A stretch of DNA of 64,000 bases, taken from assembly GCA_000415965.1 (NCBI GenBank), contig KE356560.1, positions 2,560,900 through 2,624,899 on the forward strand, read 5' to 3'. The DNA comes from Haloquadratum walsbyi J07HQW1 (lineage in GTDB: Archaea > Halobacteriota > Halobacteria > Halobacteriales > Haloferacaceae). The translations under genes and the position numbers were made by a program. Under the pieces are notes generated by a model that searched no databases, was not told the DNA's origin, and worked only from the letters and a program-made list of their open reading frames with translations. This document shows, in pieces, positions 1-64,000 of this stretch (its first letter is position 1; each line of letters opens with the position of its first letter).

Positions 1-229
1 TTTTATTATCAAACTCTCCTTTGTCGACATCATCAAACGCCTCGGAGAGGGAAACGGTACTCCCGGATGCATCGTATGGAACGGCAGGATCGCCGAGTGC
101 AAGAACAACTTCCCGTGTCGTCGCCGGAAATGTGAGGTCAGCATCTGAAAGGTGAGCGTCAAGGGCGGCAATGCCGAACGTGAGCGTGTCCGGCTCGTCA
201 TCATCCTGCTGCGGTGGTCTAACAGCCAT
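1..229 (-). CDS. Small haloarchaeal protein, DUF5789-like (3' part outside the window)
   Basis: Reading the minus strand from the ATG at 229 gives an open frame of 76 codons that runs off the left edge. It begins MAVRPPQQDDDEPDTLTFGI and continues with ALDAHLSDADLTFPATTREV and a Val-Leu-Ala-Leu-Gly-Asp-Pro-Ala stretch. This pattern (TLTFGIAALDAHL, then a Pro-Tyr-Asp-Ala-Ser-Gly segment) is what I remember of the haloarchaeal DUF5789 family, small acidic proteins of unknown role. The family assignment is from memory and no function is claimed. The C-terminus is missing only because the window ends. Confidence 0.6.
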   Translation of the reverse strand, partial: MAVRPPQQDDDEPDTLTFGIAALDAHLSDADLTFPATTREVVLALGDPAVPYDASGSTVSLSEAFDDVDKGEFDNK

Positions 230-706
230 TGTAGTAATATACGGGAGCGGGCATGCAAAAAGGCTATCTTCTCTACAGTCGTATCACCATACTTACTCGA
301 TTATTGTGCATAACGGAAAGACGACACTCGATAGGTGATTGTTTGCATATGGGGTTATTTGCTACGTCTCACTGCAGATTGAATATCTTCATCTGGGGCG
401 GGTTCTGCTGTGAGTAGGCGTATGCGCTCGGGTTGATGAGCAAGACGACTTGTTTTGATCCTCAAGTAGCACGAAAGAGATAACCGTGACATATCGGATT
501 ATCTGAAGCGCGATGTCATTTGACATCTTGCATAATGTCATGTATCATATAACCGTGCATGGCACAGAATGGATTGAGATAGATATGCAGTGACGCTCGT
601 GGTTCTGATAACTCAACATAGTCGCGTCGGGAACAATCCTGAAACTTACGCAAATCGTATCAGACCGGACATATTTTGAGTATCGACACGTTATGAGTCT
701 GCAGAG
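230..706. other. Intergenic, no gene seen
   Basis: Non-coding gap between the divergent gene at the left edge and the RHH gene. No convincing ORF, RNA fold or transposon relic was found. It must carry both promoters. Confidence 0.5.
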
Positions 707-919
707 ATGACCGAGTATACGACTGTTTCTGTCCCAAAGGACCTTGCCGCTCGTGTCGATGAAACCATCGAGGGGACGAGTTTCTCAAGTACGAGTGATC
801 TTGTACGGTTTCTCCTCCGTAGTATTGTCATTCAACACCAACGTGAGGGACAATTGACTGAGGCAGAATTCGAAGATATTGCTGAGCAACTGTCTGATCT
901 TGGATATCTCGATCAGTAA
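707..919 (+). CDS. Ribbon-helix-helix (CopG-like) DNA-binding protein
   Basis: A 70-residue protein with the layout of a ribbon-helix-helix regulator: a short beta strand (EYTTVSVPKDLAARVDE), then helix, turn (TSFSSTSDLVRFLLR) and a second helix. The C-terminal 25 residues (EGQLTEAEFEDIAEQLSDLG) form an acidic helical tail. Such proteins act as dimers that place the strand in the DNA major groove, as repressors or as antitoxins. No toxin gene lies beside it, so a free-standing repressor is more likely. The ATG start is preceded by an AT-rich promoter region. Target unknown. Confidence 0.72.
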   Translation: MTEYTTVSVPKDLAARVDETIEGTSFSSTSDLVRFLLRSIVIQHQREGQLTEAEFEDIAEQLSDLGYLDQ

Positions 920-1201
920 CTCGAACACCATTATCAACATTCTATGAGAGACACACAGTATTGTCACTGACAGAGACAAACATCATGATAATCTCGATTG
1001 AGTAATCCACTATCTCATCGGACGAAAGTCATAATCATACATACTCAGTGATGATATTGACGCAGCACTATCTTATCGGATTGTCTTTGATCTTCTATGA
1101 TGTATTCATTACTGAGAGCAGAATAATATAATTCATAATAGTCCGTACTCGTATACTCCCGGTCGTGATCTCGATAACGACGACACGCGAGTCAATAACG
1201 A

Positions 1202-1633
1202 CTATTCAGCTTCGATATCTTCTGTGAGTGTTTCTTGTGGCGGGTCAGCGTCGATAATATTCATAGAAAGTTCCTGATTCTCACGATCAAAGGCTGCACA
1301 GGCGTCGACATCCCATGGTGGAATCGCGATGATAACCGCGGCAGCAAAGGTATCTTCACGAGTTGCAGCGAGCGGTCCCTGTGGATGTGAAACAAATCGA
1401 GCACGACCACTCCCTGCAGGCGTTCCAAGATCAACACCGAATACAGCGGTCACAGACCCGCTTGCGTCAGGAAAATAAAAGTGTGTGAGAATCGGTGTCG
1501 ATGAATCAACGCCCGTTGCGTCTTCAAACTCACCCGCAGGTGTTGATGCAAGTACGGCACTTACCGACTCGGGATCGCGATCAGCGCTCATCGCTAAGAG
1601 TCCATCAAGCAAGCCACGGGTGATATGAACCAC
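1202..1633 (-). CDS. Conserved haloarchaeal protein, possible MPN/JAB-like fold
   Basis: Acidic 143-residue protein that looks like a family widespread in Halobacteria; I know no established function. It starts MVHITRGLLDGLLAMSADRD and has a beta-rich middle. Around residues 81-93 it reads RFVSHPQGPLAATREDTF, which resembles the core of JAB1/MPN metalloproteases (His-Pro ... Ser/Thr-x-x-Asp) but with only one His of the His-x-His pair. If it is an MPN fold it is probably not an active peptidase. That relationship is inference; the open frame and halophilic composition are direct. Confidence 0.6.
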   Translation of the reverse strand: MVHITRGLLDGLLAMSADRDPESVSAVLASTPAGEFEDATGVDSSTPILTHFYFPDASGSVTAVFGVDLGTPAGSGRARFVSHPQGPLAATREDTFAAAVIIAIPPWDVDACAAFDRENQELSMNIIDADPPQETLTEDIEAE

Positions 1634-1824
1634 ATGAGAATTGATATATGCACAATCAAAACATCGTCGCTCGTGTGGCGATTCAGGGTCATAAGTGTAA
1701 ATAGGGGAATAGATGACAATATCTCTGAGATATGTCCAACGGTGACAGCATAATTATATGCTGATCCGCTCACCCAGGTAGCTTAGATAGTTCTCTCGCG
1801 TGCCTGTCAATACTGGTGTCAGGT

Positions 1825-2523
1825 TCACGAAATCAGTTGTTTGAACGCACGACTATACGCGCTTGGAAGGTTTGAGCGGGAGTTATCAACTGCTGCAGCG
1901 AGTGACCGTGCTGCGTTCGACATGATGCCGGTGCCATGACCAACGAGAATGCGTTCAGGTTCGAATCGTGAAAGCGCCTGACGCGGCGGGAACGGACGCA
2001 ACATCGGATGAATGCCGAGTCGTTCACCAGGCGCACAAAAGTATGAGACCGTCCCGACTGCTTCCGGGATAATGAGTGTTCCATTCTCTCGATGAAAGAG
2101 TCCAACTTCCTGCCAGGGTGGGAGCCCTCGATTGAGAATGTCAAACGCCTCGTATCCGGAGTCTCCAAGTTCATCGCGAAACCGCTCAACCGAGCCAGCA
2201 AACTCGTTAGCAACACCCGACATCCATGTTGGAACATAGATTGGCACATCATGTCGAGATGCGAGTGCTGCAGCATCCCGGGTGTGTCGGTCAAGCCCGA
2301 CAACAACGCCAGCAATCTCAGTATTTGCAGATCCAAATGTCGACAGTAATTCATCAACGCCAGGTGCATCAACAGGATCAATCACCCAGAGATTCCCATC
2401 ATCACCAACAACTGCATGACTAGCACGTTGCATCATCTCATCGGGATACGCAATCCATCCGACACCCTCACTCCAACGGTCAACCTCGCGGTATGTACTC
2501 GCATCGCGACCTTTCATTGGCAT
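1825..2523 (-). CDS. Metallo-beta-lactamase-fold-like protein, metal site degenerate
   Basis: About 232 residues, laid out like a metallo-beta-lactamase-fold hydrolase: 'NLWVIDPVDAPGVDELL' matches the early strand and Asp, 'AGVVVGLDRHTRDAAALASR' sits where active enzymes have His-x-His-x-Asp-His, and 'PERILVGHGTGI' near the C-terminus matches the last His strand. In the central motif only Asp-Arg-His remains, so the usual two-metal site is not intact and catalysis is doubtful. I chose the ATG at 2523 (MPMKGRD); an upstream in-frame GTG at 2538 would add five residues. Substrate unknown. Confidence 0.6.
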   Translation of the reverse strand: MPMKGRDASTYREVDRWSEGVGWIAYPDEMMQRASHAVVGDDGNLWVIDPVDAPGVDELLSTFGSANTEIAGVVVGLDRHTRDAAALASRHDVPIYVPTWMSGVANEFAGSVERFRDELGDSGYEAFDILNRGLPPWQEVGLFHRENGTLIIPEAVGTVSYFCAPGERLGIHPMLRPFPPRQALSRFEPERILVGHGTGIMSNAARSLAAAVDNSRSNLPSAYSRAFKQLIS

Positions 2524-2781
2524 ATGTACGCTCAACACGGTAGGAACATAACAGTAGTTGGAATCGAATTACCGAGACGATCATACCTGAGCGAGTGATG
2601 ACGACTCAATTCATATTTCGGTGCGCAGAGTGAGGAAGGAATCCTGTGACGGGTTCATGATTGTGCTCCGGCGAGGTAGTCTCTGAGTTAATCTATGGTA
2701 GTGATAGCAGTAACTGATGGACTCAACAGGCGTAATTATGTCTTATCTGCATCTGTGTGTCGGTGAGTCGACAGAGATACA

Positions 2782-3078
2782 TCACACTCGATCAGTGTCG
2801 ATACCTGCATCAGGTGGCGTGACAATGAGGAAGCCACGAAAATGTGTGAGATTGCCGCCAAGATCAACGACAGGGCGGGCAAATGGCTCAGCCAATTCAT
2901 TGAGATCACCATCAACATCAAGAACAAGTACATTCCCAGCCTCAATCGCAGCGAGCCACTCATCAGGGTCGGTGTCACCATCAAGTACCCCAAGGATAAC
3001 ACTCCCACTGAAATCATCGCCGGTTGCTTGCTCAAGATGGGATTCAGCCCCCGAGAGATTAAGATTAAAATCACTCAT
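2782..3078 (-). CDS. Small haloarchaeal protein, DUF5779-like
   Basis: A 98-residue acidic protein beginning MSDFNLNLSGAESHLEQ, with a central stretch on cost or valuation-like beta strands (GSVILGVLDGDTDPDEWLAA) and a conserved-looking end (LTHFRGFLIVTPPDAGIDTD). It resembles haloarchaeal DUF5779 as I recall it; the role is unknown. The open frame continues upstream to 3135, but the added residues are hydrophobic and Cys-rich, unlike a halophilic N-terminus, so I take the ATG at 3078. Confidence 0.6.
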   Translation of the reverse strand: MSDFNLNLSGAESHLEQATGDDFSGSVILGVLDGDTDPDEWLAAIEAGNVLVLDVDGDLNELAEPFARPVVDLGGNLTHFRGFLIVTPPDAGIDTDRV

Positions 3079-3311
3079 ACGGTGGTAGAAAAAGACGAGA
3101 GCGAAAAGCATTCTGACACCACAAGAGCATCTCACAGCTATACTATATAATAATCGATATTAAGAATAGACATATGTAATTGTCATAAGAGAATACTCTC
3201 GTCTACGAGCCTCACTCAGTTCATATATCCGACGATCACTCCGTGAGCGACTGCGATTCATGATCGAGAGGGTCTCTGATATGGCACAACTGATAGTGAT
3301 TAGTGCAAGTC

Positions 3312-3318
3312 TTTATAA
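3312..3318 (+). promoter_or_regulatory. TATA box for the leuA leader transcript
   Basis: TTTATAA centred on 3315. Archaeal initiation about 25-27 bases downstream would start the RNA at about 3340, exactly on the ATG of a mini-ORF (3340-3423). Confidence 0.5.
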
Positions 3319-3330
3319 CCGTGGTCATGC

Positions 3331-3466
3331 GTGTCGGTGATGTGGGCCGCTGAACCCGCGTCATTCGACACCATCGGTGAAACTATTCGAACTAATCACT
3401 ATGAAACGGGGAGACGCTCATGACAGCTTTGAGGTCCCCTCGTGGCTGTGGGCTTTCGTCTGTCCC
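3331..3466 (+). ncRNA. Structured leader upstream of leuA (two stem-loops)
   Basis: Hairpin 1 spans 3331-3371: GTGTCG pairs with CGACAC, TGATG with CGTCA, and an inner GGG with CCC. Hairpin 2 spans 3409-3466: GGGA+GACG pairs with CGTC+TCCC with a two-base bulge, enclosing ACAGC (3423-3427) with GCTGT (3445-3449) and a GAGG/CCTC tip (3431-3441). The stretch is much richer in G+C than its surroundings. A conserved RNA class found upstream of leuA in Halobacteria (leuA-Halobacteria motif) has been described from comparative genomics, and this is a plausible member. If transcription starts at 3340, the outer arm of hairpin 1 would not be transcribed, leaving hairpin 2 as the stronger RNA candidate. 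Confidence 0.55.
3340..3423 (+). CDS. Candidate leader mini-ORF (27 aa) before leuA
   Basis: ATG 3340 lies 25 bases past the centre of the TATA box at 3312, the spacing of a leaderless haloarchaeal start. The peptide reads MWAAEPASFDTIGETIRTNH YETGRRS and ends at TGA 3421-3423. Two further short frames overlap it: an ATG at 3419 sharing four bases with this stop (19 codons), and an ATG at 3401 encoding a 28-residue peptide that ends in a Trp-Leu-Trp and a Cys-Pro-Phe-Cys pair (stop 3487). Since the region also folds, only comparison across species can tell peptide from RNA. Confidence 0.35.
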   Translation: MWAAEPASFDTIGETIRTNHYETGRRS

Positions 3467-3578
3467 TTCTGTAATGTAATGATTTAATCTCAGAAAGTGC
3501 CAGGCGTGTGTTATTAGGTCATTTTTCGGAGCAAAATAGGGTGGGGATTAGGCGATTGTCAATATCGATTCCTAAACG

Positions 3579-3586
3579 TTTATGTA
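3579..3586 (+). promoter_or_regulatory. TATA box next to the leuA start
   Basis: TTTATGTA centred near 3582. A start 27-29 bases downstream falls on ATG 3612, which opens an acidic frame (3612-3692) out of register with leuA. See the leuA entry. Confidence 0.45.
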
Positions 3587-4998
3587 TGTGTCTGTGTAGG
3601 ACAAAAATACAATGTCTTACGACGATATGGAGGCTCAGTCGGACACCCCGGCTGGTCGAGTTCTTCCAGGGCACATTAGCCCACATTACTGATTCGGAGA
3701 TTGACACGGTCCGAATCTTCGACACGACGCTTCGTGATGGCGAACAGTCACCGCGCACATCATTCAGTTATGATGAGAAACGTGACATCGCCGCAACGCT
3801 TGATGAGATGGGAACGCACGTCATTGAGGCGGGGTTCCCCGTTAATTCTGATGCTGAATTTGAATCCGTCAGCGATATTGCATCTGCAACAGAAACAACT
3901 GTTTGCGGATTAGCTCGCGTCGTTGACGCCGATGTTGAAGCCGCACTTGATTCTGGTGTTGGATTGGTTCATGTATTCGTGAGCACAAGCGATGTCCAAT
4001 TGGCGGATTCAATGCATGCCTCTCGTCAGGAAGCTGTTGATCGTGCTGTTTCAGCTGTCAAGCGTGTGAAAGACGCCGGCGTCGAGGTGATGTTTTCGCC
4101 GATGGATGCAACCCGAACTGATGGGGAGTTCCTTGGCGAAATCCTCGAAGCGGTCGATGACGCAGGCGTTGATTGGGTAAATATTCCAGATACCTGTGGG
4201 GTCGGAACCCCATCGCGCTTTGCGAGTCTGATTCGGAAAGTGCGGACACACACAGACGCACAGATCGACGTTCATGCACATGATGACTTCGGGTTAGCCA
4301 CTGCAAATGCACTGGCTGGATTCGAAGCAGGTGCTGCACAAGCACAGGTTTCTGTCAACGGGATTGGTGAACGAGCCGGGAATGCTGCCTTCGAAGAGGT
4401 TGTGATGGCGGCTGAATCGCTATATGACGTTGACACCGGTGTTGATACGACACGGATCACTGAATTATCGCGGCTGATCGAGAACGCAAGTGATATTCCA
4501 GTGCCTGGCAACAAGCCAGTCGTCGGGCAGAATGCCTTCTCACATGAAAGTGGGATTCATGCCGCTGGCGTTATCGAAAACAGTGATACGTTCGAACCAG
4601 GCGTGATGACGCCAGAGATGGTCGGTGCCAAACGCGAGTTTGTCCTTGGAAAACACACGGGGACACATTCGGTTCGGAAACGATTAGAGGAATCCGGATT
4701 TGCCCCGACTGATGAGGAGGTCCGAACAGTCACCCGACAGATCAAAGACTACGGCGCGGAGAAAGAACGCGTGACGGTTGATGTATTGACACGGTTTGCT
4801 CGTGAAAATAATGTCGACCGACAAGGAGCTGCTCGGAGTGATACCGACGATGATGGGCACGATAGCGATGGAACCAATAATACTGATACCACCGATTCCG
4901 ATTCAGACAGTCAGAATCAGAGTCAACACCTGATCCCGACCCCGACCACGGGGAGGTCCGTATCTAATGTGTTTGCGGCGGACCGCCTTCGATACTGA
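3586..4998 (+). CDS. leuA: 2-isopropylmalate synthase / citramalate synthase family, first gene of the Leu/Ile/Val cluster
   Basis: Condenses acetyl-CoA with 2-oxoisovalerate (leucine path) or pyruvate (citramalate route to isoleucine). The HMGL-like TIM barrel starts at 'RIFDTTLRDGEQSPRTSF' and holds the metal-binding 'DVHAHDDFGLATANALAGF', 'NGIGERAGNAAFEEV' and 'HESGIHAAGV'. The regulatory C-terminal domain of classical LeuA is absent; instead there is a short helical part ending in an Asp/Ser/Thr/Gln-rich tail, so feedback control cannot work through that domain. Start uncertain: 3586 is the first in-frame ATG, but its first 20 residues (Cys-rich, basic) do not look halophilic. A TATA-linked ATG at 3612 opens MSYDDMEAQSDTPAGRV in another frame, and a +1 shift around 3645-3655 would join it to the leuA frame at VEFFQGTL. 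Confidence 0.85.
   Translation: MCLCRTKIQCLTTIWRLSRTPRLVEFFQGTLAHITDSEIDTVRIFDTTLRDGEQSPRTSFSYDEKRDIAATLDEMGTHVIEAGFPVNSDAEFESVSDIASATETTVCGLARVVDADVEAALDSGVGLVHVFVSTSDVQLADSMHASRQEAVDRAVSAVKRVKDAGVEVMFSPMDATRTDGEFLGEILEAVDDAGVDWVNIPDTCGVGTPSRFASLIRKVRTHTDAQIDVHAHDDFGLATANALAGFEAGAAQAQVSVNGIGERAGNAAFEEVVMAAESLYDVDTGVDTTRITELSRLIENASDIPVPGNKPVVGQNAFSHESGIHAAGVIENSDTFEPGVMTPEMVGAKREFVLGKHTGTHSVRKRLEESGFAPTDEEVRTVTRQIKDYGAEKERVTVDVLTRFARENNVDRQGAARSDTDDDGHDSDGTNNTDTTDSDSDSQNQSQHLIPTPTTGRSVSNVFAADRLRY
3612..3692 (+). CDS. Overlapping 26-aa frame at the leuA start (possible true N-terminus)
   Basis: ATG 3612 is placed 27-29 bases after the TATA box at 3579 and encodes MSYDDMEAQSDTPAGRVLPG before ending at TGA 3692. 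The first 15 residues are acidic and look like a haloarchaeal N-terminus, whereas the leuA frame over the same bases does not. Either this is a leader peptide overlapping leuA, or it is the real LeuA N-terminus joined by a +1 shift near the run ACCCCGG. Confidence 0.35.
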   Translation: MSYDDMEAQSDTPAGRVLPGHISPHY

Positions 4999-5087
4999 GT
5001 GGTCGGTCTGTCATTGTATCTCTCATAAACACGAGATGATACATACACACGGATGGCGAAGCCAACAGCAGACAACAGGAACGACCG

Positions 5088-5339
5088 ATGAGGAGTGTGG
5101 ATCAGAACAGTTCACTCGAAGACATAACGTTCTTTATGCTCGACAGCAACCATCAGGTAGCAACGCACATGCGAGTGAATCATCGCCGAGATATCGTGGG
5201 GACAACAGAGCTCCAAGCTCGTGTTCAGACTCAACTCCTCTCCCCCACGCTCTCTCAGATAACCGCAAAGGCTGTTCAGACTCATCTGGACAGCACTCGC
5301 GGTATTGGTATCGACACTCGTATTGTAGGGGCTCTTTAG
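5088..5339 (+). CDS. Small unknown protein between leuA and ilvB
   Basis: An 83-residue frame starting MRSVDQNSSLEDITFFML and ending in a helical segment (TELQARVQTQLLSPTLSQ) followed by a Thr-Arg-Gly-Ile-Gly-Ile-Asp-Thr-Arg motif. I do not recognise the family. The amino-acid order reads like a folded small protein, and the TAG stop lies in the loop and right arm of a perfect hairpin at 5328-5343, as expected if gene and terminator belong together. No promoter is obvious; it may be co-transcribed with leuA. Against it: it is short, and a longer overlapping frame covers the same bases. Confidence 0.4.
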   Translation: MRSVDQNSSLEDITFFMLDSNHQVATHMRVNHRRDIVGTTELQARVQTQLLSPTLSQITAKAVQTHLDSTRGIGIDTRIVGAL

Positions 5340-5343
5340 CCCC
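5328..5343 (+). terminator. Hairpin terminator or attenuator before ilvB
   Basis: GGGGCT, loop CTTT, AGCCCC: a perfect six-pair GC-rich stem followed by ATTATTTACT. It sits at the end of the small ORF and 340 bases before ilvB, so it could end the leuA transcript or set the ratio of leuA to ilv-leu expression. Confidence 0.45.
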
Positions 5344-5683
5344 ATTATTTACTCAGTTTTCACTTCGTTGTTTGCCGTATTCACCGTTGATGTCACGAGA
5401 CAGACGGCACCACATATCATCAGGATTACCACTGTTGCGTGACGCGACAGATGGGAAATGGGGAGATCCTGAGTACATGTGCTCGTGCCTGAATAAGAGT
5501 CGAAGAACATCACGGATGGAGGCACCCGAGTGTCTCACCACACCGTTGAGACAACCACCTAACCCACAAGGACAATTCACACGTGGGAGATACCAATCGC
5601 ACACAGCGATACGACCACAGTCGCAACCGCACTGACGATCACAATCACAACCACAATCATAGCCACGAAGATTACACGAATCA
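5344..5683 (+). other. ilvB upstream region with one hairpin
   Basis: No convincing gene. At 5531-5553 TGTCTCA pairs with TGAGACA over a nine-base loop. The last 80 bases before ilvB are a simple-sequence run of ACAATCACAACC type. A regulatory leader is possible; nothing proves it. Confidence 0.35.
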
Positions 5684-7501
5684 ATGAGTAAGCAAGCATC
5701 AACAAACCCAGATATCGAGACGGAAGCAGACACAGACACAGACGCACAGCCGCAGACACAGACACACACCCACACGCAACAACCATCACCGGAGACAACA
5801 AGTGATGTCCTGCCGATTGAGACCGGCGCAGACGCCGTCATTCGAGCACTCGAAAATGAGGGCATCGAGGCTGCCTTTGGTGTGCAAGGTGGCGCAATTA
5901 TGCCTGTCTATGACGCATTGTATCACTCCGATATTCGTCATGTGACAATGGCACACGAACAGGGAGCCGCACATGCCGCTGATGCCTTCGGTGTCGTCAA
6001 GAACGAACCAGGTGTTTGTATGGCGACCTCAGGTCCTGGTGCGACGAATCTTGTGACCGGAATTGCCGACGCAAATATGGATTCTGATGGAATGCTCGCA
6101 CTTACCGGGCAGGTTCCCTCAGATATGGTCGGGTCGGATGCATTTCAGGAGACAGACACGATCGGTGTGACAGCACCACTTACGAAGCATAATTACTTCG
6201 CCGATGATCCAGACACAATCGGCGATACAGTCGGCGAGGCACTCGCGCTTGCAGATGAAGGGCGACCGGGTCCAACGCTTGTCGACCTTCCAAAGAATAT
6301 CACGAGTGCTGATACCGAGCGTGAGCCGACTCCTGGTGAACCACCGGCAACGACTCGACCGCAATATAGCGCCGATGAGGATGCAGTCCTCACTACGGCG
6401 AACGCAATTGAGGAAGCATCACAACCGCTGTTATTATTCGGTGGCGGTGTCATCAAAGCCGGTGCAACTGAGGAAGCACGCGCGTTCGCCCGTGAACACG
6501 AGATTCCTGTTGTGACCACGATGCCTGGGATTGGGTCCTTCCCTGAGGATGATGATCTTTGTCTGTCCTGGGCAGGAATGCACGGCACTGGCTATGCAAA
6601 TATGGCGATTACACACACCGATCTTCTAATCGGCGTTGGAACGCGATTCGATGATCGACTCACCAGTGGTGTTGATACCTTCGCGCCTGAGGCAGAAATC
6701 GTCCATATCGACATCGATCCTGCAGAGATCTCAAAGAACGTCCACGCAGATTACCCACTGATTGGTGATGCTGAGACAGTGCTTGAGCAACTTGACACAG
6801 CCATCAAGACAGGACCAGATACGGCTGAGTGGCGCGAGCAATGTCTCGAATGGCAGGAGACATATCCAATGGATTATGCAATGCCGGAGGATGAGCCACT
6901 GAAACCGCAGTTTATCGTCGAAGTGATGGATGAAGCAACAGCAGCAGATACGATTGTCACAAGCGGTGTTGGACAACACCAGATGTGGGCATCACAGTAT
7001 TGGACATACACTGAACCACGAACATGGGTGTCGAGTCATGGACTTGGAACAATGGGATATGGGCTTCCCGGTGCAATCGGTGCACGAATCGCAGCCGATG
7101 ATGACCAAGATGTCGTGTGTATCGATGGCGATGGGTCGTTCCTCATGACAATTCAAGAACTCTCAGTCGCTGTGCGTGAAAATCTTGATATTACTGTTGC
7201 AGTCCTGAATAACGAATATATTGGAATGGTGCGACAGTGGCAGGATGCCTTCTTCGAGGGGCGACGAATGGCAGCAGAATATAATTGGTGCCCGGAGTTC
7301 GATACACTCGCAGAAGCCTTTGGCGCAGAAGGGTTCCGAATCGATGAATATGATGAGGTTGCAGAAACAATCGAAGCAGCACTTGCATACGATGGTCCAT
7401 CAGTGATTGATTGTCATATCGATCCTGCAGAAAATGTCTATCCGATGGTCCCCTCCGGTGGCGCCAATGGAAAGTTCGCTTTGACGGAGGAGCAACTATG
7501 A
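5684..7501 (+). CDS. ilvB: Acetolactate synthase, large (catalytic) subunit
   Basis: ThDP- and FAD-dependent enzyme that joins two pyruvates, or pyruvate and 2-oxobutyrate, in the first common step to Val/Leu and Ile. Visible are the N-terminal ThDP domain with the catalytic Glu in 'VTMAHEQGAAHAADAFG' (near residue 90), 'CMATSGPGATNLVTGIADA', the middle FAD domain, and the ThDP/Mg motif GDGSFLMTIQELSVAV...NN in the C-terminal domain. At 605 residues it is normal length apart from an N-terminal tail of about 40 residues made of Thr/Asp/Gln/His repeats (DTDTDAQPQTQTHTHTQQ), which is not part of the enzyme fold. Its TGA overlaps the ilvN ATG (ATGA), indicating translational coupling to its own regulatory subunit. 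Confidence 0.96.
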   Translation: MSKQASTNPDIETEADTDTDAQPQTQTHTHTQQPSPETTSDVLPIETGADAVIRALENEGIEAAFGVQGGAIMPVYDALYHSDIRHVTMAHEQGAAHAADAFGVVKNEPGVCMATSGPGATNLVTGIADANMDSDGMLALTGQVPSDMVGSDAFQETDTIGVTAPLTKHNYFADDPDTIGDTVGEALALADEGRPGPTLVDLPKNITSADTEREPTPGEPPATTRPQYSADEDAVLTTANAIEEASQPLLLFGGGVIKAGATEEARAFAREHEIPVVTTMPGIGSFPEDDDLCLSWAGMHGTGYANMAITHTDLLIGVGTRFDDRLTSGVDTFAPEAEIVHIDIDPAEISKNVHADYPLIGDAETVLEQLDTAIKTGPDTAEWREQCLEWQETYPMDYAMPEDEPLKPQFIVEVMDEATAADTIVTSGVGQHQMWASQYWTYTEPRTWVSSHGLGTMGYGLPGAIGARIAADDDQDVVCIDGDGSFLMTIQELSVAVRENLDITVAVLNNEYIGMVRQWQDAFFEGRRMAAEYNWCPEFDTLAEAFGAEGFRIDEYDEVAETIEAALAYDGPSVIDCHIDPAENVYPMVPSGGANGKFALTEEQL

Positions 7502-8295
7502 GTTCTGAATCTGAATCTGAACCTGACACTAATACAGACACAGATACGAACGCAGACACTGAAACGGATACAGAAACCGAGTCCGTGGACACCCCGGCGA
7601 CACAGGCAGTCGAACGAGGGAATCCAGCCCCTGACACAGACGGTGAACTCCCAGAGCATGGATTGAAAGGAACCGAGCCGGATGATCGTCCACATCCATC
7701 TGGACGGCGAAATGAGCAGGGAATCCGTGTTGACCCAGCGGTCGCATCAGAACATGACCCCCGACGTGCGGTGTTATCTGCGCTTGTTGAGGATGACCCT
7801 GGTGTGCTTTCACGGGTCGCTGGATTGATCTCACGACGACAGTTCAATATTGAGAGTCTGACAGTCGGGCAAACAACGATTGAGGGACACTCACGAATCA
7901 CGATGGTCGTCGAAGAAACAGAGCCAAATATCGACCAGATCGAAAAGCAACTCGATAAGCTCAAGCCTGTGATTGCTGTTGGCGAACTTGCTGATGATGC
8001 AGTTCAGACTGAGCTTGTATTATTGAAAGTTCGTGGGAATGAGCCTGATAAGGTCAATGCAATCACAGAAATGTACGATGGTGAGACCATGGATGCTGAT
8101 CCACAGACGATTACGATCCAACTCACCGGGGATGAACAGAAAATCGACAGTGCTATCGACGCATTTGAACAGTTCGGAATCATTGAAATAGCTCGAACAG
8201 GATATACCGCGTTAGCGCGCGGCGATACAGCGACTGTTCCCGGAGAAAAGCCAGGAACAGCAAACGAACCAACAAAGCCAGTAAATACACGATGA
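7498..8295 (+). CDS. ilvN: Acetolactate synthase, small (regulatory) subunit
   Basis: Binds IlvB, raises its activity and confers valine sensitivity. The ATG at 7498 overlaps the ilvB stop by four bases; the longer open frame upstream lies inside ilvB. Residues about 80-155 form an ACT domain ([20 protein letters not shown], then [14 protein letters not shown]), followed by the second ALS-specific domain ([20 protein letters not shown]). The first about 45 residues are a Ser/Glu/Asp/Thr repeat tail ([20 protein letters not shown]). It ends with TGA inside the ATGA shared with ilvC. Confidence 0.95.
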
Positions 8296-9422
8296 CAGAA
8301 ACAGAAACACAAACACAAACACAAACCGAGACAGACGCGGATGCAGACGGAGGCACAGATACGGACACAGCATTAGATACAACAATATATTACGACGACG
8401 ACGCAGATCGCGAATATATTGATGATAAAACAGTCGCTGTGCTTGGTTATGGAAGCCAGGGGCATGCACACGCACAGAATCTTGCCGATAGTGGCATTGA
8501 TGTAATTGTCGGGTTATATGAGGGATCAAGCTCCCGAGATGCTGCCAGAGCGGATGGGCTTCGTGTTGAAACGCCAGCAACGGCTGCTGATGAAGCAGAC
8601 ATCGTCTCAGTGCTTGTGCCAGACACAGTCCAACCGGACGTATTTGAGAAGATTCAGGATGGTCTCGACGCGGGTGATACATTGCAGTTTGCTCACGGAT
8701 TCAACATTCATTATAATCAGATCCAGCCGCCCGCAGATGTTGATGTCACAATGGTTGCCCCAAAAGCGCCAGGTCATCTTGTTCGTCGGAATTATGAAGC
8801 CGGTGAGGGGACTCCTGGTCTTGTTGCAGTGTATCAGAATACAACTGGAACGGCACGTAAGGAAGCAGTTGCATATGCACACGCAATCGGTTGTACGCGT
8901 GCTGGTGCCATCGAGACGACATTCCGCGAAGAAACCGAGACTGATCTGTTTGGTGAGCAAGCGGTGCTTTGCGGTGGAGCAACAGCATTGGTGAAGCAAG
9001 GATATGAGACACTCGTTGATGCTGGATACTCACCAGAAATGGCATATTTTGAATGTCTGAACGAACTCAAACTCATTGTCGATCTGATGTATGAAGGCGG
9101 TCTGAGTGAGATGTGGAATTCAGTGTCAGATACCGCTGAGTACGGTGGACTCACGCGTGGGAATCAGGTGATTGATGAATCCGTCCGTGAAGAGATGGAG
9201 TCGATTCTCGAAGGCGTGCAGGATGGATCATTCGCACGTGAGTGGATTTCGGAGAATCAAGCAAATCGTCCATCATATACGCAATTGAAGGCCGCTGAAG
9301 AGGCACATGAGATTGAGGCGGTCGGTGAGCCATTGCGTGATCTCTTCGCATGGAGTGATAGCGGTGGGGCGAATGAGGAAAATGAAGTCGTCTCCGAACC
9401 AGAGGCTGCTGCTGACGATTAA
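8292..9422 (+). CDS. ilvC: Ketol-acid reductoisomerase (class I)
   Basis: Isomerises and reduces acetolactate or acetohydroxybutyrate with NAD(P)H. The Rossmann motif '[20 protein letters not shown]' is near residue 50. The knotted helical domain with Mg ligands is seen in '[18 protein letters not shown]' and '[18 protein letters not shown]'. Length 376 is about 40 longer than usual because of an N-terminal Thr/Glu/Gln/Asp repeat ([20 protein letters not shown]) and a short acidic C-tail. The ATG overlaps the ilvN stop (ATGA) and leuC follows 19 bases later, so it belongs to the same transcript. Confidence 0.96.
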
Positions 9423-9441
9423 CTGTTGAGAGAAGTTTATA

Positions 9442-10908
9442 ATGAGTTCAAATACGCTGTACGACACTGTCTGGGAGAAGCACAAAGTCGCTGAATTGCC
9501 GAACGGACAAGATCAGTTATTCATCGGATTGCATCTTGTTCATGAGGTAACGAGTCCGCAAGCCTTCGGTATGCTTCGTGAGCGAGATCTCAATGTTGCG
9601 TTTCCTGATCGCACGTTCGCGACGACTGATCATATCGTGCCGACGACGCCGCAAGGTCGTGAACGACCGCTACAGGATGATCAAGCTGAAAATATGTTGC
9701 AGGCACTCGAACGCAACACATCTGAGAATGGAATTACATTCTTTGGATTAAACGGTGAAAAACAGGGGATTACCCATGTTGTTGCACCGGAGTTGGGACT
9801 GAGCCAGCCAGGAATGACTGTCGCCTGTGGTGATTCTCACACCAGCACACACGGTGCATTCGGGTCAGTCGGCATTGGAATCGGGACATCACAAATTCGT
9901 GATGTACTCGCAACTGGGTGTATTGCCGCTGAAAAACAGCAGGTTCGTCGGATTGAGGTGACCGGAACGCTCAGTGAAGAAGTATACGCAAAGGATATTA
10001 TCCTGAAAATTATCCGTGACCTTGGCGTCGGCGGTGGCGTCGGGCATGTGTATGAATACGGTGGTGAGGCAATCGAGAACCTCGATATGGAAGGTCGACT
10101 CGCAGTCTGTAATATGTCGATTGAGGGTGGTGCCCGTGCGGGGTATATCAATCCCGACCAGACGACATATGAGTATCTGAAAGGTCGTGAGTATGCACCT
10201 GATTCCGATGACTGGGATGAGCATGTCGAGTACTGGGATACACTTCGGTCGGGCGACGATGCCGAGTACGACGATGTTGTTGAAATCGACGCCGATTACC
10301 TTGCGCCGATGGTAACATGGGGAATCAATCCGGGGCAGGTAGTAAGTGTTGATGAGGAGATTCCAAGTCTTGAGACAATGGCTGATGAGACAGCCAAAAA
10401 AGCTGCACGGAAAGCATTCGATCATATGGAAGTCGAACCGGGTGAAACGATGGTAGGCTATGATGTCGACGTTGCATTCTTGGGGACCTGTACAAACGGT
10501 CGGTTCTCAGACTTCAAAGAAGCCGCTCGCGTGATTGAAGGAAAACAGATTGACGAGGATGTTCATGGACTTGCGGTTCCTGGCTCTGAAACTGTTCGAA
10601 AACAGTGTGAAGCAGCAGGTCTTGATGATATCTTCCGTGAGGCTGGCTTTGAGTGGCGGCAAGCAGGTTGCTCGATGTGCTTGGCGATGAATAATGACAG
10701 TCTTGAGGCTGGTGAGGTATGCGCATCATCATCGAATCGGAATTTCATCGGTCGACAAGGTGACAAAGAGGGGCGAACGGTGTTGATGTCACCGGCAATG
10801 GTTGCTGCAGCAGCCGTCGAGGGTGAGATTACTGATGTTCGTGAACATGAACTGACAGCTATCGACGCTGAGACAAATCCAACTGCAGTCATCAAGGGTG
10901 ATTACTAA
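9442..10908 (+). CDS. leuC: 3-isopropylmalate dehydratase, large subunit
   Basis: Aconitase-family enzyme that with LeuD isomerises 2- to 3-isopropylmalate. The three [4Fe-4S] cysteines are seen in 'FLGTCTNGRFSDF' and 'WRQAGCSMCLAMNNDSL'; 'CGDSHTSTHGAFGSVGIGIG' is the usual substrate-binding region. 488 residues is normal for the family. There is no low-complexity tail, unlike the Ilv enzymes just upstream. The stop TAA overlaps the leuD start (TAATG). Confidence 0.95.
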   Translation: MSSNTLYDTVWEKHKVAELPNGQDQLFIGLHLVHEVTSPQAFGMLRERDLNVAFPDRTFATTDHIVPTTPQGRERPLQDDQAENMLQALERNTSENGITFFGLNGEKQGITHVVAPELGLSQPGMTVACGDSHTSTHGAFGSVGIGIGTSQIRDVLATGCIAAEKQQVRRIEVTGTLSEEVYAKDIILKIIRDLGVGGGVGHVYEYGGEAIENLDMEGRLAVCNMSIEGGARAGYINPDQTTYEYLKGREYAPDSDDWDEHVEYWDTLRSGDDAEYDDVVEIDADYLAPMVTWGINPGQVVSVDEEIPSLETMADETAKKAARKAFDHMEVEPGETMVGYDVDVAFLGTCTNGRFSDFKEAARVIEGKQIDEDVHGLAVPGSETVRKQCEAAGLDDIFREAGFEWRQAGCSMCLAMNNDSLEAGEVCASSSNRNFIGRQGDKEGRTVLMSPAMVAAAAVEGEITDVREHELTAIDAETNPTAVIKGDY

Positions 10909-11516
10909 TGTCAGTTCATGACACAATGGAGATTCGTCGGGTTGCGGGAACCGGTGTTCCTGTCCGCGGGAATGATGTCGACACTGATCAGATCATGCCT
11001 GCACGATTCATGAAAGAGGTCACCTTCGATAACATGGGTGAATACGTCTTTTATGATGCGCGCCGAGATGATGATGGCAATCTGAATGATCACCCACTCA
11101 ATGAGTACAAGGGTGCAAGCATCCTGATCGTGAATAAGAACTTTGGCTGTGGATCCTCGCGTGAGCACGCCCCACAGGGACTGATGCGGTGGGGAATTCG
11201 CGGAGTGATTGGTGAGTCATTCGCCGAGATATTTGCGGATAATTGTAAATCACTCGGGATTCCAGCAATGACGACTGATCAAGAGACCGTTAATCATCTC
11301 CAATCATTCGTTGAAAATGATCCTGGGGCTGGACTTGAGATGGATGTCAAAGATAGTGTCGTCATCTATGATGGAAAGGAAGTCGATGTTGAGATTGATG
11401 ATGCAATGCAGGAGGCACTGATTGATGGAATCTGGGATACGACTGCGGTGATGCATTCAAATATGGATCGTGTCCGTGATACAGTAAACGAGTTGCCATA
11501 CGTTGAGGATCGATAA
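10908..11516 (+). CDS. leuD: 3-isopropylmalate dehydratase, small subunit
   Basis: Swivelling domain that completes the LeuC active site. The signature 'ILIVNKNFGCGSSREHAPQG' lies near residues 70-88, and 'GNDVDTDQIMPARFMKE' is the family N-terminal motif. 202 residues. Starts at ATG 10908, sharing a base with the leuC stop; leuB starts three bases after its end. Confidence 0.94.
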   Translation: MSVHDTMEIRRVAGTGVPVRGNDVDTDQIMPARFMKEVTFDNMGEYVFYDARRDDDGNLNDHPLNEYKGASILIVNKNFGCGSSREHAPQGLMRWGIRGVIGESFAEIFADNCKSLGIPAMTTDQETVNHLQSFVENDPGAGLEMDVKDSVVIYDGKEVDVEIDDAMQEALIDGIWDTTAVMHSNMDRVRDTVNELPYVEDR

Positions 11517-11519
11517 GAG

Positions 11520-12518
11520 ATGAGTCGCGGTGGTGAACACGAGATAGTCGTCATTGAGGGTGATGGGATTGGGCAGGAGGTTATCCCCGCAGCAGTCGCG
11601 GTACTCCAGGCAGTTGATGAGGTTACGTTTTCATTCACTGAAAAGCAAGCCGGCGATGGCACTCGTGATCAAACAGGGACTGCCCTTCCAGAGACAACAT
11701 ATGAAGCCGCCGCTGACGCAGATGCAACGTTGTTTGGTGCTGCCGGAGAGACAGCAGCGGATGTGATTCTACCACTTCGTGAGGCAGTTGGGTCGTTCGT
11801 GAATATTCGACCAGCCCGAGCATACCCTGGTGTTGATGCATTACATCCAAACACAGATCTTGTGTTCCTTCGAGAAAACACCGAGGGTGTCTATGCAGGA
11901 CATGAAGATCGACTTTCTGAGGATCTCTCGACATTGACGCGTGTGATTACAACATCAGCCTCAGAACAACTTGCAGAATATGCCTGTTCGTATGTTACTG
12001 AACGCAGTATCGATGAATTTCATATTGTGCATAAGGCGAATGTGATGCAGGAAACAGATGGTCGATTCCGTGATGCTGTCTCTCGTGTGGCTGCGAGTAA
12101 TGACGTTGCAACAAACGAGGTGCTCATGGATGCATTTGCGACGCGAATCTGTCTCAATCCAACGCAGTTTGATGTCGTCGTCTGCCCAAATCTTGCCGGT
12201 GATGTACTCTCTGATCTTGCCGCTGGATTGGTTGGTGGACTCGGATTATTACCGTCAGCGAATATCGGTCAGACGAATGCACTATTTGAACCGGTTCATG
12301 GGACCGCCCCCGATATTGCCGGTGATGGGATTGCCAATCCCGCTGCATCAATTCTCTCTGCAGGGATGTTACTTGAACATCTTGGCGAAACAGATGCAGC
12401 CACAAGCGTGCAGATGGCTGTTGAGTCGGTGCTTGAGTCGGGACCACGAACGCCCGATCTTGGCGGTAATGCGAGCACCGAAGCCGTGACGAGCGCAGTC
12501 ATTGAGCAACTCGGATAA
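11520..12518 (+). CDS. leuB: 3-isopropylmalate dehydrogenase
   Basis: Oxidatively decarboxylates 3-isopropylmalate with NAD, the last step of this cluster before transamination. Beta-decarboxylating dehydrogenase family: '[17 protein letters not shown]' at the N-terminus, '[13 protein letters not shown]' and '[13 protein letters not shown]' for substrate, '[20 protein letters not shown]' for metal, and '[20 protein letters not shown]' for the cofactor. 332 residues, typical for the archaeal form. Isocitrate dehydrogenase and homoisocitrate dehydrogenase are relatives, but operon position settles the choice. Confidence 0.94.
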
Positions 12519-12986
12519 ACCGTGGTTCGGAATCTGACCAGCATCTACTCATAACCACGATATCAAGGGCTGAAACGCCGCTTAGGTGTCATATTTTAAC
12601 AAGGAATTAAATCATCAGGAGTAGTGGTTACGAATCTCGTCCGACATTTGCCATTCGTTGTTCTACGCTCTCGATTCTCGATTCTTATTCTTTACTCTTG
12701 TATCTCTCACGATGAATCATATTGTTACCACAGCATGTGGACTCTCGGATAACAGAGAGTGGCGTTGAGAGATACTCCATGACATGATAGGAGACAGAGA
12801 CAGAGACAGTGATGAATACGCTATCCCGTCGGATCCACTGGAGAGATGTCTCCCGTTGTATATCGAAAGAACACTTACAATGATTGAAATCCCTACAGTG
12901 AGCAATGATATGTATGCGATGCTCACGCACCCCTATCGGGCTGGAGGGGCAGATACAAACCAATCAGTACAGCGAGTGTGGTAATA
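12519..12986. other. Gap after leuB, inverted repeat, ptsH promoter region
   Basis: CGTGGTT at 12521-12527 pairs with AACCACG at 12553-12559, with an AT-rich stretch (ATATTTTAAC) 30 bases on; it could end the leu transcript. The rest shows no convincing gene; short frames before ptsH have no family resemblance. Confidence 0.4.
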
Positions 12987-13256
12987 ATGCCTGAGCGAGT
13001 TGTCACCGTCGTGCCCGAGGATGGACTCCACGCACGCCCTGCCTCAAAATTCGTTGAAGCAGCCAATGAATTTGATGCAGAGGTGCAAGTAGGACATGTT
13101 GATGAGAATCCAGTCAATGCAGCAAGCATGCTTGCAGTGACAGGACTTGCAGTGACGTGCGGTGATGACGTGCAAGTGCGCGCAGAGGGACCGGATGCAG
13201 ACGCTGCACTCGATGAACTGACACGGATTCTCTCCACACCAGAGGAGGATCTCTAA
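12987..13256 (+). CDS. ptsH: Phosphocarrier protein HPr of the PTS
   Basis: Carries phosphate from enzyme I to a PTS EII or to a PTS-dependent kinase. The 89-residue protein has the HPr signature 'VVPEDGLHARPASKFVEAAN' with the phosphorylated His in Leu-His-Ala-Arg-Pro, and 'NAASMLAVTGLAVTCGDDVQ' at the position of the second regulatory loop. ATG 12987 is preferred over the GTG nine bases upstream. ptsI follows four bases after its stop. PTS proteins are uncommon in archaea; haloarchaea use them for fructose uptake or for dihydroxyacetone phosphorylation, and no EII lies in this window. Confidence 0.93.
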   Translation: MPERVVTVVPEDGLHARPASKFVEAANEFDAEVQVGHVDENPVNAASMLAVTGLAVTCGDDVQVRAEGPDADAALDELTRILSTPEEDL

Positions 13257-13260
13257 GCGG

Positions 13261-15030
13261 ATGACAGAACAACGGCTCAATGGTGTTGGTGTCTCACCAG
13301 TATCGGCCAGTGGGACAGCTATCTGGTATACACCGGAGCCGACACTCACTGATCCTGATCCGCCAGCCCCAGAAACAATTGACAGTGAGGCTGAATGGAA
13401 CCGCTTCCTGACAGCCCGGCAAACGGCAAAATCAGAGCTTCAAAATGAGCGCGAGCGAACCGCCGCTGCGGTTGGTGAGTCAGAAGCGGAAGTATTCGAT
13501 GCGCATATTCAGTTTCTTGCAGACCCACAGATAGAATCGGGTGTCAACTCAGCGGTTGAGTCGGGACGTCCAGCGGAACATGCCGTTTCTGAAACATTCT
13601 CTGAATTCATTGAGCAATTTGAGGGAATGAGCGGACAGATGGCAGAACGTGCGGATGATCTACGTGACGTACGCGACCGTCTGATTCGGATCTTGAGTGA
13701 TAGTGAGCGCGCGGACCTGAGCGCAGTCCCACCAGACAGCGTCATTCTTGCAGAGCGACTCACACCAAGTGATACTGCACAACTTGACCCAGACCGGGTT
13801 GCGGGGTTCGCAACAGTCGCCGGGGGACGTACCTCGCATGCAGCAATCTTTGCACGGTCACTCGCACTCCCAGCTGTCGTTGGTGTTGGGACAGAACTCA
13901 ACACAGTCGAGGCTGAGTCAGCGATTGCCGTTGATGGCACAGCGGGGACGGTTATCATTGACCCCACCCCAGAGACACAGGCCGCCGTTGGAAATGAGTC
14001 TGTCACGATACAAACGGACTCAGTGTCAACAGCAGATGGACACCCAATTGAGGTGGCTGCAAATGTTGGGACCAGTGCTGATATTCAGACAGCACGGGAA
14101 TATGGTGCAGATGGGATTGGGCTGTTTCGATCAGAGTTTCTGTTTCTTGACCGCGCAGAGCCACCAACAGAAGCCGAGCAGTACGAGACATATCGATCTG
14201 CACTTGAGTCATTTCCTGATGGTCGCGTTATTGTTCGCACACTCGACATTGGTGGTGATAAACAGATTGAGTATCTCGATCTCCCGACAGAAGATAATCC
14301 ATTTCTTGGCGAACGTGGAATCCGACGGTCATTAGGACCTGATGAGGAACTCTTCAAAACCCAACTTCGTGCACTGTTGCGTGCAGCACGTGATGCTGAG
14401 ACTGGAACTGGAACTGGGGGTGGCAGTAGTAGTAGCAGTGGGAATCTTGCGGTGATGCTTCCACTCGTTTCAACGATTGAGGAGGTGACCGAAGCACAGT
14501 CGATGATTGAGACAGTTGCAAGCAATATCGAAACAGCGGATGGAGATGATACAACAGATGCGGATTCGGATTTGGATTCAGCAGTGAGGACTCCGGAGTT
14601 TGGTGTGATGATTGAAACACCCGCAAGCGCATTTCTCGCCCCGGAACTTACCGATCACGTTGATTTCTTTAGTATCGGGACAAATGACCTTGCGCAATAT
14701 GTAATGGCAGCAGAGCGCGGAAACGACCGTGTGAGGACGCTTGGTGATTATCAACAGCCAGCTGTGTTTCGAGCGATTGATACAACGGTACGCGCCGCCG
14801 AGGGAACAGACACCTGGGTTGGAATGTGTGGCGAAATGGCAGGTGACCCATCAATGACACAGTTACTCATTGGGCTTGGTTTGACAGAATTAAGTATGAG
14901 TGCTGTTTCCGTCCCGCAGGTGAAATCAGCAGTTCAAGAAACAACCGTATCGGAGGCACAGACACTTGTCGAGAGCGCTCGTGAGGCAACAACCCGCGAT
15001 ACAATCGAATCGTTACGCGACGATAGGTAA
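13261..15030 (+). CDS. ptsI: PTS enzyme I (PEP-protein phosphotransferase)
   Basis: Autophosphorylates from PEP and passes phosphate to HPr. The active-site His lies in 'ATVAGGRTSHAAIFARSLAL' (about residue 193). The PEP-binding barrel shows 'GADGIGLFRSEFLFLDR', 'VRTLDIGGDKQIEYLDL', 'NPFLGERGIRRSL', 'FSIGTNDLAQYVMAAERGND' and 'WVGMCGEMAGDP'. 589 residues is close to bacterial enzyme I. Two low-complexity insertions interrupt the barrel: a Gly/Thr/Ser run (ETGTGTGGGSSSSSGN, near residue 385) and an Asp/Thr run near residue 430. Tightly linked to ptsH. Confidence 0.94.
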   Translation: MTEQRLNGVGVSPVSASGTAIWYTPEPTLTDPDPPAPETIDSEAEWNRFLTARQTAKSELQNERERTAAAVGESEAEVFDAHIQFLADPQIESGVNSAVESGRPAEHAVSETFSEFIEQFEGMSGQMAERADDLRDVRDRLIRILSDSERADLSAVPPDSVILAERLTPSDTAQLDPDRVAGFATVAGGRTSHAAIFARSLALPAVVGVGTELNTVEAESAIAVDGTAGTVIIDPTPETQAAVGNESVTIQTDSVSTADGHPIEVAANVGTSADIQTAREYGADGIGLFRSEFLFLDRAEPPTEAEQYETYRSALESFPDGRVIVRTLDIGGDKQIEYLDLPTEDNPFLGERGIRRSLGPDEELFKTQLRALLRAARDAETGTGTGGGSSSSSGNLAVMLPLVSTIEEVTEAQSMIETVASNIETADGDDTTDADSDLDSAVRTPEFGVMIETPASAFLAPELTDHVDFFSIGTNDLAQYVMAAERGNDRVRTLGDYQQPAVFRAIDTTVRAAEGTDTWVGMCGEMAGDPSMTQLLIGLGLTELSMSAVSVPQVKSAVQETTVSEAQTLVESAREATTRDTIESLRDDR

Positions 15031-15100
15031 GCTCACTCCGATTCCAGATGTGTGTCTGAATTTTGGCTTTGTGTTTACACATACACTTACAGGTAAACGA

Positions 15101-15122
15101 CCACGGGTCGGGTGACCCGTGG
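15101..15122 (+). terminator. Perfect hairpin after ptsI; terminator or IS-end relic
   Basis: CCACGGGTC, loop GGGT, GACCCGTGG: nine perfect pairs. It lies 70 bases past ptsI and could end that transcript, but no T-run follows. A diverged copy (CCATGGGTCGGGTGACATCTGG pattern, mismatched right arm) lies at about 37808-37830 beside a TnpB relic, so an IS605-type element end is an alternative. Confidence 0.4.
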
Positions 15123-15254
15123 AACTCTCGTTCCTTTAGTTCAGCTTCAGGTTCAGGGTTGAAATGTGACTCATGTTTTCTGCGATGTCGCAGACATATC
15201 GCTCCACATTGTTTATGACGGAGGCGATAAAACAGAGTTATGAGGTGACAAAAA

Positions 15255-16247
15255 GTGCCGTTCCACGGCGGGAGTGAACTCGCAACCGTCTACGACGATG
15301 CGCTCACAGAGGGATTTGGGCTTATTGCATCAAACATCGCCGAACCAAACATAATGATGGGATTGATGGAAGGTGCTGCCCGAAAAAATTCAGATCTGCT
15401 GTTACAACTCAGTGGGGGTGCCAGTACATTCGCTGGAAATGAAGACCCAGTCGATGGGCTTCGAGCAATGGGAACGTACATTGAGGCGATTGCTGATCAA
15501 TATGATATTGGCGTGTTTCTGAATATGGATCATCAATCAGATCTTGGATTCATTGAAGCGCAGATGGACCTTGGGATTCCCTCCTCGATAATGATCGATG
15601 CATCACATGAACCGTTCGAGGAAAATGTTGCGCGGAGTCGTGAGGTTGTTGAGATGAAAGAGGACAAAGATGCTGATGTCCTTATTGAAGCCGAACTTGG
15701 ACAAATAAAGGGTGTCGAAGATAATATTGAGGCTGCTGAGGCGTTCTATACTGACCCAGAGCAGGCTGTCGAGTTTGTTGATCGAACTGGATGTGATCTA
15801 CTTGCTATCTCCGTTGGTACACAACACGGCGTTGCAAAAGGCAAGAATCTCGAACTTCGTCCGGACCTCGCACAAGAGATCCGACAAACGCTTCGTGATC
15901 ATGGATTAGATACGCCACTCGTGCTTCATGGGTCCTCGGGTGTGCAACCGGAACAACTCCAAGAGATGCTCCAGTATGGAATCTGTAAGGTGAACAAAGA
16001 TACCCGCTATCAATATGAGTACACTCGAACAGCGTTCGATCTTTACCGAGATGATGAAACAGCAATCGTTCCGCCTGAAGATATCGACGCAAATCGAGAG
16101 ACGTTTTTCAACGATACTGAGTGGTCACCGAATAAGGATATCTTCGATCCACGAGTCGCTGGTCGACAAATCCGTGACCGGATTGCGGATGTGCACGCAG
16201 AACTGACGGAGGTCTCTGGTAGTGCTGGGCATAGTCGATTCGCCTGA
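15255..16247 (+). CDS. fba: Fructose-1,6-bisphosphate aldolase, class II
   Basis: Zn-dependent cleavage or formation of fructose 1,6-bisphosphate in sugar breakdown and gluconeogenesis. Metal and active-site residues are seen in '[19 protein letters not shown]' (His), '[14 protein letters not shown]' (His) and '[18 protein letters not shown]' (His). 330 residues. The start is a GTG at 15255; the only nearby ATG, at 15240, runs into a stop after two codons. Its place behind ptsHI fits the use of phosphorylated trioses or fructose, though it has its own 5' gap and probably its own promoter (TTTATGA near 15209). Confidence 0.92.
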
Positions 16248-16658
16248 GCGTGAATGGAACATGCGGTGAGAGCAATTATATATTCGTTAACTCAATCTGA
16301 TAGAACACGACAGGAGTTAACATGAGAGAATGTAGTCTATTCCAGGTCGGTCCGTGTTCATGACAACTATACATCGAGTAGTACACAGCAATTGTATTTT
16401 CTGCTCTGTTGAATAGCGGTGCTGACCGAGGGGGAGGGGGTAGGGAGTTGAAATTTGAGTCGGCTTGTTGGCGATTGTTGTGAGTCATCTCAAGAGTGAT
16501 ATCGTCTCACCGTGGCTCAGAGACCGCTGTTCAACACGGCAGTGTTTTCAGCGACTGATATGAGACAACGTAAGCTGGTGGGATTGATAGCTCACAACTG
16601 TCTGAGCGGAGAGAATACGTTCCCTGATATTTTTTTGATTGAATGCATATGTGCGGAT
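16248..16658. other. Intergenic, no gene seen
   Basis: AT-rich gap after fba. The only frames are short, lack family resemblance and have poor composition. I see no repeat or RNA fold. Confidence 0.4.
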
Positions 16659-16805
16659 ATGCCACAGATACATCTTGATGACGAAACGATTGCACGACTT
16701 GATTCACTCCGAGAAGATGACGAAGATTATGATACGATTGTGACTGAGTTGTTGAATATATATGAAGCAGAAGAGCTGACATTATTCCACAGTGGTGATG
16801 GATGA
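16659..16805 (+). CDS. Small acidic protein, haloarchaeal antitoxin-like family
   Basis: 48 residues starting MPQIHLDDETIARLDSLRED. It resembles a family of very small haloarchaeal proteins with the pattern 'h-x-h-[DS]-x-E-T-h-x-R-L-D-x-L' followed by an acidic helix ending YEAEELTLF, sometimes annotated as antitoxin-like. The open frame extends upstream to 16512, but that part is not halophilic in character, so ATG 16659 is chosen. No toxin-like partner adjoins. Function unknown. Confidence 0.6.
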   Translation: MPQIHLDDETIARLDSLREDDEDYDTIVTELLNIYEAEELTLFHSGDG

Positions 16806-17148
16806 GTCTCCATCCCTTGGTCATCTGATGTCGGTCCATCAGAGACAACCACGAGAGTGACTAGAGGAAAACTGCTGTCGATGTATATGTCTGTATCTCT
16901 GTCTCTGTCTTTGTTTTTGTCTTTGTCTTTTCGCAGTTTCCAGTTTCCGGTTCAGATATCCGTCCCCTCTGCAATGCTCAGTCCATAACCGACTGAGTGT
17001 TGGTGTTTCTGAGAACTCACCGTCTTCGCTTCGCATACGAACAGTGATCTGAACACTGATGAAAAGAAAATAAGATCATCATTCATCGGTTCTCTGACCG
17101 GTAGTAACTGTGGCTGACGGTGGAATTATATTAATCGTACCGTTAGCT
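16806..17148. other. Gap with simple-sequence tract
   Basis: Contains an irregular pyrimidine-rich TCTGTC/TTTGTC tract at about 16888-16930 and no gene. The TATA-like ATTATATTAA at 17125-17134 serves the GNAT gene. Confidence 0.45.
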
Positions 17149-17634
17149 ATGTTTGTGAGCGTCAACGTCGAAGTGCAGGTCGACCCTCCAGGGGATGATG
17201 ACCGCGTTGAAACAGCGTGGACCCTCAAAGAACAGATTCGAACAGAGGAGGGAGTACTCAAACAGCGACGACCCTTCTTCACCGACGCGTATCGTCGCTC
17301 GAAGACGCACCTGCTCTTCGAGGATGACGAACTTGTCGGGTTTGCTTCAGTCCGGCGTGATGGGTATATCCTCTTTCTTGCTGTTGCGCCCTCGTATCGC
17401 GGTGAGGGACATGGCAAACGGCTAGTTGCAGAGGCGGCGAATGATCATGAATCAATCTCGTGTCATGCCCGTGCAACGAATGAATCCGCACTGTCATTCT
17501 ATGAGTATCTTGGTTTTGAGATTGTCCGACGAATCACCGGCTACTATGAGGATGGTGGTGATGCATATTATCTTAAGCTTGGTGACACACCCTCAATACG
17601 GGATCGATTTGCAGACTTACTTCGGCGGTCTTGA
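17149..17634 (+). CDS. GNAT-family N-acetyltransferase
   Basis: Acetyl-CoA-dependent transferase of the RimI-like type. The core reads 'DELVGFASVRRDGYILFLAV' then 'APSYRGEGHGKRLVAEAAND', the R/Q-x-x-G-x-G/A acetyl-CoA loop, followed by 'ATNESALSFYEYLGFEIVRR', the usual C-terminal motif. 161 residues. Start: the TATA-like tract at 17125-17134 places initiation on ATG 17149 (or GTG 17155); the longer frame from 17110 includes the promoter itself. Substrate unknown; ribosomal protein or other protein N-terminal acetylation is the usual guess for this subfamily. Confidence 0.85.
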   Translation: MFVSVNVEVQVDPPGDDDRVETAWTLKEQIRTEEGVLKQRRPFFTDAYRRSKTHLLFEDDELVGFASVRRDGYILFLAVAPSYRGEGHGKRLVAEAANDHESISCHARATNESALSFYEYLGFEIVRRITGYYEDGGDAYYLKLGDTPSIRDRFADLLRRS

Positions 17635-17874
17635 ACACCCACGAACCGAGAACTCAACTATGTCTTGAGAGCAGGGAAGCGCGACAGGAGACACTACTCA
17701 TTGGTTAGTTGCTACTGACACGCCACCGGGGGTAGCATCGGTGTGAAACTACCCATCATATAATATAACCTGTGTTAGGATCCGTGTTCATCGCGGATGC
17801 TCCTCTTCGGTAATCTGGATATTGATGAGGGCAAAAGCTAATAGCATTTCATGACGGCTGAAGAGCGCATGAGA

Positions 17875-17884
17875 TTTTTATATT
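17875..17884 (+). promoter_or_regulatory. TATA box deciding the start at 17905
   Basis: TTTTTATATT centred on 17880, 25 bases before ATG 17905. It lies inside the longer open frame from 17851, so the downstream ATG is preferred. Confidence 0.55.
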
Positions 17885-17904
17885 CGTCATCGTTTGTGTC
17901 AGCT

Positions 17905-18762
17905 ATGCTTGATGTGAATGATGTTGATGACCGTGTCCAAGCACTCTTTCGAGCAGGTGCTTTCGCAGCCATTCTGACTGCTGGGATCTGGGTGTTCACC
18001 GATCGGTCACTCATCTCAGCCGCAGTTCCGTTTTTTCTTATTGTCGTGTGGCGAGTGAGTGAGGCATTTCTTCAGCCGTATGATATTCCATCAGGTATCG
18101 ACGGGATAGGCATTGGACTACTTCTCACCGTTATCAGCGGGTCATGGCTCATTGTTGGGACACCCCGACCATGGTTTCCTGTGATCGCGCTTGTGTGTGG
18201 GATTTGGTTCACTGCTGACGGCTATAAGACGTATCGTGATGGACCACCCGGTCATTCGACTCACTCATATTTTGAGCACACTGACAGTGGGATTGAAGCG
18301 ATTCAACGAGTACAACGAGCGGGTCGTATCATGCGTGCGGTTCGTGAATGTCCACAAACACCAGCTGAGGTCGCAGCGGATGTTGGGATCTCTGAAAAAG
18401 AGGCGACAGTTGCGCTTGAGAGTCTGACTGAACATGGGATGATAGAACAAGTCGGGGGTCAAAAAAGGGATAATGCAACTGATGAGATTGGGGAAATTAA
18501 CGGCTCAGACTCAACGACTCATATCATAACTGCCGAGACGGAGACACATGCTGATACGAGTGAGCCAGGAGATGCCGAGAGAAATAAATCCCCGAGTTAT
18601 GAGACACAGACGCAGACACAGCTCTCCACAGAGCGTGAATCACAACAACAACAGCATCAACAAGCGTTATACCGCGCGAATGAGGAAACATTTAGTGGAC
18701 AACACAGAGTCATGCAAGGACTACAGTGGATTCCAAGGCGATTATTGCGACCGTTTCGATAA
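17905..18762 (+). CDS. Membrane protein with a cytoplasmic winged-helix domain
   Basis: About 285 residues. Four hydrophobic segments occupy roughly residues 20-110 (FAAILTAGIWVF, AAVPFFLIVVW, IGIGLLLTVISGSWLIV, PVIALVCGIWF). A winged-helix-like segment follows: 'RIMRAVRECPQTPAEVAADV' then 'GISEKEATVALESLTEHGMI'. The C-terminus is a Gln/Glu/Thr-rich low-complexity tail of about 90 residues ending in an Arg-rich patch. The arrangement suggests a membrane-tethered regulator, but no ligand or target is apparent. Start chosen from the TATA box at 17875; ATGs at 17851 and 17869 are in frame but lie at or before it. Confidence 0.65.
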   Translation: MLDVNDVDDRVQALFRAGAFAAILTAGIWVFTDRSLISAAVPFFLIVVWRVSEAFLQPYDIPSGIDGIGIGLLLTVISGSWLIVGTPRPWFPVIALVCGIWFTADGYKTYRDGPPGHSTHSYFEHTDSGIEAIQRVQRAGRIMRAVRECPQTPAEVAADVGISEKEATVALESLTEHGMIEQVGGQKRDNATDEIGEINGSDSTTHIITAETETHADTSEPGDAERNKSPSYETQTQTQLSTERESQQQQHQQALYRANEETFSGQHRVMQGLQWIPRRLLRPFR

Positions 18763-18804
18763 TTTCTCACGACGGTGAGTGAGATCCGAGGCGGTATAGG
18801 TCGA

Positions 18805-19653
18805 TTAGAACGACTCGACGCCGTTATCTGTAATTACTTGATCAATCAGTGAAACGGGCGTTGCGTCATATGCGGGATTTTCAATCATAATATCCTCAAG
18901 TGGCTCAAGTGACACCTCAGATGGAGATCGATATTCATTTTCGAATACAAAGCCACCATCGACAATCTTCGCGGCTGACCCAACAACGGTGACAGGGACA
19001 TCAACCGCGGCTGCTGTTGCAATAATTGGGAACGTCCCAACGCGATTATACAGTGTTTCATCAACGATGCAGTCCATCCCGACAACAACGCGGTCACACT
19101 CTGATAAAAATGAACCTGCAGCACTATCGACGAGGAGATGAGGTTCGACATATGCGAGTTCAGCAAGCCGACGGGCAGCTTTCCGACCAAGATATCGAGG
19201 TCGCGCCTCTGTCACATACACTGTGAGCGATGTTTCTGTGTTCGTTGCACGCTCAATTGCTTCGAGTACCGTCGATGAATAATCATGTGTCAAAATCGTC
19301 GCATTTGTTTCAAGCGTCGGAGCCGCTTTCGCGGCTGCTCGGGATTTCCCCTCAGTCACATCCTCAACAACACGATGAATAACCTCTTCAAGCAGTTCTT
19401 TTGCCTCATCAAGATCATTTTTACGATCAACAACATTGATCTTGATCGTCTGCATCGCGTTGAATAATGACGCATGCGATGGATTTGCTCGTTTGAGTGC
19501 CCCAACGTTGCGCTCAAGATCACGTTCAAAGTTCTCAATTGTTGTATGATCCCGATCAAGAAGATCAGTGAGTGCTTGGGCTGCCTTCACAGCAACAACT
19601 GAGGAACTATGCGTCTGCATCTGTTGAATTTCTTCGATTGTCTCATCTATCAT
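18805..19653 (-). CDS. eIF2B alpha/beta/delta-family protein
   Basis: 282 residues of the family that includes eIF2B regulatory subunits, methylthioribose-1-phosphate isomerase and archaeal ribose-1,5-bisphosphate isomerase. An N-terminal helical domain (residues 1-115) is followed by the Rossmann-like half with 'ATILTHDYSSTVLEAIERAT', 'YVTEARPRYLGRKAARRLAE', 'DRVVVGMDCIVDETLYNRVG' and 'PVTVVGSAAKIVDGGFVFEN'. Isomerases carry a Cys and an Asp at the active site; 'GMDCIV' keeps an Asp but the usual Cys before it is not obvious. Archaea lack a true eIF2B exchange factor, so a sugar-phosphate role is as likely as a translation role. It follows the DUF5822-like gene by 64 bases on the same strand. 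Confidence 0.78.
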   Translation of the reverse strand: MIDETIEEIQQMQTHSSSVVAVKAAQALTDLLDRDHTTIENFERDLERNVGALKRANPSHASLFNAMQTIKINVVDRKNDLDEAKELLEEVIHRVVEDVTEGKSRAAAKAAPTLETNATILTHDYSSTVLEAIERATNTETSLTVYVTEARPRYLGRKAARRLAELAYVEPHLLVDSAAGSFLSECDRVVVGMDCIVDETLYNRVGTFPIIATAAAVDVPVTVVGSAAKIVDGGFVFENEYRSPSEVSLEPLEDIMIENPAYDATPVSLIDQVITDNGVESF

Positions 19654-19717
19654 ATGTCAGCCTCACCGACGGTACCGAAAGTCATTCTGGATTGCCATAC
19701 GTGCTGTCTCCTTCTCC

Positions 19718-20143
19718 TCATGATGTCTCCTCAGCATCAGCAGTCCTTGTCGCGTCTGAACTCTGCTGTGTCGTCTGTGATGCGCCTGTGTCAGTATTTG
19801 CGTGTGAATCTCGGTCTTGATCTTGGTCTGAGCGTGTCTTTGTGTGTGTGCGTGAGGAAGCCAATGGGGGACTAACAGCATCTGTGTCGGTTCCATTAGT
19901 ATCAGTATCGGCATCAGTGTCACTCCAGCGCGCATAGCCGAATACAGAAAGTGCAGTAAGAATCCAAATCACGGCACCGACCCGGATAGCAAATCCAGCA
20001 CGGGCTTCCCATGTCGAAAGTGTCGTCCCAAGAGACAGTAAGGTCACGACTGGCGCACCAATAATGATCGTCAGGACGAACGTTGTCTGCATTACCCATC
20101 CATAGTCGACCCCATCTGGGTCCGTTGTCTCGACCGGTTCCAC
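19718..20143 (-). CDS. Two-helix membrane protein, DUF5822-like
   Basis: About 141 residues. 'EPVETTDPDGVDYGWVMQTT' is followed by two hydrophobic helices (FVLTIIIGAPVVTLLSLGTT and FAIRVGAVIWILTALSVFGYA). The rest is a long Asp/Thr/Ser/Gln-rich tail. It matches the haloarchaeal DUF5822 family as I remember it; role unknown. The open frame reaches 20254, but its first 37 residues run into a MITE copy (20198-20333), so I take the GTG at 20143 where the conserved sequence begins. Confidence 0.62.
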   Translation of the reverse strand: MEPVETTDPDGVDYGWVMQTTFVLTIIIGAPVVTLLSLGTTLSTWEARAGFAIRVGAVIWILTALSVFGYARWSDTDADTDTNGTDTDAVSPPLASSRTHTKTRSDQDQDRDSHANTDTGASQTTQQSSDATRTADAEETS

Positions 20144-20197
20144 AGAACAGTCTTCGTCGCAGTCTTCAAAGTAATACCGATTCGATTGGTGCCAGGA

Positions 20198-20333
20198 TAG
20201 CAGTCGTTGGGACTGTGAGTTTCTCTGCCGGTATTCGAAATTAGAGCGGAACACGCAACCCGGTGTTCCAGAGACACTGAGTCTGCGTGTGGGTTCAAGA
20301 AGGAACGCTGCTCAGAGTGTCACCAACTGATAA
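20198..20333 (+). repeat. MITE-like repeat, copy A
   Basis: First of eleven related copies. Left end reads CAGTCGTTGG-GACTGTGAG and right end CTCAGAGTGT-CACCAACTG, which are inverted repeats of one another. An inner palindrome GGAAC...GTTCC and a patch near CTGAGTCTG/GTGTGGGTTC recur in all copies. It lies 55 bases upstream of the DUF5822-like gene and carries no protein. Confidence 0.8.
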
Positions 20334-20681
20334 GCGATCGGATAATATCGAATCAATCGGTGAATCTTGATGGGTGAGTATCAGACACAATAAATTGAGT
20401 ATCGATGATGCTGATGAACGTCAATACCCGACAGTTCGTATTATCGATTTTATTCACGACCATTATATGTCTATTAGATAATATCATCACGTGGATATCG
20501 TGACCGGGACAAACGAGACTGTCAGAGAGTGATGTGTTGGGTAGGTGTAGCGATGAAATATAAGATTGATTATATTAATGATGCGATGGTGATAATTCGT
20601 GAGCGAACCGGAAACTGTGAACCGCAATACAACCACTGACTGGACGTCATTACTGCCGTCATGCGATTTCTGTGCGACAAA
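20334..20681. other. Upstream region of the CDC48 operon
   Basis: AT-rich and apparently non-coding. A frame from 20599 runs into the Hsp20-like gene but its first 41 residues span the promoter and lack family resemblance. Confidence 0.4.
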
Positions 20682-20690
20682 TTTATATAT
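20682..20690 (+). promoter_or_regulatory. TATA box of the Hsp20-like / cdc48 operon
   Basis: TTTATATAT, centre 20686, giving a start of transcription near 20712 and a leader of about ten bases before ATG 20722. GGAG at 20713-20716 could act as a ribosome binding site. Confidence 0.55.
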
Positions 20691-20721
20691 TACACTCCCT
20701 AACTTGTGGTTAGGAGACAAG

Positions 20722-20970
20722 ATGAAAACACAACAGTTCGCCGGCGAGAGCGGACGATTCAGCCGCCGGTATGAGTATGATGACAGTTGGGTCCTCGCCG
20801 TCGAATTAGGTCCCAGTGTAACCACCGTCGATGTCGACATCGTTGGAACAACAGCAATCATTATTGCGGAGACAAGTGATGGTACGATTGAGACGGAGTT
20901 CGAACTCCCAGAAGGTGAAACGGCAGTCACAGCAACCAACGGAATAATTACAATTACAATCGAACAATGA
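20722..20970 (+). CDS. Small Hsp20-like protein coupled to CDC48
   Basis: 82 residues, starting [20 protein letters not shown], all beta strands by inspection, with the pattern 'VEL...[15 protein letters not shown]' and an 'ELPEG...[13 protein letters not shown]' end like the core of alpha-crystallin/Hsp20 domains (Gly-x-Leu near the end becomes Gly-Ile-Ile). Short for Hsp20 and lacking the flanking arms. The stop overlaps the cdc48 ATG (ATGA), so the two are made together; a cofactor or client adaptor of the CDC48 ATPase is a reasonable guess, unproven. Confidence 0.68.
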
Positions 20971-23228
20971 AGCTTACTGTCAAACCACTCAAACAGAAGG
21001 ACGCTGGTCGTGGATTAGCTGCAATCGATCGTGATGTTGCCGCTGAACTCGATCTTGAGGGCGGCGATTACATTCGAATCGAAAGCGGAGATGGCACAGC
21101 GATTGCCCGAGTATGGCCCGGTTATCCTGATGACCAAGGCACAGGCGTCATTCGGATTGATGGGCAATTACGTCAACAGGCGAACGTCGGAATTGACGAC
21201 ACCGTTGATGTCGAAAAAGCTGATATCAAACCGGCAAAACACGTCTCAATCGCACTCCCACAGAATCTTCGCATCAGTGGGAACATTGGGGCACATCTCC
21301 GGGATAAGCTCTCGGGACAACCAGTGACACAAGGACAGAACATCCGAGTCCCATTTGGATTCGGGTTCATGTCCTCATCAGCACAGCCTATTCCGATGAA
21401 GATCGCATCGACAGAACCGTCAGGAACGGTGATTGTGACCGATTCAACTGAAGTAACACTCAGTCAGCAACCAGCTGAGGATATTCAGGCTGGTGGAAGT
21501 GAGGGGTCAAACACCCCAGCCGTTACCTACGAGGATATCGGTGGGCTCGAAAGTGAACTCGAGCAGGTCCGAGAGATGATCGAGTTGCCGATGCGTCACC
21601 CCGAGTTGTTCCAGCGGCTCGGAATTGAACCACCGAAGGGAGTGTTACTCCACGGTCCACCAGGAACCGGAAAGACACTCATCGCGAAGGCTGTCGCCAA
21701 TGAGATTGATGCAAGCTTCCATACGATCTCTGGTCCAGAGATCATGTCGAAATATTACGGCGAATCTGAGGAACAACTCCGTGAAATCTTTGAAGAAGCC
21801 GAAGAGGAAGCGCCATCAATTGTCTTTGTTGATGAGATAGACTCAATCGCGCCAAAACGGGGAGAAGCCGGTGGTGACGTCGAACGACGCGTCGTTGCAC
21901 AGTTACTCTCGCTCATGGACGGACTCGATGAGCGCGGTGAGGTTGTTGTTATTGGTGCAACGAATCGTGTTGACGCACTTGATCCAGCACTGCGCCGTGG
22001 CGGTCGATTTGACCGCGAAATCGAGGTTGGTGTTCCAGATCGCGAGGGGCGCAAAGAGATTCTTCAAGTGCACACGCGGAATATGCCACTCTCCGAAAGT
22101 GTTGATCTTGATGCGTATGCGGATAACACGCATGGATTCGTTGGCGCAGATATCGAAAGTCTCGCCAAAGAAGCGGCAATGAACGCACTTCGTCGAATTC
22201 GCCCAGAGCTTGATCTTGAGGCTGACGAGGTCGATGCAGATGTCCTCGAATCGCTGTCAGTGACTGAAACGGACTTCAAAGAGGCAATCCGAGGCATTGA
22301 GCCATCTGCCCTCCGCGAGGTATTCGTTGAAGTCCCTGATGTGACGTGGGGCGATGTTGGTGGTCTGACGGACACAAAAGAGCGATTGCGCGAGACAATC
22401 CAGTGGCCGCTTGATTATCCAGATGTCTTCGAGGAGATGGATATACAATCAGCCAAGGGCGTATTGATGTATGGTCCGCCCGGAACAGGCAAGACAATGC
22501 TTGCAAAGGCTGTTGCAAACGAGTCTGAATCGAATTTCATCTCGGTGAAGGGTCCAGAGTTATTGGACAAATACGTCGGTGAATCAGAGAAAGGTGTTCG
22601 TGACATCTTCAAGAAGGCACGAGAGAACGCCCCAACAGTAGTGTTCTTTGATGAGATTGATTCGATCGCTACCGAGCGAGGAGGAACAACAGGCGATTCA
22701 GGCGTTTCAGAACGGGTTGTCTCACAGCTACTGACCGAACTTGACGGGCTTGAGTCCCTCGAAGATGTGGTTGTAATCGCAACGACAAATCGACCTGATC
22801 TCATCGACGCTGCGTTGCTACGTCCAGGACGGTTAGACCGTCATGTGCATGTCCCTGTTCCAACCGAGACTGCGCGAGAAGCAATCTTTGAGGTGCACAC
22901 CGAAGAGAAACCACTGGCAGACAGTGTGAGTCTCTCACGACTTGCCTCGCGCACTGAGGGATACGTTGGTGCCGATATTGAAGCGGTATGCCGTGAAGCG
23001 TCGATGGCTGCAAGTCGGGAATTCATCAATAGTGTCTCACCTGAAGAGGTGAAAGAATCAGTCGGCAATATTCGAGTGACTATGGGACACTTCGAAGATG
23101 CCCTCGATGAGGTTGGTCCAAGTGTCACGCAGGAAACACGCGAACAGTACGAGCAGATTGAGCAACGCTTCGAGACGAGTAGTGTCGAGCGACAACCAGA
23201 GGCTGGCGTTGGTCGGACCTTCCAATAA
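20967..23228 (+). CDS. CDC48/VAT-type AAA+ ATPase
   Basis: Hexameric unfoldase that extracts and unfolds proteins, delivering them to the proteasome in archaea. 753 residues in the standard order: CDC48 N-domain (1-190; double-psi barrel '[20 protein letters not shown]'), D1 with Walker A '[20 protein letters not shown]' and Walker B '[16 protein letters not shown]', D2 with '[20 protein letters not shown]' and '[16 protein letters not shown]'. Both arginine-finger regions ([40 protein letters not shown]) are intact. No C-terminal hydrophobic-Tyr tail is seen; it ends VGRTFQ. Translationally coupled to the small Hsp20-like gene. Confidence 0.95.
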
Positions 23229-23449
23229 TAAATCCCGATAATCTCTGGGAATACAGGTTCTGTACTCAGCAGCATCGAAATGATTCTTTCGTCTGATGCT
23301 CTTTGCTTTCGGCAATCGATTGGGAATCACTAAGTCCTTCTCTGAGTGTCGAGACTGCTCGCCTCGCAGTTGCGTGAATACGCTTTTTTGATATGACTCT
23401 CCGATGTCATCATCAGTGTATGATTGATCATCAGGCAGGATTCTGGTAA

Positions 23450-23920
23450 CATCGGGTCAGTAAATAACACCAGTAGCATCAAAATCGGAGATAATCGATT
23501 CGAGTGGGTCGTAGGTGAAACACCCTCATGCGTAAATGCAATCATTCCCATCGGGTCGACAATGTATGTATCTCGAAATACGCCATCGAAGCTGTCAGAA
23601 ACATATTGTTCTTTACATATGAGTCATACACACTGCCAACAGTCCCATCGCCCGAGAGCAATGGAAACGAGAGATTATATTCAGTTGCGAAAGCATTGAG
23701 ATCAGAGATTGGGTCATCACTAATACCAATCACCGCAATTTCAGTTTCGGTGAATACATCGACCGTATCGCAGAATTCACACGTCTCAGTGGTGAATCTT
23801 GGTGTATCAGCGCGGAGAGAAATAGCCGATACCGCACTACTCACGAGAGGATGATAATGAGCCTGTCATTCCATCGTTTGATTGAGGGAAAGTCCGGAGC
23901 AGGTGAGCCAATCGCACGTA
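23450..23920 (-). pseudogene. Decayed thioredoxin-dependent peroxiredoxin (Bcp/AhpC-TSA type)
   Basis: Three pieces in different minus-strand frames line up with one peroxiredoxin. From about 23920 downward: 'GSPAPDFPSIKRW', matching the family N-terminus (G-x-x-APDF). Then 23844-23542: 'RADTPRFTTETCEFCDTVDV', where functional enzymes have the peroxidatic Cys in a TPGCTTEAC context, here changed to Pro-Arg-Phe, and 'IAVIGISDDPISDLNAFATE' with 'YNLSFPLLSGDGTVGSVYDS'. Then in a third frame 'YIVDPMGMIAFTHEGVSP', the C-terminal strand. At least two frame changes, loss of the catalytic Cys and a shortened N-terminal part mean it is dead. A MITE copy lies just upstream. Confidence 0.75.
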
Positions 23921-23932
23921 TGCACAATGCTG

Positions 23933-24065
23933 TTATCAGTTGTTGGAACTGTGAGTATCGTGAGCCGAATGTGAGGCGGAACGCACATACGGGCGTTCCA
24001 GATGGAACTGAGTCTGTGTGTGGTCTCGGAGAGAAACAATGGTTCGATTACTACCGACTGGTATT
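23933..24065 (+). repeat. MITE-like repeat, copy B
   Basis: Ends TTATCAGTTGTTGGAACTGTGAG-type (left) and CTACCGACTGGTAT (right), with the inner GGAACGC...GCGTTCC palindrome well kept. It sits about 13 bases upstream of the first recognisable codon of the dead peroxiredoxin and 30 bases downstream of the GINS gene end. Confidence 0.8.
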
Positions 24066-24095
24066 GCAGTGTTTCAACGACACGATTTCACTTCA

Positions 24096-25619
24096 TCAAT
24101 CAAGCCGTGTTGCAGCATCCCGAGACAAAAGCGGTTCGGCATTCGTCTCTGGAAGCATAATAATATCTTCTGCTGCAAGGTCATACTCACGCTGATCAAC
24201 GCCAAGGATGCGACCAACGTCGGCGGTAATACGAAGAATAACGCGGTCTGGGTCGTCGGAAGGAGTGTCTGGTGTTATCGTTGATTTTGAGTCCGGTTCT
24301 GGGTCTGATTCTACGTTGGTCTCGGTGACTGTTTCCGAACCTTCTCGTGGGGATTTATAACTCTTGTTTGTATCTGTATTTCTCTGTGTATTGAGACTGT
24401 CATCTGAGGTGTGGGTGATGTCCGTGGTTTGTGCAGAAGGCGTGATGGAAGCATCATTGGGGCGAGACTGAGAGTCAGACTCAGGCTCAACCGTAGAGTT
24501 AGAATGAAGATCTGCATCTTCCTGAGCTGTCTGGGGTAATGGATCAAGAGCAGAATCTTGCGTTCGATCTTCATCCTCACCTGGCGGCGTGACGTCTGAA
24601 TCATTTCTGTTCAGGTTTTTCGAATCTGGCTGTGCCGTCGTCTCACCGTTAGTCACCGAATCGGTCTGATTATCATCCACATTATCGATGTCTGTATTCA
24701 CAGCTGATGGATCGATAGCATCGACGATGTCGCCACCATCACCCATTGCAGCCGCAAGCACATCATCCGGGTTTGGGGGGACTGACTCATCAGATGAGTT
24801 TGCGTGTTGTCTCTCAGTGTCAATGTCAGTGTCAGTGTCAGTGTAGTGTGGGTGTGCGGTCTTCGGTTCGGTCTCGGTCTCGGTCTCGGTCTCACTGCCA
24901 GCATTCATCCCAGTTGTCGGATGCGAACCTAGTGTTGATGATGGGTCAGTACTGGTGTTATCTTCGCTATCAGCGTTAATCTCAGAGTGTGTATCCACAT
25001 TTGTCTCATCGCCACTAGCATCAACAACATCATCAGCGTCAGCATGAGTATCGCGAATGCCCGGTTGTGAATCAGTATCTTGGAGTTGAGACTCATTTGG
25101 GGCTGGAGTATTGTGTATATTATCCGATGATTCAGCAGGTATTGATTCCTCTGTGTCGTGCTGAGGTGGATTTTCATCCGCCGGTGAAGACGTTTCTGCG
25201 CCTGTTGAGTCTGAGTCTGAATCTTCTTCCCCCTCGCCACCAAGCACGCTGAGGACGTGTTCACGGTTCGTAATAATCCGAGCAACGAGATCATCAAATA
25301 GCTCGCGCTCTTCACTCGTCAGACCTGCAGTATCGGTTTTCATATCAGCCGCGTCGAAAGAGGCGAGTTTGACTACCTTCCCAATCCGGCGTTCATAAAT
25401 AGCTTGTACAACCTCCTCGGCAGTCTTGATTTCATCAGTCAGCCGTCCGACGGCAGGGTCACCAAATGGATCATCTGTTTTTGATGCAAGACGTCGTCGT
25501 TCAGCTTTCCGTTCAGCGATATATTCAGCAACATCCTCATAGAATGTATCAGATAGATGCTGCAGGCTATCCATCTGTCGCTCTGTCCGTTGGACATCCT
25601 GCAACTCGCTCAAATCCAT
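24096..25619 (-). CDS. GINS complex protein (Gins51-like) with a very long linker
   Basis: GINS tetramers join Cdc45/RecJ-like proteins and MCM in the replicative helicase. The N-terminal alpha-helical A domain (1-125; 'EVVQAIYERRIGKVVKLASF', 'LTSEERELFDDLVARIITNR') and the C-terminal B domain (last 55 residues; 'VILRITADVGRILGVDQREY', 'DLAAEDIIMLPETNAEPLL') are both recognisable. Between them lie about 330 residues of Asp/Ser/Thr/Glu/Gln-rich low complexity, including runs of alternating Thr-Glu and Thr-Asp. Archaeal GINS proteins are usually around 150-250 residues, so two thirds of this one is linker. priS follows upstream on the same strand, the gene pairing known in many archaea, which supports the assignment. 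Confidence 0.85.
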   Translation of the reverse strand: MDLSELQDVQRTERQMDSLQHLSDTFYEDVAEYIAERKAERRRLASKTDDPFGDPAVGRLTDEIKTAEEVVQAIYERRIGKVVKLASFDAADMKTDTAGLTSEERELFDDLVARIITNREHVLSVLGGEGEEDSDSDSTGAETSSPADENPPQHDTEESIPAESSDNIHNTPAPNESQLQDTDSQPGIRDTHADADDVVDASGDETNVDTHSEINADSEDNTSTDPSSTLGSHPTTGMNAGSETETETETEPKTAHPHYTDTDTDIDTERQHANSSDESVPPNPDDVLAAAMGDGGDIVDAIDPSAVNTDIDNVDDNQTDSVTNGETTAQPDSKNLNRNDSDVTPPGEDEDRTQDSALDPLPQTAQEDADLHSNSTVEPESDSQSRPNDASITPSAQTTDITHTSDDSLNTQRNTDTNKSYKSPREGSETVTETNVESDPEPDSKSTITPDTPSDDPDRVILRITADVGRILGVDQREYDLAAEDIIMLPETNAEPLLSRDAATRLD

Positions 25620-26011
25620 CTGTTGTGATTCAAATATTGTCGCTCATAACGCACATTCATCTCTCGTTTCCGCAGATAGGTCGCGGTAATTTCCAATCAA
25701 GGGTAATAATCATTACCCTAAATAGTTTATTTCACGGTCGAAACAGGCGACTCTGTTAGTGATATATTCTTTTTGTGCATTGATGTAACTGTGGATTTGG
25801 GTATCTGATATCGCATAAATCTCAGCTGATAGGCACCCGACTGCAGAGTGAATCGCCTCAAAGTCACATCAAACCCTCTGGGCATTCTCCTTATATTCTG
25901 TATCGGTAGTCGCGATAACAATAATCAGAACCAACTCCTCTTTATTTCTGATGATCAGACTGTGGACCGTGTGCGTTCTCGGTTGAGTGAGTGTAGGTAA
26001 ATCCGCACAGA
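25620..26011. other. Gap between priS and the GINS gene
   Basis: 392 bases without a convincing gene. Contains the palindrome at 25700-25719 and, on the minus strand near 25850-25890, a short sequence (about GTTTGATGTGACTTTGAGGC) that recurs near 37890 and 54740. The region separates two genes that elsewhere often adjoin. Confidence 0.4.
25700..25719. promoter_or_regulatory. Perfect palindrome upstream of the GINS gene
   Basis: AGGGTAAT, spacer AATC, ATTACCCT. Eight-base arms, 80 bases before the GINS start. It could be an operator or a priS terminator. The same half-site occurs at 53474-53488. Confidence 0.4.
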
Positions 26012-27169
26012 TTATGCGCTCACCTTCTCAGCCCGACCGCGAGTCATCAGAAAGATTCCAAGACACTCTTCAACGGTGTTTTTCCCCTCAGCAAGATTGA
26101 ATGTCTCACCATTAAACGTCGTCACTCCAGGGTCGGTGACTCGTATCTGTATGTCTCGACCCCGAAATCGCTCTGGGATAGCGTGCTCAAGTGGATGAAA
26201 TGAGGGGATTTCCTCGCGGTCAAGTGGGGTAACCAGCAGTCCCGAGCCACCGTGAAGGCTTCCAGGGAGTCGAATCAAGCGGTTCGTGTCGGTCGTGACT
26301 GGCTCATCAATCGGTGCGGTCTCTTGTTCAAACGCCGTTTGGGCAAGTGCATCGACAAGAATACGAATCCCCGTGCCGCCAGCTTCGAGATTCCCTGCCT
26401 GGATTGCCTCTGGATTGGTTTTGATTTGGGTAAGAATTGTCTCTGCTCGTCCTGACCCAATCCCCTCAAATGATTGTAATCGTTCAACTGCCGTTGTATC
26501 ATCGACTGATTGGAGAGTCTCGATGAGTTCGAGTAGCCGCTTGTGAATCCGGCGTCCCCACCCACCACGATGTCTCAGAATCCGCTGTGTCGTTCCGCGA
26601 TTTGATCGTGTATCGATAAGTGTCTCAATGTTTAGATCGATTGCGCGAATATAATCAACAATCTCTCGACGAGCAGCGCTATCAAGAGAACGAATCCCTT
26701 CATCACGAACGTGCACGTGATATCCCCGCCCGCCAGAGAAAACGACCTGTGTTTCATCGAAACTAAAATCATCGTCAATAAACGCAAGTAGCGTTTGAAG
26801 ATCCGCCTTGCATGCTGTGAGCATGTCTGCATATGAGGTGGTCTCAGGGTTGATCCCTGGAAGGTGATCAGCATCAAGATCAAATATAAGATCAGCCGAC
26901 TGCCAGCCCTTTTGATCCATTGGTGTTGCACCCGGATCAGTAAATCGTGCCGCAGAGAAATACACGTGCTTTGGTGCAGTCCGATGGAGGAAATCATCAA
27001 GATCGCCTAACTCAAGCAGCGACTGATGACGGATCATTGTCGTGCCTCCGGCACTCCACGGAATATGTCCCCACTCACGGCGATTAGCTGCCGGCGGCGC
27101 ATCCATCTGAGCGCGAGCATAGTAATCGCCGAAACGGCCTTTCAGATACGTCCGAGTACGATCCTCCAT
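26012..27169 (-). CDS. priS: DNA primase, small catalytic subunit
   Basis: Archaeal-eukaryotic primase catalytic subunit that starts Okazaki fragments, normally with PriL. The metal-binding Asp-x-Asp lies in '[18 protein letters not shown]' (about residue 100), and the nucleotide-binding '[18 protein letters not shown]' about 50 residues on. '[20 protein letters not shown]' carries the third conserved catalytic region. 385 residues is normal for haloarchaea. Faces hisD across a 200-base divergent promoter region with an ATTTAATTTAATTTAATTT repeat. Confidence 0.93.
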
Positions 27170-27373
27170 CGCTCACGATATATCCAAGGCGAGGCTAAAT
27201 TGGTTGCGTCTCAGCCTCGCTGACACTGTCTGATGAGATAATCTCACAGAGAGATAGGTGGCTGCGAAGAAGGATTAATTGCATTTAATTTAATTTAATT
27301 TTACATATAAATCTCGATCCACGTCTGCATCTGTATCCGGAATATCCTTGCCGACAGACATCAAATCGAGAAT

Positions 27374-28699
27374 ATGACGATGACGATGACACTCACCGCC
27401 CGCGACCTATCAGAGCTAACGCCGGATGAGCGGGCAGCGTTTTTTGATCGAGACGCCGGGGTGGCTGATGCACGCTCAGACGCTCGTGATATCCTGAATC
27501 GTGTTCGGAATGAGGGTGACGTAGCACTTCGTGAACTCGCCCGTGAACACGACAACGTCGAGGTTGGGACAATCGATGTGACCGATACTGCAGAACGAGC
27601 GTATGATGAGATTGATGATGCAGTTCGCACATCACTCGAGACAGCAGCAGCGAACATACGCACATTTCACCAAGAGCAGATCCCAGATGACTGGCGGTGC
27701 ACATATGATGAAGATCACCGCGAATTAGGTCGTCGGTTCCGTCCGCTTGACCGAGTTGGCGTATACGCTCCCGGTGGGACCGCAGCATATCCATCGAGTG
27801 TGTTAATGGGTGTCATTCCAGCCGTCGTCGCTGGTGTCGAGCACGTCGCGCTTGCAACGCCACCAGGGAATCCGGTCCATCCAGTAACGCGTGCGGCTGC
27901 TCATATTGCGGGTGCAGACCGGATTTACGCTGTTGGTGGTGCTCAGGCTGTTGGAGCACTTGCCTATGGAACTGAGTCAATTGATGCCGTACAGAAGATT
28001 GTCGGACCGGGCAACCGATGGGTAACAGCGGCGAAAGCAGAGGTTCGAGGTGACGTCGATATTGATTTTCTTGCTGGTCCCTCTGAGGTTCTCGTGATAG
28101 CCGATGAGACTGCAACGCCTCAGTACGTTGCTGCGGATTTACTCGCACAGGCTGAACACGACCCAAACGCGTCAGTCGTCGCTGTCACCGATAATCGAGA
28201 GACTGGTGAGGCGATTGTCAAAGCAATCGAAACCCAAGTGAGTGCCCGAGAGCGCTCAGACGTCATTACAGAAGCACTTGCACAGGCCGCATCAGGTGTC
28301 ATCGTCACCCGATCGATGTCAGAGGCAATTGTGTTTGCCGAAGAGTATGCCGCAGAACACCTCTCAATTCAGACTGCAGATGATGAAGCAATTCTTGATC
28401 GAATCAAAAATGCTGGGAGTGTGTTCTTAGGCTCGCACACACCAGTAGCAGCCGGCGACTACGCCTCAGGAACAAACCATGTTCTTCCGACGTCTGGTGG
28501 CGCGCGTCAACACGGCGGGCTGTCTGTCGACACATTCCTGCGGTCAACGACGGTTCAGCGTATTGATGAAACAGGATTGAATCGGTTGGATAAAACAATC
28601 CAAACGCTCGCAACAGCAGAAGGACTTGAGGCGCATGCTGAGAGTATTCGAGTCCGAACTGGAGAAACGAAAAACAACACCGAATCGGAGTCGACATGA
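27374..28699 (+). CDS. hisD: Histidinol dehydrogenase
   Basis: Oxidises histidinol to histidine in two NAD-dependent steps. Landmarks: '[20 protein letters not shown]', '[20 protein letters not shown]', '[19 protein letters not shown]', '[17 protein letters not shown]', '[20 protein letters not shown]' (zinc-binding Gln and His) and '[20 protein letters not shown]'. 441 residues is normal. The TATA-like ACATATAAAT at 27303-27312 predicts a leader of about 40 bases. It stands alone; other his genes are not in the window, as is common in haloarchaea where his genes are scattered. Confidence 0.94.
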
Positions 28700-28879
28700 G
28701 AACACACTGCTGATAAAGATACGAACGTTCGGAGACACTGTTTGGATTGAGAAGTGAACAGGCAGAAGCAGAGGCGGGGGGCTGAGCGGACAGCATAGTA
28801 TGATTCTTCACCGTTCGATTACATTGCCGGATTTGCCACCGTTCCCGCAAGATTTCCGCAATTTAGGTGGCAAAATGAG

Positions 28880-29235
28880 TTATTCCTCGACTACCACCCC
28901 ATGTGGCTGCCGAAGTACCGCAACACGGACACGGTACTGACCCGAGAGGCTGCCGACCGTGTGGAATATATCCGCCACGAAACTACCGATGAAAAGGGAT
29001 ATTCAAAATCCGACTGTTCAGTCCGACCACGTTCACCTGTTTTCGGTAGCCTGCCCAAGCACAGTCTGGTACTGCCACTGCTAGCTGGTTCAACGACAGT
29101 TGCTCACGGAAGTACAACCACCGCCACACCGCCCCCGCCCACGACCACGACGGCAAGGAGGGCGCGCGGCTACTACGCTGGCACACCCGGGCACGTCTCT
29201 AGTGAAACCGTCTGAAGCTACATCGACCGTTGTCA
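28880..29235 (+). pseudogene. Decayed IS200/IS605-type TnpA transposase
   Basis: Fragments in two frames recall the Y1 HUH transposase of IS200/IS605: 'MWLPKYRNTDTVLTREAADR' (usual start h-W-h-P-K-Y-R), then in another frame Asp-His-Val-His-Leu-Phe at 29025-29042 (the HUH motif), and near the end 'RGYYAGTPGHVSSETV' around the catalytic Tyr region. At least two frame changes make it inactive. Base composition is clearly higher in GC than that of the neighbouring host genes. Confidence 0.7.
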
Positions 29236-29296
29236 GCACTCATGCGTTCTGGCAGCCCGCCAGATGAATCCGGCGATGTCACAAGGAGGTCAAAGC

Positions 29297-29490
29297 GTGA
29301 GCGAACTCACGAAAACGCTCGGACTGAGATTTGTTGAGCCGAATGTCCGCAAGCATCAGAAGCTTCGTGAGACGCGGGACGTTTACCAGCAGGCTCTTCA
29401 GACCGCGTTCGCAGTTGGCTGTGACCACACAATCAGCAGTCAAGACCTGGTTTTTGAGCACGATCTGAGCGGCGACTATCTTCAAAAAGT
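29297..29490 (+). pseudogene. TnpB N-terminal fragment
   Basis: From GTG 29297: 'VSELTKTLGLRFVEPNVRKH' then 'QKLRETRDVYQQALQTAFAV' and 'DLVFEHDLSGDYLQ', the usual opening of haloarchaeal IS1341/IS605 TnpB. The resemblance ends abruptly near 29485. A TnpB fragment covering a later part of the protein lies at 31017-31385 on the same strand, so a single element may have been split by the 1.5 kb between them. Confidence 0.65.
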
Positions 29491-29655
29491 CCGTCTCACA
29501 GCGTTACATCGGCGATGTCGGGCGGCTCGACGAGTTCCTTGAGTCGCTCATCAAAATTGGTCCTCCGGTAGGTTTCCACGTCTGGGGAGGTAGTCTACAG
29601 ATGACTGTTCCCTGTGGATTTATCGGCGGTCACAGAGCGCCGTTCCCTGAGTCAG

Positions 29656-30591
29656 TTAGTCAGGTCGGCTGAACCACCGGGCGAGACCAGCACTTGTCGC
29701 CATCTCGACCACGCCGAACGCGACAGCCGGTAGCGACGCAATCGTCGGGAGCCCAGCCGCAATGACGAGGGCAGCGGCGACAGCGAAATCCCGCATGCCA
29801 ATCGAGAGGACCGATGCAATCCGTGTCGAGCGAGACCCACAACGACTGAGGAGAAACCCCAGGCTGTATCCAAGCACATTCAACACGACGGCGCCGACCC
29901 CAACGCCGACCAACAACGACAGGTTCGACCGGATGACTGTAACGTTCGCAGCCGTGACACCGCCGATGATCAGCACGACCATCGTTGCAGAAACCGCCGG
30001 GTAGTAGCCGTCGTAGGTGCCGACACGGGCGGGCTGAACCGCACGTGCGCCGACGGCGACGATCATTGGAGCGACGACAGCGGCAAGCAGCTGCTCAACA
30101 ATCGGGAGCGTGGGGACATCGATACCACCGATAAGCAGGGCGACGACCGCTGGGACGAATCCAACACTCCCGACGCCGATCACAACCAACGCCGTCGTCG
30201 AGAGGGCGGTATCGCCATCCGCGAGTTCGGTCATCACCGGGGTTACGAGTTCGGGGGTCACGGCACCTAACACGACGAACCCAACGGTCAGTTCCGGCGA
30301 TAAGCCCAAACCTCGTGTGATTCCGAACGCGAGAAACGGCATTGCAATGTGACCCACAAGGACGAGCCCAAGCGTCCGGAGGTCGATCTCGCGGAACTGC
30401 TCGACCGAGAGCGTCAGCGAAATACTCCCGATCATCACCGCGAGGATGACCGTCGATGCACGGGTCACGATTTCGATCTGTGGGACAGCAATGCCCAGCC
30501 CCACCGAGAGGAAAATCCACAGGAGGAGATAGTCCTCGATAAGATCAGCCACTGTCATACGAGAGAAGTTGAGAAATCTCGTCACTGACAT
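29656..30591 (-). CDS. Bile acid:sodium symporter-like membrane transporter (BASS family), foreign composition
   Basis: About 311 residues from ATG 30591 (MSVTRFLNFSRMTVADLIED), with around nine to ten hydrophobic helices (LWIFLSVGLGIAVPQ, VILAVMIGSISLTLS, LGLVLVGHIAMPFLAFGI, FVVLGAVTPELVTPVMTELA, VVIGVGSVGFVPAVVALLI, AAVVAPMIVAVGA, ATMVVLIIGGVTAANVTVI). Helix order and the Pro-containing crossing motif 'GAVTPELVTPVMTEL' fit the Na+-coupled SBF/BASS fold, which includes bile-acid, pantothenate and Acr3-like arsenite carriers; substrate unknown. Codon usage is strongly GC-rich, unlike all flanking chromosomal genes, and it sits between two halves of a TnpB, so it was probably acquired laterally. 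A longer frame to 30879 is rejected because it enters a MITE. ATG 30558 is an alternative start. Confidence 0.75.
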   Translation of the reverse strand: MSVTRFLNFSRMTVADLIEDYLLLWIFLSVGLGIAVPQIEIVTRASTVILAVMIGSISLTLSVEQFREIDLRTLGLVLVGHIAMPFLAFGITRGLGLSPELTVGFVVLGAVTPELVTPVMTELADGDTALSTTALVVIGVGSVGFVPAVVALLIGGIDVPTLPIVEQLLAAVVAPMIVAVGARAVQPARVGTYDGYYPAVSATMVVLIIGGVTAANVTVIRSNLSLLVGVGVGAVVLNVLGYSLGFLLSRCGSRSTRIASVLSIGMRDFAVAAALVIAAGLPTIASLPAVAFGVVEMATSAGLARWFSRPD

Positions 30592-30733
30592 TGTATCACC
30601 CCGTCGATGCGGGGACCAATCCTCGTGGGGTGTCATTTCCAAAGCGATAAGCGCGACTGCAGCGACGAAAACGCTTAGATCCTGCCATGTCAACCCGGCA
30701 GTCGCCACCGCACGACTATCACAGGGGTCATGA

Positions 30734-30857
30734 GTAACAGTTCTTGGTAATTTGACTTCTGTATCCGAAGCTGCAGCGGAACGCGTCACCGGACGTTTCA
30801 GTTGAGGTGAGTGTGGTTTCGGATAGACACAGTAGTCATATTGCCAACGACTCTTAA
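30734..30857 (+). repeat. MITE-like repeat, copy C
   Basis: Left end GTAACAGTTCTTGGTAATTTGAC, split here as GTAACAGTTC-TTGGTAATTTG; right end GTCATATTGCC-AACGACTC. The inner palindrome is GGAACGC...ACGTTTC, one mismatch. It lies upstream of the transporter gene and beside the TnpB relic, in host-like AT-rich composition. Confidence 0.72.
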
Positions 30858-31016
30858 CTGCTACTCGGGTTGGAGACACCGACTTGACAGGGACACGTCC
30901 TCGACTCGAACCTGGATGCCACTGTCGGAGATGCGCCGTGTGAAGTCACTCTCATAACGCTCTACAATGACATGATCGGCAGTCCTTGCCCTCGCAGGAC
31001 CAGGACCGTGACCGTA

Positions 31017-31385
31017 CTCACCACCCTTGACCGTGAGACACTGCGGACGGAGGGCGTGCTCGTCGTTGAATATGGGCAGATCAAGCAGGAACCCCACCAC
31101 TACCGCTCCCACACAATCAGGAAATGCTGTCAGGAACGCAGGAAGACGAGCATCCATGATCAGCTCGGTGATAACGAAGAGGGATTTGCCGAGTGGGTGT
31201 TGCATCGACTCTCCCGTGCTATCGTTGAGTTCACCAGACAGTTCTCAAACCCGGCTGCCGTGTTCAAGAATACGAGCGGTATCCGCGAGGAAATGCAGTA
31301 CAGGATGTATATGAACCGGCGATTACACAAATTTCCGTTCCACAAGTTCGAGACGTTTGTCTCATACAAGACGACGTGGCGGTAA
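31017..31385 (+). pseudogene. TnpB middle/C-proximal fragment
   Basis: 'LTTLDRETLRTEGVLVVEYG', 'WVLHRLSRAIVEFTRQFSNP' and 'NRRLHKFPFHKFETFVSYKT' match haloarchaeal TnpB (IS1341 type) from just after the first RuvC motif to the helix before the zinc finger, where a TAA ends it. The zinc-finger end is missing. Together with the fragment at 29297 it suggests one interrupted element. Confidence 0.7.
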
Positions 31386-31726
31386 GCATCGGTGATGACT
31401 GTCGTGATGCGGTCATTGAGGGCTGAACACGTGATTTTTGATATCAAGGCGCCAAATTGCCCGCTGACAGTCGTAGAAATCGGGTTCCGTGGAATCCTCA
31501 GGACGTGTCATTGTAACTTCGGTGAGGATCCGGTAGGCTTGAAAGCTGCCTTCGTTAGAGAGTGCGACCCTGTGGGTGACGCGGTCTGTGACCGTTGTAG
31601 CTGAGAGAAGGGGACATCCGTATACGATGTCCATCGAGCATCGGCGGTGTCAAAACCACAGACGACCCGCGGGATGAGACTAATCATAGCGTCACCATTA
31701 ACTCGGTAGATATGATATCTAAGATT
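31386..31726. other. Gap before the Fe-S gene, one unexplained minus-strand frame
   Basis: A 73-codon minus-strand frame (31413-31634, MDIVYGCPLLSATTVTDRVT) is more GC-rich than the host and has no family I know; it may be the tail of another decayed foreign gene. Nothing else seen. Confidence 0.35.
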
Positions 31727-32092
31727 ATGAGTGCTGAGACAGATGATGCGGGTGGTGAAACAACTGTAACGATTACTCAAGAAGCGGCGTCTGAAGCTAT
31801 CCAATTAATTGAGTCAGAAGGTCTTGATACTGACAAGGCGGGCTTACGACTGTTCGTTCAACAAGGCGGTTGTGCAGGATTATCCTATGGGATGCGATTC
31901 GATCATGAACCAGAGCCCGATGATGCGATTGTCGAACAACATGGATTACGTGTATTCGTTGACCCTGCAAGCCAGAATTATATCGGCGGGTCGAGACTGC
32001 AATATGAGGGTGGACTCCAGGGCGCTGGCTTTCATGTTGACAACCCGAATGTCGTCAGTGAGTGTGGATGCGGTGAATCATTCCGAACCTGA
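31727..32092 (+). CDS. HesB/IscA-family iron-sulfur assembly protein
   Basis: A-type carrier that receives and passes on Fe-S clusters. The three conserved cysteines are in place: 'LRLFVQQGGCAGLSYGMRFD' and, at the end, 'DNPNVVSECGCGESFRT' (Cys-x-Cys). 121 residues from ATG 31727; an in-frame ATG at 31712 would add five residues. The 63-residue spacing between first and second cysteines is typical. No other isc/suf genes are in the window. Confidence 0.9.
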   Translation: MSAETDDAGGETTVTITQEAASEAIQLIESEGLDTDKAGLRLFVQQGGCAGLSYGMRFDHEPEPDDAIVEQHGLRVFVDPASQNYIGGSRLQYEGGLQGAGFHVDNPNVVSECGCGESFRT

Positions 32093-32293
32093 TACGTATT
32101 GAGGAGTAGATCTATCACCCAATCGAAATCAAATAAAATATCGTCATAACTGATTCTTTGGACGTCTCGATTGCCCGGGTGGCTACTCGACTGGTGGAAT
32201 CCATTGAGAACTGATAAAATCCCGAAGCACTTGCTTTGTTGACCTGTCGAGTACTCTCTATCGGTCCTCATGCGTAATTGCTATCGCATGATC

Positions 32294-32411
32294 ATAGCAG
32301 TTGTTGTGACTGTGATTTCTTTATTTGAATCGGAGCGCGCACACGGAGGTTCCAGATAGACTGAGTGTGGCTTCGGAAAGAAACATCGCTCAGATTGCTA
32401 CCGACTGATAG
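32294..32411 (+). repeat. MITE-like repeat, copy D
   Basis: Left end ATAGCAGTTGTTGTGACTGTGA (shown as ATAGCAGTTG-TTGTGACTG), right end CTCAGATTGCTACCGACTGA. Inner palindrome reduced to GGAGC...GTTCC. It lies in the 530-base gap between the IscA-type gene and the next gene; the rest of that gap shows nothing else. Confidence 0.8.
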
Positions 32412-32588
32412 GGCAGACAAAATTGACACCACGCTTGGGTCAACGTAACCAGAATATGACATTTAGTGTGCCGTATATCGACGGAACAATGATCAACGAT
32501 GCTGGTGTCATCATCTGTGTGCGTTCTATTATATGAGGAAGAGAAGCCACGGAAAGTATACATCATTACCGTTATAATGTGTGACAAA

Positions 32589-32597
32589 TTTTATATT
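32589..32597 (+). promoter_or_regulatory. TATA box for the gene at 32622
   Basis: TTTTATATT centred on 32593, 29 bases before ATG 32622, indicating a leaderless or nearly leaderless transcript and ruling out the longer upstream frame. Confidence 0.55.
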
Positions 32598-32621
32598 CCA
32601 CGGTGGTGTATAACTCAGTGT

Positions 32622-32984
32622 ATGCCCACTGTTAGCACGCCTCTATCAGAGGAGGCCCAGACAATATTCACACGTCTTGGGTACAGTGTGTCGGGCGACG
32701 GATCGGAGTTCATCGCTGAACGGAAATGGCGAAGTGTCCACGTAACAGCGCTTCGTTCCGACGCAACACTGAGTGACAAACGCGCACGAACAGATGGCGG
32801 CACAGTATCAAGTCAGTGTCAATTACGATGCTTTGTCGCTCCCAAGAGTGAGACTCCATTCATCAAAAAACGACTTACGGCGATGGATCCAGAGTATGAG
32901 TGGGCAATCATTGGTCTGAATTCCGATGAAAATGGGCAGCGGGATATAAACGAATATGATGTCATATTACCGAACGCGCGTTAG
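32622..32984 (+). CDS. Conserved haloarchaeal protein of unknown function
   Basis: 120 residues starting MPTVSTPLSEEAQTIFTRLG. The pattern 'LGYSVSGDGSEFIAERKWRS' followed by 'LRCFVAPKSETPFIKKRL' and 'DPEYEWAIIGLNSDENG' recalls a small haloarchaeal family (DUF7116 as I remember it, unverified). It looks like a small alpha/beta domain that could bind a ligand, with no catalytic motif. The TATA box at 32589 fixes the start. The insertion of an acidic loop around residues 50-62 may be specific to this organism. Confidence 0.55.
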   Translation: MPTVSTPLSEEAQTIFTRLGYSVSGDGSEFIAERKWRSVHVTALRSDATLSDKRARTDGGTVSSQCQLRCFVAPKSETPFIKKRLTAMDPEYEWAIIGLNSDENGQRDINEYDVILPNAR

Positions 32985-33175
32985 CGAGTTGTCACTCGTG
33001 CGGCCCAAAAGTCGCGGTCGGCCTAATAAGATCCCTGATTAGCCACAGCTATCGGTTATCTAGAAAAAACGGGCAGAGTGCCTCGGAGCTTGATCCCACA
33101 GCAGTTCACGAGATAAAACAGTAATTCACTCTCCAATACGACTCCAGTTCCTCTGCTGACCGCATGCAGTAATAA

Positions 33176-33308
33176 TAGCAGTTATTGGTAATTTGATCTC
33201 TGTATCCAAAGCGGAACACACACAGACGTTCCAGATGAACTGAGACTGAGTCTGAGTCTAAGTGTGGATGCAGAGAAAAACGCTGCTCAGAGTGCCACCG
33301 ACTGATAC
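33176..33308 (+). repeat. MITE-like repeat, copy E
   Basis: Left end TAGCAGTTATTGGTAATTTG, right end CTCAGAGTGCCACCGACTGA. Inner GGAACAC...GACGTTCC. It ends five bases from the stop codon of the convergent gene at 33313. Confidence 0.8.
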
Positions 33309-33312
33309 CAGA

Positions 33313-33717
33313 CTATTCAAACACATCTTCAACCGAGCTAATTCGCTTGTATTTGAGAATATCCTTATCGGCGAGGTCCCGAGGATGCATATCAACAGTC
33401 TGTATTTGTTTATTTCCCTGATCATCGGTATATGCAATTAAATATGTTATACCCTCATCATTGACGAGTTCTTCCCGAATAATCTCGGAGAGTTTTTGCA
33501 TTACAACATCTTGTGAATTAATTTCGAGTCGATTGAGAATATCCTCAAGCTGTTCGGTTTTTTCCCACTGTCGAATCTGCTGTTCCAGTTCAGCAATATT
33601 CTCATCAACTGAATCGAACTTTGATTTACACACAGAGATATAGCTTGATGTACTCGCGGGGGCGACTTCGAGAGTTTCAGCGATCTCCCTGTCTTTTTTA
33701 TCTAAAACATCGCGCAT
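33313..33717 (-). CDS. Helix-turn-helix and coiled-coil protein, start codon uncertain
   Basis: 134 residues from ATG 33717: helix-turn-helix 'KKDREIAETLEVAPASTSSY', a coiled coil (VDENIAELEQQIRQWEKTEQ), then an alpha/beta end (GITYLIAYTDDQGNKQIQTV). Coding character clearly continues upstream: in the same frame the bases 33718-33837 encode 'ISLKNGILLISYTNENDVSD' and 'TETRLSNKQATALLMRD', which completes the helix-turn-helix. That extension has no ATG, GTG or TTG before the in-frame stop at 33844; an ATA at 33835-33837 is the only candidate. A TATA-like TTTATATA lies at about 33850-33860. Probably a regulator; target unknown. Confidence 0.6.
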   Translation of the reverse strand: MRDVLDKKDREIAETLEVAPASTSSYISVCKSKFDSVDENIAELEQQIRQWEKTEQLEDILNRLEINSQDVVMQKLSEIIREELVNDEGITYLIAYTDDQGNKQIQTVDMHPRDLADKDILKYKRISSVEDVFE

Positions 33718-33840
33718 GAGAAGTGCTGTTGCCTGTTTATTGGATAACCGAGTCTCAGTCGAAATTAGATGAACAACATCTGAGACGTCATTTTCATTGG
33801 TATAGCTGATGAGTAGTATACCATTCTTTAGTGATATGAC

Positions 33841-34151
33841 TCTTTATATTTGGTATATAAACTTTCTGAATTTAGTTCACTCTATACAATGTATTATACA
33901 ATAATGTAGAGTACTATTACTTCAGAAAGATTTATGAATTGTTATTTGAAATGTATGAGGTGTTAGGAATAAATTATAGTTGTTGTTCACATTTCATCTT
34001 ATTTGATCTCATCTGCACACGTGAAAGAAGCCAACACATCCACCGGGTCTGAGAATGCAACTGAGAGTATATGAGACGAGATCAAGCGAATTCGGTGAAC
34101 GTCTGATGGCGAGGAGAATAGGGGCAGGAACGACCTGAAGCACACGCATCT
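33841..34151. other. Divergent AT-rich promoter region
   Basis: Very AT-rich, with several TATA-like tracts (TATATAAAC near 33854; AATAATG near 33900). Serves the divergent regulator and histidine kinase genes. No gene seen. Confidence 0.45.
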
Positions 34152-35162
34152 ATGAGCCATCCTAATCAAAGTGATATTGAAACGGAACCATTCGGTGAAA
34201 TGGCCGAATTACTTGACGTGGGCATTGCTATTTATGATCAAAGTGGGCAATATATCTATGTTAATCAGTCATACGCCGAGTTATTTGATGTCACCCCATC
34301 AGAACTGAAAACGAAATCACTGTGGGAAGTTGTTTCCAGAATCGATATAGATAGCTTTGATCAGTACTGGACGTCATTCGACAGTGTTGAAACGCGGGAA
34401 GTTGAGGCAGTGCACAGATACAATAACCAGCAGGTGACTGTCGCGACAACGACGACTCAGCACTCAATTGATAATACTCAGTATCACCTGAAGACAATCA
34501 GCAACATCTCAGAGTGGGAGGCTGAAGAACAACAACTGACAGGTCAAAATCAGTCGCCTGAAAACTTCGCGAGCGTTGTCTGTCATGACTTACGCAGCCC
34601 ATTGAGCGTTGCTCAGGGATACATTGATCTATTGCAGGATGACATCGACCGTGATGAGTTACAACTCGTTGATGATGCACTTGAACGAATGAGTGTGTTG
34701 ATTACTGAACTTCTTCGACTCACGCAGAATACTGACCTCAATGAGATGTCAGCGATCTCATTACAAAAAGTGACACAGCAAGCGTGGAAAAACGTCGAGA
34801 CCAAGCAAGCGGTCCTATGCACCCCTGAAGCAGATCCACAAATCATAGCTAATGAGTCTCATCTACAGCAACTTTTCGAGAATCTTCTACGGAATGCGAT
34901 CAAACACGATGGATCGAATGTTGATGTGATTGTTGAGACGACCACAGATGGATTCTATATCGCCGATGACGGGTCTGGTATCTCCCCAGACATACGCGAT
35001 CGTGTTTTTGAAACGGGATATACGACTGAGGAAGATGGAACTGGATTTGGACTAAGTATCGTTCAACAGATTGTCACTGTTCACGACTGGAATATACAGA
35101 TCACAGAAAGCGCTGACGGAGGGGCACAGTTCAATATCACCGGTGTCGAGTTTGACGAGTGA
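34152..35162 (+). CDS. PAS-domain sensor histidine kinase, soluble
   Basis: 336 residues without membrane helices. A PAS domain at residues 18-125 (GIAIYDQSGQYIYVNQSYAE, LFDVTPSELKTKSLWEVV) is followed by the dimerisation and phosphoacceptor helix with the H-box 'FASVVCHDLRSPLSVAQGYI' (His about residue 145), and an ATPase domain with N-box 'QQLFENLLRNAIKHDGSN', G1 'YIADDGSGISPDIRDR' and G2 'EDGTGFGLSIVQQIV'. All catalytic boxes are intact. No response regulator adjoins, the usual situation for orphan haloarchaeal kinases; signal unknown but cytoplasmic. Confidence 0.9.
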   Translation: MSHPNQSDIETEPFGEMAELLDVGIAIYDQSGQYIYVNQSYAELFDVTPSELKTKSLWEVVSRIDIDSFDQYWTSFDSVETREVEAVHRYNNQQVTVATTTTQHSIDNTQYHLKTISNISEWEAEEQQLTGQNQSPENFASVVCHDLRSPLSVAQGYIDLLQDDIDRDELQLVDDALERMSVLITELLRLTQNTDLNEMSAISLQKVTQQAWKNVETKQAVLCTPEADPQIIANESHLQQLFENLLRNAIKHDGSNVDVIVETTTDGFYIADDGSGISPDIRDRVFETGYTTEEDGTGFGLSIVQQIVTVHDWNIQITESADGGAQFNITGVEFDE

Positions 35163-35479
35163 TGGGTGATGAGTCGTTGATTATTTTGATCCCTGATTGA
35201 GATTGCTCACTTCGAATCACATCTATAACAGTAGTTGCAAACACGGCGATTCGGCTCAGCAGCCCCTGTCGAAAAAGTACTTGTGTCGGGGCGGCGATTT
35301 TGAAGAGTTCCTCGTTAGTCTCACGGAACATCCGTAAGACGGACTCCTATGAGGACTTCCGAAGATGCTACGTGAGATTCTGTCCGGTTGGAATGTCGTA
35401 TCGTCGTAGAACGGCTTGTAGTTGAGATTCTTTGCGGCGTCATTGACGAAGTCCGTTCCCGTTCCCGTTCGCGGCGGCG
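35163..35479. other. Gap leading into a foreign relic
   Basis: A minus-strand frame (35137-35331, containing 'FRETNEELFKIAAPTQVLFR') looks partly coding and might be a transposase or gene remnant; I cannot name it. GC rises towards 35480. Confidence 0.3.
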
Positions 35480-36010
35480 ATGAGCACCCGGCGCTCGCTC
35501 ACGAGACGATCACGGGTCGCCGGGAGGACTGGCGGAGGTAACAGCAGACGACGAAATGGTACGTCCACGCTGACGACCCGGCAGTGCTCCCGCTTGCCGA
35601 GGACTGGAGGGTCTCCAGTTCGGTGGCAAACGGAACTACGGCTACAGCGAGGTCCGGCTGAAGGACACGCAGATGGTGAGGCTCAATGAACTCGAACTGG
35701 ACTACTCGTGGCTCGAAGACGTGGAGATGTCCCTCATCAAGTTGGTGACGCCGTTCGTCCTGGCCTCGGACTATCCAGAGGCGACCGACCGCACAATCCC
35801 GCAGTGGGCGGAAGACCGAGATGATCTCCGGTTCCGCGAGGAGAAGATCCTCGAGAAGCGTGAGGTGTTCCGGCTGGAGACGGTCGATCACGGACAGGTC
35901 CTAAAGTACCTCGGCGACCGCTCGTGAAGACCGTCAAGAACGGTCTCACACGGGTCGGCTCACACTCCCGAGACGGCTTCGGTTTCGGTGAACAGCGGCT
36001 GAAGCCCCTC
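35480..36010 (+). pseudogene. GC-rich decayed foreign gene, unidentified (RAMP-like glycine loops?)
   Basis: Composition jumps to well over 60% GC. One frame gives 'KWYVHADDPAVLPLAEDW'; after a frame change, 'LQFGGKRNYGYSEVRLKDTQ' and from 35673 'MVRLNELELDYSWLEDVEMS' through 'REEKILEKREVFRLETVDHG' to a stop at 35927; in a third frame 'GLTRVGSHSRDGFGFGEQRL'. So at least two frameshifts. The Gly-rich pieces 'FGGKRNYGYSEV' and 'GSHSRDGFGFGE' recall the glycine loops of RAMP-fold proteins, but this is weak. I do not recognise the gene. Confidence 0.5.
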
Positions 36011-36305
36011 GGCGAACAGTCTCATAACTCAGAGAGGGAACAACTGAGTGACCACCAATGCAGCAGCAAAATCAGAATCAGGATGAACCGAGCGAGAAAA
36101 TACAGCGCCGCGGCTGAATAAAGAAATCGTATTATTAACAACTGATAACGCCATCTTAGCGGATCACTGGTCATAAACTGTCTGTGGTCACTCCTTTGAT
36201 AAGTTCACATGTCGATTTTGTTGTCTGATGACGAAGACTCGCGAATGATTTCAGTGTTGGTGCGTACCGAGGAATATTTTCGCGCTGGCATCTCATCACC
36301 ATGAG

Positions 36306-37727
36306 ATGCTGCGATTGCTTCAGTACTCGGATGTTGAGAATGTATTCGACAATCCACAGCGAGCAGGACACCTTGCTGGAGCGATCAGGACTCGAAGTGA
36401 CGCTAATACAATCATCTGTGGGACCGGAGACAACACTGCACCAGGTGTCCTTGCATTAATCGACCGCGGACAGCAGGCATTGGAGCTATTTGAAGCAGTC
36501 AACACGGATGTTGAGACGTTCGGAAACCACGATTTCGATTTTGGAACTGAAGCGACACGGTCGATTGTCGCAGCCAGTCCACAGACATGGGTATCAACAA
36601 ATATCTATCATCAAGATGATGACGGAACTGCTGGGAAGCGATTTGCTGGAGATGATGTTGTTCCAACAACAATTGAATCGATAAATAAAGAAACGGTTGG
36701 ATTTATCGGCGTGACAGATCCAGCAACGCCGTCGTTGAATCCAATGGCTGATGAGCTTTATTTCACTGATCCATATAATGCAGCCGAAAAAGCAATTGAG
36801 ACCCTTCGAGCAAGTGATGTCGACTATATTGTTGCGCTCTCACATCTCGGAAGCGGGGATGATGAACTCGCACAACAGGGTGATATTGACGTTATTCTTG
36901 GCGGACATCTTCACACACAAAGACATGAGTGGATTGATGGGACGCTTTGTGTGCGACCGGGTGCGAGCGGCGAAGCAATTATCGAGGTGACACTCAACAA
37001 CGGAGACATTACTGCAACGCGACATGAGACAGCTAACGCCCCATTGGCGGATGATGTCGTTTCAGCGCTTCAGGGTCGGGTTGAGGCCGCTGGACTCGAT
37101 GAAGTCGTTGCACACACCTCACAGCCACTTGAGCGAACGCACAGTGAAGTCTTCGCGGGTGAATCACGGATTGGAAATTTCGTCGCTGACGCATATCGGT
37201 GGGCACTTGACACTGATATTGGACTGCAGAATAGCGGGGGGATCAGGAATGGTCCACCACTAGCTGGAGATATCACAGTTGCTGATCTTATGAGCGTCGT
37301 TCCATTCAATGAGCATATCGTCTGTGCGGAACTAACCGGGGAGACATTACATGCAGTGTTGCGTGAGTCGGCTGCATCAGTTGTTGATTTTGGTGAGCCA
37401 GGGTGGTGGCATAGCCACCTTTCAGGGGTAACAATCGTGTGGGACGATGATGCTGAAACAATACAGACAGTCTGTGTCAATAATCAGCCGATTGCTCCCG
37501 AGCAGTCGTATACGCTTGCAACATCAGCATATGTTCTCCATAGCGATCATGAGTTCCCAACACTCACTAATCGGCACCGTGTGGGAGAAGGTGGCATTCA
37601 GTTCGAGATCCTAATCGAGTACGCTCGCGAGCAGGGGATTGACGCAGCGATTGAGGGACGTGTCCAACGAATTGAGTCACTCGATAATGAGTTTGCATCA
37701 GAAGATTTGTGTGATAATAATAGGTGA
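36306..37727 (+). CDS. 5'-nucleotidase / cyclic phosphodiesterase family (UshA-like) metallophosphoesterase
   Basis: 473 residues. The calcineurin-like half holds 'TFGNHDFDFGTEATRSIV' (Gly-Asn-His-Asp), 'YIVALSHLGSGDDELAQQ' and 'VILGGHLHTQRHEWIDG' (Gly-His-x-His), all dimetal ligands, but the very first motif (usually Asp-x-His near 'h-h-h-x-x-x-D-h-H') reads 'LRLLQYSDVENVFDNPQR', where His is replaced by Glu. The C-terminal nucleotide-binding half is present (SRIGNFVADAYRWALDTDIG, 'LQNSGGIRNGPPLAG', 'GEPGWWHSHLSGVTIVWDDD'). No signal peptide is evident, unlike secreted UshA, so it may act in the cytoplasm on nucleotides or other phosphoesters. Confidence 0.85.
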   Translation: MLRLLQYSDVENVFDNPQRAGHLAGAIRTRSDANTIICGTGDNTAPGVLALIDRGQQALELFEAVNTDVETFGNHDFDFGTEATRSIVAASPQTWVSTNIYHQDDDGTAGKRFAGDDVVPTTIESINKETVGFIGVTDPATPSLNPMADELYFTDPYNAAEKAIETLRASDVDYIVALSHLGSGDDELAQQGDIDVILGGHLHTQRHEWIDGTLCVRPGASGEAIIEVTLNNGDITATRHETANAPLADDVVSALQGRVEAAGLDEVVAHTSQPLERTHSEVFAGESRIGNFVADAYRWALDTDIGLQNSGGIRNGPPLAGDITVADLMSVVPFNEHIVCAELTGETLHAVLRESAASVVDFGEPGWWHSHLSGVTIVWDDDAETIQTVCVNNQPIAPEQSYTLATSAYVLHSDHEFPTLTNRHRVGEGGIQFEILIEYAREQGIDAAIEGRVQRIESLDNEFASEDLCDNNR

Positions 37728-37959
37728 ATGCAGTATTGTCTAGACAAAGCAATCTGAGCAGGTGTTGATTGATGAAACCGAATAATGCTGGTATAGACAG
37801 AGTTGACCATGGGTCGGGTGACATCTGGCTTTTTTCATTCCCTCAGCCTATGTCGTAACTACTCCACGCAAAGCGATTTCCCCGGTCAACCGCCTCAGGG
37901 TCACATCAACATCAAAGCCCAGAAGTATCCGTCTTGAGTTTTGATGAAGACTGGTAATC
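37728..37959 (-). mobile_element. Probable right-end relic of an IS1341/IS605-type element
   Basis: Downstream (minus strand) of a TnpB C-terminal relic. Holds a degenerate copy of the 15101 hairpin at about 37808-37830 and, near 37875-37925, the recurring sequence GATGTGACCCTGAGGCGGTT. Decayed; exact ends cannot be set. Confidence 0.4.
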
Positions 37960-38160
37960 GATAAAACGCCTCGATCCAAACAGGCTCACCGTCCAAACAA
38001 ACAGTTAGGATATCGGAGTCCGGTAATCAACCGATCCACCGTCTACGCCAGCGTGATTCGCCCACAACCGCCACGCCAACTCACACTCGCGTTTCGGTCA
38101 GCGTGATCTTGCTGAACCTCGTACGACTTGTTCGTACACGACCTGCACTATTTTCATGTC
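37960..38160 (-). pseudogene. TnpB C-terminal relic (zinc finger and last RuvC motif)
   Basis: Minus strand encodes a Cys-x-x-Cys piece followed by 'SYEVQQDHADRNASVSWR', matching the end of haloarchaeal TnpB (second zinc-finger half and the last RuvC Asp in Asp-His-Ala-Asp-Arg-Asn). The rest of the gene is absent. This is the part that is missing from the TnpB fragment at 31017-31385. Confidence 0.6.
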
Positions 38161-38263
38161 TCTGTCATGGAATGAGATGACATAAATTATGAACGCTATT
38201 TTGTGACAGTATGATGATTGTTGCAAGTGGAAACGTTCAGGATGCGTGAGGGAGTCTGTATCA

Positions 38264-38680
38264 ATGATGACGCGTGTGGTTGTGCCGGTTCGATATCCGC
38301 TGACAGAGCACTCGCGGGCAACACTTGCTGAGGCTATCACAATTGCAGGAGAGCGAACTGCAGAATTGACTGTTCTTCATGTTGATCTGTATCAGCAAGG
38401 TGATGATGTCACCCGAGCGGAATTGAAGCGTGCTGCTGAGGCTGCTTTTGGTTCAATCGAGCGGGCACGGTATGTTGTTCGTCGCGGGTTTCTCGTTGAG
38501 GAGACCATCCTCGAAGAGGTCGCAGCAGATGACGCTGATATCGTTGTTATCGGCTCAAAACAGGTCAGTCGATGGCGACAGATGCTTCGACGGGTGATTG
38601 ATGATCCCGATATTGAATCATATCTGAAAGAGAAACTTGAGTGTACTGTGATCACTGTGCAACATAATAACATTGGATAA
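38264..38680 (+). CDS. Universal stress protein (UspA) family
   Basis: 139 residues. 'RVVVPVRYPLTEHSRATLAE' is the first strand and helix, 'AELTVLHVDLYQQGDDVTR' the second strand, and 'DADIVVIGSKQVSRWRQML' then 'LKEKLECTVITVQHN' fit the Gly-x2-Gly-x9-Gly ATP loop region only loosely: the loop has Gly-Ser-Lys but lacks the later glycines, so ATP binding is uncertain. Starts at ATG 38264 (a second ATG follows at 38267). Confidence 0.78.
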   Translation: MMTRVVVPVRYPLTEHSRATLAEAITIAGERTAELTVLHVDLYQQGDDVTRAELKRAAEAAFGSIERARYVVRRGFLVEETILEEVAADDADIVVIGSKQVSRWRQMLRRVIDDPDIESYLKEKLECTVITVQHNNIG

Positions 38681-39202
38681 GCTATCGTTGTTGATTGACT
38701 GAATACAATATAGTACGGACTCAGAGTTCAACCGAATTGACGCTCTTCAAGAAATAGTGTCTGTTTCGATAACGAAGCAAAGCAGGTAGTGGGGATTTAG
38801 TTGTGGAGTCGGGATCGGATGCAGTCCTAATAAAGTCGATATGAATAGTTATGCGCCATTCCAGCGTCATTCATAGAGACGGAACAGGACAGGCACGGAT
38901 GTAGTGTGCATCAAAGAACCTCACGCGAGACATTCATCGGAGAGAAATGAGCCATCACTCACACCGCGACACCAGTGTTGTCAGGTTTCATGGGTAACTC
39001 AGCCACGTTTCTCGTAGGACAGAGAGGATCTTATATCAATATATCGACAACTCAGAAGCGATGTTCGTCTCAAACCTGCGAGGAGGGAGTTCGTCAGACA
39101 GCTTACTCAGTATCCTCGCAACTGTCTCCTCATATAGGTGGCAAATCACTACCTCTGGCATAGACAGATGGAATCGTCTTTGTTGAGACATATGCGCTGA
39201 AT
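38681..39202. other. Gene-poor gap
   Basis: 522 bases between convergent genes. The frames are short and lack family resemblance; no repeat copy or hairpin of note. Confidence 0.4.
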
Positions 39203-40321
39203 CTATCGGAAAGACATGAGCCGATTATCCAGAGTCGCTATGAGTGTTAGTGTTAGTGTTATGTTGTATTTGTTTGTATTTTGGTTTACATTCCCATTCT
39301 CACGAGCCTCTGCATTCATGTGTGAGGTGGTTGATGATTTACCATTGGCTGGACCGGTTTGAACGGTTGCATCAAGAGACCCGCTTGTGTGATCGAAAAC
39401 AAGATGCCGATGAGGATATGGAAATTCAAGTTCTGCTGCATCCTCCTGAAATCGTGACCAAATAGCGTCCGCAACGTCGGATTCAACCGCTGGAAGTTTG
39501 TACGGTCGCATAACCCAGTACCGAAGTCGAAGCACAATACCGTCATCTCCAAATGAATCAAGAAACACGGTCGGGCGAGCTGGGTATCGGGCGTTCCCCA
39601 CACGAATATCCGGACCGCCTTCGATGACATCATCAACACTCGCTGCAGCGCGTTGAATCAACTCACGAGCCCGCTCAAGATCAGACTCGTAAGTAACAGC
39701 AATATCAAGCGTCTGTCGAACGCGCTCATCTTCTGCTGAGAAGTTTGTCACGAGTTGTTCACGAATAGACGAGTTTGGAACCACGAGAAATGTATTATCG
39801 AGTGTGAATATTTTGGTATATCTGATCGTAATATCATCGACAAATCCGCGCCGTCCATCGTCAAGCTCAATCATATCACCAATCTCATATGGTTGATCCG
39901 CAAGAATAAACAGTCCATTGATAATACTTCCAGCGATTGGTGCAAGAACAATACCGAGAACTGCAGAAAAGACAGTCACCGACAGAACAATATCACCAAC
40001 TTGTAATCCAACAACACTTGCTGCGAGTGCAACAGTAAACAGAACAATGCTTGAACGAACAAGACGAAGCGCTGTCTGCGCGACGCTTTGTCGTTGAAAC
40101 CGACGAGCGACTGGTCGTCCGATTAACCGGGTGATATATCGTGAGAGGACAATCCCGATAATAATGACTACAAGTGCAACCGCCCATCGCCACCCCGGAA
40201 ACTGAAGCCATTGTGGAATGACGTTCATAGATGATGTATTCATCGAAGGCGTCGGTGTCTGCGTTTGAATTGGCAACAAAATCTGTGTCAGCACTGCTGT
40301 CTGAGAGAGACTCATAAACAC
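39203..40321 (-). CDS. Mechanosensitive channel, MscS family
   Basis: Opens under membrane tension to release solutes in hypo-osmotic shock. 372 residues: an N-terminal Gln/Thr/Pro stretch, three membrane helices (WAVALVVIIIGIVLS, SIVLFTVALAASVVGL, VFSAVLGIVLAPIAGSIING, the last being the pore-lining TM3), then the beta domain with 'ADQPYEIGDMIELDDGRRGF' and 'NTFLVVPNSSIREQLVTNFS', and the alpha/beta vestibule. The C-terminal about 70 residues are Asn/Thr-rich and not part of the channel. Start could also be the Met two codons later. Confidence 0.9.
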   Translation of the reverse strand: MFMSLSQTAVLTQILLPIQTQTPTPSMNTSSMNVIPQWLQFPGWRWAVALVVIIIGIVLSRYITRLIGRPVARRFQRQSVAQTALRLVRSSIVLFTVALAASVVGLQVGDIVLSVTVFSAVLGIVLAPIAGSIINGLFILADQPYEIGDMIELDDGRRGFVDDITIRYTKIFTLDNTFLVVPNSSIREQLVTNFSAEDERVRQTLDIAVTYESDLERARELIQRAAASVDDVIEGGPDIRVGNARYPARPTVFLDSFGDDGIVLRLRYWVMRPYKLPAVESDVADAIWSRFQEDAAELEFPYPHRHLVFDHTSGSLDATVQTGPANGKSSTTSHMNAEARENGNVNQNTNKYNITLTLTLIATLDNRLMSFR

Positions 40322-40729
40322 CGATTGTTCCAGTAAAGATAGATACTTAATTATATCCTCTCATTCTGTGGTGATTGATGTCGCGTTGATAATCATATAG
40401 TAATTTCTGATTAGTATCGCCCGAGGCAGGCGACATTCAGATGTCCGGACAACGATTACTGGATGGGCAAGTGTCAATCAGACATCAGTGAGGCGATATA
40501 TGTCGCAGACCGCTCCTCAGCGGAAAGAGTCGTTTCAGAGAACACGAAGACGACGATGACTCGGCTGAGGATGTGGCGGGATTCCCGCGTCCTCAGGCGC
40601 GGGAGGAGGGCAAAATATCAAATCTGACTGTGGTCGTGTCCGCGTGTCGGATGTCAGATACACAATTCTGAATACTATGCTACTCGAAATATAGTAAATA
40701 GTAAGTCATTTCAGATAACATATATTGGT
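40322..40729. other. Gap with an IS605-type end relic
   Basis: At 40565-40596 CTGAGGA pairs with TCCTCAG around an inner GCGGG/CCCGC; it is followed by CAGGCGCGGGAGGAGG, like the end of haloarchaeal TnpB elements where the guide-RNA scaffold lies. No tnpB is attached. The remaining 130 bases are the AT-rich promoter of the TrmB gene. Confidence 0.45.
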
Positions 40730-41791
40730 ATGCCAGAAGACCTGCATGTGACGATGGAACAAGTAGGCGAGCGGTTCAATCTTGGCGAATATGAGATTGA
40801 TGCATATCTTGCAGTGCTTGAGCATGCACAATTAACTGCCTCCGAGATTGCAGATCGGACCGAAATCCCACAGCCACGGGTTTATGATACCGTTCGTAGT
40901 CTCTCTGACCGCGGACTTGTCGAGTTACGTGAGTCACGACCAATGAAAATCGTCGCTGTTGATCCCGATGATGCGTTTGAGAATGTTCAAACGTCACTTG
41001 AGGAGTTAATCGCCGAGCTTGAGGCTCGATACACTGCCCCAGCACGCGATACCGAAGCTGTGTCACTCGTGAAATCGCGGTCAACGATTCTTCGATATAT
41101 TGAGGAAATAATTCATAACGCCGAGTATGAACTCGTGCTCTCGCTTACTCCAGAGTTACTCAGGCGGTTTCAAGACGATCTTGCAGTCGCGATTGATGCG
41201 GGAGTCAGTATCGATCTTCTCTTGACGCCCCTTTCACGTGCTCCTAATCCATCGGAATTCGACTATCTCGAGGTCGCGACGGTTACTCGGGCACGTCGGG
41301 GAATTACAACACCTGTGCTTGCGGTGGCAGATGGCAACTACTCGATTTATGCAACACAGGACGCGCTTCGGGACGACCGCGATCGATATGGTGTTATTTT
41401 CAATCGCTCTGCGCTTGGATTCCTCGTTTCAGGATTCTTTGGAACGGTACTTTGGTCAACAGCTGAGACGCTTGCGGATGATGGTAAACAGCGACCATTC
41501 CCACGTCGATATGCATCGATTCGCCGCGCTGTGAAGGATATTCGTGAGCTTGAGGGAACATTCTACGCGTCAGTGTCGGGGCGCGATATTGAAACGAGTG
41601 AGCCAGTCGTTGCTGAGGGCCGGGTTGTAACCACGACATTCGAAGAAACAGAAGAAATAGCAGCAATCCGGCTTGAAACCGAGGATGGCGTCGTCGATAT
41701 TGGTGGACTCGTCGCAGCACTTGAGGATATTGAAGCCCAACAGGTCGTTCTTGACCGTGATGGGATACCAAATCGAACACAGTTCGAATAA
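40730..41791 (+). CDS. TrmB-family sugar-responsive transcription regulator
   Basis: 353 residues. N-terminal winged helix: '[20 protein letters not shown]', '[20 protein letters not shown]', '[20 protein letters not shown]'. A coiled linker and the phospholipase-D-like effector domain follow ('[20 protein letters not shown]', '[18 protein letters not shown]'), then a C-terminal beta domain ([20 protein letters not shown]). This is the full TrmB architecture, which in haloarchaea controls glycolytic and gluconeogenic genes by binding sugar. No target operon is adjacent. Confidence 0.9.
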
Positions 41792-41798
41792 GAGTGAA

Positions 41799-41944
41799 TG
41801 ACAGTCATTGGCAATATGCTCACTGCGTCTCTTCGAGAACATACTCATTTCACCTGGAACGCCTACTTGCACGCTCCGCTTTGCTGCGAAGAAAGAAACA
41901 GACACTGAAACTGAAACTGAAACTCACGGTCCTAGCGAGTGATA
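41799..41944 (-). repeat. MITE-like repeat, copy F (diverged)
   Basis: In reverse orientation: TGACAGTCATTGGCAATATG at the left, ACTCACGGTCCTAGCGAGTG at the right, and GGAACGC...GCTCCGC inside. It carries an extra CTGAAACTGAAACTGAAACT run. It lies between the trmB-type gene and the RHH gene, whose TATA box starts 45 bases after it. Confidence 0.65.
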
Positions 41945-41988
41945 AATTACAAACTGACAGAGCTCGATACTGCTTTTCGACGCAAAAG

Positions 41989-41996
41989 ATATATAC
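41989..41996 (+). promoter_or_regulatory. TATA box fixing the GTG start at 42020
   Basis: GATATATA centred on 41993, 27 bases before GTG 42020, the expected distance for a leaderless haloarchaeal transcript. Confidence 0.55.
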
Positions 41997-42019
41997 TCAA
42001 TCTCAAAACATCACATATA

Positions 42020-42448
42020 GTGTCAAAACAAACTGTCCGCTTCCCTGATGAGGTCGTTGAGTCGGTTGAGTCACATGTAGGTGATGAAGAATTTACCAGT
42101 ATATCAGAGTTTCATCGCTTTGCGATTGAGCATCTGTTGTGTCAACTTGACCCCGAGTATGAGCCGGTTATTCAGGAATATAAGGAAATCAAGCGCTCAA
42201 CGGTGTATACGGGAGACACAACAACGCCACAAGGTGTCGGACGGGCGGATGAGAGAGGTGAATTTCTTCAGACAGCTGGTCGCGTCCGTCAGTATGCACT
42301 TCGCGGTGATATTGAGACGGCATATGAGCTTATTGATAACCGATATGACCCGAGTAGCCCAATGTCGATGTTCCTCGATTTAATCGTTCGAGGTGCCGCA
42401 GGAACGCAGCGATCCGACGATAATCATTCTTCACTGCACACAGAATGA
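42020..42448 (+). CDS. Ribbon-helix-helix (CopG-like) regulator with C-terminal helical domain
   Basis: 142 residues from GTG 42020. 'KQTVRFPDEVVESVESHVGD' is the beta strand and first helix, 'FTSISEFHRFAIEHLLCQLD' the second helix, as in RHH repressors. The C-terminal 70 residues ('GEFLQTAGRVRQYALRGDIE', 'TAYELIDNRYDPSSPMSMFL') are helical and may bind a ligand or partner. The longer frame from 41939 spans the promoter and is rejected. Divergent from nothing; target unknown. Confidence 0.72.
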   Translation: MSKQTVRFPDEVVESVESHVGDEEFTSISEFHRFAIEHLLCQLDPEYEPVIQEYKEIKRSTVYTGDTTTPQGVGRADERGEFLQTAGRVRQYALRGDIETAYELIDNRYDPSSPMSMFLDLIVRGAAGTQRSDDNHSSLHTE

Positions 42449-43137
42449 ACTGTTGTCGGGGCAATTGAGCTGTGAGAGTGACGACCTTTCTTTTTACTTC
42501 AGAGTTCTTTGATTTTTACTTGATCCTGTCTCCCTGCGGATTACTCCGACGCGATTTGTCGAATATACCCGATCATCATCGCTGTGATGATCCGAGTAGC
42601 GCATATTGCTCATATTTTTGTCCTCCGTGCGACACTGATAGACTGGTGTCAGGGTTGCAGTCACGGTTACAGTTACACAGTCACAATCACAAGTAGTGTG
42701 GACTTGGTTATTGTATTCTCGACAGTCAACTCACTTCGGTTGCTCTCGCGATTACTCTCTGCCCGTTCATGTTTGTGGATATCTCCTGAGAGTCTGTCGC
42801 ACGGAGTGCCGTCGAGTGATCAGGGAGCAGCAAGGGGCACATCTGGATTACTGGAGTAAGAAACCGGTGGGTTGGTCAAGCCGGGGTAAGATTCTCTGCC
42901 GTCCGATACCATCTTGTGTATCCTACTCGTTTTATCAATAGATATGGCTCGCTCGACAGATTCTTGTCTGAGGTTACCCCGGATGCGAAATGTTAACTCA
43001 CTCTTGCGATATCCATCGCAAGTTTTGATATTGATTTCTGATATGTCATACTGTGGTCGTTCTGGCTCTGGTTCTGGTTCTGTTCCTGTTATCGGTAAGC
43101 AACGAAACAGCTGGAATATCCTCACTGCATTACTCCA
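42449..43137. other. Long gene-free gap before rfcB
   Basis: 689 bases with no convincing gene. Simple-sequence patches near 42655-42695 (CAGTCACGGTTACAGTTACACAGTC type) and 43060-43090 (TCTGGTTCTGGTTCTG). I see no hairpin or MITE copy. Confidence 0.4.
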
Positions 43138-44685
43138 ATGACTGATTGGACCGAGCGATACCGACCAACGACGTTATCTGCGGTTCGGGGAAACGACACT
43201 GCCCGAGATGAGTTTATTGAATGGGCAGAATCGTGGGATGATCATCGTGAGCCAGTCGTGCTTCATGGTGCGCCCGGAGTTGGGAAAACTTCAGCCGCAC
43301 ATGCACTTGCAAGCGATATGGACTGGGAGACTGTCGAGCTCAACGCCTCGGATCAACGGACGAGCGACGTTATTGAGCGGCTTGCTGGACGAGCAGCAAA
43401 AAACGCGACACTTGCCGGTGCGGCAAGCAGAACCGAAAGCACCCGGCAGCTGATTATCATGGATGAGGCTGATAATATACATTATCAGTATGACCGCGGA
43501 GGCAAACAGGCTGTCACGACCCTCCTGAAGGATGCAAGTCAGCCGATTGTCCTCATCGCGAATGAGTATTATGATATGTCGAGAGGACTTCGCAACGCTG
43601 CTCAGGAAATCGAGTTTCGTGATATCTCCGCGCGTTCGATCGTCCCTGTTTTGAGAAATATTCTTCGGAAGGAGAATATCGAATTTGAGCAGGCAGCACT
43701 CACACAGATTGCTGAGGCAAACAGCGGTGACCTCCGTGCGGCGATTAAAGATCTCCAGACGACTGTTGAGGGCAGCGATCGCATCACCGTCGATGATGTC
43801 AAAACAGGTGGTCGCGATCAAGCGATGGGTATCTTTTCGTTCCTCGATAGCGTTCTGAAAGAGGATCCGGCTGAGGAAGCACTTCAGAACTCATATGACG
43901 TCGATGAAACACCTGAGGACCTCCTGAAATGGATTGAGGACAAGGTGCCGCTCGTGTATGATGACGCCGAGCTTGCGCGAGCGTATGAATTTCTCTCAAA
44001 TGCGGACATCTGGACAAATCGCGTGTACGCGACCGATTACAATTACCGCTGGTGGCGGTATGCAACTGATAATCTCGCTGCGGGAGTCGCAGCCGCCCGT
44101 GAAACACAGCGAGGTGGATGGACACGGTATGGCGGTGCCCCGTATCGCTCAACACGTGATTCGACTCGCGATGAGGTGGTGCGTGAGGTTGCGGAGGCTG
44201 GTGGGTTTTCGATGGCAACAGCCCGCACAGCGGTGATACCGTTTTTATCTGCGATAACGCGTCTGTGTAAACCTCGATCACTCACTGTTGATATGGCGGC
44301 ATGGTATGAACTTGATGAGGCTGGTGTATCCTATATTACAGGGAGCGGTGAAACAACAAAGAAGGTAGCTTCCATTGTTGAAGATGCGACCGAACGCCGA
44401 AGCGAGGCGCTTGAGGCTCATGCTGGGAGTGCGTTCACTGAGACAGAAGAACAAGAACAAGATCAAAATCAATCAACGGTGAATCAAGACACGAAGACGG
44501 ACACGCAGTCCCCTGACGGTGTTGAGACCGCCACAAAAACAGGTGATGATGATTATGCGCAATCGGCCGGGACTGAGGAGAGAGACGCCAGTGCCACAGA
44601 GTCAGCATCTGATACGGACACAAGCGCAGATGCAGATACTGAAACTGAAGATGATGGTCAGGCTGGTCTTTCAGAATTCATGTAA
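43138..44685 (+). CDS. rfcB: Replication factor C, large subunit
   Basis: Clamp-loader subunit that with RfcS opens PCNA and loads it on DNA. 515 residues: RFC box and Walker A 'VVLHGAPGVGKTSAAHALAS', Walker B 'QLIIMDEADNIHYQYDRGG', sensor 1 'PIVLIANEYYDMSRGLRN', sensor 2 'NSGDLRAAIKDLQTTVEGSD', then collar domain (EDLLKWIEDKVPLVYDDAEL). After residue 430 it turns into about 85 residues of Asp/Glu/Thr/Gln low complexity and ends GQAGLSEFM, which fits a PCNA-interacting peptide (Q-x-x-L-x-x-F-h). So the tail may be a tether to the clamp. Confidence 0.93.
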   Translation: MTDWTERYRPTTLSAVRGNDTARDEFIEWAESWDDHREPVVLHGAPGVGKTSAAHALASDMDWETVELNASDQRTSDVIERLAGRAAKNATLAGAASRTESTRQLIIMDEADNIHYQYDRGGKQAVTTLLKDASQPIVLIANEYYDMSRGLRNAAQEIEFRDISARSIVPVLRNILRKENIEFEQAALTQIAEANSGDLRAAIKDLQTTVEGSDRITVDDVKTGGRDQAMGIFSFLDSVLKEDPAEEALQNSYDVDETPEDLLKWIEDKVPLVYDDAELARAYEFLSNADIWTNRVYATDYNYRWWRYATDNLAAGVAAARETQRGGWTRYGGAPYRSTRDSTRDEVVREVAEAGGFSMATARTAVIPFLSAITRLCKPRSLTVDMAAWYELDEAGVSYITGSGETTKKVASIVEDATERRSEALEAHAGSAFTETEEQEQDQNQSTVNQDTKTDTQSPDGVETATKTGDDDYAQSAGTEERDASATESASDTDTSADADTETEDDGQAGLSEFM

Positions 44686-44747
44686 TAAGCTGTTTGAGTT
44701 GAACGATGAGATGGATGACACGGAGAGTCAGTTTTTCAGGGAGTAGA

Positions 44748-45482
44748 TTATAATAATTTTGAAAGGAACTGTTGTCCGCGCGCGGTTGATGGGTTCTCAA
44801 AGAATGACGTTGGAGAAGCACTCTCGACAATTCGACCATCAGCCATCAACACAACACGGTCGCCAACCTCACGAGCGAATCCCATCTCATGAGTGACAAC
44901 CATCATTGTCATACCATCAGTTGCAAGATCTCGCATCACACCGAGCACCTCTCCGACGAGTTCTGGGTCAAGCGCGCTTGTCACCTCATCAAAAAGCATT
45001 ACCTTTGGATCCATCGCAAGCGCACGGGCGATTGCAACACGCTGTTTCTGCCCACCAGATAACTGATTGGGGTATGACGATGACTGATCAAACAGACCAA
45101 CTTCATCAAGTAAATTTTCAGCGCGCTGTGTTGCCTCCTTATCAGGAAGATCTCTAACCTTTCGTGGTGCGAGAGTGACATTTTCAAGTGCCGTTTTATG
45201 TGGGAATAGATTGAATGACTGAAAAACCATCCCGATCCGCTGGCGAAGTCTGTTGACATCAGCATCCGGTGCTGAGATTGATTGTCCATCAAGACGTATC
45301 TCGCCGTTTTGAATTTCTTCAAGCCGGTTGGCACATCGGAGTAGTGTTGATTTTCCTGAACCAGAAGGACCGACAACGACGCAAACCTCGCTGGTATCGA
45401 TATTGAGCGTGATATCCTTCAGGACGTGTGTTTCTCCAAAATATTTGTCAATCCCATCAAACTGCAGGAGTGCATCATTCAT
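44748..45482 (-). CDS. Polar amino-acid ABC transporter, ATPase
   Basis: 244 residues from ATG 45482. Walker A 'VCVVVGPSGSGKSTLLRCAN', Q-loop 'IGMVFQSFNLFPHKTALENV', signature 'YPNQLSGGQKQRVAIARALA', Walker B 'KVMLFDEVTSALDPELVGEV', H-loop 'MMVVTHEMGFAREVGDRVVL': the GlnQ/HisP subfamily. Its start overlaps the permease stop by eight bases, so the two are coupled. The longer frame upstream lies inside the permease gene and is discarded. Confidence 0.93.
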   Translation of the reverse strand: MNDALLQFDGIDKYFGETHVLKDITLNIDTSEVCVVVGPSGSGKSTLLRCANRLEEIQNGEIRLDGQSISAPDADVNRLRQRIGMVFQSFNLFPHKTALENVTLAPRKVRDLPDKEATQRAENLLDEVGLFDQSSSYPNQLSGGQKQRVAIARALAMDPKVMLFDEVTSALDPELVGEVLGVMRDLATDGMTMMVVTHEMGFAREVGDRVVLMADGRIVESASPTSFFENPSTARGQQFLSKLL

Positions 45483-46329
45483 TTGTGTCACCACCCCAGT
45501 CGGCGCGCGATTCAAGATACCCAACAAGTCGTCCCATTGGAACAGTGATTGAAAGGTATGCAATCGCCACCAGCAACAGTGGCGTCCATGGGTCAAATGT
45601 TGCGCTATTGACATCGCGGAACTGTTGAATCAGTTCTGGAATTGCAATGACGGTAAGCAACGAGGTATCTTTGACTAAGATAATTTGATCATTACCGATG
45701 GCTGCAAGCGCGTTTCGCCACGCTTGCGGGATAACAACCTCGCGCATCGCTTGAACATATCCCATACCGAGTGACCGTGCGGCCTCCATTTGACCATCTG
45801 GGACCGCACCAATACCACCACGAACTGCCTCACCAACATATGCGGCGTGATTAAGTGTCAGTGATATAACTGCTGTTGGAAGTCCCCATCCCTGGATTGG
45901 AAAGGTCCCCGGCCAGAGGGTCGGAATACCGAAGTAGACCACAAAAATCTGAAACAATAACGGTGTTCCACGAAAGAATTGGACGTATGCAGCCGAGATA
46001 CCACGAGTGATATTTGTTTTTGAGACGCGAGCTAATCCGACAAAAATACCCGCAGTAACGGAAAGCACACTGCTGGCGACAACAATCCCAAGGACAAGTC
46101 CATATGCACCGATAAACTGCGGGAGGATTGTGGGAATCAACCCATAACTAATCTGTGATGTGAGGATATACGCGATGAGCAGGATGACACCAAGTGCGAA
46201 AAGACTCGATATCCCGACGCCAACGCGTCTGAGGACAGCATCATCGAAGAATCGATCATCTGCAACAACTGTTTGGGTATCCGTGTCTGTCTCTGTGTCT
46301 GAAGTTGCGCCTGAGTATGAATCAGCCAT
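45475..46329 (-). CDS. Polar amino-acid ABC transporter, permease
   Basis: 284 residues with about five to six membrane helices and the HisMQ-type cytoplasmic EAA loop 'GQMEAARSLGMGYVQAMREV' followed by 'VIPQAWRNALAAIGNDQIIL'. 'YVQFFRGTPLLFQIFVVYFG' is the usual RGTPLL motif before the loop. The first 25 residues are a Thr/Asp-rich low-complexity cap. One permease gene only, so a homodimer is likely. Middle gene of the binding protein - permease - ATPase operon. Confidence 0.93.
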   Translation of the reverse strand: MADSYSGATSDTETDTDTQTVVADDRFFDDAVLRRVGVGISSLFALGVILLIAYILTSQISYGLIPTILPQFIGAYGLVLGIVVASSVLSVTAGIFVGLARVSKTNITRGISAAYVQFFRGTPLLFQIFVVYFGIPTLWPGTFPIQGWGLPTAVISLTLNHAAYVGEAVRGGIGAVPDGQMEAARSLGMGYVQAMREVVIPQAWRNALAAIGNDQIILVKDTSLLTVIAIPELIQQFRDVNSATFDPWTPLLLVAIAYLSITVPMGRLVGYLESRADWGGDTNE

Positions 46330-46416
46330 TATTGAATAGCAACGAAAACGTATGGGTAAATCTGGGTGTATATTGTCGTTTATCGACGGTGAATCGAGAG
46401 TGTAGCGTTGTATGTG

Positions 46417-47238
46417 TTATCCTGAGAAGTACTCTGAGTATATTTCGTCGTATGTGCCGTTGTCTTTGATTGTCGCGAGCGCCTCATTCACGCGCTCAAG
46501 GAATTCGTCATCATCTTCTCGAAATGCAATACCGTAGTTTTCGACAGTCAGAGTCAAATACGGGGGCGCGTCTTGACCAGCCTCAACGGCAGCACCCTCG
46601 CCTTCGATAAACTCAATATTGTCTTCCTGATCTGCAAATTCGGCATTTACTGTATTATCATTGATTACCGCACTGACCTGACCGTTTTTGAGTGCCTGGA
46701 ATGCAGCAGGAATCTGATCGTATCGATTCAACTCAAGATTGCCATCGAACTCGGATTTGAGCCCCTCTGCAGCGTTCGCGCCAGTTGTGCCCTTTTGAAC
46801 ACCGACAACAGCACCCTCAAGATCTGCGCGTGAGCTAATTGAACTATCTGCTCGAACAATGATGGTTTGATACGCGGTGAAATACGGATCCGAAAAATCA
46901 ACCTTCTCATCGCGGGTGTCATTAATTGTCATTGCTGACATGATAATTCGGAAATTGCCGTTGTTTAACGATGGAATAATCGAATCGAAGCTTGTCGGTT
47001 TGAACTCATAACTGACACCAAGTTGCTCTTCGAATACTGCCTGTGCAATGTCAACGTCAAACCCGGTCAGTTCGCCGCCTGTTGTTTCATACTCAAATGG
47101 TCGATATGGAATATCGGATCCGATGACAACATTTGACGGGACGACTGACTCTGATCCAGAATCTGATCCTGTACATCCTGCAATAAGACCGCCAGCAATA
47201 ACGCCAGCGCCGGATTTGAGATAACTACGTCGGTCCAT
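46417..47238 (-). CDS. Polar amino-acid ABC transporter, lipoprotein substrate-binding protein
   Basis: 273 residues. Tat-type twin-arginine N-terminus (MDRRSYLKSGAGVIAGGLIA) followed by a lipobox (Ala-Gly-Cys), so it is exported folded and lipid-anchored outside the membrane, as usual in haloarchaea. The SBP family 3 core is visible: 'PYRPFEYETTGGELTGFDVD', 'NFRIIMSAMTINDTRDEKVD', 'FSDPYFTAYQTIIVRADSSI', 'GVQKGTTGANAAEGL', 'DAPPYLTLTVENYGIAFRED'. Polar amino acids such as Gln, Arg or Glu are likely ligands; which one cannot be told. First gene of the operon. Confidence 0.93.
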   Translation of the reverse strand: MDRRSYLKSGAGVIAGGLIAGCTGSDSGSESVVPSNVVIGSDIPYRPFEYETTGGELTGFDVDIAQAVFEEQLGVSYEFKPTSFDSIIPSLNNGNFRIIMSAMTINDTRDEKVDFSDPYFTAYQTIIVRADSSISSRADLEGAVVGVQKGTTGANAAEGLKSEFDGNLELNRYDQIPAAFQALKNGQVSAVINDNTVNAEFADQEDNIEFIEGEGAAVEAGQDAPPYLTLTVENYGIAFREDDDEFLERVNEALATIKDNGTYDEIYSEYFSG

Positions 47239-47468
47239 ACTACCGTTCGATATTTTCCAGGACTATAACAAAGCATCGGTTCAACGAACAATAAATCAAT
47301 TCAAACACAAACTCATGGACGTATTTCCTGAATACTCAGTGAGTGAGTCGAAATATTGATATATTGAGGTACGTCAATCCAAAGATCGAACAGACCAACA
47401 AGAGACACTGAATTTGATGATTGTATCGACAGAATAAGTATTATCAACTAATACAGGTGTGTTTGTAA

Positions 47469-48326
47469 TCAGTCACCACCGGGAACACCGCGAGAAGGTG
47501 GCTGCATATCGTTTTGTTGAAGGATTACGGTAACACCAATAACAAGAGCAAAAATCAGCAAGCTGCCACCTATCGAGAGATACTGTAACATGCCGGCATA
47601 AACCTGCCGTCCAATAATAAGTAACCCAATTGTTATCACAGCCGCAAGACTGGCTGTCATACGTACACGCCATGCAGAATTGGAATCATCAACCACGGTT
47701 GGTGCCCATGCTGCGATGGTAATGAGCGCCGTATAGACCATCAGCCCGACTGCATAGTAGATCGACTGAACGGTTGGGTCAAATATGATGAACGCATGCG
47801 GTGTCAATAACAGGAGAATTGGGGTAGCAACCACCGCAAGCGTCCCTGTTCGAAAGAGGCGATATCGAGTACCCACAGGCTGACTCCAGACGGTTGCAAG
47901 CACCACTCCGGTGAAAATCAATGAAGCCGTAAGAAAGTGTGCTGTGAGGATTACCCACTCATATGTCGTAACCGTCAGTGCTCCAAGAATAATTTGTGAT
48001 GGTAACAGTACCGTCGACCCGGCAAGAGCAACCTGAATACGTCGCTCAATCCCGCGTCGCCACGCTGTCACAGTTGTACCAAGGATCATAATTCCAGTTA
48101 TCATCGCGACGAATCGATGAAACCATTCGATGAAACTGCTCCAGTTCGCTGGAAACAGCCCAAGATAGCCATCACAAAACGGCCACCGACCAGCGCACGT
48201 TAATCCAGCACCTGCGGCTGCAGTGTAGACGCCAAGGATCATCAACACTCCCGTGAGAAACGTCGATGCGGCAATGAGCCGCCGAAGTCGCGTATCAACA
48301 ACCATGCGCTGTTGTGTGAACTGCAA
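47469..48326 (-). CDS. ctaA: Heme A synthase (COX15/CtaA family)
   Basis: Membrane enzyme that oxidises heme O to heme A for cytochrome oxidase. 285 residues with seven to eight helices in two pseudo-repeats. The first extracytoplasmic loop has a Cys pair 'GLTCAGRWPFCDGYLG', followed by the heme-ligand region 'SSFIEWFHRFVAMITGIMIL' (Glu and His); the second repeat has 'ILTAHFLTASLIFTGVVLAT' (His) but the matching His near the end is less clear. Alternative start Met eight residues in. No oxidase gene adjoins. Confidence 0.85.
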   Translation of the reverse strand: MQFTQQRMVVDTRLRRLIAASTFLTGVLMILGVYTAAAGAGLTCAGRWPFCDGYLGLFPANWSSFIEWFHRFVAMITGIMILGTTVTAWRRGIERRIQVALAGSTVLLPSQIILGALTVTTYEWVILTAHFLTASLIFTGVVLATVWSQPVGTRYRLFRTGTLAVVATPILLLLTPHAFIIFDPTVQSIYYAVGLMVYTALITIAAWAPTVVDDSNSAWRVRMTASLAAVITIGLLIIGRQVYAGMLQYLSIGGSLLIFALVIGVTVILQQNDMQPPSRGVPGGD

Positions 48327-48521
48327 TTACTTGAATTGCTCTTTCACGCCTTGGGATGTCAGTGCTGATTGATATTAATCGCCGAATATCACTGACCAAT
48401 GAGTGTGCGTGTGATTCGGTGTTGACATACTATATCTTACTTTTGAGAACTCAACTTCTCCGGTCCAATATATCGTCGAGATAATCGATATATTTCAGAC
48501 AGATGCGCGAGTAATGACCCT

Positions 48522-49631
48522 ATGAGCACGGATCGACTTGAACATCGCCAAGACAGAATTGAATCGCTTCTTGATATCGAATCGATCGATGCCATCTGGT
48601 TTGCACGCCCGCAAAACTTCACGTGGCTGACGGGCGGACGTAATGTTATCGACCACACCGCCCTGATCGGTGTTGCCGCTGCTGGATACACACGAGACAA
48701 TGGGTTTGTTTGTGTGACGAAGAATACCGAGGCGGAGAGACTTCGTACTGAAGAGCTTCCGAATAACTTCACAATCATATCATATGAATGGCATGAGCAG
48801 TCACTTGACACGGCTGTTGCCATGCACACACCAACAGCGAGTGCAGCGGACTTTGATCTGCCAGACGCCAAGCAGATTGAGGGAAGCCGACTTCGTCGAC
48901 CACTCGCAGCAAGCGACATACAGCCGTATCGAGAGTTGTCACATGAAGTAGCGACCGCGATTGAGCGGGTGACAAAAGAGATCAATCCAGGTGATACAGA
49001 ACAAGAGGTGGCAGCAGCACTTGAGGCGATACACGCTGAGCGTGGTATCCGAACACCAGTTATTCTTGTTGGAGGACGTGACCGTCTCTCAACGTATCAA
49101 CATGTTACCCCAACAACAGCAACAATTGACTCATGTGTGATGATATCAGTAACAGCAGAGCGCAATGGGCGCCACGTGAGTGCAACCCGAACGGTCGCAT
49201 TCGAGGAGTCAGCGCTGAGATGGCTTCGTGAATATCATACTATGGCGATGCGTATTGAGGTAACAGCACTGGATGCAACCCGGGAAGCAACGCGAGATGA
49301 TGGAACTGCAGCCGACGTGTTTGATGCTATCAGTGAGGCGTATGCGGCACTCGACAAACCCGAGGAATGGCGCCACCATCACCAGGGGGGTGCAACGGGC
49401 TTCGTAACTCAAGAGTGGATAACAACACCTGATAATCATGAAGCAATTGAGTCACCACTCACATACGCATACAACCCGACTATTCAACAGGCGAGATCGG
49501 AGGACACAGCATTGCTCATTGACGATACCATCGAAGTGATCTCAACGACCGGTAACTGGCCAACACAGCGTGTTACCTCCTGTCGAAGTTCGTTCGGAAT
49601 GGACCGACACAGAGTATTTGATTCGACCTGA
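48522..49631 (+). CDS. M24 (pita-bread) peptidase-like protein with lost metal ligands
   Basis: 369 residues with the creatinase/prolidase layout: N-terminal creatinase-like domain (1-130; 'ESIDAIWFARPQNFTWLTGG') and C-terminal pita-bread domain ('ATAIERVTKEINPGDTEQEV', 'PVILVGGRDRLSTYQHVTPT'). Where active enzymes have D...D in 'VDxGA..xGYxSDxTRT', this reads 'VMISVTAERNGRHVSATRTV', with Ser at or near both Asp positions, and the His and two Glu sites ('RHHHQGGATGF', 'LLIDDTIEVISTTG') are also altered. So the two-metal centre is probably gone and the protein is likely a non-peptidase. Function unknown. Confidence 0.75.
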   Translation: MSTDRLEHRQDRIESLLDIESIDAIWFARPQNFTWLTGGRNVIDHTALIGVAAAGYTRDNGFVCVTKNTEAERLRTEELPNNFTIISYEWHEQSLDTAVAMHTPTASAADFDLPDAKQIEGSRLRRPLAASDIQPYRELSHEVATAIERVTKEINPGDTEQEVAAALEAIHAERGIRTPVILVGGRDRLSTYQHVTPTTATIDSCVMISVTAERNGRHVSATRTVAFEESALRWLREYHTMAMRIEVTALDATREATRDDGTAADVFDAISEAYAALDKPEEWRHHHQGGATGFVTQEWITTPDNHEAIESPLTYAYNPTIQQARSEDTALLIDDTIEVISTTGNWPTQRVTSCRSSFGMDRHRVFDST

Positions 49632-49747
49632 ATATTCGCGTCTTCCGTTCGTGGAAAGAAATCACTCGATTGTGAGTATATTGTTCGTTATCTGTCGAAA
49701 TACGCTTCGACAGCCAGTTTTTTGCATCCTGGCTTCGTCCCGCGAAT

Positions 49748-51994
49748 ATGGGATTAGAAGATGACGCGCGTGATTACCATCGCGAAGAACCATCTGGCAA
49801 ACTCGAGATTTCAACGACAAAGCCGACAAACACACAGCGTGATCTTTCGCTTGCATACTCACCTGGGGTAGCAGCACCGTGTCGAGATATTGCTGCGGAT
49901 GACACCCGCGGGTATGAGTACACTGCAAAAGGAAATCTCGTTGGCGTTGTCTCAAATGGCAGTGCTGTGCTTGGACTTGGTGATATCGGTGCACAAGCAT
50001 CAAAACCGGTGATGGAAGGCAAAGGCGTCTTGTTCAAACGATTTGCCGATATTGATGTATTTGATGTTGAACTTGATTTGACGAATCCAACAGATATCGT
50101 TAATTCGGTGAGCGCGATGGAGCCAACGTTCGGGGGGATAAATCTCGAAGATATCAAAGCACCGGAATGTTTCGAAATTGAGTCACAACTCCGAGAAGAA
50201 ATGGATATTCCGGTGTTCCACGATGACCAGCATGGAACGGCGATTATCTCGGGCGCAGCATTATTAAACGCTGCTGATATTGTCGGAAAAAATCTCGAGG
50301 AATTGAATATTGTCTTTTCAGGCGCCGGTGCCTCAGCAATTTCGACGGCGCGATTTTATCTCTCACTTGGTGCTGAAAAAGAGAATATTATTATGTGCGA
50401 CTCAAGTGGCGTGATTAGCCCTGATCGTGAGTCACTCAACAGATACAAGTCAGAGTTCGCAGCAGATGTTCCCGCAGAAACGCTCGCGGAGGCAATGGAA
50501 GGGGCAGACGTATTCGTCGGGCTCTCGGTTGGCGGGATTGTCTCACAAAAGATGATTGCTTCGATGGCTGAGGATCCAATTGTCTTTGCAATGGCAAATC
50601 CCGATCCCGAAATTGGGTATGTGGAAGCCAAAAACGCTCGAGATGACACAGTCATCATGGCAACAGGTCGCTCTGATTATCCAAATCAGGTGAATAATGT
50701 TCTCGGATTTCCGTTTATTTTCCGTGGGGCACTCGACGTTCGTGCAACGGAGATTAATGAGACAATGAAACGTGCTGCTGCTGAGGCACTCGCTACCCTT
50801 GCCCGTCAAGATGTCCCTGATGCTGTTGTGAAAGCATATGGTGACCAACCACTGCAGTTCGGTCCCGAGTATCTTATTCCGAAACCAGTTGACCCGCGCG
50901 TTCTGTTCGAGGTCGCACCGGCGGTTGCACAGGCGGCAATTGACTCAGGTTGTGCAAGGCGTGATATTGATACCGGCGTCTATGAAGAGCAACTTGAAGC
51001 TCGTCTCGGAAAGTCCCGGGAGATGATGCGCGTTGTTCTCAACAAGGCAAAATCGAATCCAAAGCGCGTCGCGCTCGCAGAGGGACATGATGAAAAGATT
51101 ATCCGAGCAGCTTATCAGATGCACGAACAGGGGATTGCACAACCAATTCTCGTCGGTGACCAGTCAGAAATTGTCACAACGGCGAATGAATTAGGGCTTG
51201 AGTTCGGTCCTGAGATTGTCGATCCAAGCGATGAAACATGGGATCACTATACCGACCGACTCTATGAACTGCGGCGTCGGAAAGGAATAACCCGAAACGA
51301 AGCAGAGGAACTCATTCACGGCAATAGTAATTATTTTGCAAGCATCATGGTTGAACAGGGTGACGCCGATGCAATGCTGACCGGACTCACTCATCATTAT
51401 CCATCGGCACTTCGTCCCCCACTGCAGGTAATTGGAACGGCACCTGAGGCGAACTACGCCGCTGGTGTCTATCTCCTTACATTCAAAAATCAGGTTGTGT
51501 TTGCTGCTGATACAACGGTTAATCTCGCACCAGAAGCAGACGTGTTATCAGAAATTACCAAACACACCGCAAATCTCGCCCGGCGGTTCAATATTGAACC
51601 ACGAGCAGCAATGCTTTCATACTCAAACTTTGGGAGTGTCGAAAACGATGGGACGGAGAAACTACAAGATGCGGTTGCATCACTGCATGAAGACCCTGCG
51701 GTTGATTTCCCAGTCGACGGTGAGATGCAAGCTGACACGGCAGTTATTGAGGATATTCTCACAGAAACATATGATTTCTCAGAGCTTGATGACCCAGCGA
51801 ACGTCTTAGTCTTTCCAAATCTCGAGGCTGGAAATATTGGATATAAATTGCTCCAGCGACTTGGCGGCGCAGAGGCGATTGGTCCGATGCTTGTTGGTAT
51901 GGACAAGCCTGTTCATGTGCTTCAACGTGGTGATGAGGTCAAAGATATTGTAAACTTAGCTGGCGTTGCTGTTGTTGATGCACAAAACGAGTGA
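49748..51994 (+). CDS. Malic enzyme with C-terminal phosphotransacetylase-like domain (MaeB type)
   Basis: Decarboxylates malate to pyruvate with NAD(P). 748 residues. Malic domain (about 1-420): 'LSLAYSPGVAAPCRDIAADD', 'TAKGNLVGVVSNGSAVLGLG', 'ISVF/PVFHDDQHGTAIISG'-type catalytic region seen as 'DIPVFHDDQHGTAIISGAAL', NAD-binding 'IVFSGAGASAISTARFYLSL', 'NPDPEIGYVEAKNARDDTVI'. The C-terminal half (about 425-748) is PTA-like ('RVALAEGHDEKIIRAAYQMH', 'ALSYSNFGSVENDGT'-type strand), which in MaeB enzymes senses acetyl-CoA and does not make acetyl phosphate. It supplies pyruvate and NADPH from TCA intermediates. Confidence 0.93.
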   Translation: MGLEDDARDYHREEPSGKLEISTTKPTNTQRDLSLAYSPGVAAPCRDIAADDTRGYEYTAKGNLVGVVSNGSAVLGLGDIGAQASKPVMEGKGVLFKRFADIDVFDVELDLTNPTDIVNSVSAMEPTFGGINLEDIKAPECFEIESQLREEMDIPVFHDDQHGTAIISGAALLNAADIVGKNLEELNIVFSGAGASAISTARFYLSLGAEKENIIMCDSSGVISPDRESLNRYKSEFAADVPAETLAEAMEGADVFVGLSVGGIVSQKMIASMAEDPIVFAMANPDPEIGYVEAKNARDDTVIMATGRSDYPNQVNNVLGFPFIFRGALDVRATEINETMKRAAAEALATLARQDVPDAVVKAYGDQPLQFGPEYLIPKPVDPRVLFEVAPAVAQAAIDSGCARRDIDTGVYEEQLEARLGKSREMMRVVLNKAKSNPKRVALAEGHDEKIIRAAYQMHEQGIAQPILVGDQSEIVTTANELGLEFGPEIVDPSDETWDHYTDRLYELRRRKGITRNEAEELIHGNSNYFASIMVEQGDADAMLTGLTHHYPSALRPPLQVIGTAPEANYAAGVYLLTFKNQVVFAADTTVNLAPEADVLSEITKHTANLARRFNIEPRAAMLSYSNFGSVENDGTEKLQDAVASLHEDPAVDFPVDGEMQADTAVIEDILTETYDFSELDDPANVLVFPNLEAGNIGYKLLQRLGGAEAIGPMLVGMDKPVHVLQRGDEVKDIVNLAGVAVVDAQNE

Positions 51995-52470
51995 TATTCG
52001 GAGCGACGCAAAATCAAAGCCTTGCGGGTGAGAATGAACTCGACAAATAGTATCCACCCACCAGAGATGCCAGGAGTCATTTGATTCAATTGCGACAGTC
52101 ATAATTACTCAAAAAAGCCAGTCATCGAGAAAACTACAAAGAACTGTGCGTGAAATCATATATTTTCTTCATGAACAGCAACGTCAGCCCCGCGGAAGCA
52201 GCGGAAGCCTCGCGCTTTCGTTCCGAACGCGTGTCAATCGCAATCAATATGATATCAATATCAAATATTAATATGAGTATTCACGTCAATGTCGATGCCG
52301 ATAGCGACAGATATGATCATCGTCAGGGACCACACTCAGGGTTATTTTATCGGATACGTAACTCCGGATCCTCCACGGGTAACTCAAGACTAGATAAAGG
52401 TGTCATCGAACTATGCTCAGCGAGCGTTGAGATGACTGTTGATCAGTAATCACTCGCGGAGTATCGTGGG
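51995..52470. other. Gene-free gap
   Basis: 476 bases between convergent genes; no credible ORF, repeat copy or fold beyond short AT-rich palindromic patches near 52250 (GATATCAATATCAAATATTAATATG). Confidence 0.35.
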
Positions 52471-53247
52471 CTAATCACTCGCGTATCCACATCCCTCAAA
52501 ACGCGATGGTGGTGGAATGTCATCATCGTCATCGTCACTATTGGTATCATGAGAGCGTCCATCTGTGAATAGACGCGTCGATACCGCTGATTCCGTTTGT
52601 GTGTATCGCTGGTGTTGCTGCTCGGGTAATGACTGTGACGGAGATGGCGATGTTTGTTGTGCACCAATCGAGTCTGAGGTGTATGGTCTGTCTGGGATGA
52701 TACACCGTTCCTTCCGGTGATTGACATGGTCATACTCGTGTGGTGCATTCGCAAGTGGGTGCGCTGGATTCTCACGACCATCAATGCGAGCTGCACGGAG
52801 TGATCCAAAGCCGGCAATCCGGGCGCGAATTCCTCGCCAGTGATGCTCGCTTCCAGGGGGAACACAGTGTGGATCAACAGGTCGCCATTCAGGGTCCCCA
52901 CCGGCAAGCACTTCACCATTCACCGTCGCAGCAAGGTCGTCATGATCAACAAGAACACCAACGCGAATGTCTGCTGGGGCACGCGCTGCAAGAACATCGA
53001 GTCCAAGATGAAGTGCACGGTATTCAGCAACATTGTTATCCGGCGCAACATCAGGGATGGATATTCGCGCAACGCGCGTTCCATCGCGTGTCTCAATGAC
53101 AGCACCAAGCCCACCACCATTACGACGATATGACCCATCAGTCGCGACATAGAAGTGCCGATGATGTGTCTGTGGTGGATGAGCAATGTGAGGTGTTGGA
53201 GAGTCATCAAACAGATCACGGAGCGTCCGCCGACCGTGCGCACCCAT
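52471..53247 (-). CDS. RNase H-fold protein with long acidic tail
   Basis: 258 residues from ATG 53247. Residues 30-150 show the RNase HI pattern: 'FYVATDGSYRRNGGGLGAVI' (first Asp), 'APDNNVAEYRALHLGLDVLA' (Glu) and 'ADIRVGVLVDHDDLAATVNG' (Asp), so three of the acidic residues are present; a fourth, in the last strand, is not clear. It resembles haloarchaeal RnhA-like proteins more than E. coli RNase HI. The C-terminal 70 residues are Ser/Gln/Asp-rich and end PPSRFEGCGYASD. Probably acts on RNA-DNA hybrids, not certain. Upstream frame extension to 53274 spans the TATA region and is rejected. Confidence 0.72.
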   Translation of the reverse strand: MGAHGRRTLRDLFDDSPTPHIAHPPQTHHRHFYVATDGSYRRNGGGLGAVIETRDGTRVARISIPDVAPDNNVAEYRALHLGLDVLAARAPADIRVGVLVDHDDLAATVNGEVLAGGDPEWRPVDPHCVPPGSEHHWRGIRARIAGFGSLRAARIDGRENPAHPLANAPHEYDHVNHRKERCIIPDRPYTSDSIGAQQTSPSPSQSLPEQQHQRYTQTESAVSTRLFTDGRSHDTNSDDDDDDIPPPSRFEGCGYASD

Positions 53248-53473
53248 GACTATAGCTAATAAATGAGTAATCATAAATATACTGTCGAAATACGGGTGAA
53301 TAATGTCGCTTCGTCCGGTTTCTGAAACAGAGAATGAATCAAGAATGCGGATGCTGACTGCTCAGTTATGATGTGGATGATGACCTTCTTTCAGTAATTG
53401 GTAATTTTGGTCGTGAAATGAACGTGGGTATACTCGCCCCAGAAGAGAATTCAGCAATTGAGCAATATGTGAG

Positions 53474-53488
53474 ATTACCCGGGGTAAT
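53474..53488. promoter_or_regulatory. Perfect palindrome upstream of the EamA exporter
   Basis: ATTACCC, spacer G, GGGTAAT, 42 bases before the start codon. Same half-site as at 25700-25719. A repressor operator is plausible. Confidence 0.45.
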
Positions 53489-53530
53489 AAACGTTGAAGC
53501 ACAAAACACAATATTCAGACGGTCGCCTCT

Positions 53531-54466
53531 ATGAGAACACGTGTGACACGGTATCGAACGATTGGATTATTCATTCTTCTGGCAGGTGCGTGGGGATCGG
53601 CGTTCATGGCTATTAAAGCTGGATTACCGTATATTCCACCAGTCCTTTTTGCAGCATTGCGATACGATATCGCTGGCGTGCTTATGCTTGGATATACGTT
53701 TACTCAGACGAATCAACCAGTACCAAGAACACGAGCAGGATGGGCAAGTGTTGGCGCCGGTGCAACGTTGATTTTCGCTGGCTATCATGCACTGTTATTT
53801 ATTGGCGAGACCGACCCAGCGGTCACCTCTGCGGCTGCCGCAGTCATTGTCAGTCTGAGTCCGATGCTCACGACCGGGTTCGCTCGCGTCTTCCTCCCGA
53901 CAGAACGGCTGACTCTCGTTGGGTTTTTTGGCGTGGTGCTGGGTCTGATCGGTGTCATCATTCTTTCATCACCAGATCCTCAGAACATTGTCGCCGGCGG
54001 GGCTGTGGCTAAGTTACTTATCTTCACCGCTGCGACTGCGTTTGCGCTTGGGTCAGTCCTCACACGTCGACTCGATGCGAACCTACCAATCGAGACGATG
54101 GAGGCATGGTCGATGCTTGGCGGGGCGGCACTGATGCATGGGGTGAGTCTGTTATTAGGTGAGTCATTTACTGCGATTGAATGGACGACTGAGGCAGTTC
54201 TTGCTTTGGCATATCTCGCGGTTGTCGCAAGCGCGCTTGGGTTTCTCATTTATTTTAGACTATTAAACCGACTTGGGGCGATTCAGATTAACCTTGTCTC
54301 GTATGTCGCCCCAATCTTTGCAGCCTTAGCCGGGTGGGTTTTCCTCGATGAGATCCCGACAGTAGCGACGGGTATTGGGTTCATAATTATCTTTATCGGA
54401 TTCATTCTCCTGAAGCGGGATGCAATCCGGAATGAGATCCCACAGATTCGGCAGGTACTCAGTTAG
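53531..54466 (+). CDS. EamA/DMT-superfamily transporter (10 TM)
   Basis: 311 residues, ten predicted helices as two EamA repeats. First repeat: 'TIGLFILLAGAWGSAFMAIK', 'LFAALRYDIAGVLMLGYTFT', 'VIVSLSPMLTTGFARVFLP'. Second: 'LLIFTAATAFALGSVLTRRL', 'LALAYLAVVASALGFLIYFR', 'LVSYVAPIFAALAGWVFLDE'. Relatives export amino acids, nucleobases or other metabolites; the substrate here is unknown. The palindrome at 53474 suggests regulated expression. Confidence 0.88.
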   Translation: MRTRVTRYRTIGLFILLAGAWGSAFMAIKAGLPYIPPVLFAALRYDIAGVLMLGYTFTQTNQPVPRTRAGWASVGAGATLIFAGYHALLFIGETDPAVTSAAAAVIVSLSPMLTTGFARVFLPTERLTLVGFFGVVLGLIGVIILSSPDPQNIVAGGAVAKLLIFTAATAFALGSVLTRRLDANLPIETMEAWSMLGGAALMHGVSLLLGESFTAIEWTTEAVLALAYLAVVASALGFLIYFRLLNRLGAIQINLVSYVAPIFAALAGWVFLDEIPTVATGIGFIIIFIGFILLKRDAIRNEIPQIRQVLS

Positions 54467-54560
54467 CTATTGATAGCATTGTTATCGCGAGTGACTATCT
54501 TTGATGCTGGAGAGAGACATTCATCACTCGGAGATACTCTCTGTGAATAATCAAGCGCAT
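54467..54560. other. Gap between EamA gene and MITE copy G
   Basis: No feature seen apart from proximity to the repeat. Confidence 0.3.
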
Positions 54561-54690
54561 TATAACACTCGTTTGGAATCTGAGCACTGTTTCTCTCTGA
54601 GCCCACACACAGACTCAGTTCATCTGGAACGCCTGTGCGCACGTTCCGGTGTAAGTTCGAATACCGACACTCACAGTCCCAATAACTAAG
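54561..54690 (-). repeat. MITE-like repeat, copy G
   Basis: Reverse orientation. Left TATAACACTCGTTTGGAATC, then TGAGC; right CTCACAGTCCCAATAACTAA; inner GGAACGC...ACGTTCC. Beyond it, at 54735-54800, lies the third copy of the GTGACCCTGAGGCGGTT-like sequence, here degraded and next to a TCATCACCATCATCATCA tract. Confidence 0.78.
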
Positions 54691-54816
54691 AATCGAGTTA
54701 CAAACAAACCATCACAACGGTTAAGAAAACGGATCTGCTGTGAACCGCTTCGGGGTTACATCATCATCACCATCATCATCAAATCTCTGAGGCACTTGCC
54801 TCGCTTTCTCTGTAGA

Positions 54817-55215
54817 TTACTCCTCAGTATCGACTTCATTGATATTCTCTGGGTCAAGTGTAATCTCGTCATTATTTTCAGACAGTGATTCGGGATCAGA
54901 TTCAGTTTTCTCACTCGTAGACCCAGTAACGTCATTTTGATCAACTGCCTCGGCTCGGAGTACCTCACCAACAAATGTCCATTCATCTGTGGAGTCGCTA
55001 CGACGCCCAGCAAGAACTTCTTCGCCATCATCGCTCGTGATGAATCGATACGGCGTTTCATCGTCAATACGATGCCCCTCAGCTTGGAATTCCGCCTCAA
55101 AGAACTCGGTGTTTTGCATCTCAAAGACACCCGAGCTTCCATCGGATAAAAATAACCGAACAGGCGCCGGAGAGACACTATCGATCTGTTTCGCCACCGG
55201 GTTCAGTTCAGCCAT
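54817..55215 (-). CDS. Conserved haloarchaeal protein of unknown function, acidic
   Basis: 132 residues from ATG 55215 (MAELNPVAKQIDSVSPAPVR). A small beta domain (LFLSDGSSGVFEMQNTEFFE, TPYRFITSDDGEEVLAGRRS) is followed by a tail of about 45 Glu/Asp/Asn residues. The pattern is shared with haloarchaeal hypothetical proteins of Sm-like or barrel type as far as I can judge; no function is known. The GTG at 55221 is a possible alternative start. Confidence 0.6.
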   Translation of the reverse strand: MAELNPVAKQIDSVSPAPVRLFLSDGSSGVFEMQNTEFFEAEFQAEGHRIDDETPYRFITSDDGEEVLAGRRSDSTDEWTFVGEVLRAEAVDQNDVTGSTSEKTESDPESLSENNDEITLDPENINEVDTEE

Positions 55216-55355
55216 TGTCACTCAATATGTTTGGTATCGATTCAAAAGTTACTGTCGGCTACTCTAGATAGAAGAGATGATAATAACGGGTCCATGTGAA
55301 TGTGTGAGCTTGTGTACCCACCACAGTCGGTGCCGGTTTCACTCCCGGTGAGCGC

Positions 55356-55481
55356 ACAGCAGTCGTTGGGAATCTGAGCATTGTTTCTCACCGAAGCCAC
55401 AGTCATTTGATTTGGAACGCTCAAACGAACGGTTCGTTTGGAATACCGACACGGAAACTCACAGTCCCACCAACTGATAGG
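55356..55481 (-). repeat. MITE-like repeat, copy H
   Basis: Reverse orientation. Left ACAGCAGTCGTTGGGAATCT, right ACTCACAGTCCCACCAACTG. Its centre has a second palindrome, AACGAACGGTTCGTT, not seen in the other copies. It lies between the divergent-facing gene at 54817 and the kinase gene; nothing else occupies 55216-55655. Confidence 0.8.
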
Positions 55482-55655
55482 CTCTCGATTGGAGGCTGGT
55501 TCACGGCGATCTGTATCTATAATTGATATGATACACCGAGTGGTTTCCTCTCGCAGGGACACTCATAGGATTTGACCTTTGCTCTGTATAAAATCACGGA
55601 GGGAACAGTAATTTGAGCATCAGCATTCACAGAGAATGATGCCGCTGGTAATTAA

Positions 55656-56270
55656 TCATACCACGACATCGTCAGTTTTGAATGCGCCTTCGTCATCAGT
55701 CGGTTCGTACTCATCAATCGCAGTCAGTACCATCTCAAGTGCTGCATCTTCTCCCCATCGAGCAGTATTAATCGAGAGATCATAGAACGATTGGTCAGTA
55801 ACATCAATATTGTAATATGACTGATATCGACCGGCTTCACTGACCTCTCGAACACGCATCTCAGCCTCCATCTCATCGCGGTCACGCGTCCGGTCAACGC
55901 GGACTTCATCCGGTGCGTCGAGCCAGATACGAAGATCTGCGCGGTTACCAGCGAGCCATCCGGCAAGACGTGCCTCAAGAATGAATGGATTATTTGCTGC
56001 ACCCCATTTTTCAGCTATCGTCCGGAGCCGACGATCAAGCGCACGGTCGATCTCATCAGTTTCGTCAGTCTTTGCAATGAGTTGCGACAGCGACATTCCG
56101 CGTTCATCAGCGAGTTCCCGGAAGATGTCTCCACCAGAGACGTATCCGCAGTTGAGCGCCTCTGAAAGCCCATCACAAAGCGTTGTTGCACCACACCCTG
56201 GCGGTCCAGAGACTGTGATAAAGAGATTACTATCAACTGACCGCGGGGTTGAAGTACTCTTGTCTGTCAT
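55656..56270 (-). CDS. Cytidylate-kinase-like P-loop protein lacking the P-loop lysine
   Basis: 204 residues. Overall order matches archaeal CMP kinase: 'LFITVSGPPGCGATTLCDGL' (P-loop), 'CGYVSGGDIFRELADERGMS', 'ETDEIDRALDRRLRTIAEKW', 'PFILEARLAGWLAGNRADLR', 'IWLDAPDEVRVDRTRDRDEM', 'AGRYQSYYNIDVTDQSFYDL'. The P-loop reads GPPGCGATT where kinases have GKS/GKT: the lysine that contacts the phosphates is Ala. From memory, haloarchaeal relatives share this, so it is probably a conserved feature and not a recent mutation. Kinase activity is therefore doubtful. Confidence 0.72.
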   Translation of the reverse strand: MTDKSTSTPRSVDSNLFITVSGPPGCGATTLCDGLSEALNCGYVSGGDIFRELADERGMSLSQLIAKTDETDEIDRALDRRLRTIAEKWGAANNPFILEARLAGWLAGNRADLRIWLDAPDEVRVDRTRDRDEMEAEMRVREVSEAGRYQSYYNIDVTDQSFYDLSINTARWGEDAALEMVLTAIDEYEPTDDEGAFKTDDVVV

Positions 56271-56498
56271 AATATCTGAGGATTCCCATCACCGAACAAA
56301 AACCCGCGGAAATGAACACAAAAATATCAGATATATAACATTGAGACGCCTGTATCAATGACAGCGAGATATATGAGTGTTATATTTCAGACATGTTCTG
56401 ATCTCACGTGTTCGACAGTTGCATACATTGTCCGGACAAGCAGTGTTGATCGTGATCGTTACTCGTTACCGGCCTGATCAATTATACCGAATATATCG

Positions 56499-57182
56499 AT
56501 GAATGATAATACCGAAGTAGATACTGAGTATGTTACTGAATTACACGCTAACCGGAATGAAAAGGATGAATTCTTTCGCTCACATCCACAATCGCCGCTT
56601 TCAGATGACGCGCGTGAGGCGTTTGATGGATTATCATATTTTGACCCAGATCCATCATGGCGCGTCACAGCAACAGTTGAGACGCTCGCTGTTGATCCTG
56701 ACGATGCTGATGATCATGATGGTGAGACGGGTACAACTGCTGATAGTGACGCTGGCGGACAGCAACAGGACTCATCACAGCAGATGATCTATGAGCCGGT
56801 TCCGATGGAAACCTCTACCGGTGAGACAGTCCGGTATGTTCGCGTTGCCAGATTCCAATTTGAGCGAGCAGACACAACACAACAACTCATCGGCTATCGA
56901 CAGCGTCCGGATGATCAAGATGAGGCGTTATTCGTTCCATTTCGCGACAAGACAACCGGACAGGAAACATACGCCGGTGGGCGATATCTTGAATTACATC
57001 CAGATAAGGCACTGACCGATGACTCGACCGTTATGATTGATTTTAATCTTGCATATACGCCATTTTGTGCGTATAATGATGCCTTCTCATGTCCACGTCC
57101 ACCAGAGGAAAACTGGCTTGATATTCCTGTGCGCGCCGGCGAACGTGATTGGACCGGAGAGACAGCGATGTTCACCGAGTGA
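56499..57182 (+). CDS. DUF1684-family protein
   Basis: 227 residues. 'EYVTELHANRNEKDEFFRSH', 'SPLSDDAREAFDGLSYFDPD', 'YVRVARFQFERADTTQQLIG', 'DEALFVPFRDKTTGQETYAG', 'GRYLELHPDKALTDDSTVMI', 'DFNLAYTPFCAYNDAFSCPR', 'PPEENWLDIPVRAGER': all hallmark segments of DUF1684, a family with a conserved Cys/Asn/Pro-rich core (N-P-x-C-A-Y-x-x-x-x-x-C-P-x-P-P-x-x-N). Function unknown. An acidic low-complexity insertion of about 25 residues lies near residue 70. Confidence 0.85.
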   Translation: MNDNTEVDTEYVTELHANRNEKDEFFRSHPQSPLSDDAREAFDGLSYFDPDPSWRVTATVETLAVDPDDADDHDGETGTTADSDAGGQQQDSSQQMIYEPVPMETSTGETVRYVRVARFQFERADTTQQLIGYRQRPDDQDEALFVPFRDKTTGQETYAGGRYLELHPDKALTDDSTVMIDFNLAYTPFCAYNDAFSCPRPPEENWLDIPVRAGERDWTGETAMFTE

Positions 57183-57301
57183 ATAAGCAATAATCGTCAG
57201 CGATTCGCGTCCCCTCGGAGTAGATTATTGATTGATAACACCGACAAATCGAAAGCGAGGAAAACGCAAACACCATATTCTCTCATTCGCATTCCCTCTG
57301 T

Positions 57302-57490
57302 ATGGGACTCCTCAGCAACCGACGAGTGCTCATCGGTGCGATATTTATGATTGTTGGGACAATTCTCCTGCTGCCAGCGGTGCTACCAAATATCGGGGAA
57401 TTCTTCACATATGCACTTCTTCCTGGGGCTGCGCTACTCACATATGGGACGTGGCTTGTTGGAACTTCAGAGAGTGGTCCGGCAGTATGA
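57302..57490 (+). CDS. Small two-helix membrane protein
   Basis: 62 residues: 'VLIGAIFMIVGTILLLPAVL' and 'YALLPGAALLTYGTWLVGTS' are two membrane helices separated by a short loop. Unrecognised family. Starts at ATG 57302. Confidence 0.55.
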   Translation: MGLLSNRRVLIGAIFMIVGTILLLPAVLPNIGEFFTYALLPGAALLTYGTWLVGTSESGPAV

Positions 57491-57578
57491 GTGTCTAATA
57501 TCGCAATCACCAGCATTCTGAAATACCGTAATAGATGTTCTTTTCAGTGTTGCTACAAACTATATCTACAGCATATCG

Positions 57579-57911
57579 ATGACATTTATCACAAAACTTA
57601 GTTTTCAATCTGGTGACCGGTACGTGCTCGAAAAGGAAGTCTCAAATCTCAAGACGCTACTTGAAAAGAAAGGGGCTGAATGTAAAGGTCCACACGCCGA
57701 CCCACCAAAAGAAATAACTGTTCCACAATACCGATGTCTTGCCCCAGGTGATCAGTTCAATTCATGGCAATACACCGTTTATGCGCGCCATCTTGAGATT
57801 CACGGAAATGATCATATTGCTCGTGAAGTCGGTCATATGGATTTTCCAGATAGTATTCACGTCGAGATTGAACTTGAACAACGAAAACCAGCGGGTCATA
57901 GACAATCATAG
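57579..57911 (+). CDS. uS10/mL48-family ribosomal protein paralogue
   Basis: 110 residues. 'MTFITKLSFQSGDRYVLEKE', 'KGAECKGPHADPPKEITVPQ', 'WQYTVYARHLEIHGNDHIAR', 'MDFPDSIHVEIELEQRKPAG' follow the S10 fold: strand, helix, 'G P x P x P' loop, final strands. This is the second, diverged S10-like protein seen in haloarchaea, distinct from the S10 that lies with elongation factor genes; ribosome binding is unproven. Alone in its transcription unit. Confidence 0.8.
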   Translation: MTFITKLSFQSGDRYVLEKEVSNLKTLLEKKGAECKGPHADPPKEITVPQYRCLAPGDQFNSWQYTVYARHLEIHGNDHIAREVGHMDFPDSIHVEIELEQRKPAGHRQS

Positions 57912-58020
57912 CCAATCGAACCGTCAATACTGATTTTTGAGTGCGAATCTAATTGTGGAAATAAGAGAGTATGTGACCTGGTGAGTTCCCCGACACGGTC
58001 AGTCACCTGCGATAAGTTGC

Positions 58021-58156
58021 TTAACAGTTGGTGGGACTGTGATTTCTGTCTCCGAAGTTGCAACCGAACGCGCACACAGTCGTTCCAGGTGAACTGAGTG
58101 TAGGTGTGGGTGTGGATTCGGAGAGACACAGTGGTCAGATTGCCACCGACTGGTAA
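58021..58156 (+). repeat. MITE-like repeat, copy I
   Basis: TTAACAGTTGGTGGGACTGT at the left, CAGATTGCCACCGACTGGTA at the right: the clearest terminal inverted repeat in the set. It is 18 bases before copy J, same orientation. Confidence 0.85.
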
Positions 58157-58174
58157 CTCCGGAGCGGGAGCCGA

Positions 58175-58299
58175 ATCAGCAGTTATTGGTAATTGATTTT
58201 CATTCTTCGAAACGGAGCGGAACACACAGGCGTTCCAGATGAAATGAATATAATTGTGGTCTCTGAGATAAGCAGTGCTCAGATTACCAACGACTGTTG
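58175..58299 (+). repeat. MITE-like repeat, copy J
   Basis: TCAGCAGTTATTGGTAATTG at the left, CTCAGATTACCAACGACTG at the right; inner GGAACAC...GCGTTCC. Tandem with copy I in the gap before the M20 gene. Confidence 0.82.
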
Positions 58300-58471
58300 T
58301 TGAGACATGCTGAGAGATTATCGGGTTAGCAGGTATCGATCCAAGAGATCTCAGAAAATCATCGATGAGATGCACTCGCTTGAACTGTCATCGCGTGATG
58401 TGAGTCGTGTTGAGGAATCACAGGCAAATAAAAGCCTGAGGATTAAGTCTCTCGACTGCGCAGTGTCTGCG

Positions 58472-59830
58472 ATGACACGTGCTGAGTTAGTGACACTGCG
58501 TCGTGATTTGCATCAACACCCTGAACCTGCATGGCGAGAGTTTTACACGACCGCTCGCTTAGTTGATGAATTAACAACCCGTGATCTTGATGAGATATAT
58601 ATTGGACCTGAGGTGCTTGGTGGTGATAGGCGAGGGGTACCCGACGATGAGGAAATATCCACATGGCGCACTCGTGCAAAAGAGGCAGGCGCTCGGGAAG
58701 ATGTGCTTGAACAACTCTCCGATGGATGGACAGGCGTCTGCGCGGTTATCAAGTGCGGTCCTGGACCAACGATTGGGCTTCGAGTGGATATCGATGGGCT
58801 TCCAATCACTGAGTCGACCGATGATGCACATCAGCCAGCAAGCGAGGGATTCCGCTCGGAAATGGACGGACATATGCATGCCTGTGGTCATGACGCCCAC
58901 GCGGCGATTGGCATCGGTGTTCTTGATGCGATTATCGAAACGACCAATCTGGATGCTGAGAAAACACATCAAGAGACGAGTGAGACTGCGGTTGATGAAG
59001 GGATTATCGGAGATAATACGAGTGAGTTCACGGGAACGTTGAAGATATTTTTCCAACCTGGTGAGGAGCAGATTGTCGGCGGGAAGCCAATGGCAGCATC
59101 TGGGCGACTTGACGACATTGACGCGCTCTTTGCTGTACATATTGGACTTGATCATCCCTCAGGTGAGGTCGTCGCTGGGATAGACAACTTCCTTGCTGTT
59201 TCTCATTTTGAAGCGGAGTTCACTGGAATGCCCGCGCACGCAGGTGCCCGACCAGAGGATGGTGATAACGCAGTGCAGGCAATGGCGACGGCAGTACAGA
59301 ATCTCTATGCGGTCCCAAGGCATACAGACGGTGCGACACGAGTCAACGCAGGCGTCGTCTCTGGGGGCACAGCGACGAATATTATTCCCGAGCATGCGAT
59401 GATACAGGGCGAAGTTCGTGGTGAAACAACAGAACTGATGGAGTATACTGAGTCGAAAGCAACACAGGTGCTTGAATCAGCGGCAACGATGCACGACTGT
59501 GAGGTTGAAATCACCACAGCAGGAAGGGCTCCATCTGCGACGAGTGATGATATGCTTGCGGATATTGTCGCCACGGTCGCCACAGATATCGATGATATTA
59601 ATTCGATTATTCGATCTGATGATCTCGGTGGAAGCGAAGACGCTACCTTCCTCATGCGGCGGGTACAACAGCGCGGCGGCGTAGCAGCGTATATTGGGGT
59701 TGGGACAGACCACCCTGGTGGACACCACACAGACACGTTTGATATCGATGAAGCATCGATTGGTCACGGCGTTGAAATCCTGACAAACGCAATTATGAAA
59801 GCTGAACATGAATTGCAGACATCAGAGTAA
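58472..59830 (+). CDS. M20-family metal-dependent amidohydrolase
   Basis: 452 residues from ATG 58472. 'ELVTLRRDLHQHPEPAWREF' opens the family; metal ligands lie in 'MDGHMHACGHDAHAAIGIGV' (His, Asp), 'LKIFFQPGEEQIVGGKPMAA' (Glu pair) and near the end 'GVGTDHPGGHHTDTFDIDEA' (His). The dimerisation lid domain sits between ('ADHFEAEFTGMPAHAGARPE'-type strand). Relatives cleave N-acyl amino acids, aminobenzoyl-glutamate or auxin conjugates; the substrate is unknown. An insertion of about 35 acidic residues lies near residue 165. The open frame starts at 58307, but the TATA-like AAATAAAA at 58425 and loss of resemblance upstream favour 58472. Confidence 0.85.
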   Translation: MTRAELVTLRRDLHQHPEPAWREFYTTARLVDELTTRDLDEIYIGPEVLGGDRRGVPDDEEISTWRTRAKEAGAREDVLEQLSDGWTGVCAVIKCGPGPTIGLRVDIDGLPITESTDDAHQPASEGFRSEMDGHMHACGHDAHAAIGIGVLDAIIETTNLDAEKTHQETSETAVDEGIIGDNTSEFTGTLKIFFQPGEEQIVGGKPMAASGRLDDIDALFAVHIGLDHPSGEVVAGIDNFLAVSHFEAEFTGMPAHAGARPEDGDNAVQAMATAVQNLYAVPRHTDGATRVNAGVVSGGTATNIIPEHAMIQGEVRGETTELMEYTESKATQVLESAATMHDCEVEITTAGRAPSATSDDMLADIVATVATDIDDINSIIRSDDLGGSEDATFLMRRVQQRGGVAAYIGVGTDHPGGHHTDTFDIDEASIGHGVEILTNAIMKAEHELQTSE

Positions 59831-60412
59831 TGCATATCTCATGATAGAGATTTGAGGAGAATCCCTGCGGCTTTAGCTGTCCTCAGAAATTTGTGACTTC
59901 TGGTGTGTAAACGAGACCAGCGGTCTCGGTAACGCAGGATGAATCCGACAAAATCTCCGCGATCAAACTCCGAAAGCATCCATGAATATTCCACAGCAGT
60001 GAACCGCTTAATCAGAGATAAAAATAATTTATTATGAGGTGTTCCAGGTGTTGGAAGTGCATACTGCTCATTGAGCAAAAATCTGCAACCATTCACAGGT
60101 TTCCGAGCCGCTCAACCAGTACGGCTGGAGTTGTAGTGTCAACAAACTCTGGAACGATCTCAGATACGTCTGAGAGCCCGTGAGGCGTCGTCTCACGACG
60201 TCGGCAACTGCCATGACTGAGAGGTCTGGGGCGAAACGGGCGAAATCCCTGACCATGGAGGCCTGAGACACGAGTTGAGGCCAATCCAAAATACGACGGC
60301 TGCACTCGCAATCCAGTCAGCAGGTTTTTGAGGAACTCGCTGAAGTCTTCATCTCGTGGGGCTCTCGCGATGATGACAAGGATAATTCACCCGGCTACCG
60401 TAAAAAAGAGTA
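59831..60412. other. Relic region: IS605-type end and unidentified fragments
   Basis: 59845-59885 reads GGAGAATCCCTGCGGCTTTA then GCTGTCCTCAG, like the end of a haloarchaeal TnpB element; at 59912-59928 CGAGACC/GGTCTCG forms a perfect seven-base hairpin. On the minus strand 60000-60340 short frames look like decayed coding (e.g. 'WSRLHTRSHKFLRTAKAAGI') that I cannot name. Confidence 0.4.
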
Positions 60413-60554
60413 TTAACAGTTGTTGTGACTGTGATTTCTGTCTCCGAAGTTGCAACCGAGCGCGTTACCGGGCGTTCCAGCTGAATTCAGTCTGAGTGTA
60501 AATGTGGGTGTGGGTTCGGAGAGACACAGTGGTCAGATTGCCACCGACTGGTAA
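60413..60554 (+). repeat. MITE-like repeat, copy K
   Basis: TTAACAGTTGTTGTGACTGT at the left and CAGATTGCCACCGACTGGTA at the right. Very close to copy I over most of its length (GTCTCCGAAGTTGCAACCGA in both). It lies directly before the remains of a tnpB gene, perhaps inside the original element. Confidence 0.85.
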
Positions 60555-60599
60555 GACGACGAAGAAAACCGAGTCCACGAAGAACATCCTCGGAGCACG

Positions 60600-61498
60600 G
60601 TAACATGGAAACAGAAGGGAATCCGACACGATCCAAGAAATAATCGACTTCAGCTCTCAAAAGACAAGGACCACAACAAGTATTCACGAGTGAGAGAGAA
60701 CATCCCAGTTGAGTACGAGACACGACCTGATATTGAAACCGGGAACATCAAATCGGTTTGAGCTGTCTGTCAAGAGCAGAAACAAAAGTGGGAGCTCCAC
60801 GTCGTCTGCAAGCAAGAGATTGAAACATCAAAGAGCCCAAGTGATGAAACAGCAAGAATTGACCTCGGAGTCTCCAACTTCGCTGCTATTGCATACGGTA
60901 CCGAAGAATCAGACTTGTATCCTGAAAACTGGTTGAAGCAGGGCGTAGACTACTATTCAAAAGAAATTGCTAATTGCAACAACTCAGGTGGTGACAAGTC
61001 AACGAGACTTCACCACGGGTGGTCGGAACGCAGAGGACACTTTTTATGAACTTGCGAAGCACATCGGCGAGCGATGTGTTGAGAATGACGGAGGACAGAT
61101 TAACGTAGGTGAACTGTCAGGCGTAGATAAAAAAGATGGCGAGAGAAAAAACTGCGGGAAGCACGGCAATCTGGACCTTCGCATGTGGGTGTTTGACCGC
61201 TTCACTAGCATCCTCGAATACAAGACGAAACTCAGAGGTGTTGAACTCGTGGAAGTATCTGAGAAAGATACGAGCAAGACACGCTGCGCGTGTGGCAAGA
61301 AAGATGATAGTCAGTGTTGAACGTGGACTGTCCGTCTGGGAGCCGTGTAGCGTTGCGTTCAATGCCGATGTGAATGGAGCGGAGAACATCCGTCTCGACC
61401 TGACTGGAAGTAATTCCGAGTCTGCACCTGAGTACAGTGCAGAGAGGGATACCGACCGGTTGGCACAGCCTGATGTTTCCCTCTATAACCTTTTTTGA
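60600..61498 (+). pseudogene. Decayed tnpB of an IS1341/IS605-type element
   Basis: TnpB is the RNA-guided RuvC nuclease of IS605 elements. Recognisable pieces: 'RLQLSKDKDHNKYSRVRENI', 'EYETRPDIETGN', then an in-frame stop; 'WELHVVCKQEIETSKSPSDE'; first RuvC motif 'ARIDLGVSNFAAIAYGTEES'; after a frame change 'ELAKHIGERCVENDGGQINV'; 'GKHGNLDLRMWVFDRFTSIL'; zinc-finger start 'TSKTRCACGKKDDSQC' then stop; and in another frame 'VAFNADVNGAENIRLDLTGS'. At least three frame changes and two stops: inactive. The N-terminus is truncated near the MITE. Confidence 0.8.
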
Positions 61499-61592
61499 GG
61501 ATTCCGACCTCAGCATGAGGCGGTGAAGTGAAAACCTTCATATCACAAGTTGGGATTTCTCCCGTTTTCAGGCGGAGGAGGTTGTCAAGAGT
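61499..61592 (+). mobile_element. Right end / guide-RNA scaffold relic of the tnpB element
   Basis: GGGATTTCTCCCGTTTTCAG followed by GCGGAGGAGG and TTGTCAAG resembles the end of haloarchaeal TnpB elements, where the scaffold of the omega RNA lies and the element boundary follows. The boundary falls at about the stop codon of the minus-strand gene at 61585. Confidence 0.5.
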
Positions 61593-61776
61593 ATATATGA
61601 TTTGCTGAAATCGCAAATGAGGCGGCAATCACAGCGAGCGCAAATCCACCTGCTGCAAGCAATTGATCACCAGTGAACCCTGCGGCAAGCATCCCGACAA
61701 CGCCGATTAATGTAAGCAATGAAAACAGAATCGTCAGTCCAAACCCCTTATCTGAGGCGGTCGTAGCGGTCCCCAT
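61585..61776 (-). CDS. Small two-helix membrane protein, haloarchaeal
   Basis: 63 residues: 'SDKGFGLTILFSLLTLIGVV' and 'LLAAGGFALAVIAASFAISA' form two membrane helices. A similar small protein family (DUF7525-like, from memory) occurs in other haloarchaea. Its TGA stop coincides with the end of the tnpB relic, so the insertion may have supplied the last codon or stop. Function unknown. Confidence 0.62.
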   Translation of the reverse strand: MGTATTASDKGFGLTILFSLLTLIGVVGMLAAGFTGDQLLAAGGFALAVIAASFAISANHIYS

Positions 61777-61823
61777 GGTAGTGTAGTTCGGAGGCGATGA
61801 CTTATGTTATTCGTTCGCTGTGG

Positions 61824-62855
61824 TTATCGAATCTTGACGTGTTCACACTCCTCATTTAATGCGAGATTTGCTGCGATTTCGGCATTGCGCATTGCATATT
61901 GTGCTGTTTGTTGTAGACTCACAAGCACCTCACGAACCTGCAGTAAATTGTCATTATCCATTTCAGGGAGATCAGAGAGGATTTCACGCTCACGGTCGCT
62001 AATCTGCTGGAATAACGTCCGAGCAGTGATTGTCTTATCATAATTTCGCTCGACAACAGCATTCACTGCAATCTGTGTAATTTCATCAACTTGATCGGTA
62101 AATTCTCGAATGCGACGCATGGTTCCATTATCAACATCGAGTGTGTGTTCGTCCGCATCACCGACAATTGTCGCAATATCTTCGGCGTTATCCGCAATAA
62201 GCTCAAGATTTTTTGCAACAGATCGATATCCGATGAGAGGGAATCCAGAGTTTAGACCAACAGCACGAGCGAGATTTGGGTTCTGATATGCGGTGAAAAT
62301 CAGTCGTAATAAAAGAACGAATATCTTGTTTGCCTGGCGCTCGCGGTTTAATGCCCGTTGTGCGAGGTCGGCATTTCCATGTGCAAGTGCCTTGATCCCC
62401 TCACCGCGCATCGTGCTTCCTGTATTTTCGAGTCGTTCAAGTAGATTATTGAGCGTAAAGTCCTCTGGATCAACCGAACAACGGATCGCAATCCGCTCTG
62501 GTGTCTCCTCGATAACTCCAAGGCCCATGAGCTGTGTTTCTGCGCTATATACCGCATTAATATGTTCAGAGTCAAGCGCAGCATCCTCACGCTCAATATG
62601 AATCACCCGTCGTCCAAGAACATACTGTGCGACAATCGCACGCTCAAGCGCATTTGCATTGAGATTGTCAGCGAGGATTGACGCCGATGAGTCTTCCTGA
62701 CTCGCAGACTCTGGAAGGACTGTCAATGTTCCCTTCCCACCCATTCGAAGGGACACCTCATCGCCCTTGTTGACATCATGTTCCTTCGCCCACTCTGCTG
62801 GCAATGTCATTGCCAGCGTTGATGGACCGAGCCGCTGTACCTTACGTGTCTCCAT
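61824..62855 (-). CDS. PhoU-family regulator with AbrB-type N-terminal domain
   Basis: 343 residues. Residues 1-50 are a swapped-hairpin AbrB/SpoVT-like domain (METRKVQRLGPSTLAMTLPA, then EWAKEHDVNKGDEVSLRM). Two PhoU three-helix repeats follow: 'FTLNNLLERLENTGSTMRGE' and 'GYRSVAKNLELIADNAEDIA', 'TMRRIREFTDQVDEITQIAV'. This AbrB-PhoU fusion is common in archaea and is linked to phosphate or metal homeostasis; a DNA-binding role for the first domain is inferred. No pst genes are nearby. Confidence 0.85.
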   Translation of the reverse strand: METRKVQRLGPSTLAMTLPAEWAKEHDVNKGDEVSLRMGGKGTLTVLPESASQEDSSASILADNLNANALERAIVAQYVLGRRVIHIEREDAALDSEHINAVYSAETQLMGLGVIEETPERIAIRCSVDPEDFTLNNLLERLENTGSTMRGEGIKALAHGNADLAQRALNRERQANKIFVLLLRLIFTAYQNPNLARAVGLNSGFPLIGYRSVAKNLELIADNAEDIATIVGDADEHTLDVDNGTMRRIREFTDQVDEITQIAVNAVVERNYDKTITARTLFQQISDREREILSDLPEMDNDNLLQVREVLVSLQQTAQYAMRNAEIAANLALNEECEHVKIR

Positions 62856-62904
62856 ATGTCATGGGATAACTCCAGTACCCTTAATCTTCACCATATGGAA
62901 TTAA

Positions 62905-64000
62905 TTATGTTATTTCAATTATTTGATGTTCGACTCGACCGATACGGACTCGGGTCCACCCACGAAGTTCAGCATCAAGTGCGGGGTCGCCCGTATCGAC
63001 GTGTAATTGACCAGTTGTTTCGAGTTTTGCCGGGGAGGCGACGATTTTGATATCACACTGACGGATGACTGCCGGGGAAAGTTGTGGATTACCACGACCA
63101 AAGATGAATCCTTGTCCACCAATTGGGGAGACAATAATGATACTTTCAGCATCCGCGCTCGTCTCTGTTAAGATGTCAGCCTCGGTTGCATCACGAACCT
63201 GAAGTTCTCCATCAGCCCACACGTCGATTCCAAGTGGGGTGAAATCAATATCGAGTTTGGATTCAATTGCACCGACGGTACTGCCAGATCCGAAGATGAT
63301 TGTTTTATTACTTGCCTGAATATCAGCAGCAACACCCGCAGCCACTGCTTCGACGCTCCCATTGCCCCGCTGTTTCGCCGATTGAACTCGCTCAGCAACG
63401 GGCACGGACACAACCGATTGTAAAATCGGGTCAATGCGGTCAGACGCATCACCCGCACGGTATGCCTCTTCGTCAATATCAACGATTTCGCGACGCTCTG
63501 TGCGATCGAAAGTCATTGCAATCTGTGCAGCATCCTCAGGAGCAACCGCAAATACGGAGGAATATACCTTTACACCGGCTGGGACTCCGAGGATTGGAAT
63601 ATCTGAATCCGATCGAGCAGCAGCAACGTCTGCTGCTGTTCCATCACCACCAACAAATAGCAGAAGATCAACATCAGCCTCACAAAACGCAGTGACTGCC
63701 GATCGAGTGTCGGCTGCTGTCGTCTGTTGAGTATCTGAGTGCTCATCCGGCATTCCAAGCACGATAGGATCCATACCGACGTCTGCCGCTACGGCTTCAC
63801 CCATCGGTGCTCCCCATGTAAGTACTTGACACTCATCGTGGGTGTCAAAATTCGCGCTAAGCGCTTGGAGCGTTCGCTTTGCTCGGTTTGGTGCGCGAGG
63901 CTCGGCACCACGGTCACGAGCTGTGGCGAGTTTGCCATCAGTGCCCTTGAGACCAACGCGACCACCCATCCCAGCAATGGGATTTACCACAAAGCCGATG
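62905..64000 (-). CDS. ATP-NAD kinase family protein (5' end outside the window)
   Basis: Minus-strand frame open to the right edge; the last codons in view read Ile-Gly-Phe-Val before 'VNPIAGMGGRVGLKGTDGKL'. 'VDLLLFVGGDGTAADVAAAR' is the Gly-Gly-Asp-Gly NAD-kinase motif, 'PILGVPAGVKVYSSVFAVAP' and 'PIGGQGFIFGRGNPQLSPAV' are characteristic of the AcoX/archaeal ATP-NAD kinase-like branch. Probably phosphorylates NAD or a related ligand; typical proteins are about 370 residues, so only a few N-terminal residues are missing. It is followed at 50 bases by the PhoU-type gene on the same strand. Confidence 0.85.
   Translation of the reverse strand, partial: IGFVVNPIAGMGGRVGLKGTDGKLATARDRGAEPRAPNRAKRTLQALSANFDTHDECQVLTWGAPMGEAVAADVGMDPIVLGMPDEHSDTQQTTAADTRSAVTAFCEADVDLLLFVGGDGTAADVAAARSDSDIPILGVPAGVKVYSSVFAVAPEDAAQIAMTFDRTERREIVDIDEEAYRAGDASDRIDPILQSVVSVPVAERVQSAKQRGNGSVEAVAAGVAADIQASNKTIIFGSGSTVGAIESKLDIDFTPLGIDVWADGELQVRDATEADILTETSADAESIIIVSPIGGQGFIFGRGNPQLSPAVIRQCDIKIVASPAKLETTGQLHVDTGDPALDAELRGWTRVRIGRVEHQIIEIT

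What the first reader, a model, noticed from the sequence alone, without database searches (positions are those of the whole stretch)
20198..60554. A family of eleven MITE-like repeats, about 120-145 bp, dispersed over 40 kb
I find related copies at 20198, 23933, 30734, 32294, 33176, 41799(-), 54561(-), 55356(-), 58021, 58175 and 60413. All share ends that are inverted repeats (left CAGTTGGTGGNACTGTGA, right TCAGATTGCCACCGACTG), an inner palindrome GGAACGC...GCGTTCC and a region rich in CTGAGTGTGGGTTCGGAGA. None encodes a protein, none interrupts an intact gene, and the 0-20 kb stretch has none. Internal palindromes mean an RNA copy would fold into one long hairpin with a side arm. Non-autonomous transposons are known in Haloquadratum; whether this exact family is described I cannot tell. 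The driver transposase is not in the window.
Basis: partly seen in the sequence, partly recalled or inferred. Interest (0 to 1): 0.75.

Follow-up and report, generated by a model that had tools for sequence, protein, structure and literature searches.

The report
Mini-transposon family in salt-loving archaea
Eleven short repeats in this stretch of a salt-loving archaeon's genome are mini-transposons, and their ends, together with a dead element lying among them, point to an unusual larger transposon that carries genes resembling parts of a CRISPR immune system.

Summary
In detail: the window has exactly eleven copies (110-140 bp) of one family. They are MITEs. Flanks carry a 4-bp NTAN duplication (14 of 37 exact against 3.9 expected; 25 of 49 against 3.7). 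Nine of eleven window sites have orthologous flanks but no element in H. walsbyi C23. In another genus five identical copies have perfect duplications, and one clear base-level empty site exists in a sister species. A regulatory RNA is not supported.

Complete relatives in other haloarchaea (5.8-6.6 kb, same kind of ends, 4-bp duplications) carry a DDE transposase plus a Cas7-like/unknown/Cas5-like cassette resembling the HRAMP module. The MITE is a new member of a known kind. The transposon with an HRAMP-like cassette is the interesting part; I found no description of it, but the original HRAMP paper was not readable.

The parts
20201..20329 (+). MITE copy 1 (129 bp), flanks ATAG/ATAA
23937..24060 (+). 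MITE copy 2 (124 bp), flanks TTAT/GTAT; orthologous interval in C23 is 36 bp instead of 163
30738..30853 (+). MITE copy 3 (116 bp), flanks GTAA/TTAA; lies in a block absent from both relatives, so the empty site is not testable
32298..32407 (+). MITE copy 4 (110 bp), exact 4-bp duplication ATAG/ATAG
33179..33304 (+). MITE copy 5 (126 bp), flanks ATAG/ATAC
41802..41941 (-). MITE copy 6 (140 bp), flanks TTAT/TCAT; orthologous interval in C23 is 38 bp instead of 180
54566..54688 (-). MITE copy 7 (123 bp), flanks TTCT/TTAT
55360..55476 (-). MITE copy 8 (117 bp), flanks CTAT/CTGT
58025..58152 (+). MITE copy 9 (128 bp), flanks TTAA/GTAA; highest profile score of the window copies
58180..58296 (+). 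MITE copy 10 (117 bp), flanks TCAG/TTGT (duplication not visible)
60417..60550 (+). MITE copy 11 (134 bp), flanks TTAA/GTAA
35229..36144 (+). Dead derivative (916 bp) of the probable driver: a transposon with an ISH3-like transposase and an HRAMP-like cassette; both ends present, flanks ATAA/ATAA
35287..35496 (-). Fragment of the ISH3-like DDE transposase (59% identical over 68 residues, three stops)
   Evidence: G000:C1:2596186-2596395
35467..36037 (+). Fragments of the Cas5/Cmr3-like RAMP gene (pieces 84%, 73% and 74% identical, broken frame)
   Evidence: G000:C1:2596366-2596936

Best explanation
The repeats are a family of non-autonomous DNA transposons (MITEs). A DDE transposase acting in trans recognises their CAGTTGTTGG...-type inverted ends and inserts them at a TA-centred 4-bp target that is duplicated (NTAN). 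The transposase was most likely supplied by a 6-7 kb transposon with the same kind of ends and the same duplication, which encodes a roughly 610-630-residue ISH3-like transposase and carries a Cas7-like / unknown / Cas5-like cassette resembling the haloarchaeal HRAMP module. The window holds a deleted copy of that transposon at 35229-36144. Shown: related ends, duplication, absence in relatives, an empty site for close kin, full-length transposons in other haloarchaea. Inferred: that this transposase moves these MITEs, and that the MITEs arose by keeping little more than the ends of such an element. Most window copies look old: only 1 of 11 still has a perfect duplication.
For: Duplication: 4-bp flanks identical in 14 of 37 copies against 3.9 in shuffles, 0 of 5,000 shuffles as high; 2, 3 and 5-9 bp give no significant excess. 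A second set gives 25 of 49 against 3.7, 0 of 5,000. Absence: no copy at E <= 1 in the 78.5-kb regions of C23 and J07HQW2 that include the stretch collinear with the window. Kin in other genera: five identical 111-bp copies in G021; 11 of 12 copies read in G020, G021, G022 and G093 have exact duplications (in G093 after extending the match three bases to the end). Base-level empty site in a sister species. Driver link: driver right end and left end of MITE copy L079:4804 share 20 of 22 bases; for the 37-copy set the mean is 16.5 and the maximum 18, while 122,868 other window 22-mers reach at most 16 (two of them). Driver relatives with both ends and identical flanks: N. pellirubrum 6,569 bp GTAT; Haloferax sulfurifontis 6,341 bp TTAT; Halopiger djelfimassiliensis 5,757 bp ATAT. 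In 53 named loci 8 have both ends and 7 of the 8 have identical 4-bp flanks. Co-occurrence: all 5 MITE-bearing genomes of the genus hold the RAMP gene or its pieces, against 3 of 12 others.
Against: MITE and driver share only about 22-30 terminal bases; the profile finds no MITE core in 31 driver-type loci, apart from one partial hit far outside the cassette. The MITE right end is less like either driver end (mean 13.9 and 11.9 of 22). No uninterrupted transposase of this kind was found in the window's genome: the best copies are in pieces, one next to assembly gaps. The Halomicrobium element has both ends but different flanks, TTAA/ATAG; Halomarina has ATAG/ATAC. In the window only 1 of 11 copies has an exact duplication, 9 match at 3 of 4 bases and 58180 at 1 of 4. 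A second candidate empty site is supported by only nine bases on its left side. Clustering of copies could reflect tolerant DNA.
Confidence: 0.8

Rival explanations
1. True MITEs, but driven by a different, unseen transposon of the ISH3/IS4 superfamily; the HRAMP-like transposon is only a relative with similar ends.
For: MITE right ends (CAGTCGGTGGCAATCTGA type) fit neither driver end well; the assembly is about 90% complete; other ISH3-like pieces exist, e.g. at 76 kb and 305 kb.
Against: Of eight DDE_Tnp_1 loci of the genome, seven showed no plausible pair of family-type ends by eye in a loose scan; the eighth (L038) is the 974-kb HRAMP-type remnant itself. The HRAMP-type elements carry both the ends and the duplication and co-occur with the MITEs.
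Confidence: 0.15
2. A conserved regulatory or structured RNA family spread by duplication rather than by transposition.
For: Inner palindrome GGAACGC/GCGTTCC recurs across genera.
Against: Target duplications, absence at orthologous sites, an empty site and inverted termini; consensus fold of only 6 pairs with covariation term 0.02; no Rfam match. The palindrome is conserved as sequence, which suits a DNA-binding dyad better.
Confidence: 0.02
3. Small mobile repeats (SMR) of Haloquadratum: about 110 bp, inverted ends, inserted without target duplication into palindromes of IS605-type elements.
For: Same size range and genus (PMC3119063, passages read).
Against: SMRs are described as making no duplication and having ends unrelated to known transposons; here the duplication is clear and the ends match a transposon.
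Confidence: 0.03

Closest known systems
MITEs of Haloquadratum walsbyi (HqIRS series; Dyall-Smith et al. 2011, PMC3119063, passages read)
   Same: Under about 500 bp, inverted ends, duplications; the paper notes MITEs whose driver has no functional copy, e.g. HqIRS39 matching a transposon HqIRS12 whose copies are all disrupted.
   Different: Could not be compared base by base (supplement not available), so this family may be one of their five; C23 has 21 copies by profile, the window's genome at least 150.
HRAMP, haloarchaeal RAMP module (Makarova et al. 2019, not held; described in PMC8730458 and PMC12669027, passages read)
   Same: Diverged Cas5- and Cas7-like genes beside an unknown conserved gene in haloarchaea; no CRISPR-like array in three elements searched.
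   Different: The reviews describe HRAMP with nucleases, most often HNH or PD-(D/E)xK; here the cassette sits inside a terminal-repeat, duplication-flanked DDE transposon, and no nuclease family was recognised in the N. pellirubrum element.
ISH3 family transposases (NCBIfam NF033541)
   Same: Best family match of the transposase fragment tested (E 7e-24); PF01609 DDE domain over its cut-off in the full N. pellirubrum protein.
   Different: Score 84.5 bits against a cut-off of 225; the protein is about 610-630 residues long, the model 298 positions.
CRISPR-associated transposons (CASTs; PMC12669027, passages read)
   Same: A transposon carrying a CRISPR-derived effector module.
   Different: The CASTs described there are Tn7-, Mu- or telomeric-transposon-associated; no guide, array or target-site function is shown here.

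Membership tests
MITE | Short, no coding capacity | tested here: met
   110-140 bp in the window; overlaps with mechanical ORFs are partial
MITE | Terminal inverted repeats | tested here: met
   Imperfect, CAGTYGKTGGNANTNTGA at both ends
MITE | Target-site duplication of fixed length | tested here: met
   4 bp NTAN: 14 of 37, 25 of 49; window copies alone only 1 of 11 exact
MITE | Empty sites in relatives | tested here: met
   9 of 11 window sites lack the element between orthologous flanks in C23, breakpoints not resolved; one base-level empty site for kin in another genus, a second weakly supported
MITE | Termini shared with an autonomous DDE transposon | tested here: met
   Up to 20 of 22 bases with the HRAMP-type transposon right end; right MITE end weaker
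MITE | Mobilised in trans by that transposase | not testable with these tools
   needs a transposition assay
Haloquadratum SMR | No target duplication | tested here: not met
Haloquadratum SMR | Ends unrelated to known transposons | tested here: not met
PATE (palindrome-associated transposable element) | No terminal inverted repeats | tested here: not met
ISH3 transposase family (driver) | NCBIfam NF033541 score over its curated cut-off | tested here: not met
   84.5 bits against 225 for the fragment tested; no G000 match over the cut-off
ISH3 transposase family (driver) | DDE transposase family PF01609 | tested here: met
   43.8 bits against cut-off 23; 37.2 for the Halomicrobium protein
HRAMP module | Cas5-like gene | tested here: met
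HRAMP module | Cas7-like gene | tested here: inconclusive
   PADLOC Csm3 E 2.5e-4, Pfam RAMPs E 0.012 below cut-off; model too poor to search (pLDDT 44)
HRAMP module | No CRISPR array | tested here: met
   no array in three elements; one imperfect pair of 22-nt repeats in the Haloferax element
HRAMP module | Associated nuclease | tested here: inconclusive
   none recognised in the N. pellirubrum element
HRAMP module | Sequence identity with published HRAMP members | not tested
   original paper not held
Rfam RNA family | Match over a gathering threshold | tested here: not met
   0 matches in the window

The most novel reading that the evidence does not exclude
The larger element is an archaeal counterpart of CRISPR-associated transposons: the Cas7-/Cas5-like complex, with an RNA that has not been recognised, helps an ISH3-like DDE transposase choose targets or silence competing elements, and the hundreds of MITEs are by-products of that system. 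The same cassette is paired with two transposase lineages only 35% identical, and both pairings occur in complete elements with matching ends and exact 4-bp duplications (N. pellirubrum and Haloferax for one, Halopiger for the other). No guide RNA or targeting is shown.
Probability: 0.12. Interest if true: 0.9.

Novelty: new variant of a known kind. Interest (0 to 1): 0.6.

Why it matters
The MITE family alone is a large but ordinary kind of mobile element. It led to something less ordinary: in several haloarchaeal genera an HRAMP-like cassette lies inside transposons with matching ends and target duplications. HRAMP's function is only predicted in the reviews read here, which describe it beside nucleases. 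If the module is transposon cargo, its role (target choice, defence of the element, or plain cargo) becomes testable. Identical MITE copies with perfect duplications in a second genus suggest a recently active source of transposase.

Tried and rejected
Regulatory RNA: consensus fold weak, no Rfam match. DDE_Tnp_1 loci L031-L038: seven of eight showed no plausible pair of family ends by eye in a loose scan; L038 proved to be part of the 974-kb HRAMP-type remnant, whose left end is in that scan. A loose end-pairing scan of twenty G000 stretches and the window gave mostly chance pairs, its output was cut, and it was not used. One MITE copy has no match in the plasmid collection at E <= 1. Exact-pattern scans of genome contigs and viral contigs found nothing; the patterns were strict and records near the window's genome may be left out, so this is weak evidence. 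Base-level empty sites for the window's own copies: intergenic DNA of C23 and J07HQW2 is too diverged to place the breakpoints (five of eleven copies shown). A second G021 site (L207) aligns with G020 over only nine bases on the left. Structure of the Cas7-like protein: too poor. PDB profile searches: nothing significant (Csm4 at E 0.43).

Rows dropped: for the 37-copy test, two of 30 loci without clear ends (L022, L025) and two loci that repeat window copies. For the second set, one search gave 75 matches; 57 were typed into and 11 partial ones dropped, leaving 46 (24 exact). While checking this report I found that three full-length rows had been left out by hand; with them it is 25 of 49. 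The other 15 left out repeat copies already used or are partial. Some of the 49 are orthologous pairs between genomes, so they are not fully independent.

What was seen of papers: passages only of PMC3119063, PMC4330952, PMC8730458, PMC12669027, PMC4158269, PMC10264941, PMC10910872; all others only as search listings. That a transposon-borne HRAMP is not in print rests on searches in an open-access library; the founding HRAMP paper could not be read. That ISH3 elements end C-GT with 4-5 bp duplications, and the accession NF033541, which guided, are recalled.
Full report
WHAT IS THERE. The eleven repeats exist and belong together. A profile of 37 copies (model R1, no structure) finds exactly eleven in the window. 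By contig titles and lengths the relatives are H. walsbyi J07HQW2 (G016), Haloquadratum sp. J07HQX50 (G012) and, by one matching contig length, Haloquadratum sp. LUM.47 (G014); G015 has the length that I recall for the C23 chromosome and is called C23 here on that ground. The window's own genome is probably the third Lake Tyrrell composite, J07HQW1, by elimination (inference).

MOBILITY. The four bases left of CAGT and right of ACTG agree in 14 of 37 copies against 3.9 expected when flanks are reshuffled, never reached in 5,000 shuffles. The outer two positions carry the signal (28 and 31 of 37 against 13-14), since the inner TA is a target preference shared by nearly all. Other lengths show no significant excess. 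A second set, taken from other stretches and genomes, gives 25 of 49 against 3.7. The target beyond these four bases shows little preference. The window's own copies are worn: 1 of 11 exact, 9 with three of four bases, 1 with one.

Regions that include the stretch collinear with the window were taken from C23 and J07HQW2 and contain no copy at E <= 1. For nine of eleven copies orthologous sequence flanks a shorter, element-free interval in C23 (for example 36 bp instead of 163 at 23937, 38 instead of 180 at 41802). Copy 33179 can be compared only with J07HQW2, whose interval is longer but lacks the element; copy 30738 lies in a block missing from both. Some insertions are older: two MITE sites beside a broken RAMP gene, with the same 4-base flanks, are shared by G000 and C23 (L107, L116).

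ACTIVE KIN. In 170 genomes of the family the profile matches 12 genomes in 6 of 28 genera (stricter filters, 20 candidates scored per genome). One of them, G021, has five identical 111-bp copies, each with a perfect duplication. Of 12 copies read in four genomes outside the genus, 11 have exact duplications. For one G021 insertion (L206) the sister species G020 shows the uninterrupted target with a single TTAA between long matching flanks. For a second (L207) only nine bases match on the left, so it is weak. The inner GGAACGC/GCGTTCC dyad is kept in these distant copies, which suggests a binding site (inference).

THE LIKELY DRIVER. A repeat at window 35229-36144 begins CAGTAGTTGC, ends TTAACAACTG, and is flanked by ATAA on both sides. 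It holds a stop-riddled piece of an ISH3-like transposase and pieces of a gene whose intact copy elsewhere in the genome (1,960,283-1,961,200) resembles Cmr3/Cas5 RAMP proteins. Relatives in haloarchaeal plasmids pair this gene with a transposase a few kilobases away. In Natrinema pellirubrum pNATPE01 the whole set is bounded by the same kind of ends and GTAT/GTAT: 6,569 bp with a 626-residue transposase, a ParE-like/RHH pair, a winged-helix protein, small genes, and three genes in a row: Cas7/Csm3-like, a 246-residue unknown, Cas5/Cmr3-like. In H. salinarum NRC-34001 the element is 6,008 bp with GTAA/GTAA but seems partly decayed: an IS6 transposase gene lies inside, and the first two cassette genes are not annotated. 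In Halomicrobium both ends are present but flanks differ. A remnant in G000 at 973.8-976.5 kb (2,670 bp, ATAA/ATAA) has both ends too.

A scan of named genomes for the Cas5-like gene gave 53 loci. Of these, 28 have a sequence like the right end about 100 bp after the gene (17 with an exact CAGT terminus; up to 6 mismatches were allowed), 15 have a transposase match within 9 kb (some only fragments), and 8 have both ends. Seven of the 8 have identical 4-bp flanks: H. salinarum DSM 3754 GTAA, Haloferax sulfurifontis TTAT, Natronolimnohabitans ATAG, Halovenus TTAA, two in Halopiger djelfimassiliensis GTAA and ATAT, Haloquadratum LUM.47 ATAT; Halomarina has ATAG/ATAC. The Haloferax element (6,341 bp) and one Halopiger element (5,757 bp) have a transposase matched over 614 and 605 residues and all three cassette genes in open frames. 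The Halopiger transposase belongs to a second lineage, 93% identical to that of H. hubeiense, which is 35% identical to the first. Four of the seven lack a full transposase; one of these (Halovenus) keeps all three cassette genes. They could be non-autonomous or deleted after insertion. The 25 other loci show no such right end.

LINK BETWEEN MITE AND DRIVER. Across 37 copies the MITE left end matches the driver's right end at 16.5 of 22 bases on average (maximum 18); another copy reaches 20; other window 22-mers reach at most 16. Ends, duplication length and TA-centred target agree. All five MITE-bearing genomes of the genus contain the RAMP gene or its pieces (44 matches in G000), against 3 of 12 others. 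The link is strong but inferential: interiors are unrelated, and the MITE right end fits less well.

NATURE OF THE CASSETTE. Profile matches to Cmr3 (2e-7) and Csm3 (2.5e-4) are distant. The Cas5-like model (pLDDT 60) finds Cas6, Csm, Cmr and type VII chains first, all weak, with unrelated proteins further down Foldseek's list. The description in PMC8730458 and PMC12669027 of HRAMP (Cas5 and Cas7 homologues, no array, haloarchaea) fits; identity with published members was not tested.

VERDICT. The finding as given is right: a MITE family, possibly one of those already catalogued in H. walsbyi. Its likely source, a DDE transposon carrying an HRAMP-like cassette, is what deserves attention. Published traces of the pattern: many non-coding insertions in one region of J07HQW1 (PMC4330952, passage) and MITEs without a working driver in H. 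walsbyi (PMC3119063, passage).

Noticed in passing
window 30972-31385: C-terminal fragment of an IS200/IS605 TnpB gene (TIGR01766 E 2e-8), another mobile-element remnant among the MITEs.
   Followed up: partly
window 61136-61498: Short ORF whose end reads like a TnpB C-terminus (NADVNGAENI), judged by eye; NCBIfam gave no match.
   Followed up: no
window copies and L002-L030 (alignment A2): Many copy lengths differ in steps of six (110, 116, 122, 128, 134, 140, 146, 152 bp) with a variable run of TGAGTG/TGTGGG-like hexamers; why a hexamer step is favoured is unexplained.
   Followed up: partly
G000 2.58-2.65 Mb (window and just beyond): Local excess of MITE copies: 15 in one 66-kb span, never reached in 5,000 random placements (span chosen after the fact); local hopping or tolerant DNA.
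   Followed up: partly
L139 11714-12287 and 16923-17496: The same run of end-pattern hits recurs twice near assembly gaps in G000, suggesting a duplication or misassembly around the best-preserved HRAMP-type transposon.
   Followed up: no
L124, L149, L125 (Halobacterium and Natrinema plasmids): The HRAMP-type elements also carry genes annotated or matched as a RelE/ParE-like toxin with an RHH or Phd/YefM-type antitoxin and a winged-helix or MarR regulator.
   Followed up: no
L152, L153, L169, L193: Terminal-repeat, duplication-flanked HRAMP-type elements (3.4-4.0 kb) without a full transposase; non-autonomous, or deleted after insertion.
   Followed up: partly
L162 5266-11022 (Halopiger djelfimassiliensis): A 5,757-bp element with nearly perfect ends and ATAT/ATAT flanks pairs the same three-gene cassette with the second, 35% identical transposase lineage.
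   Followed up: partly
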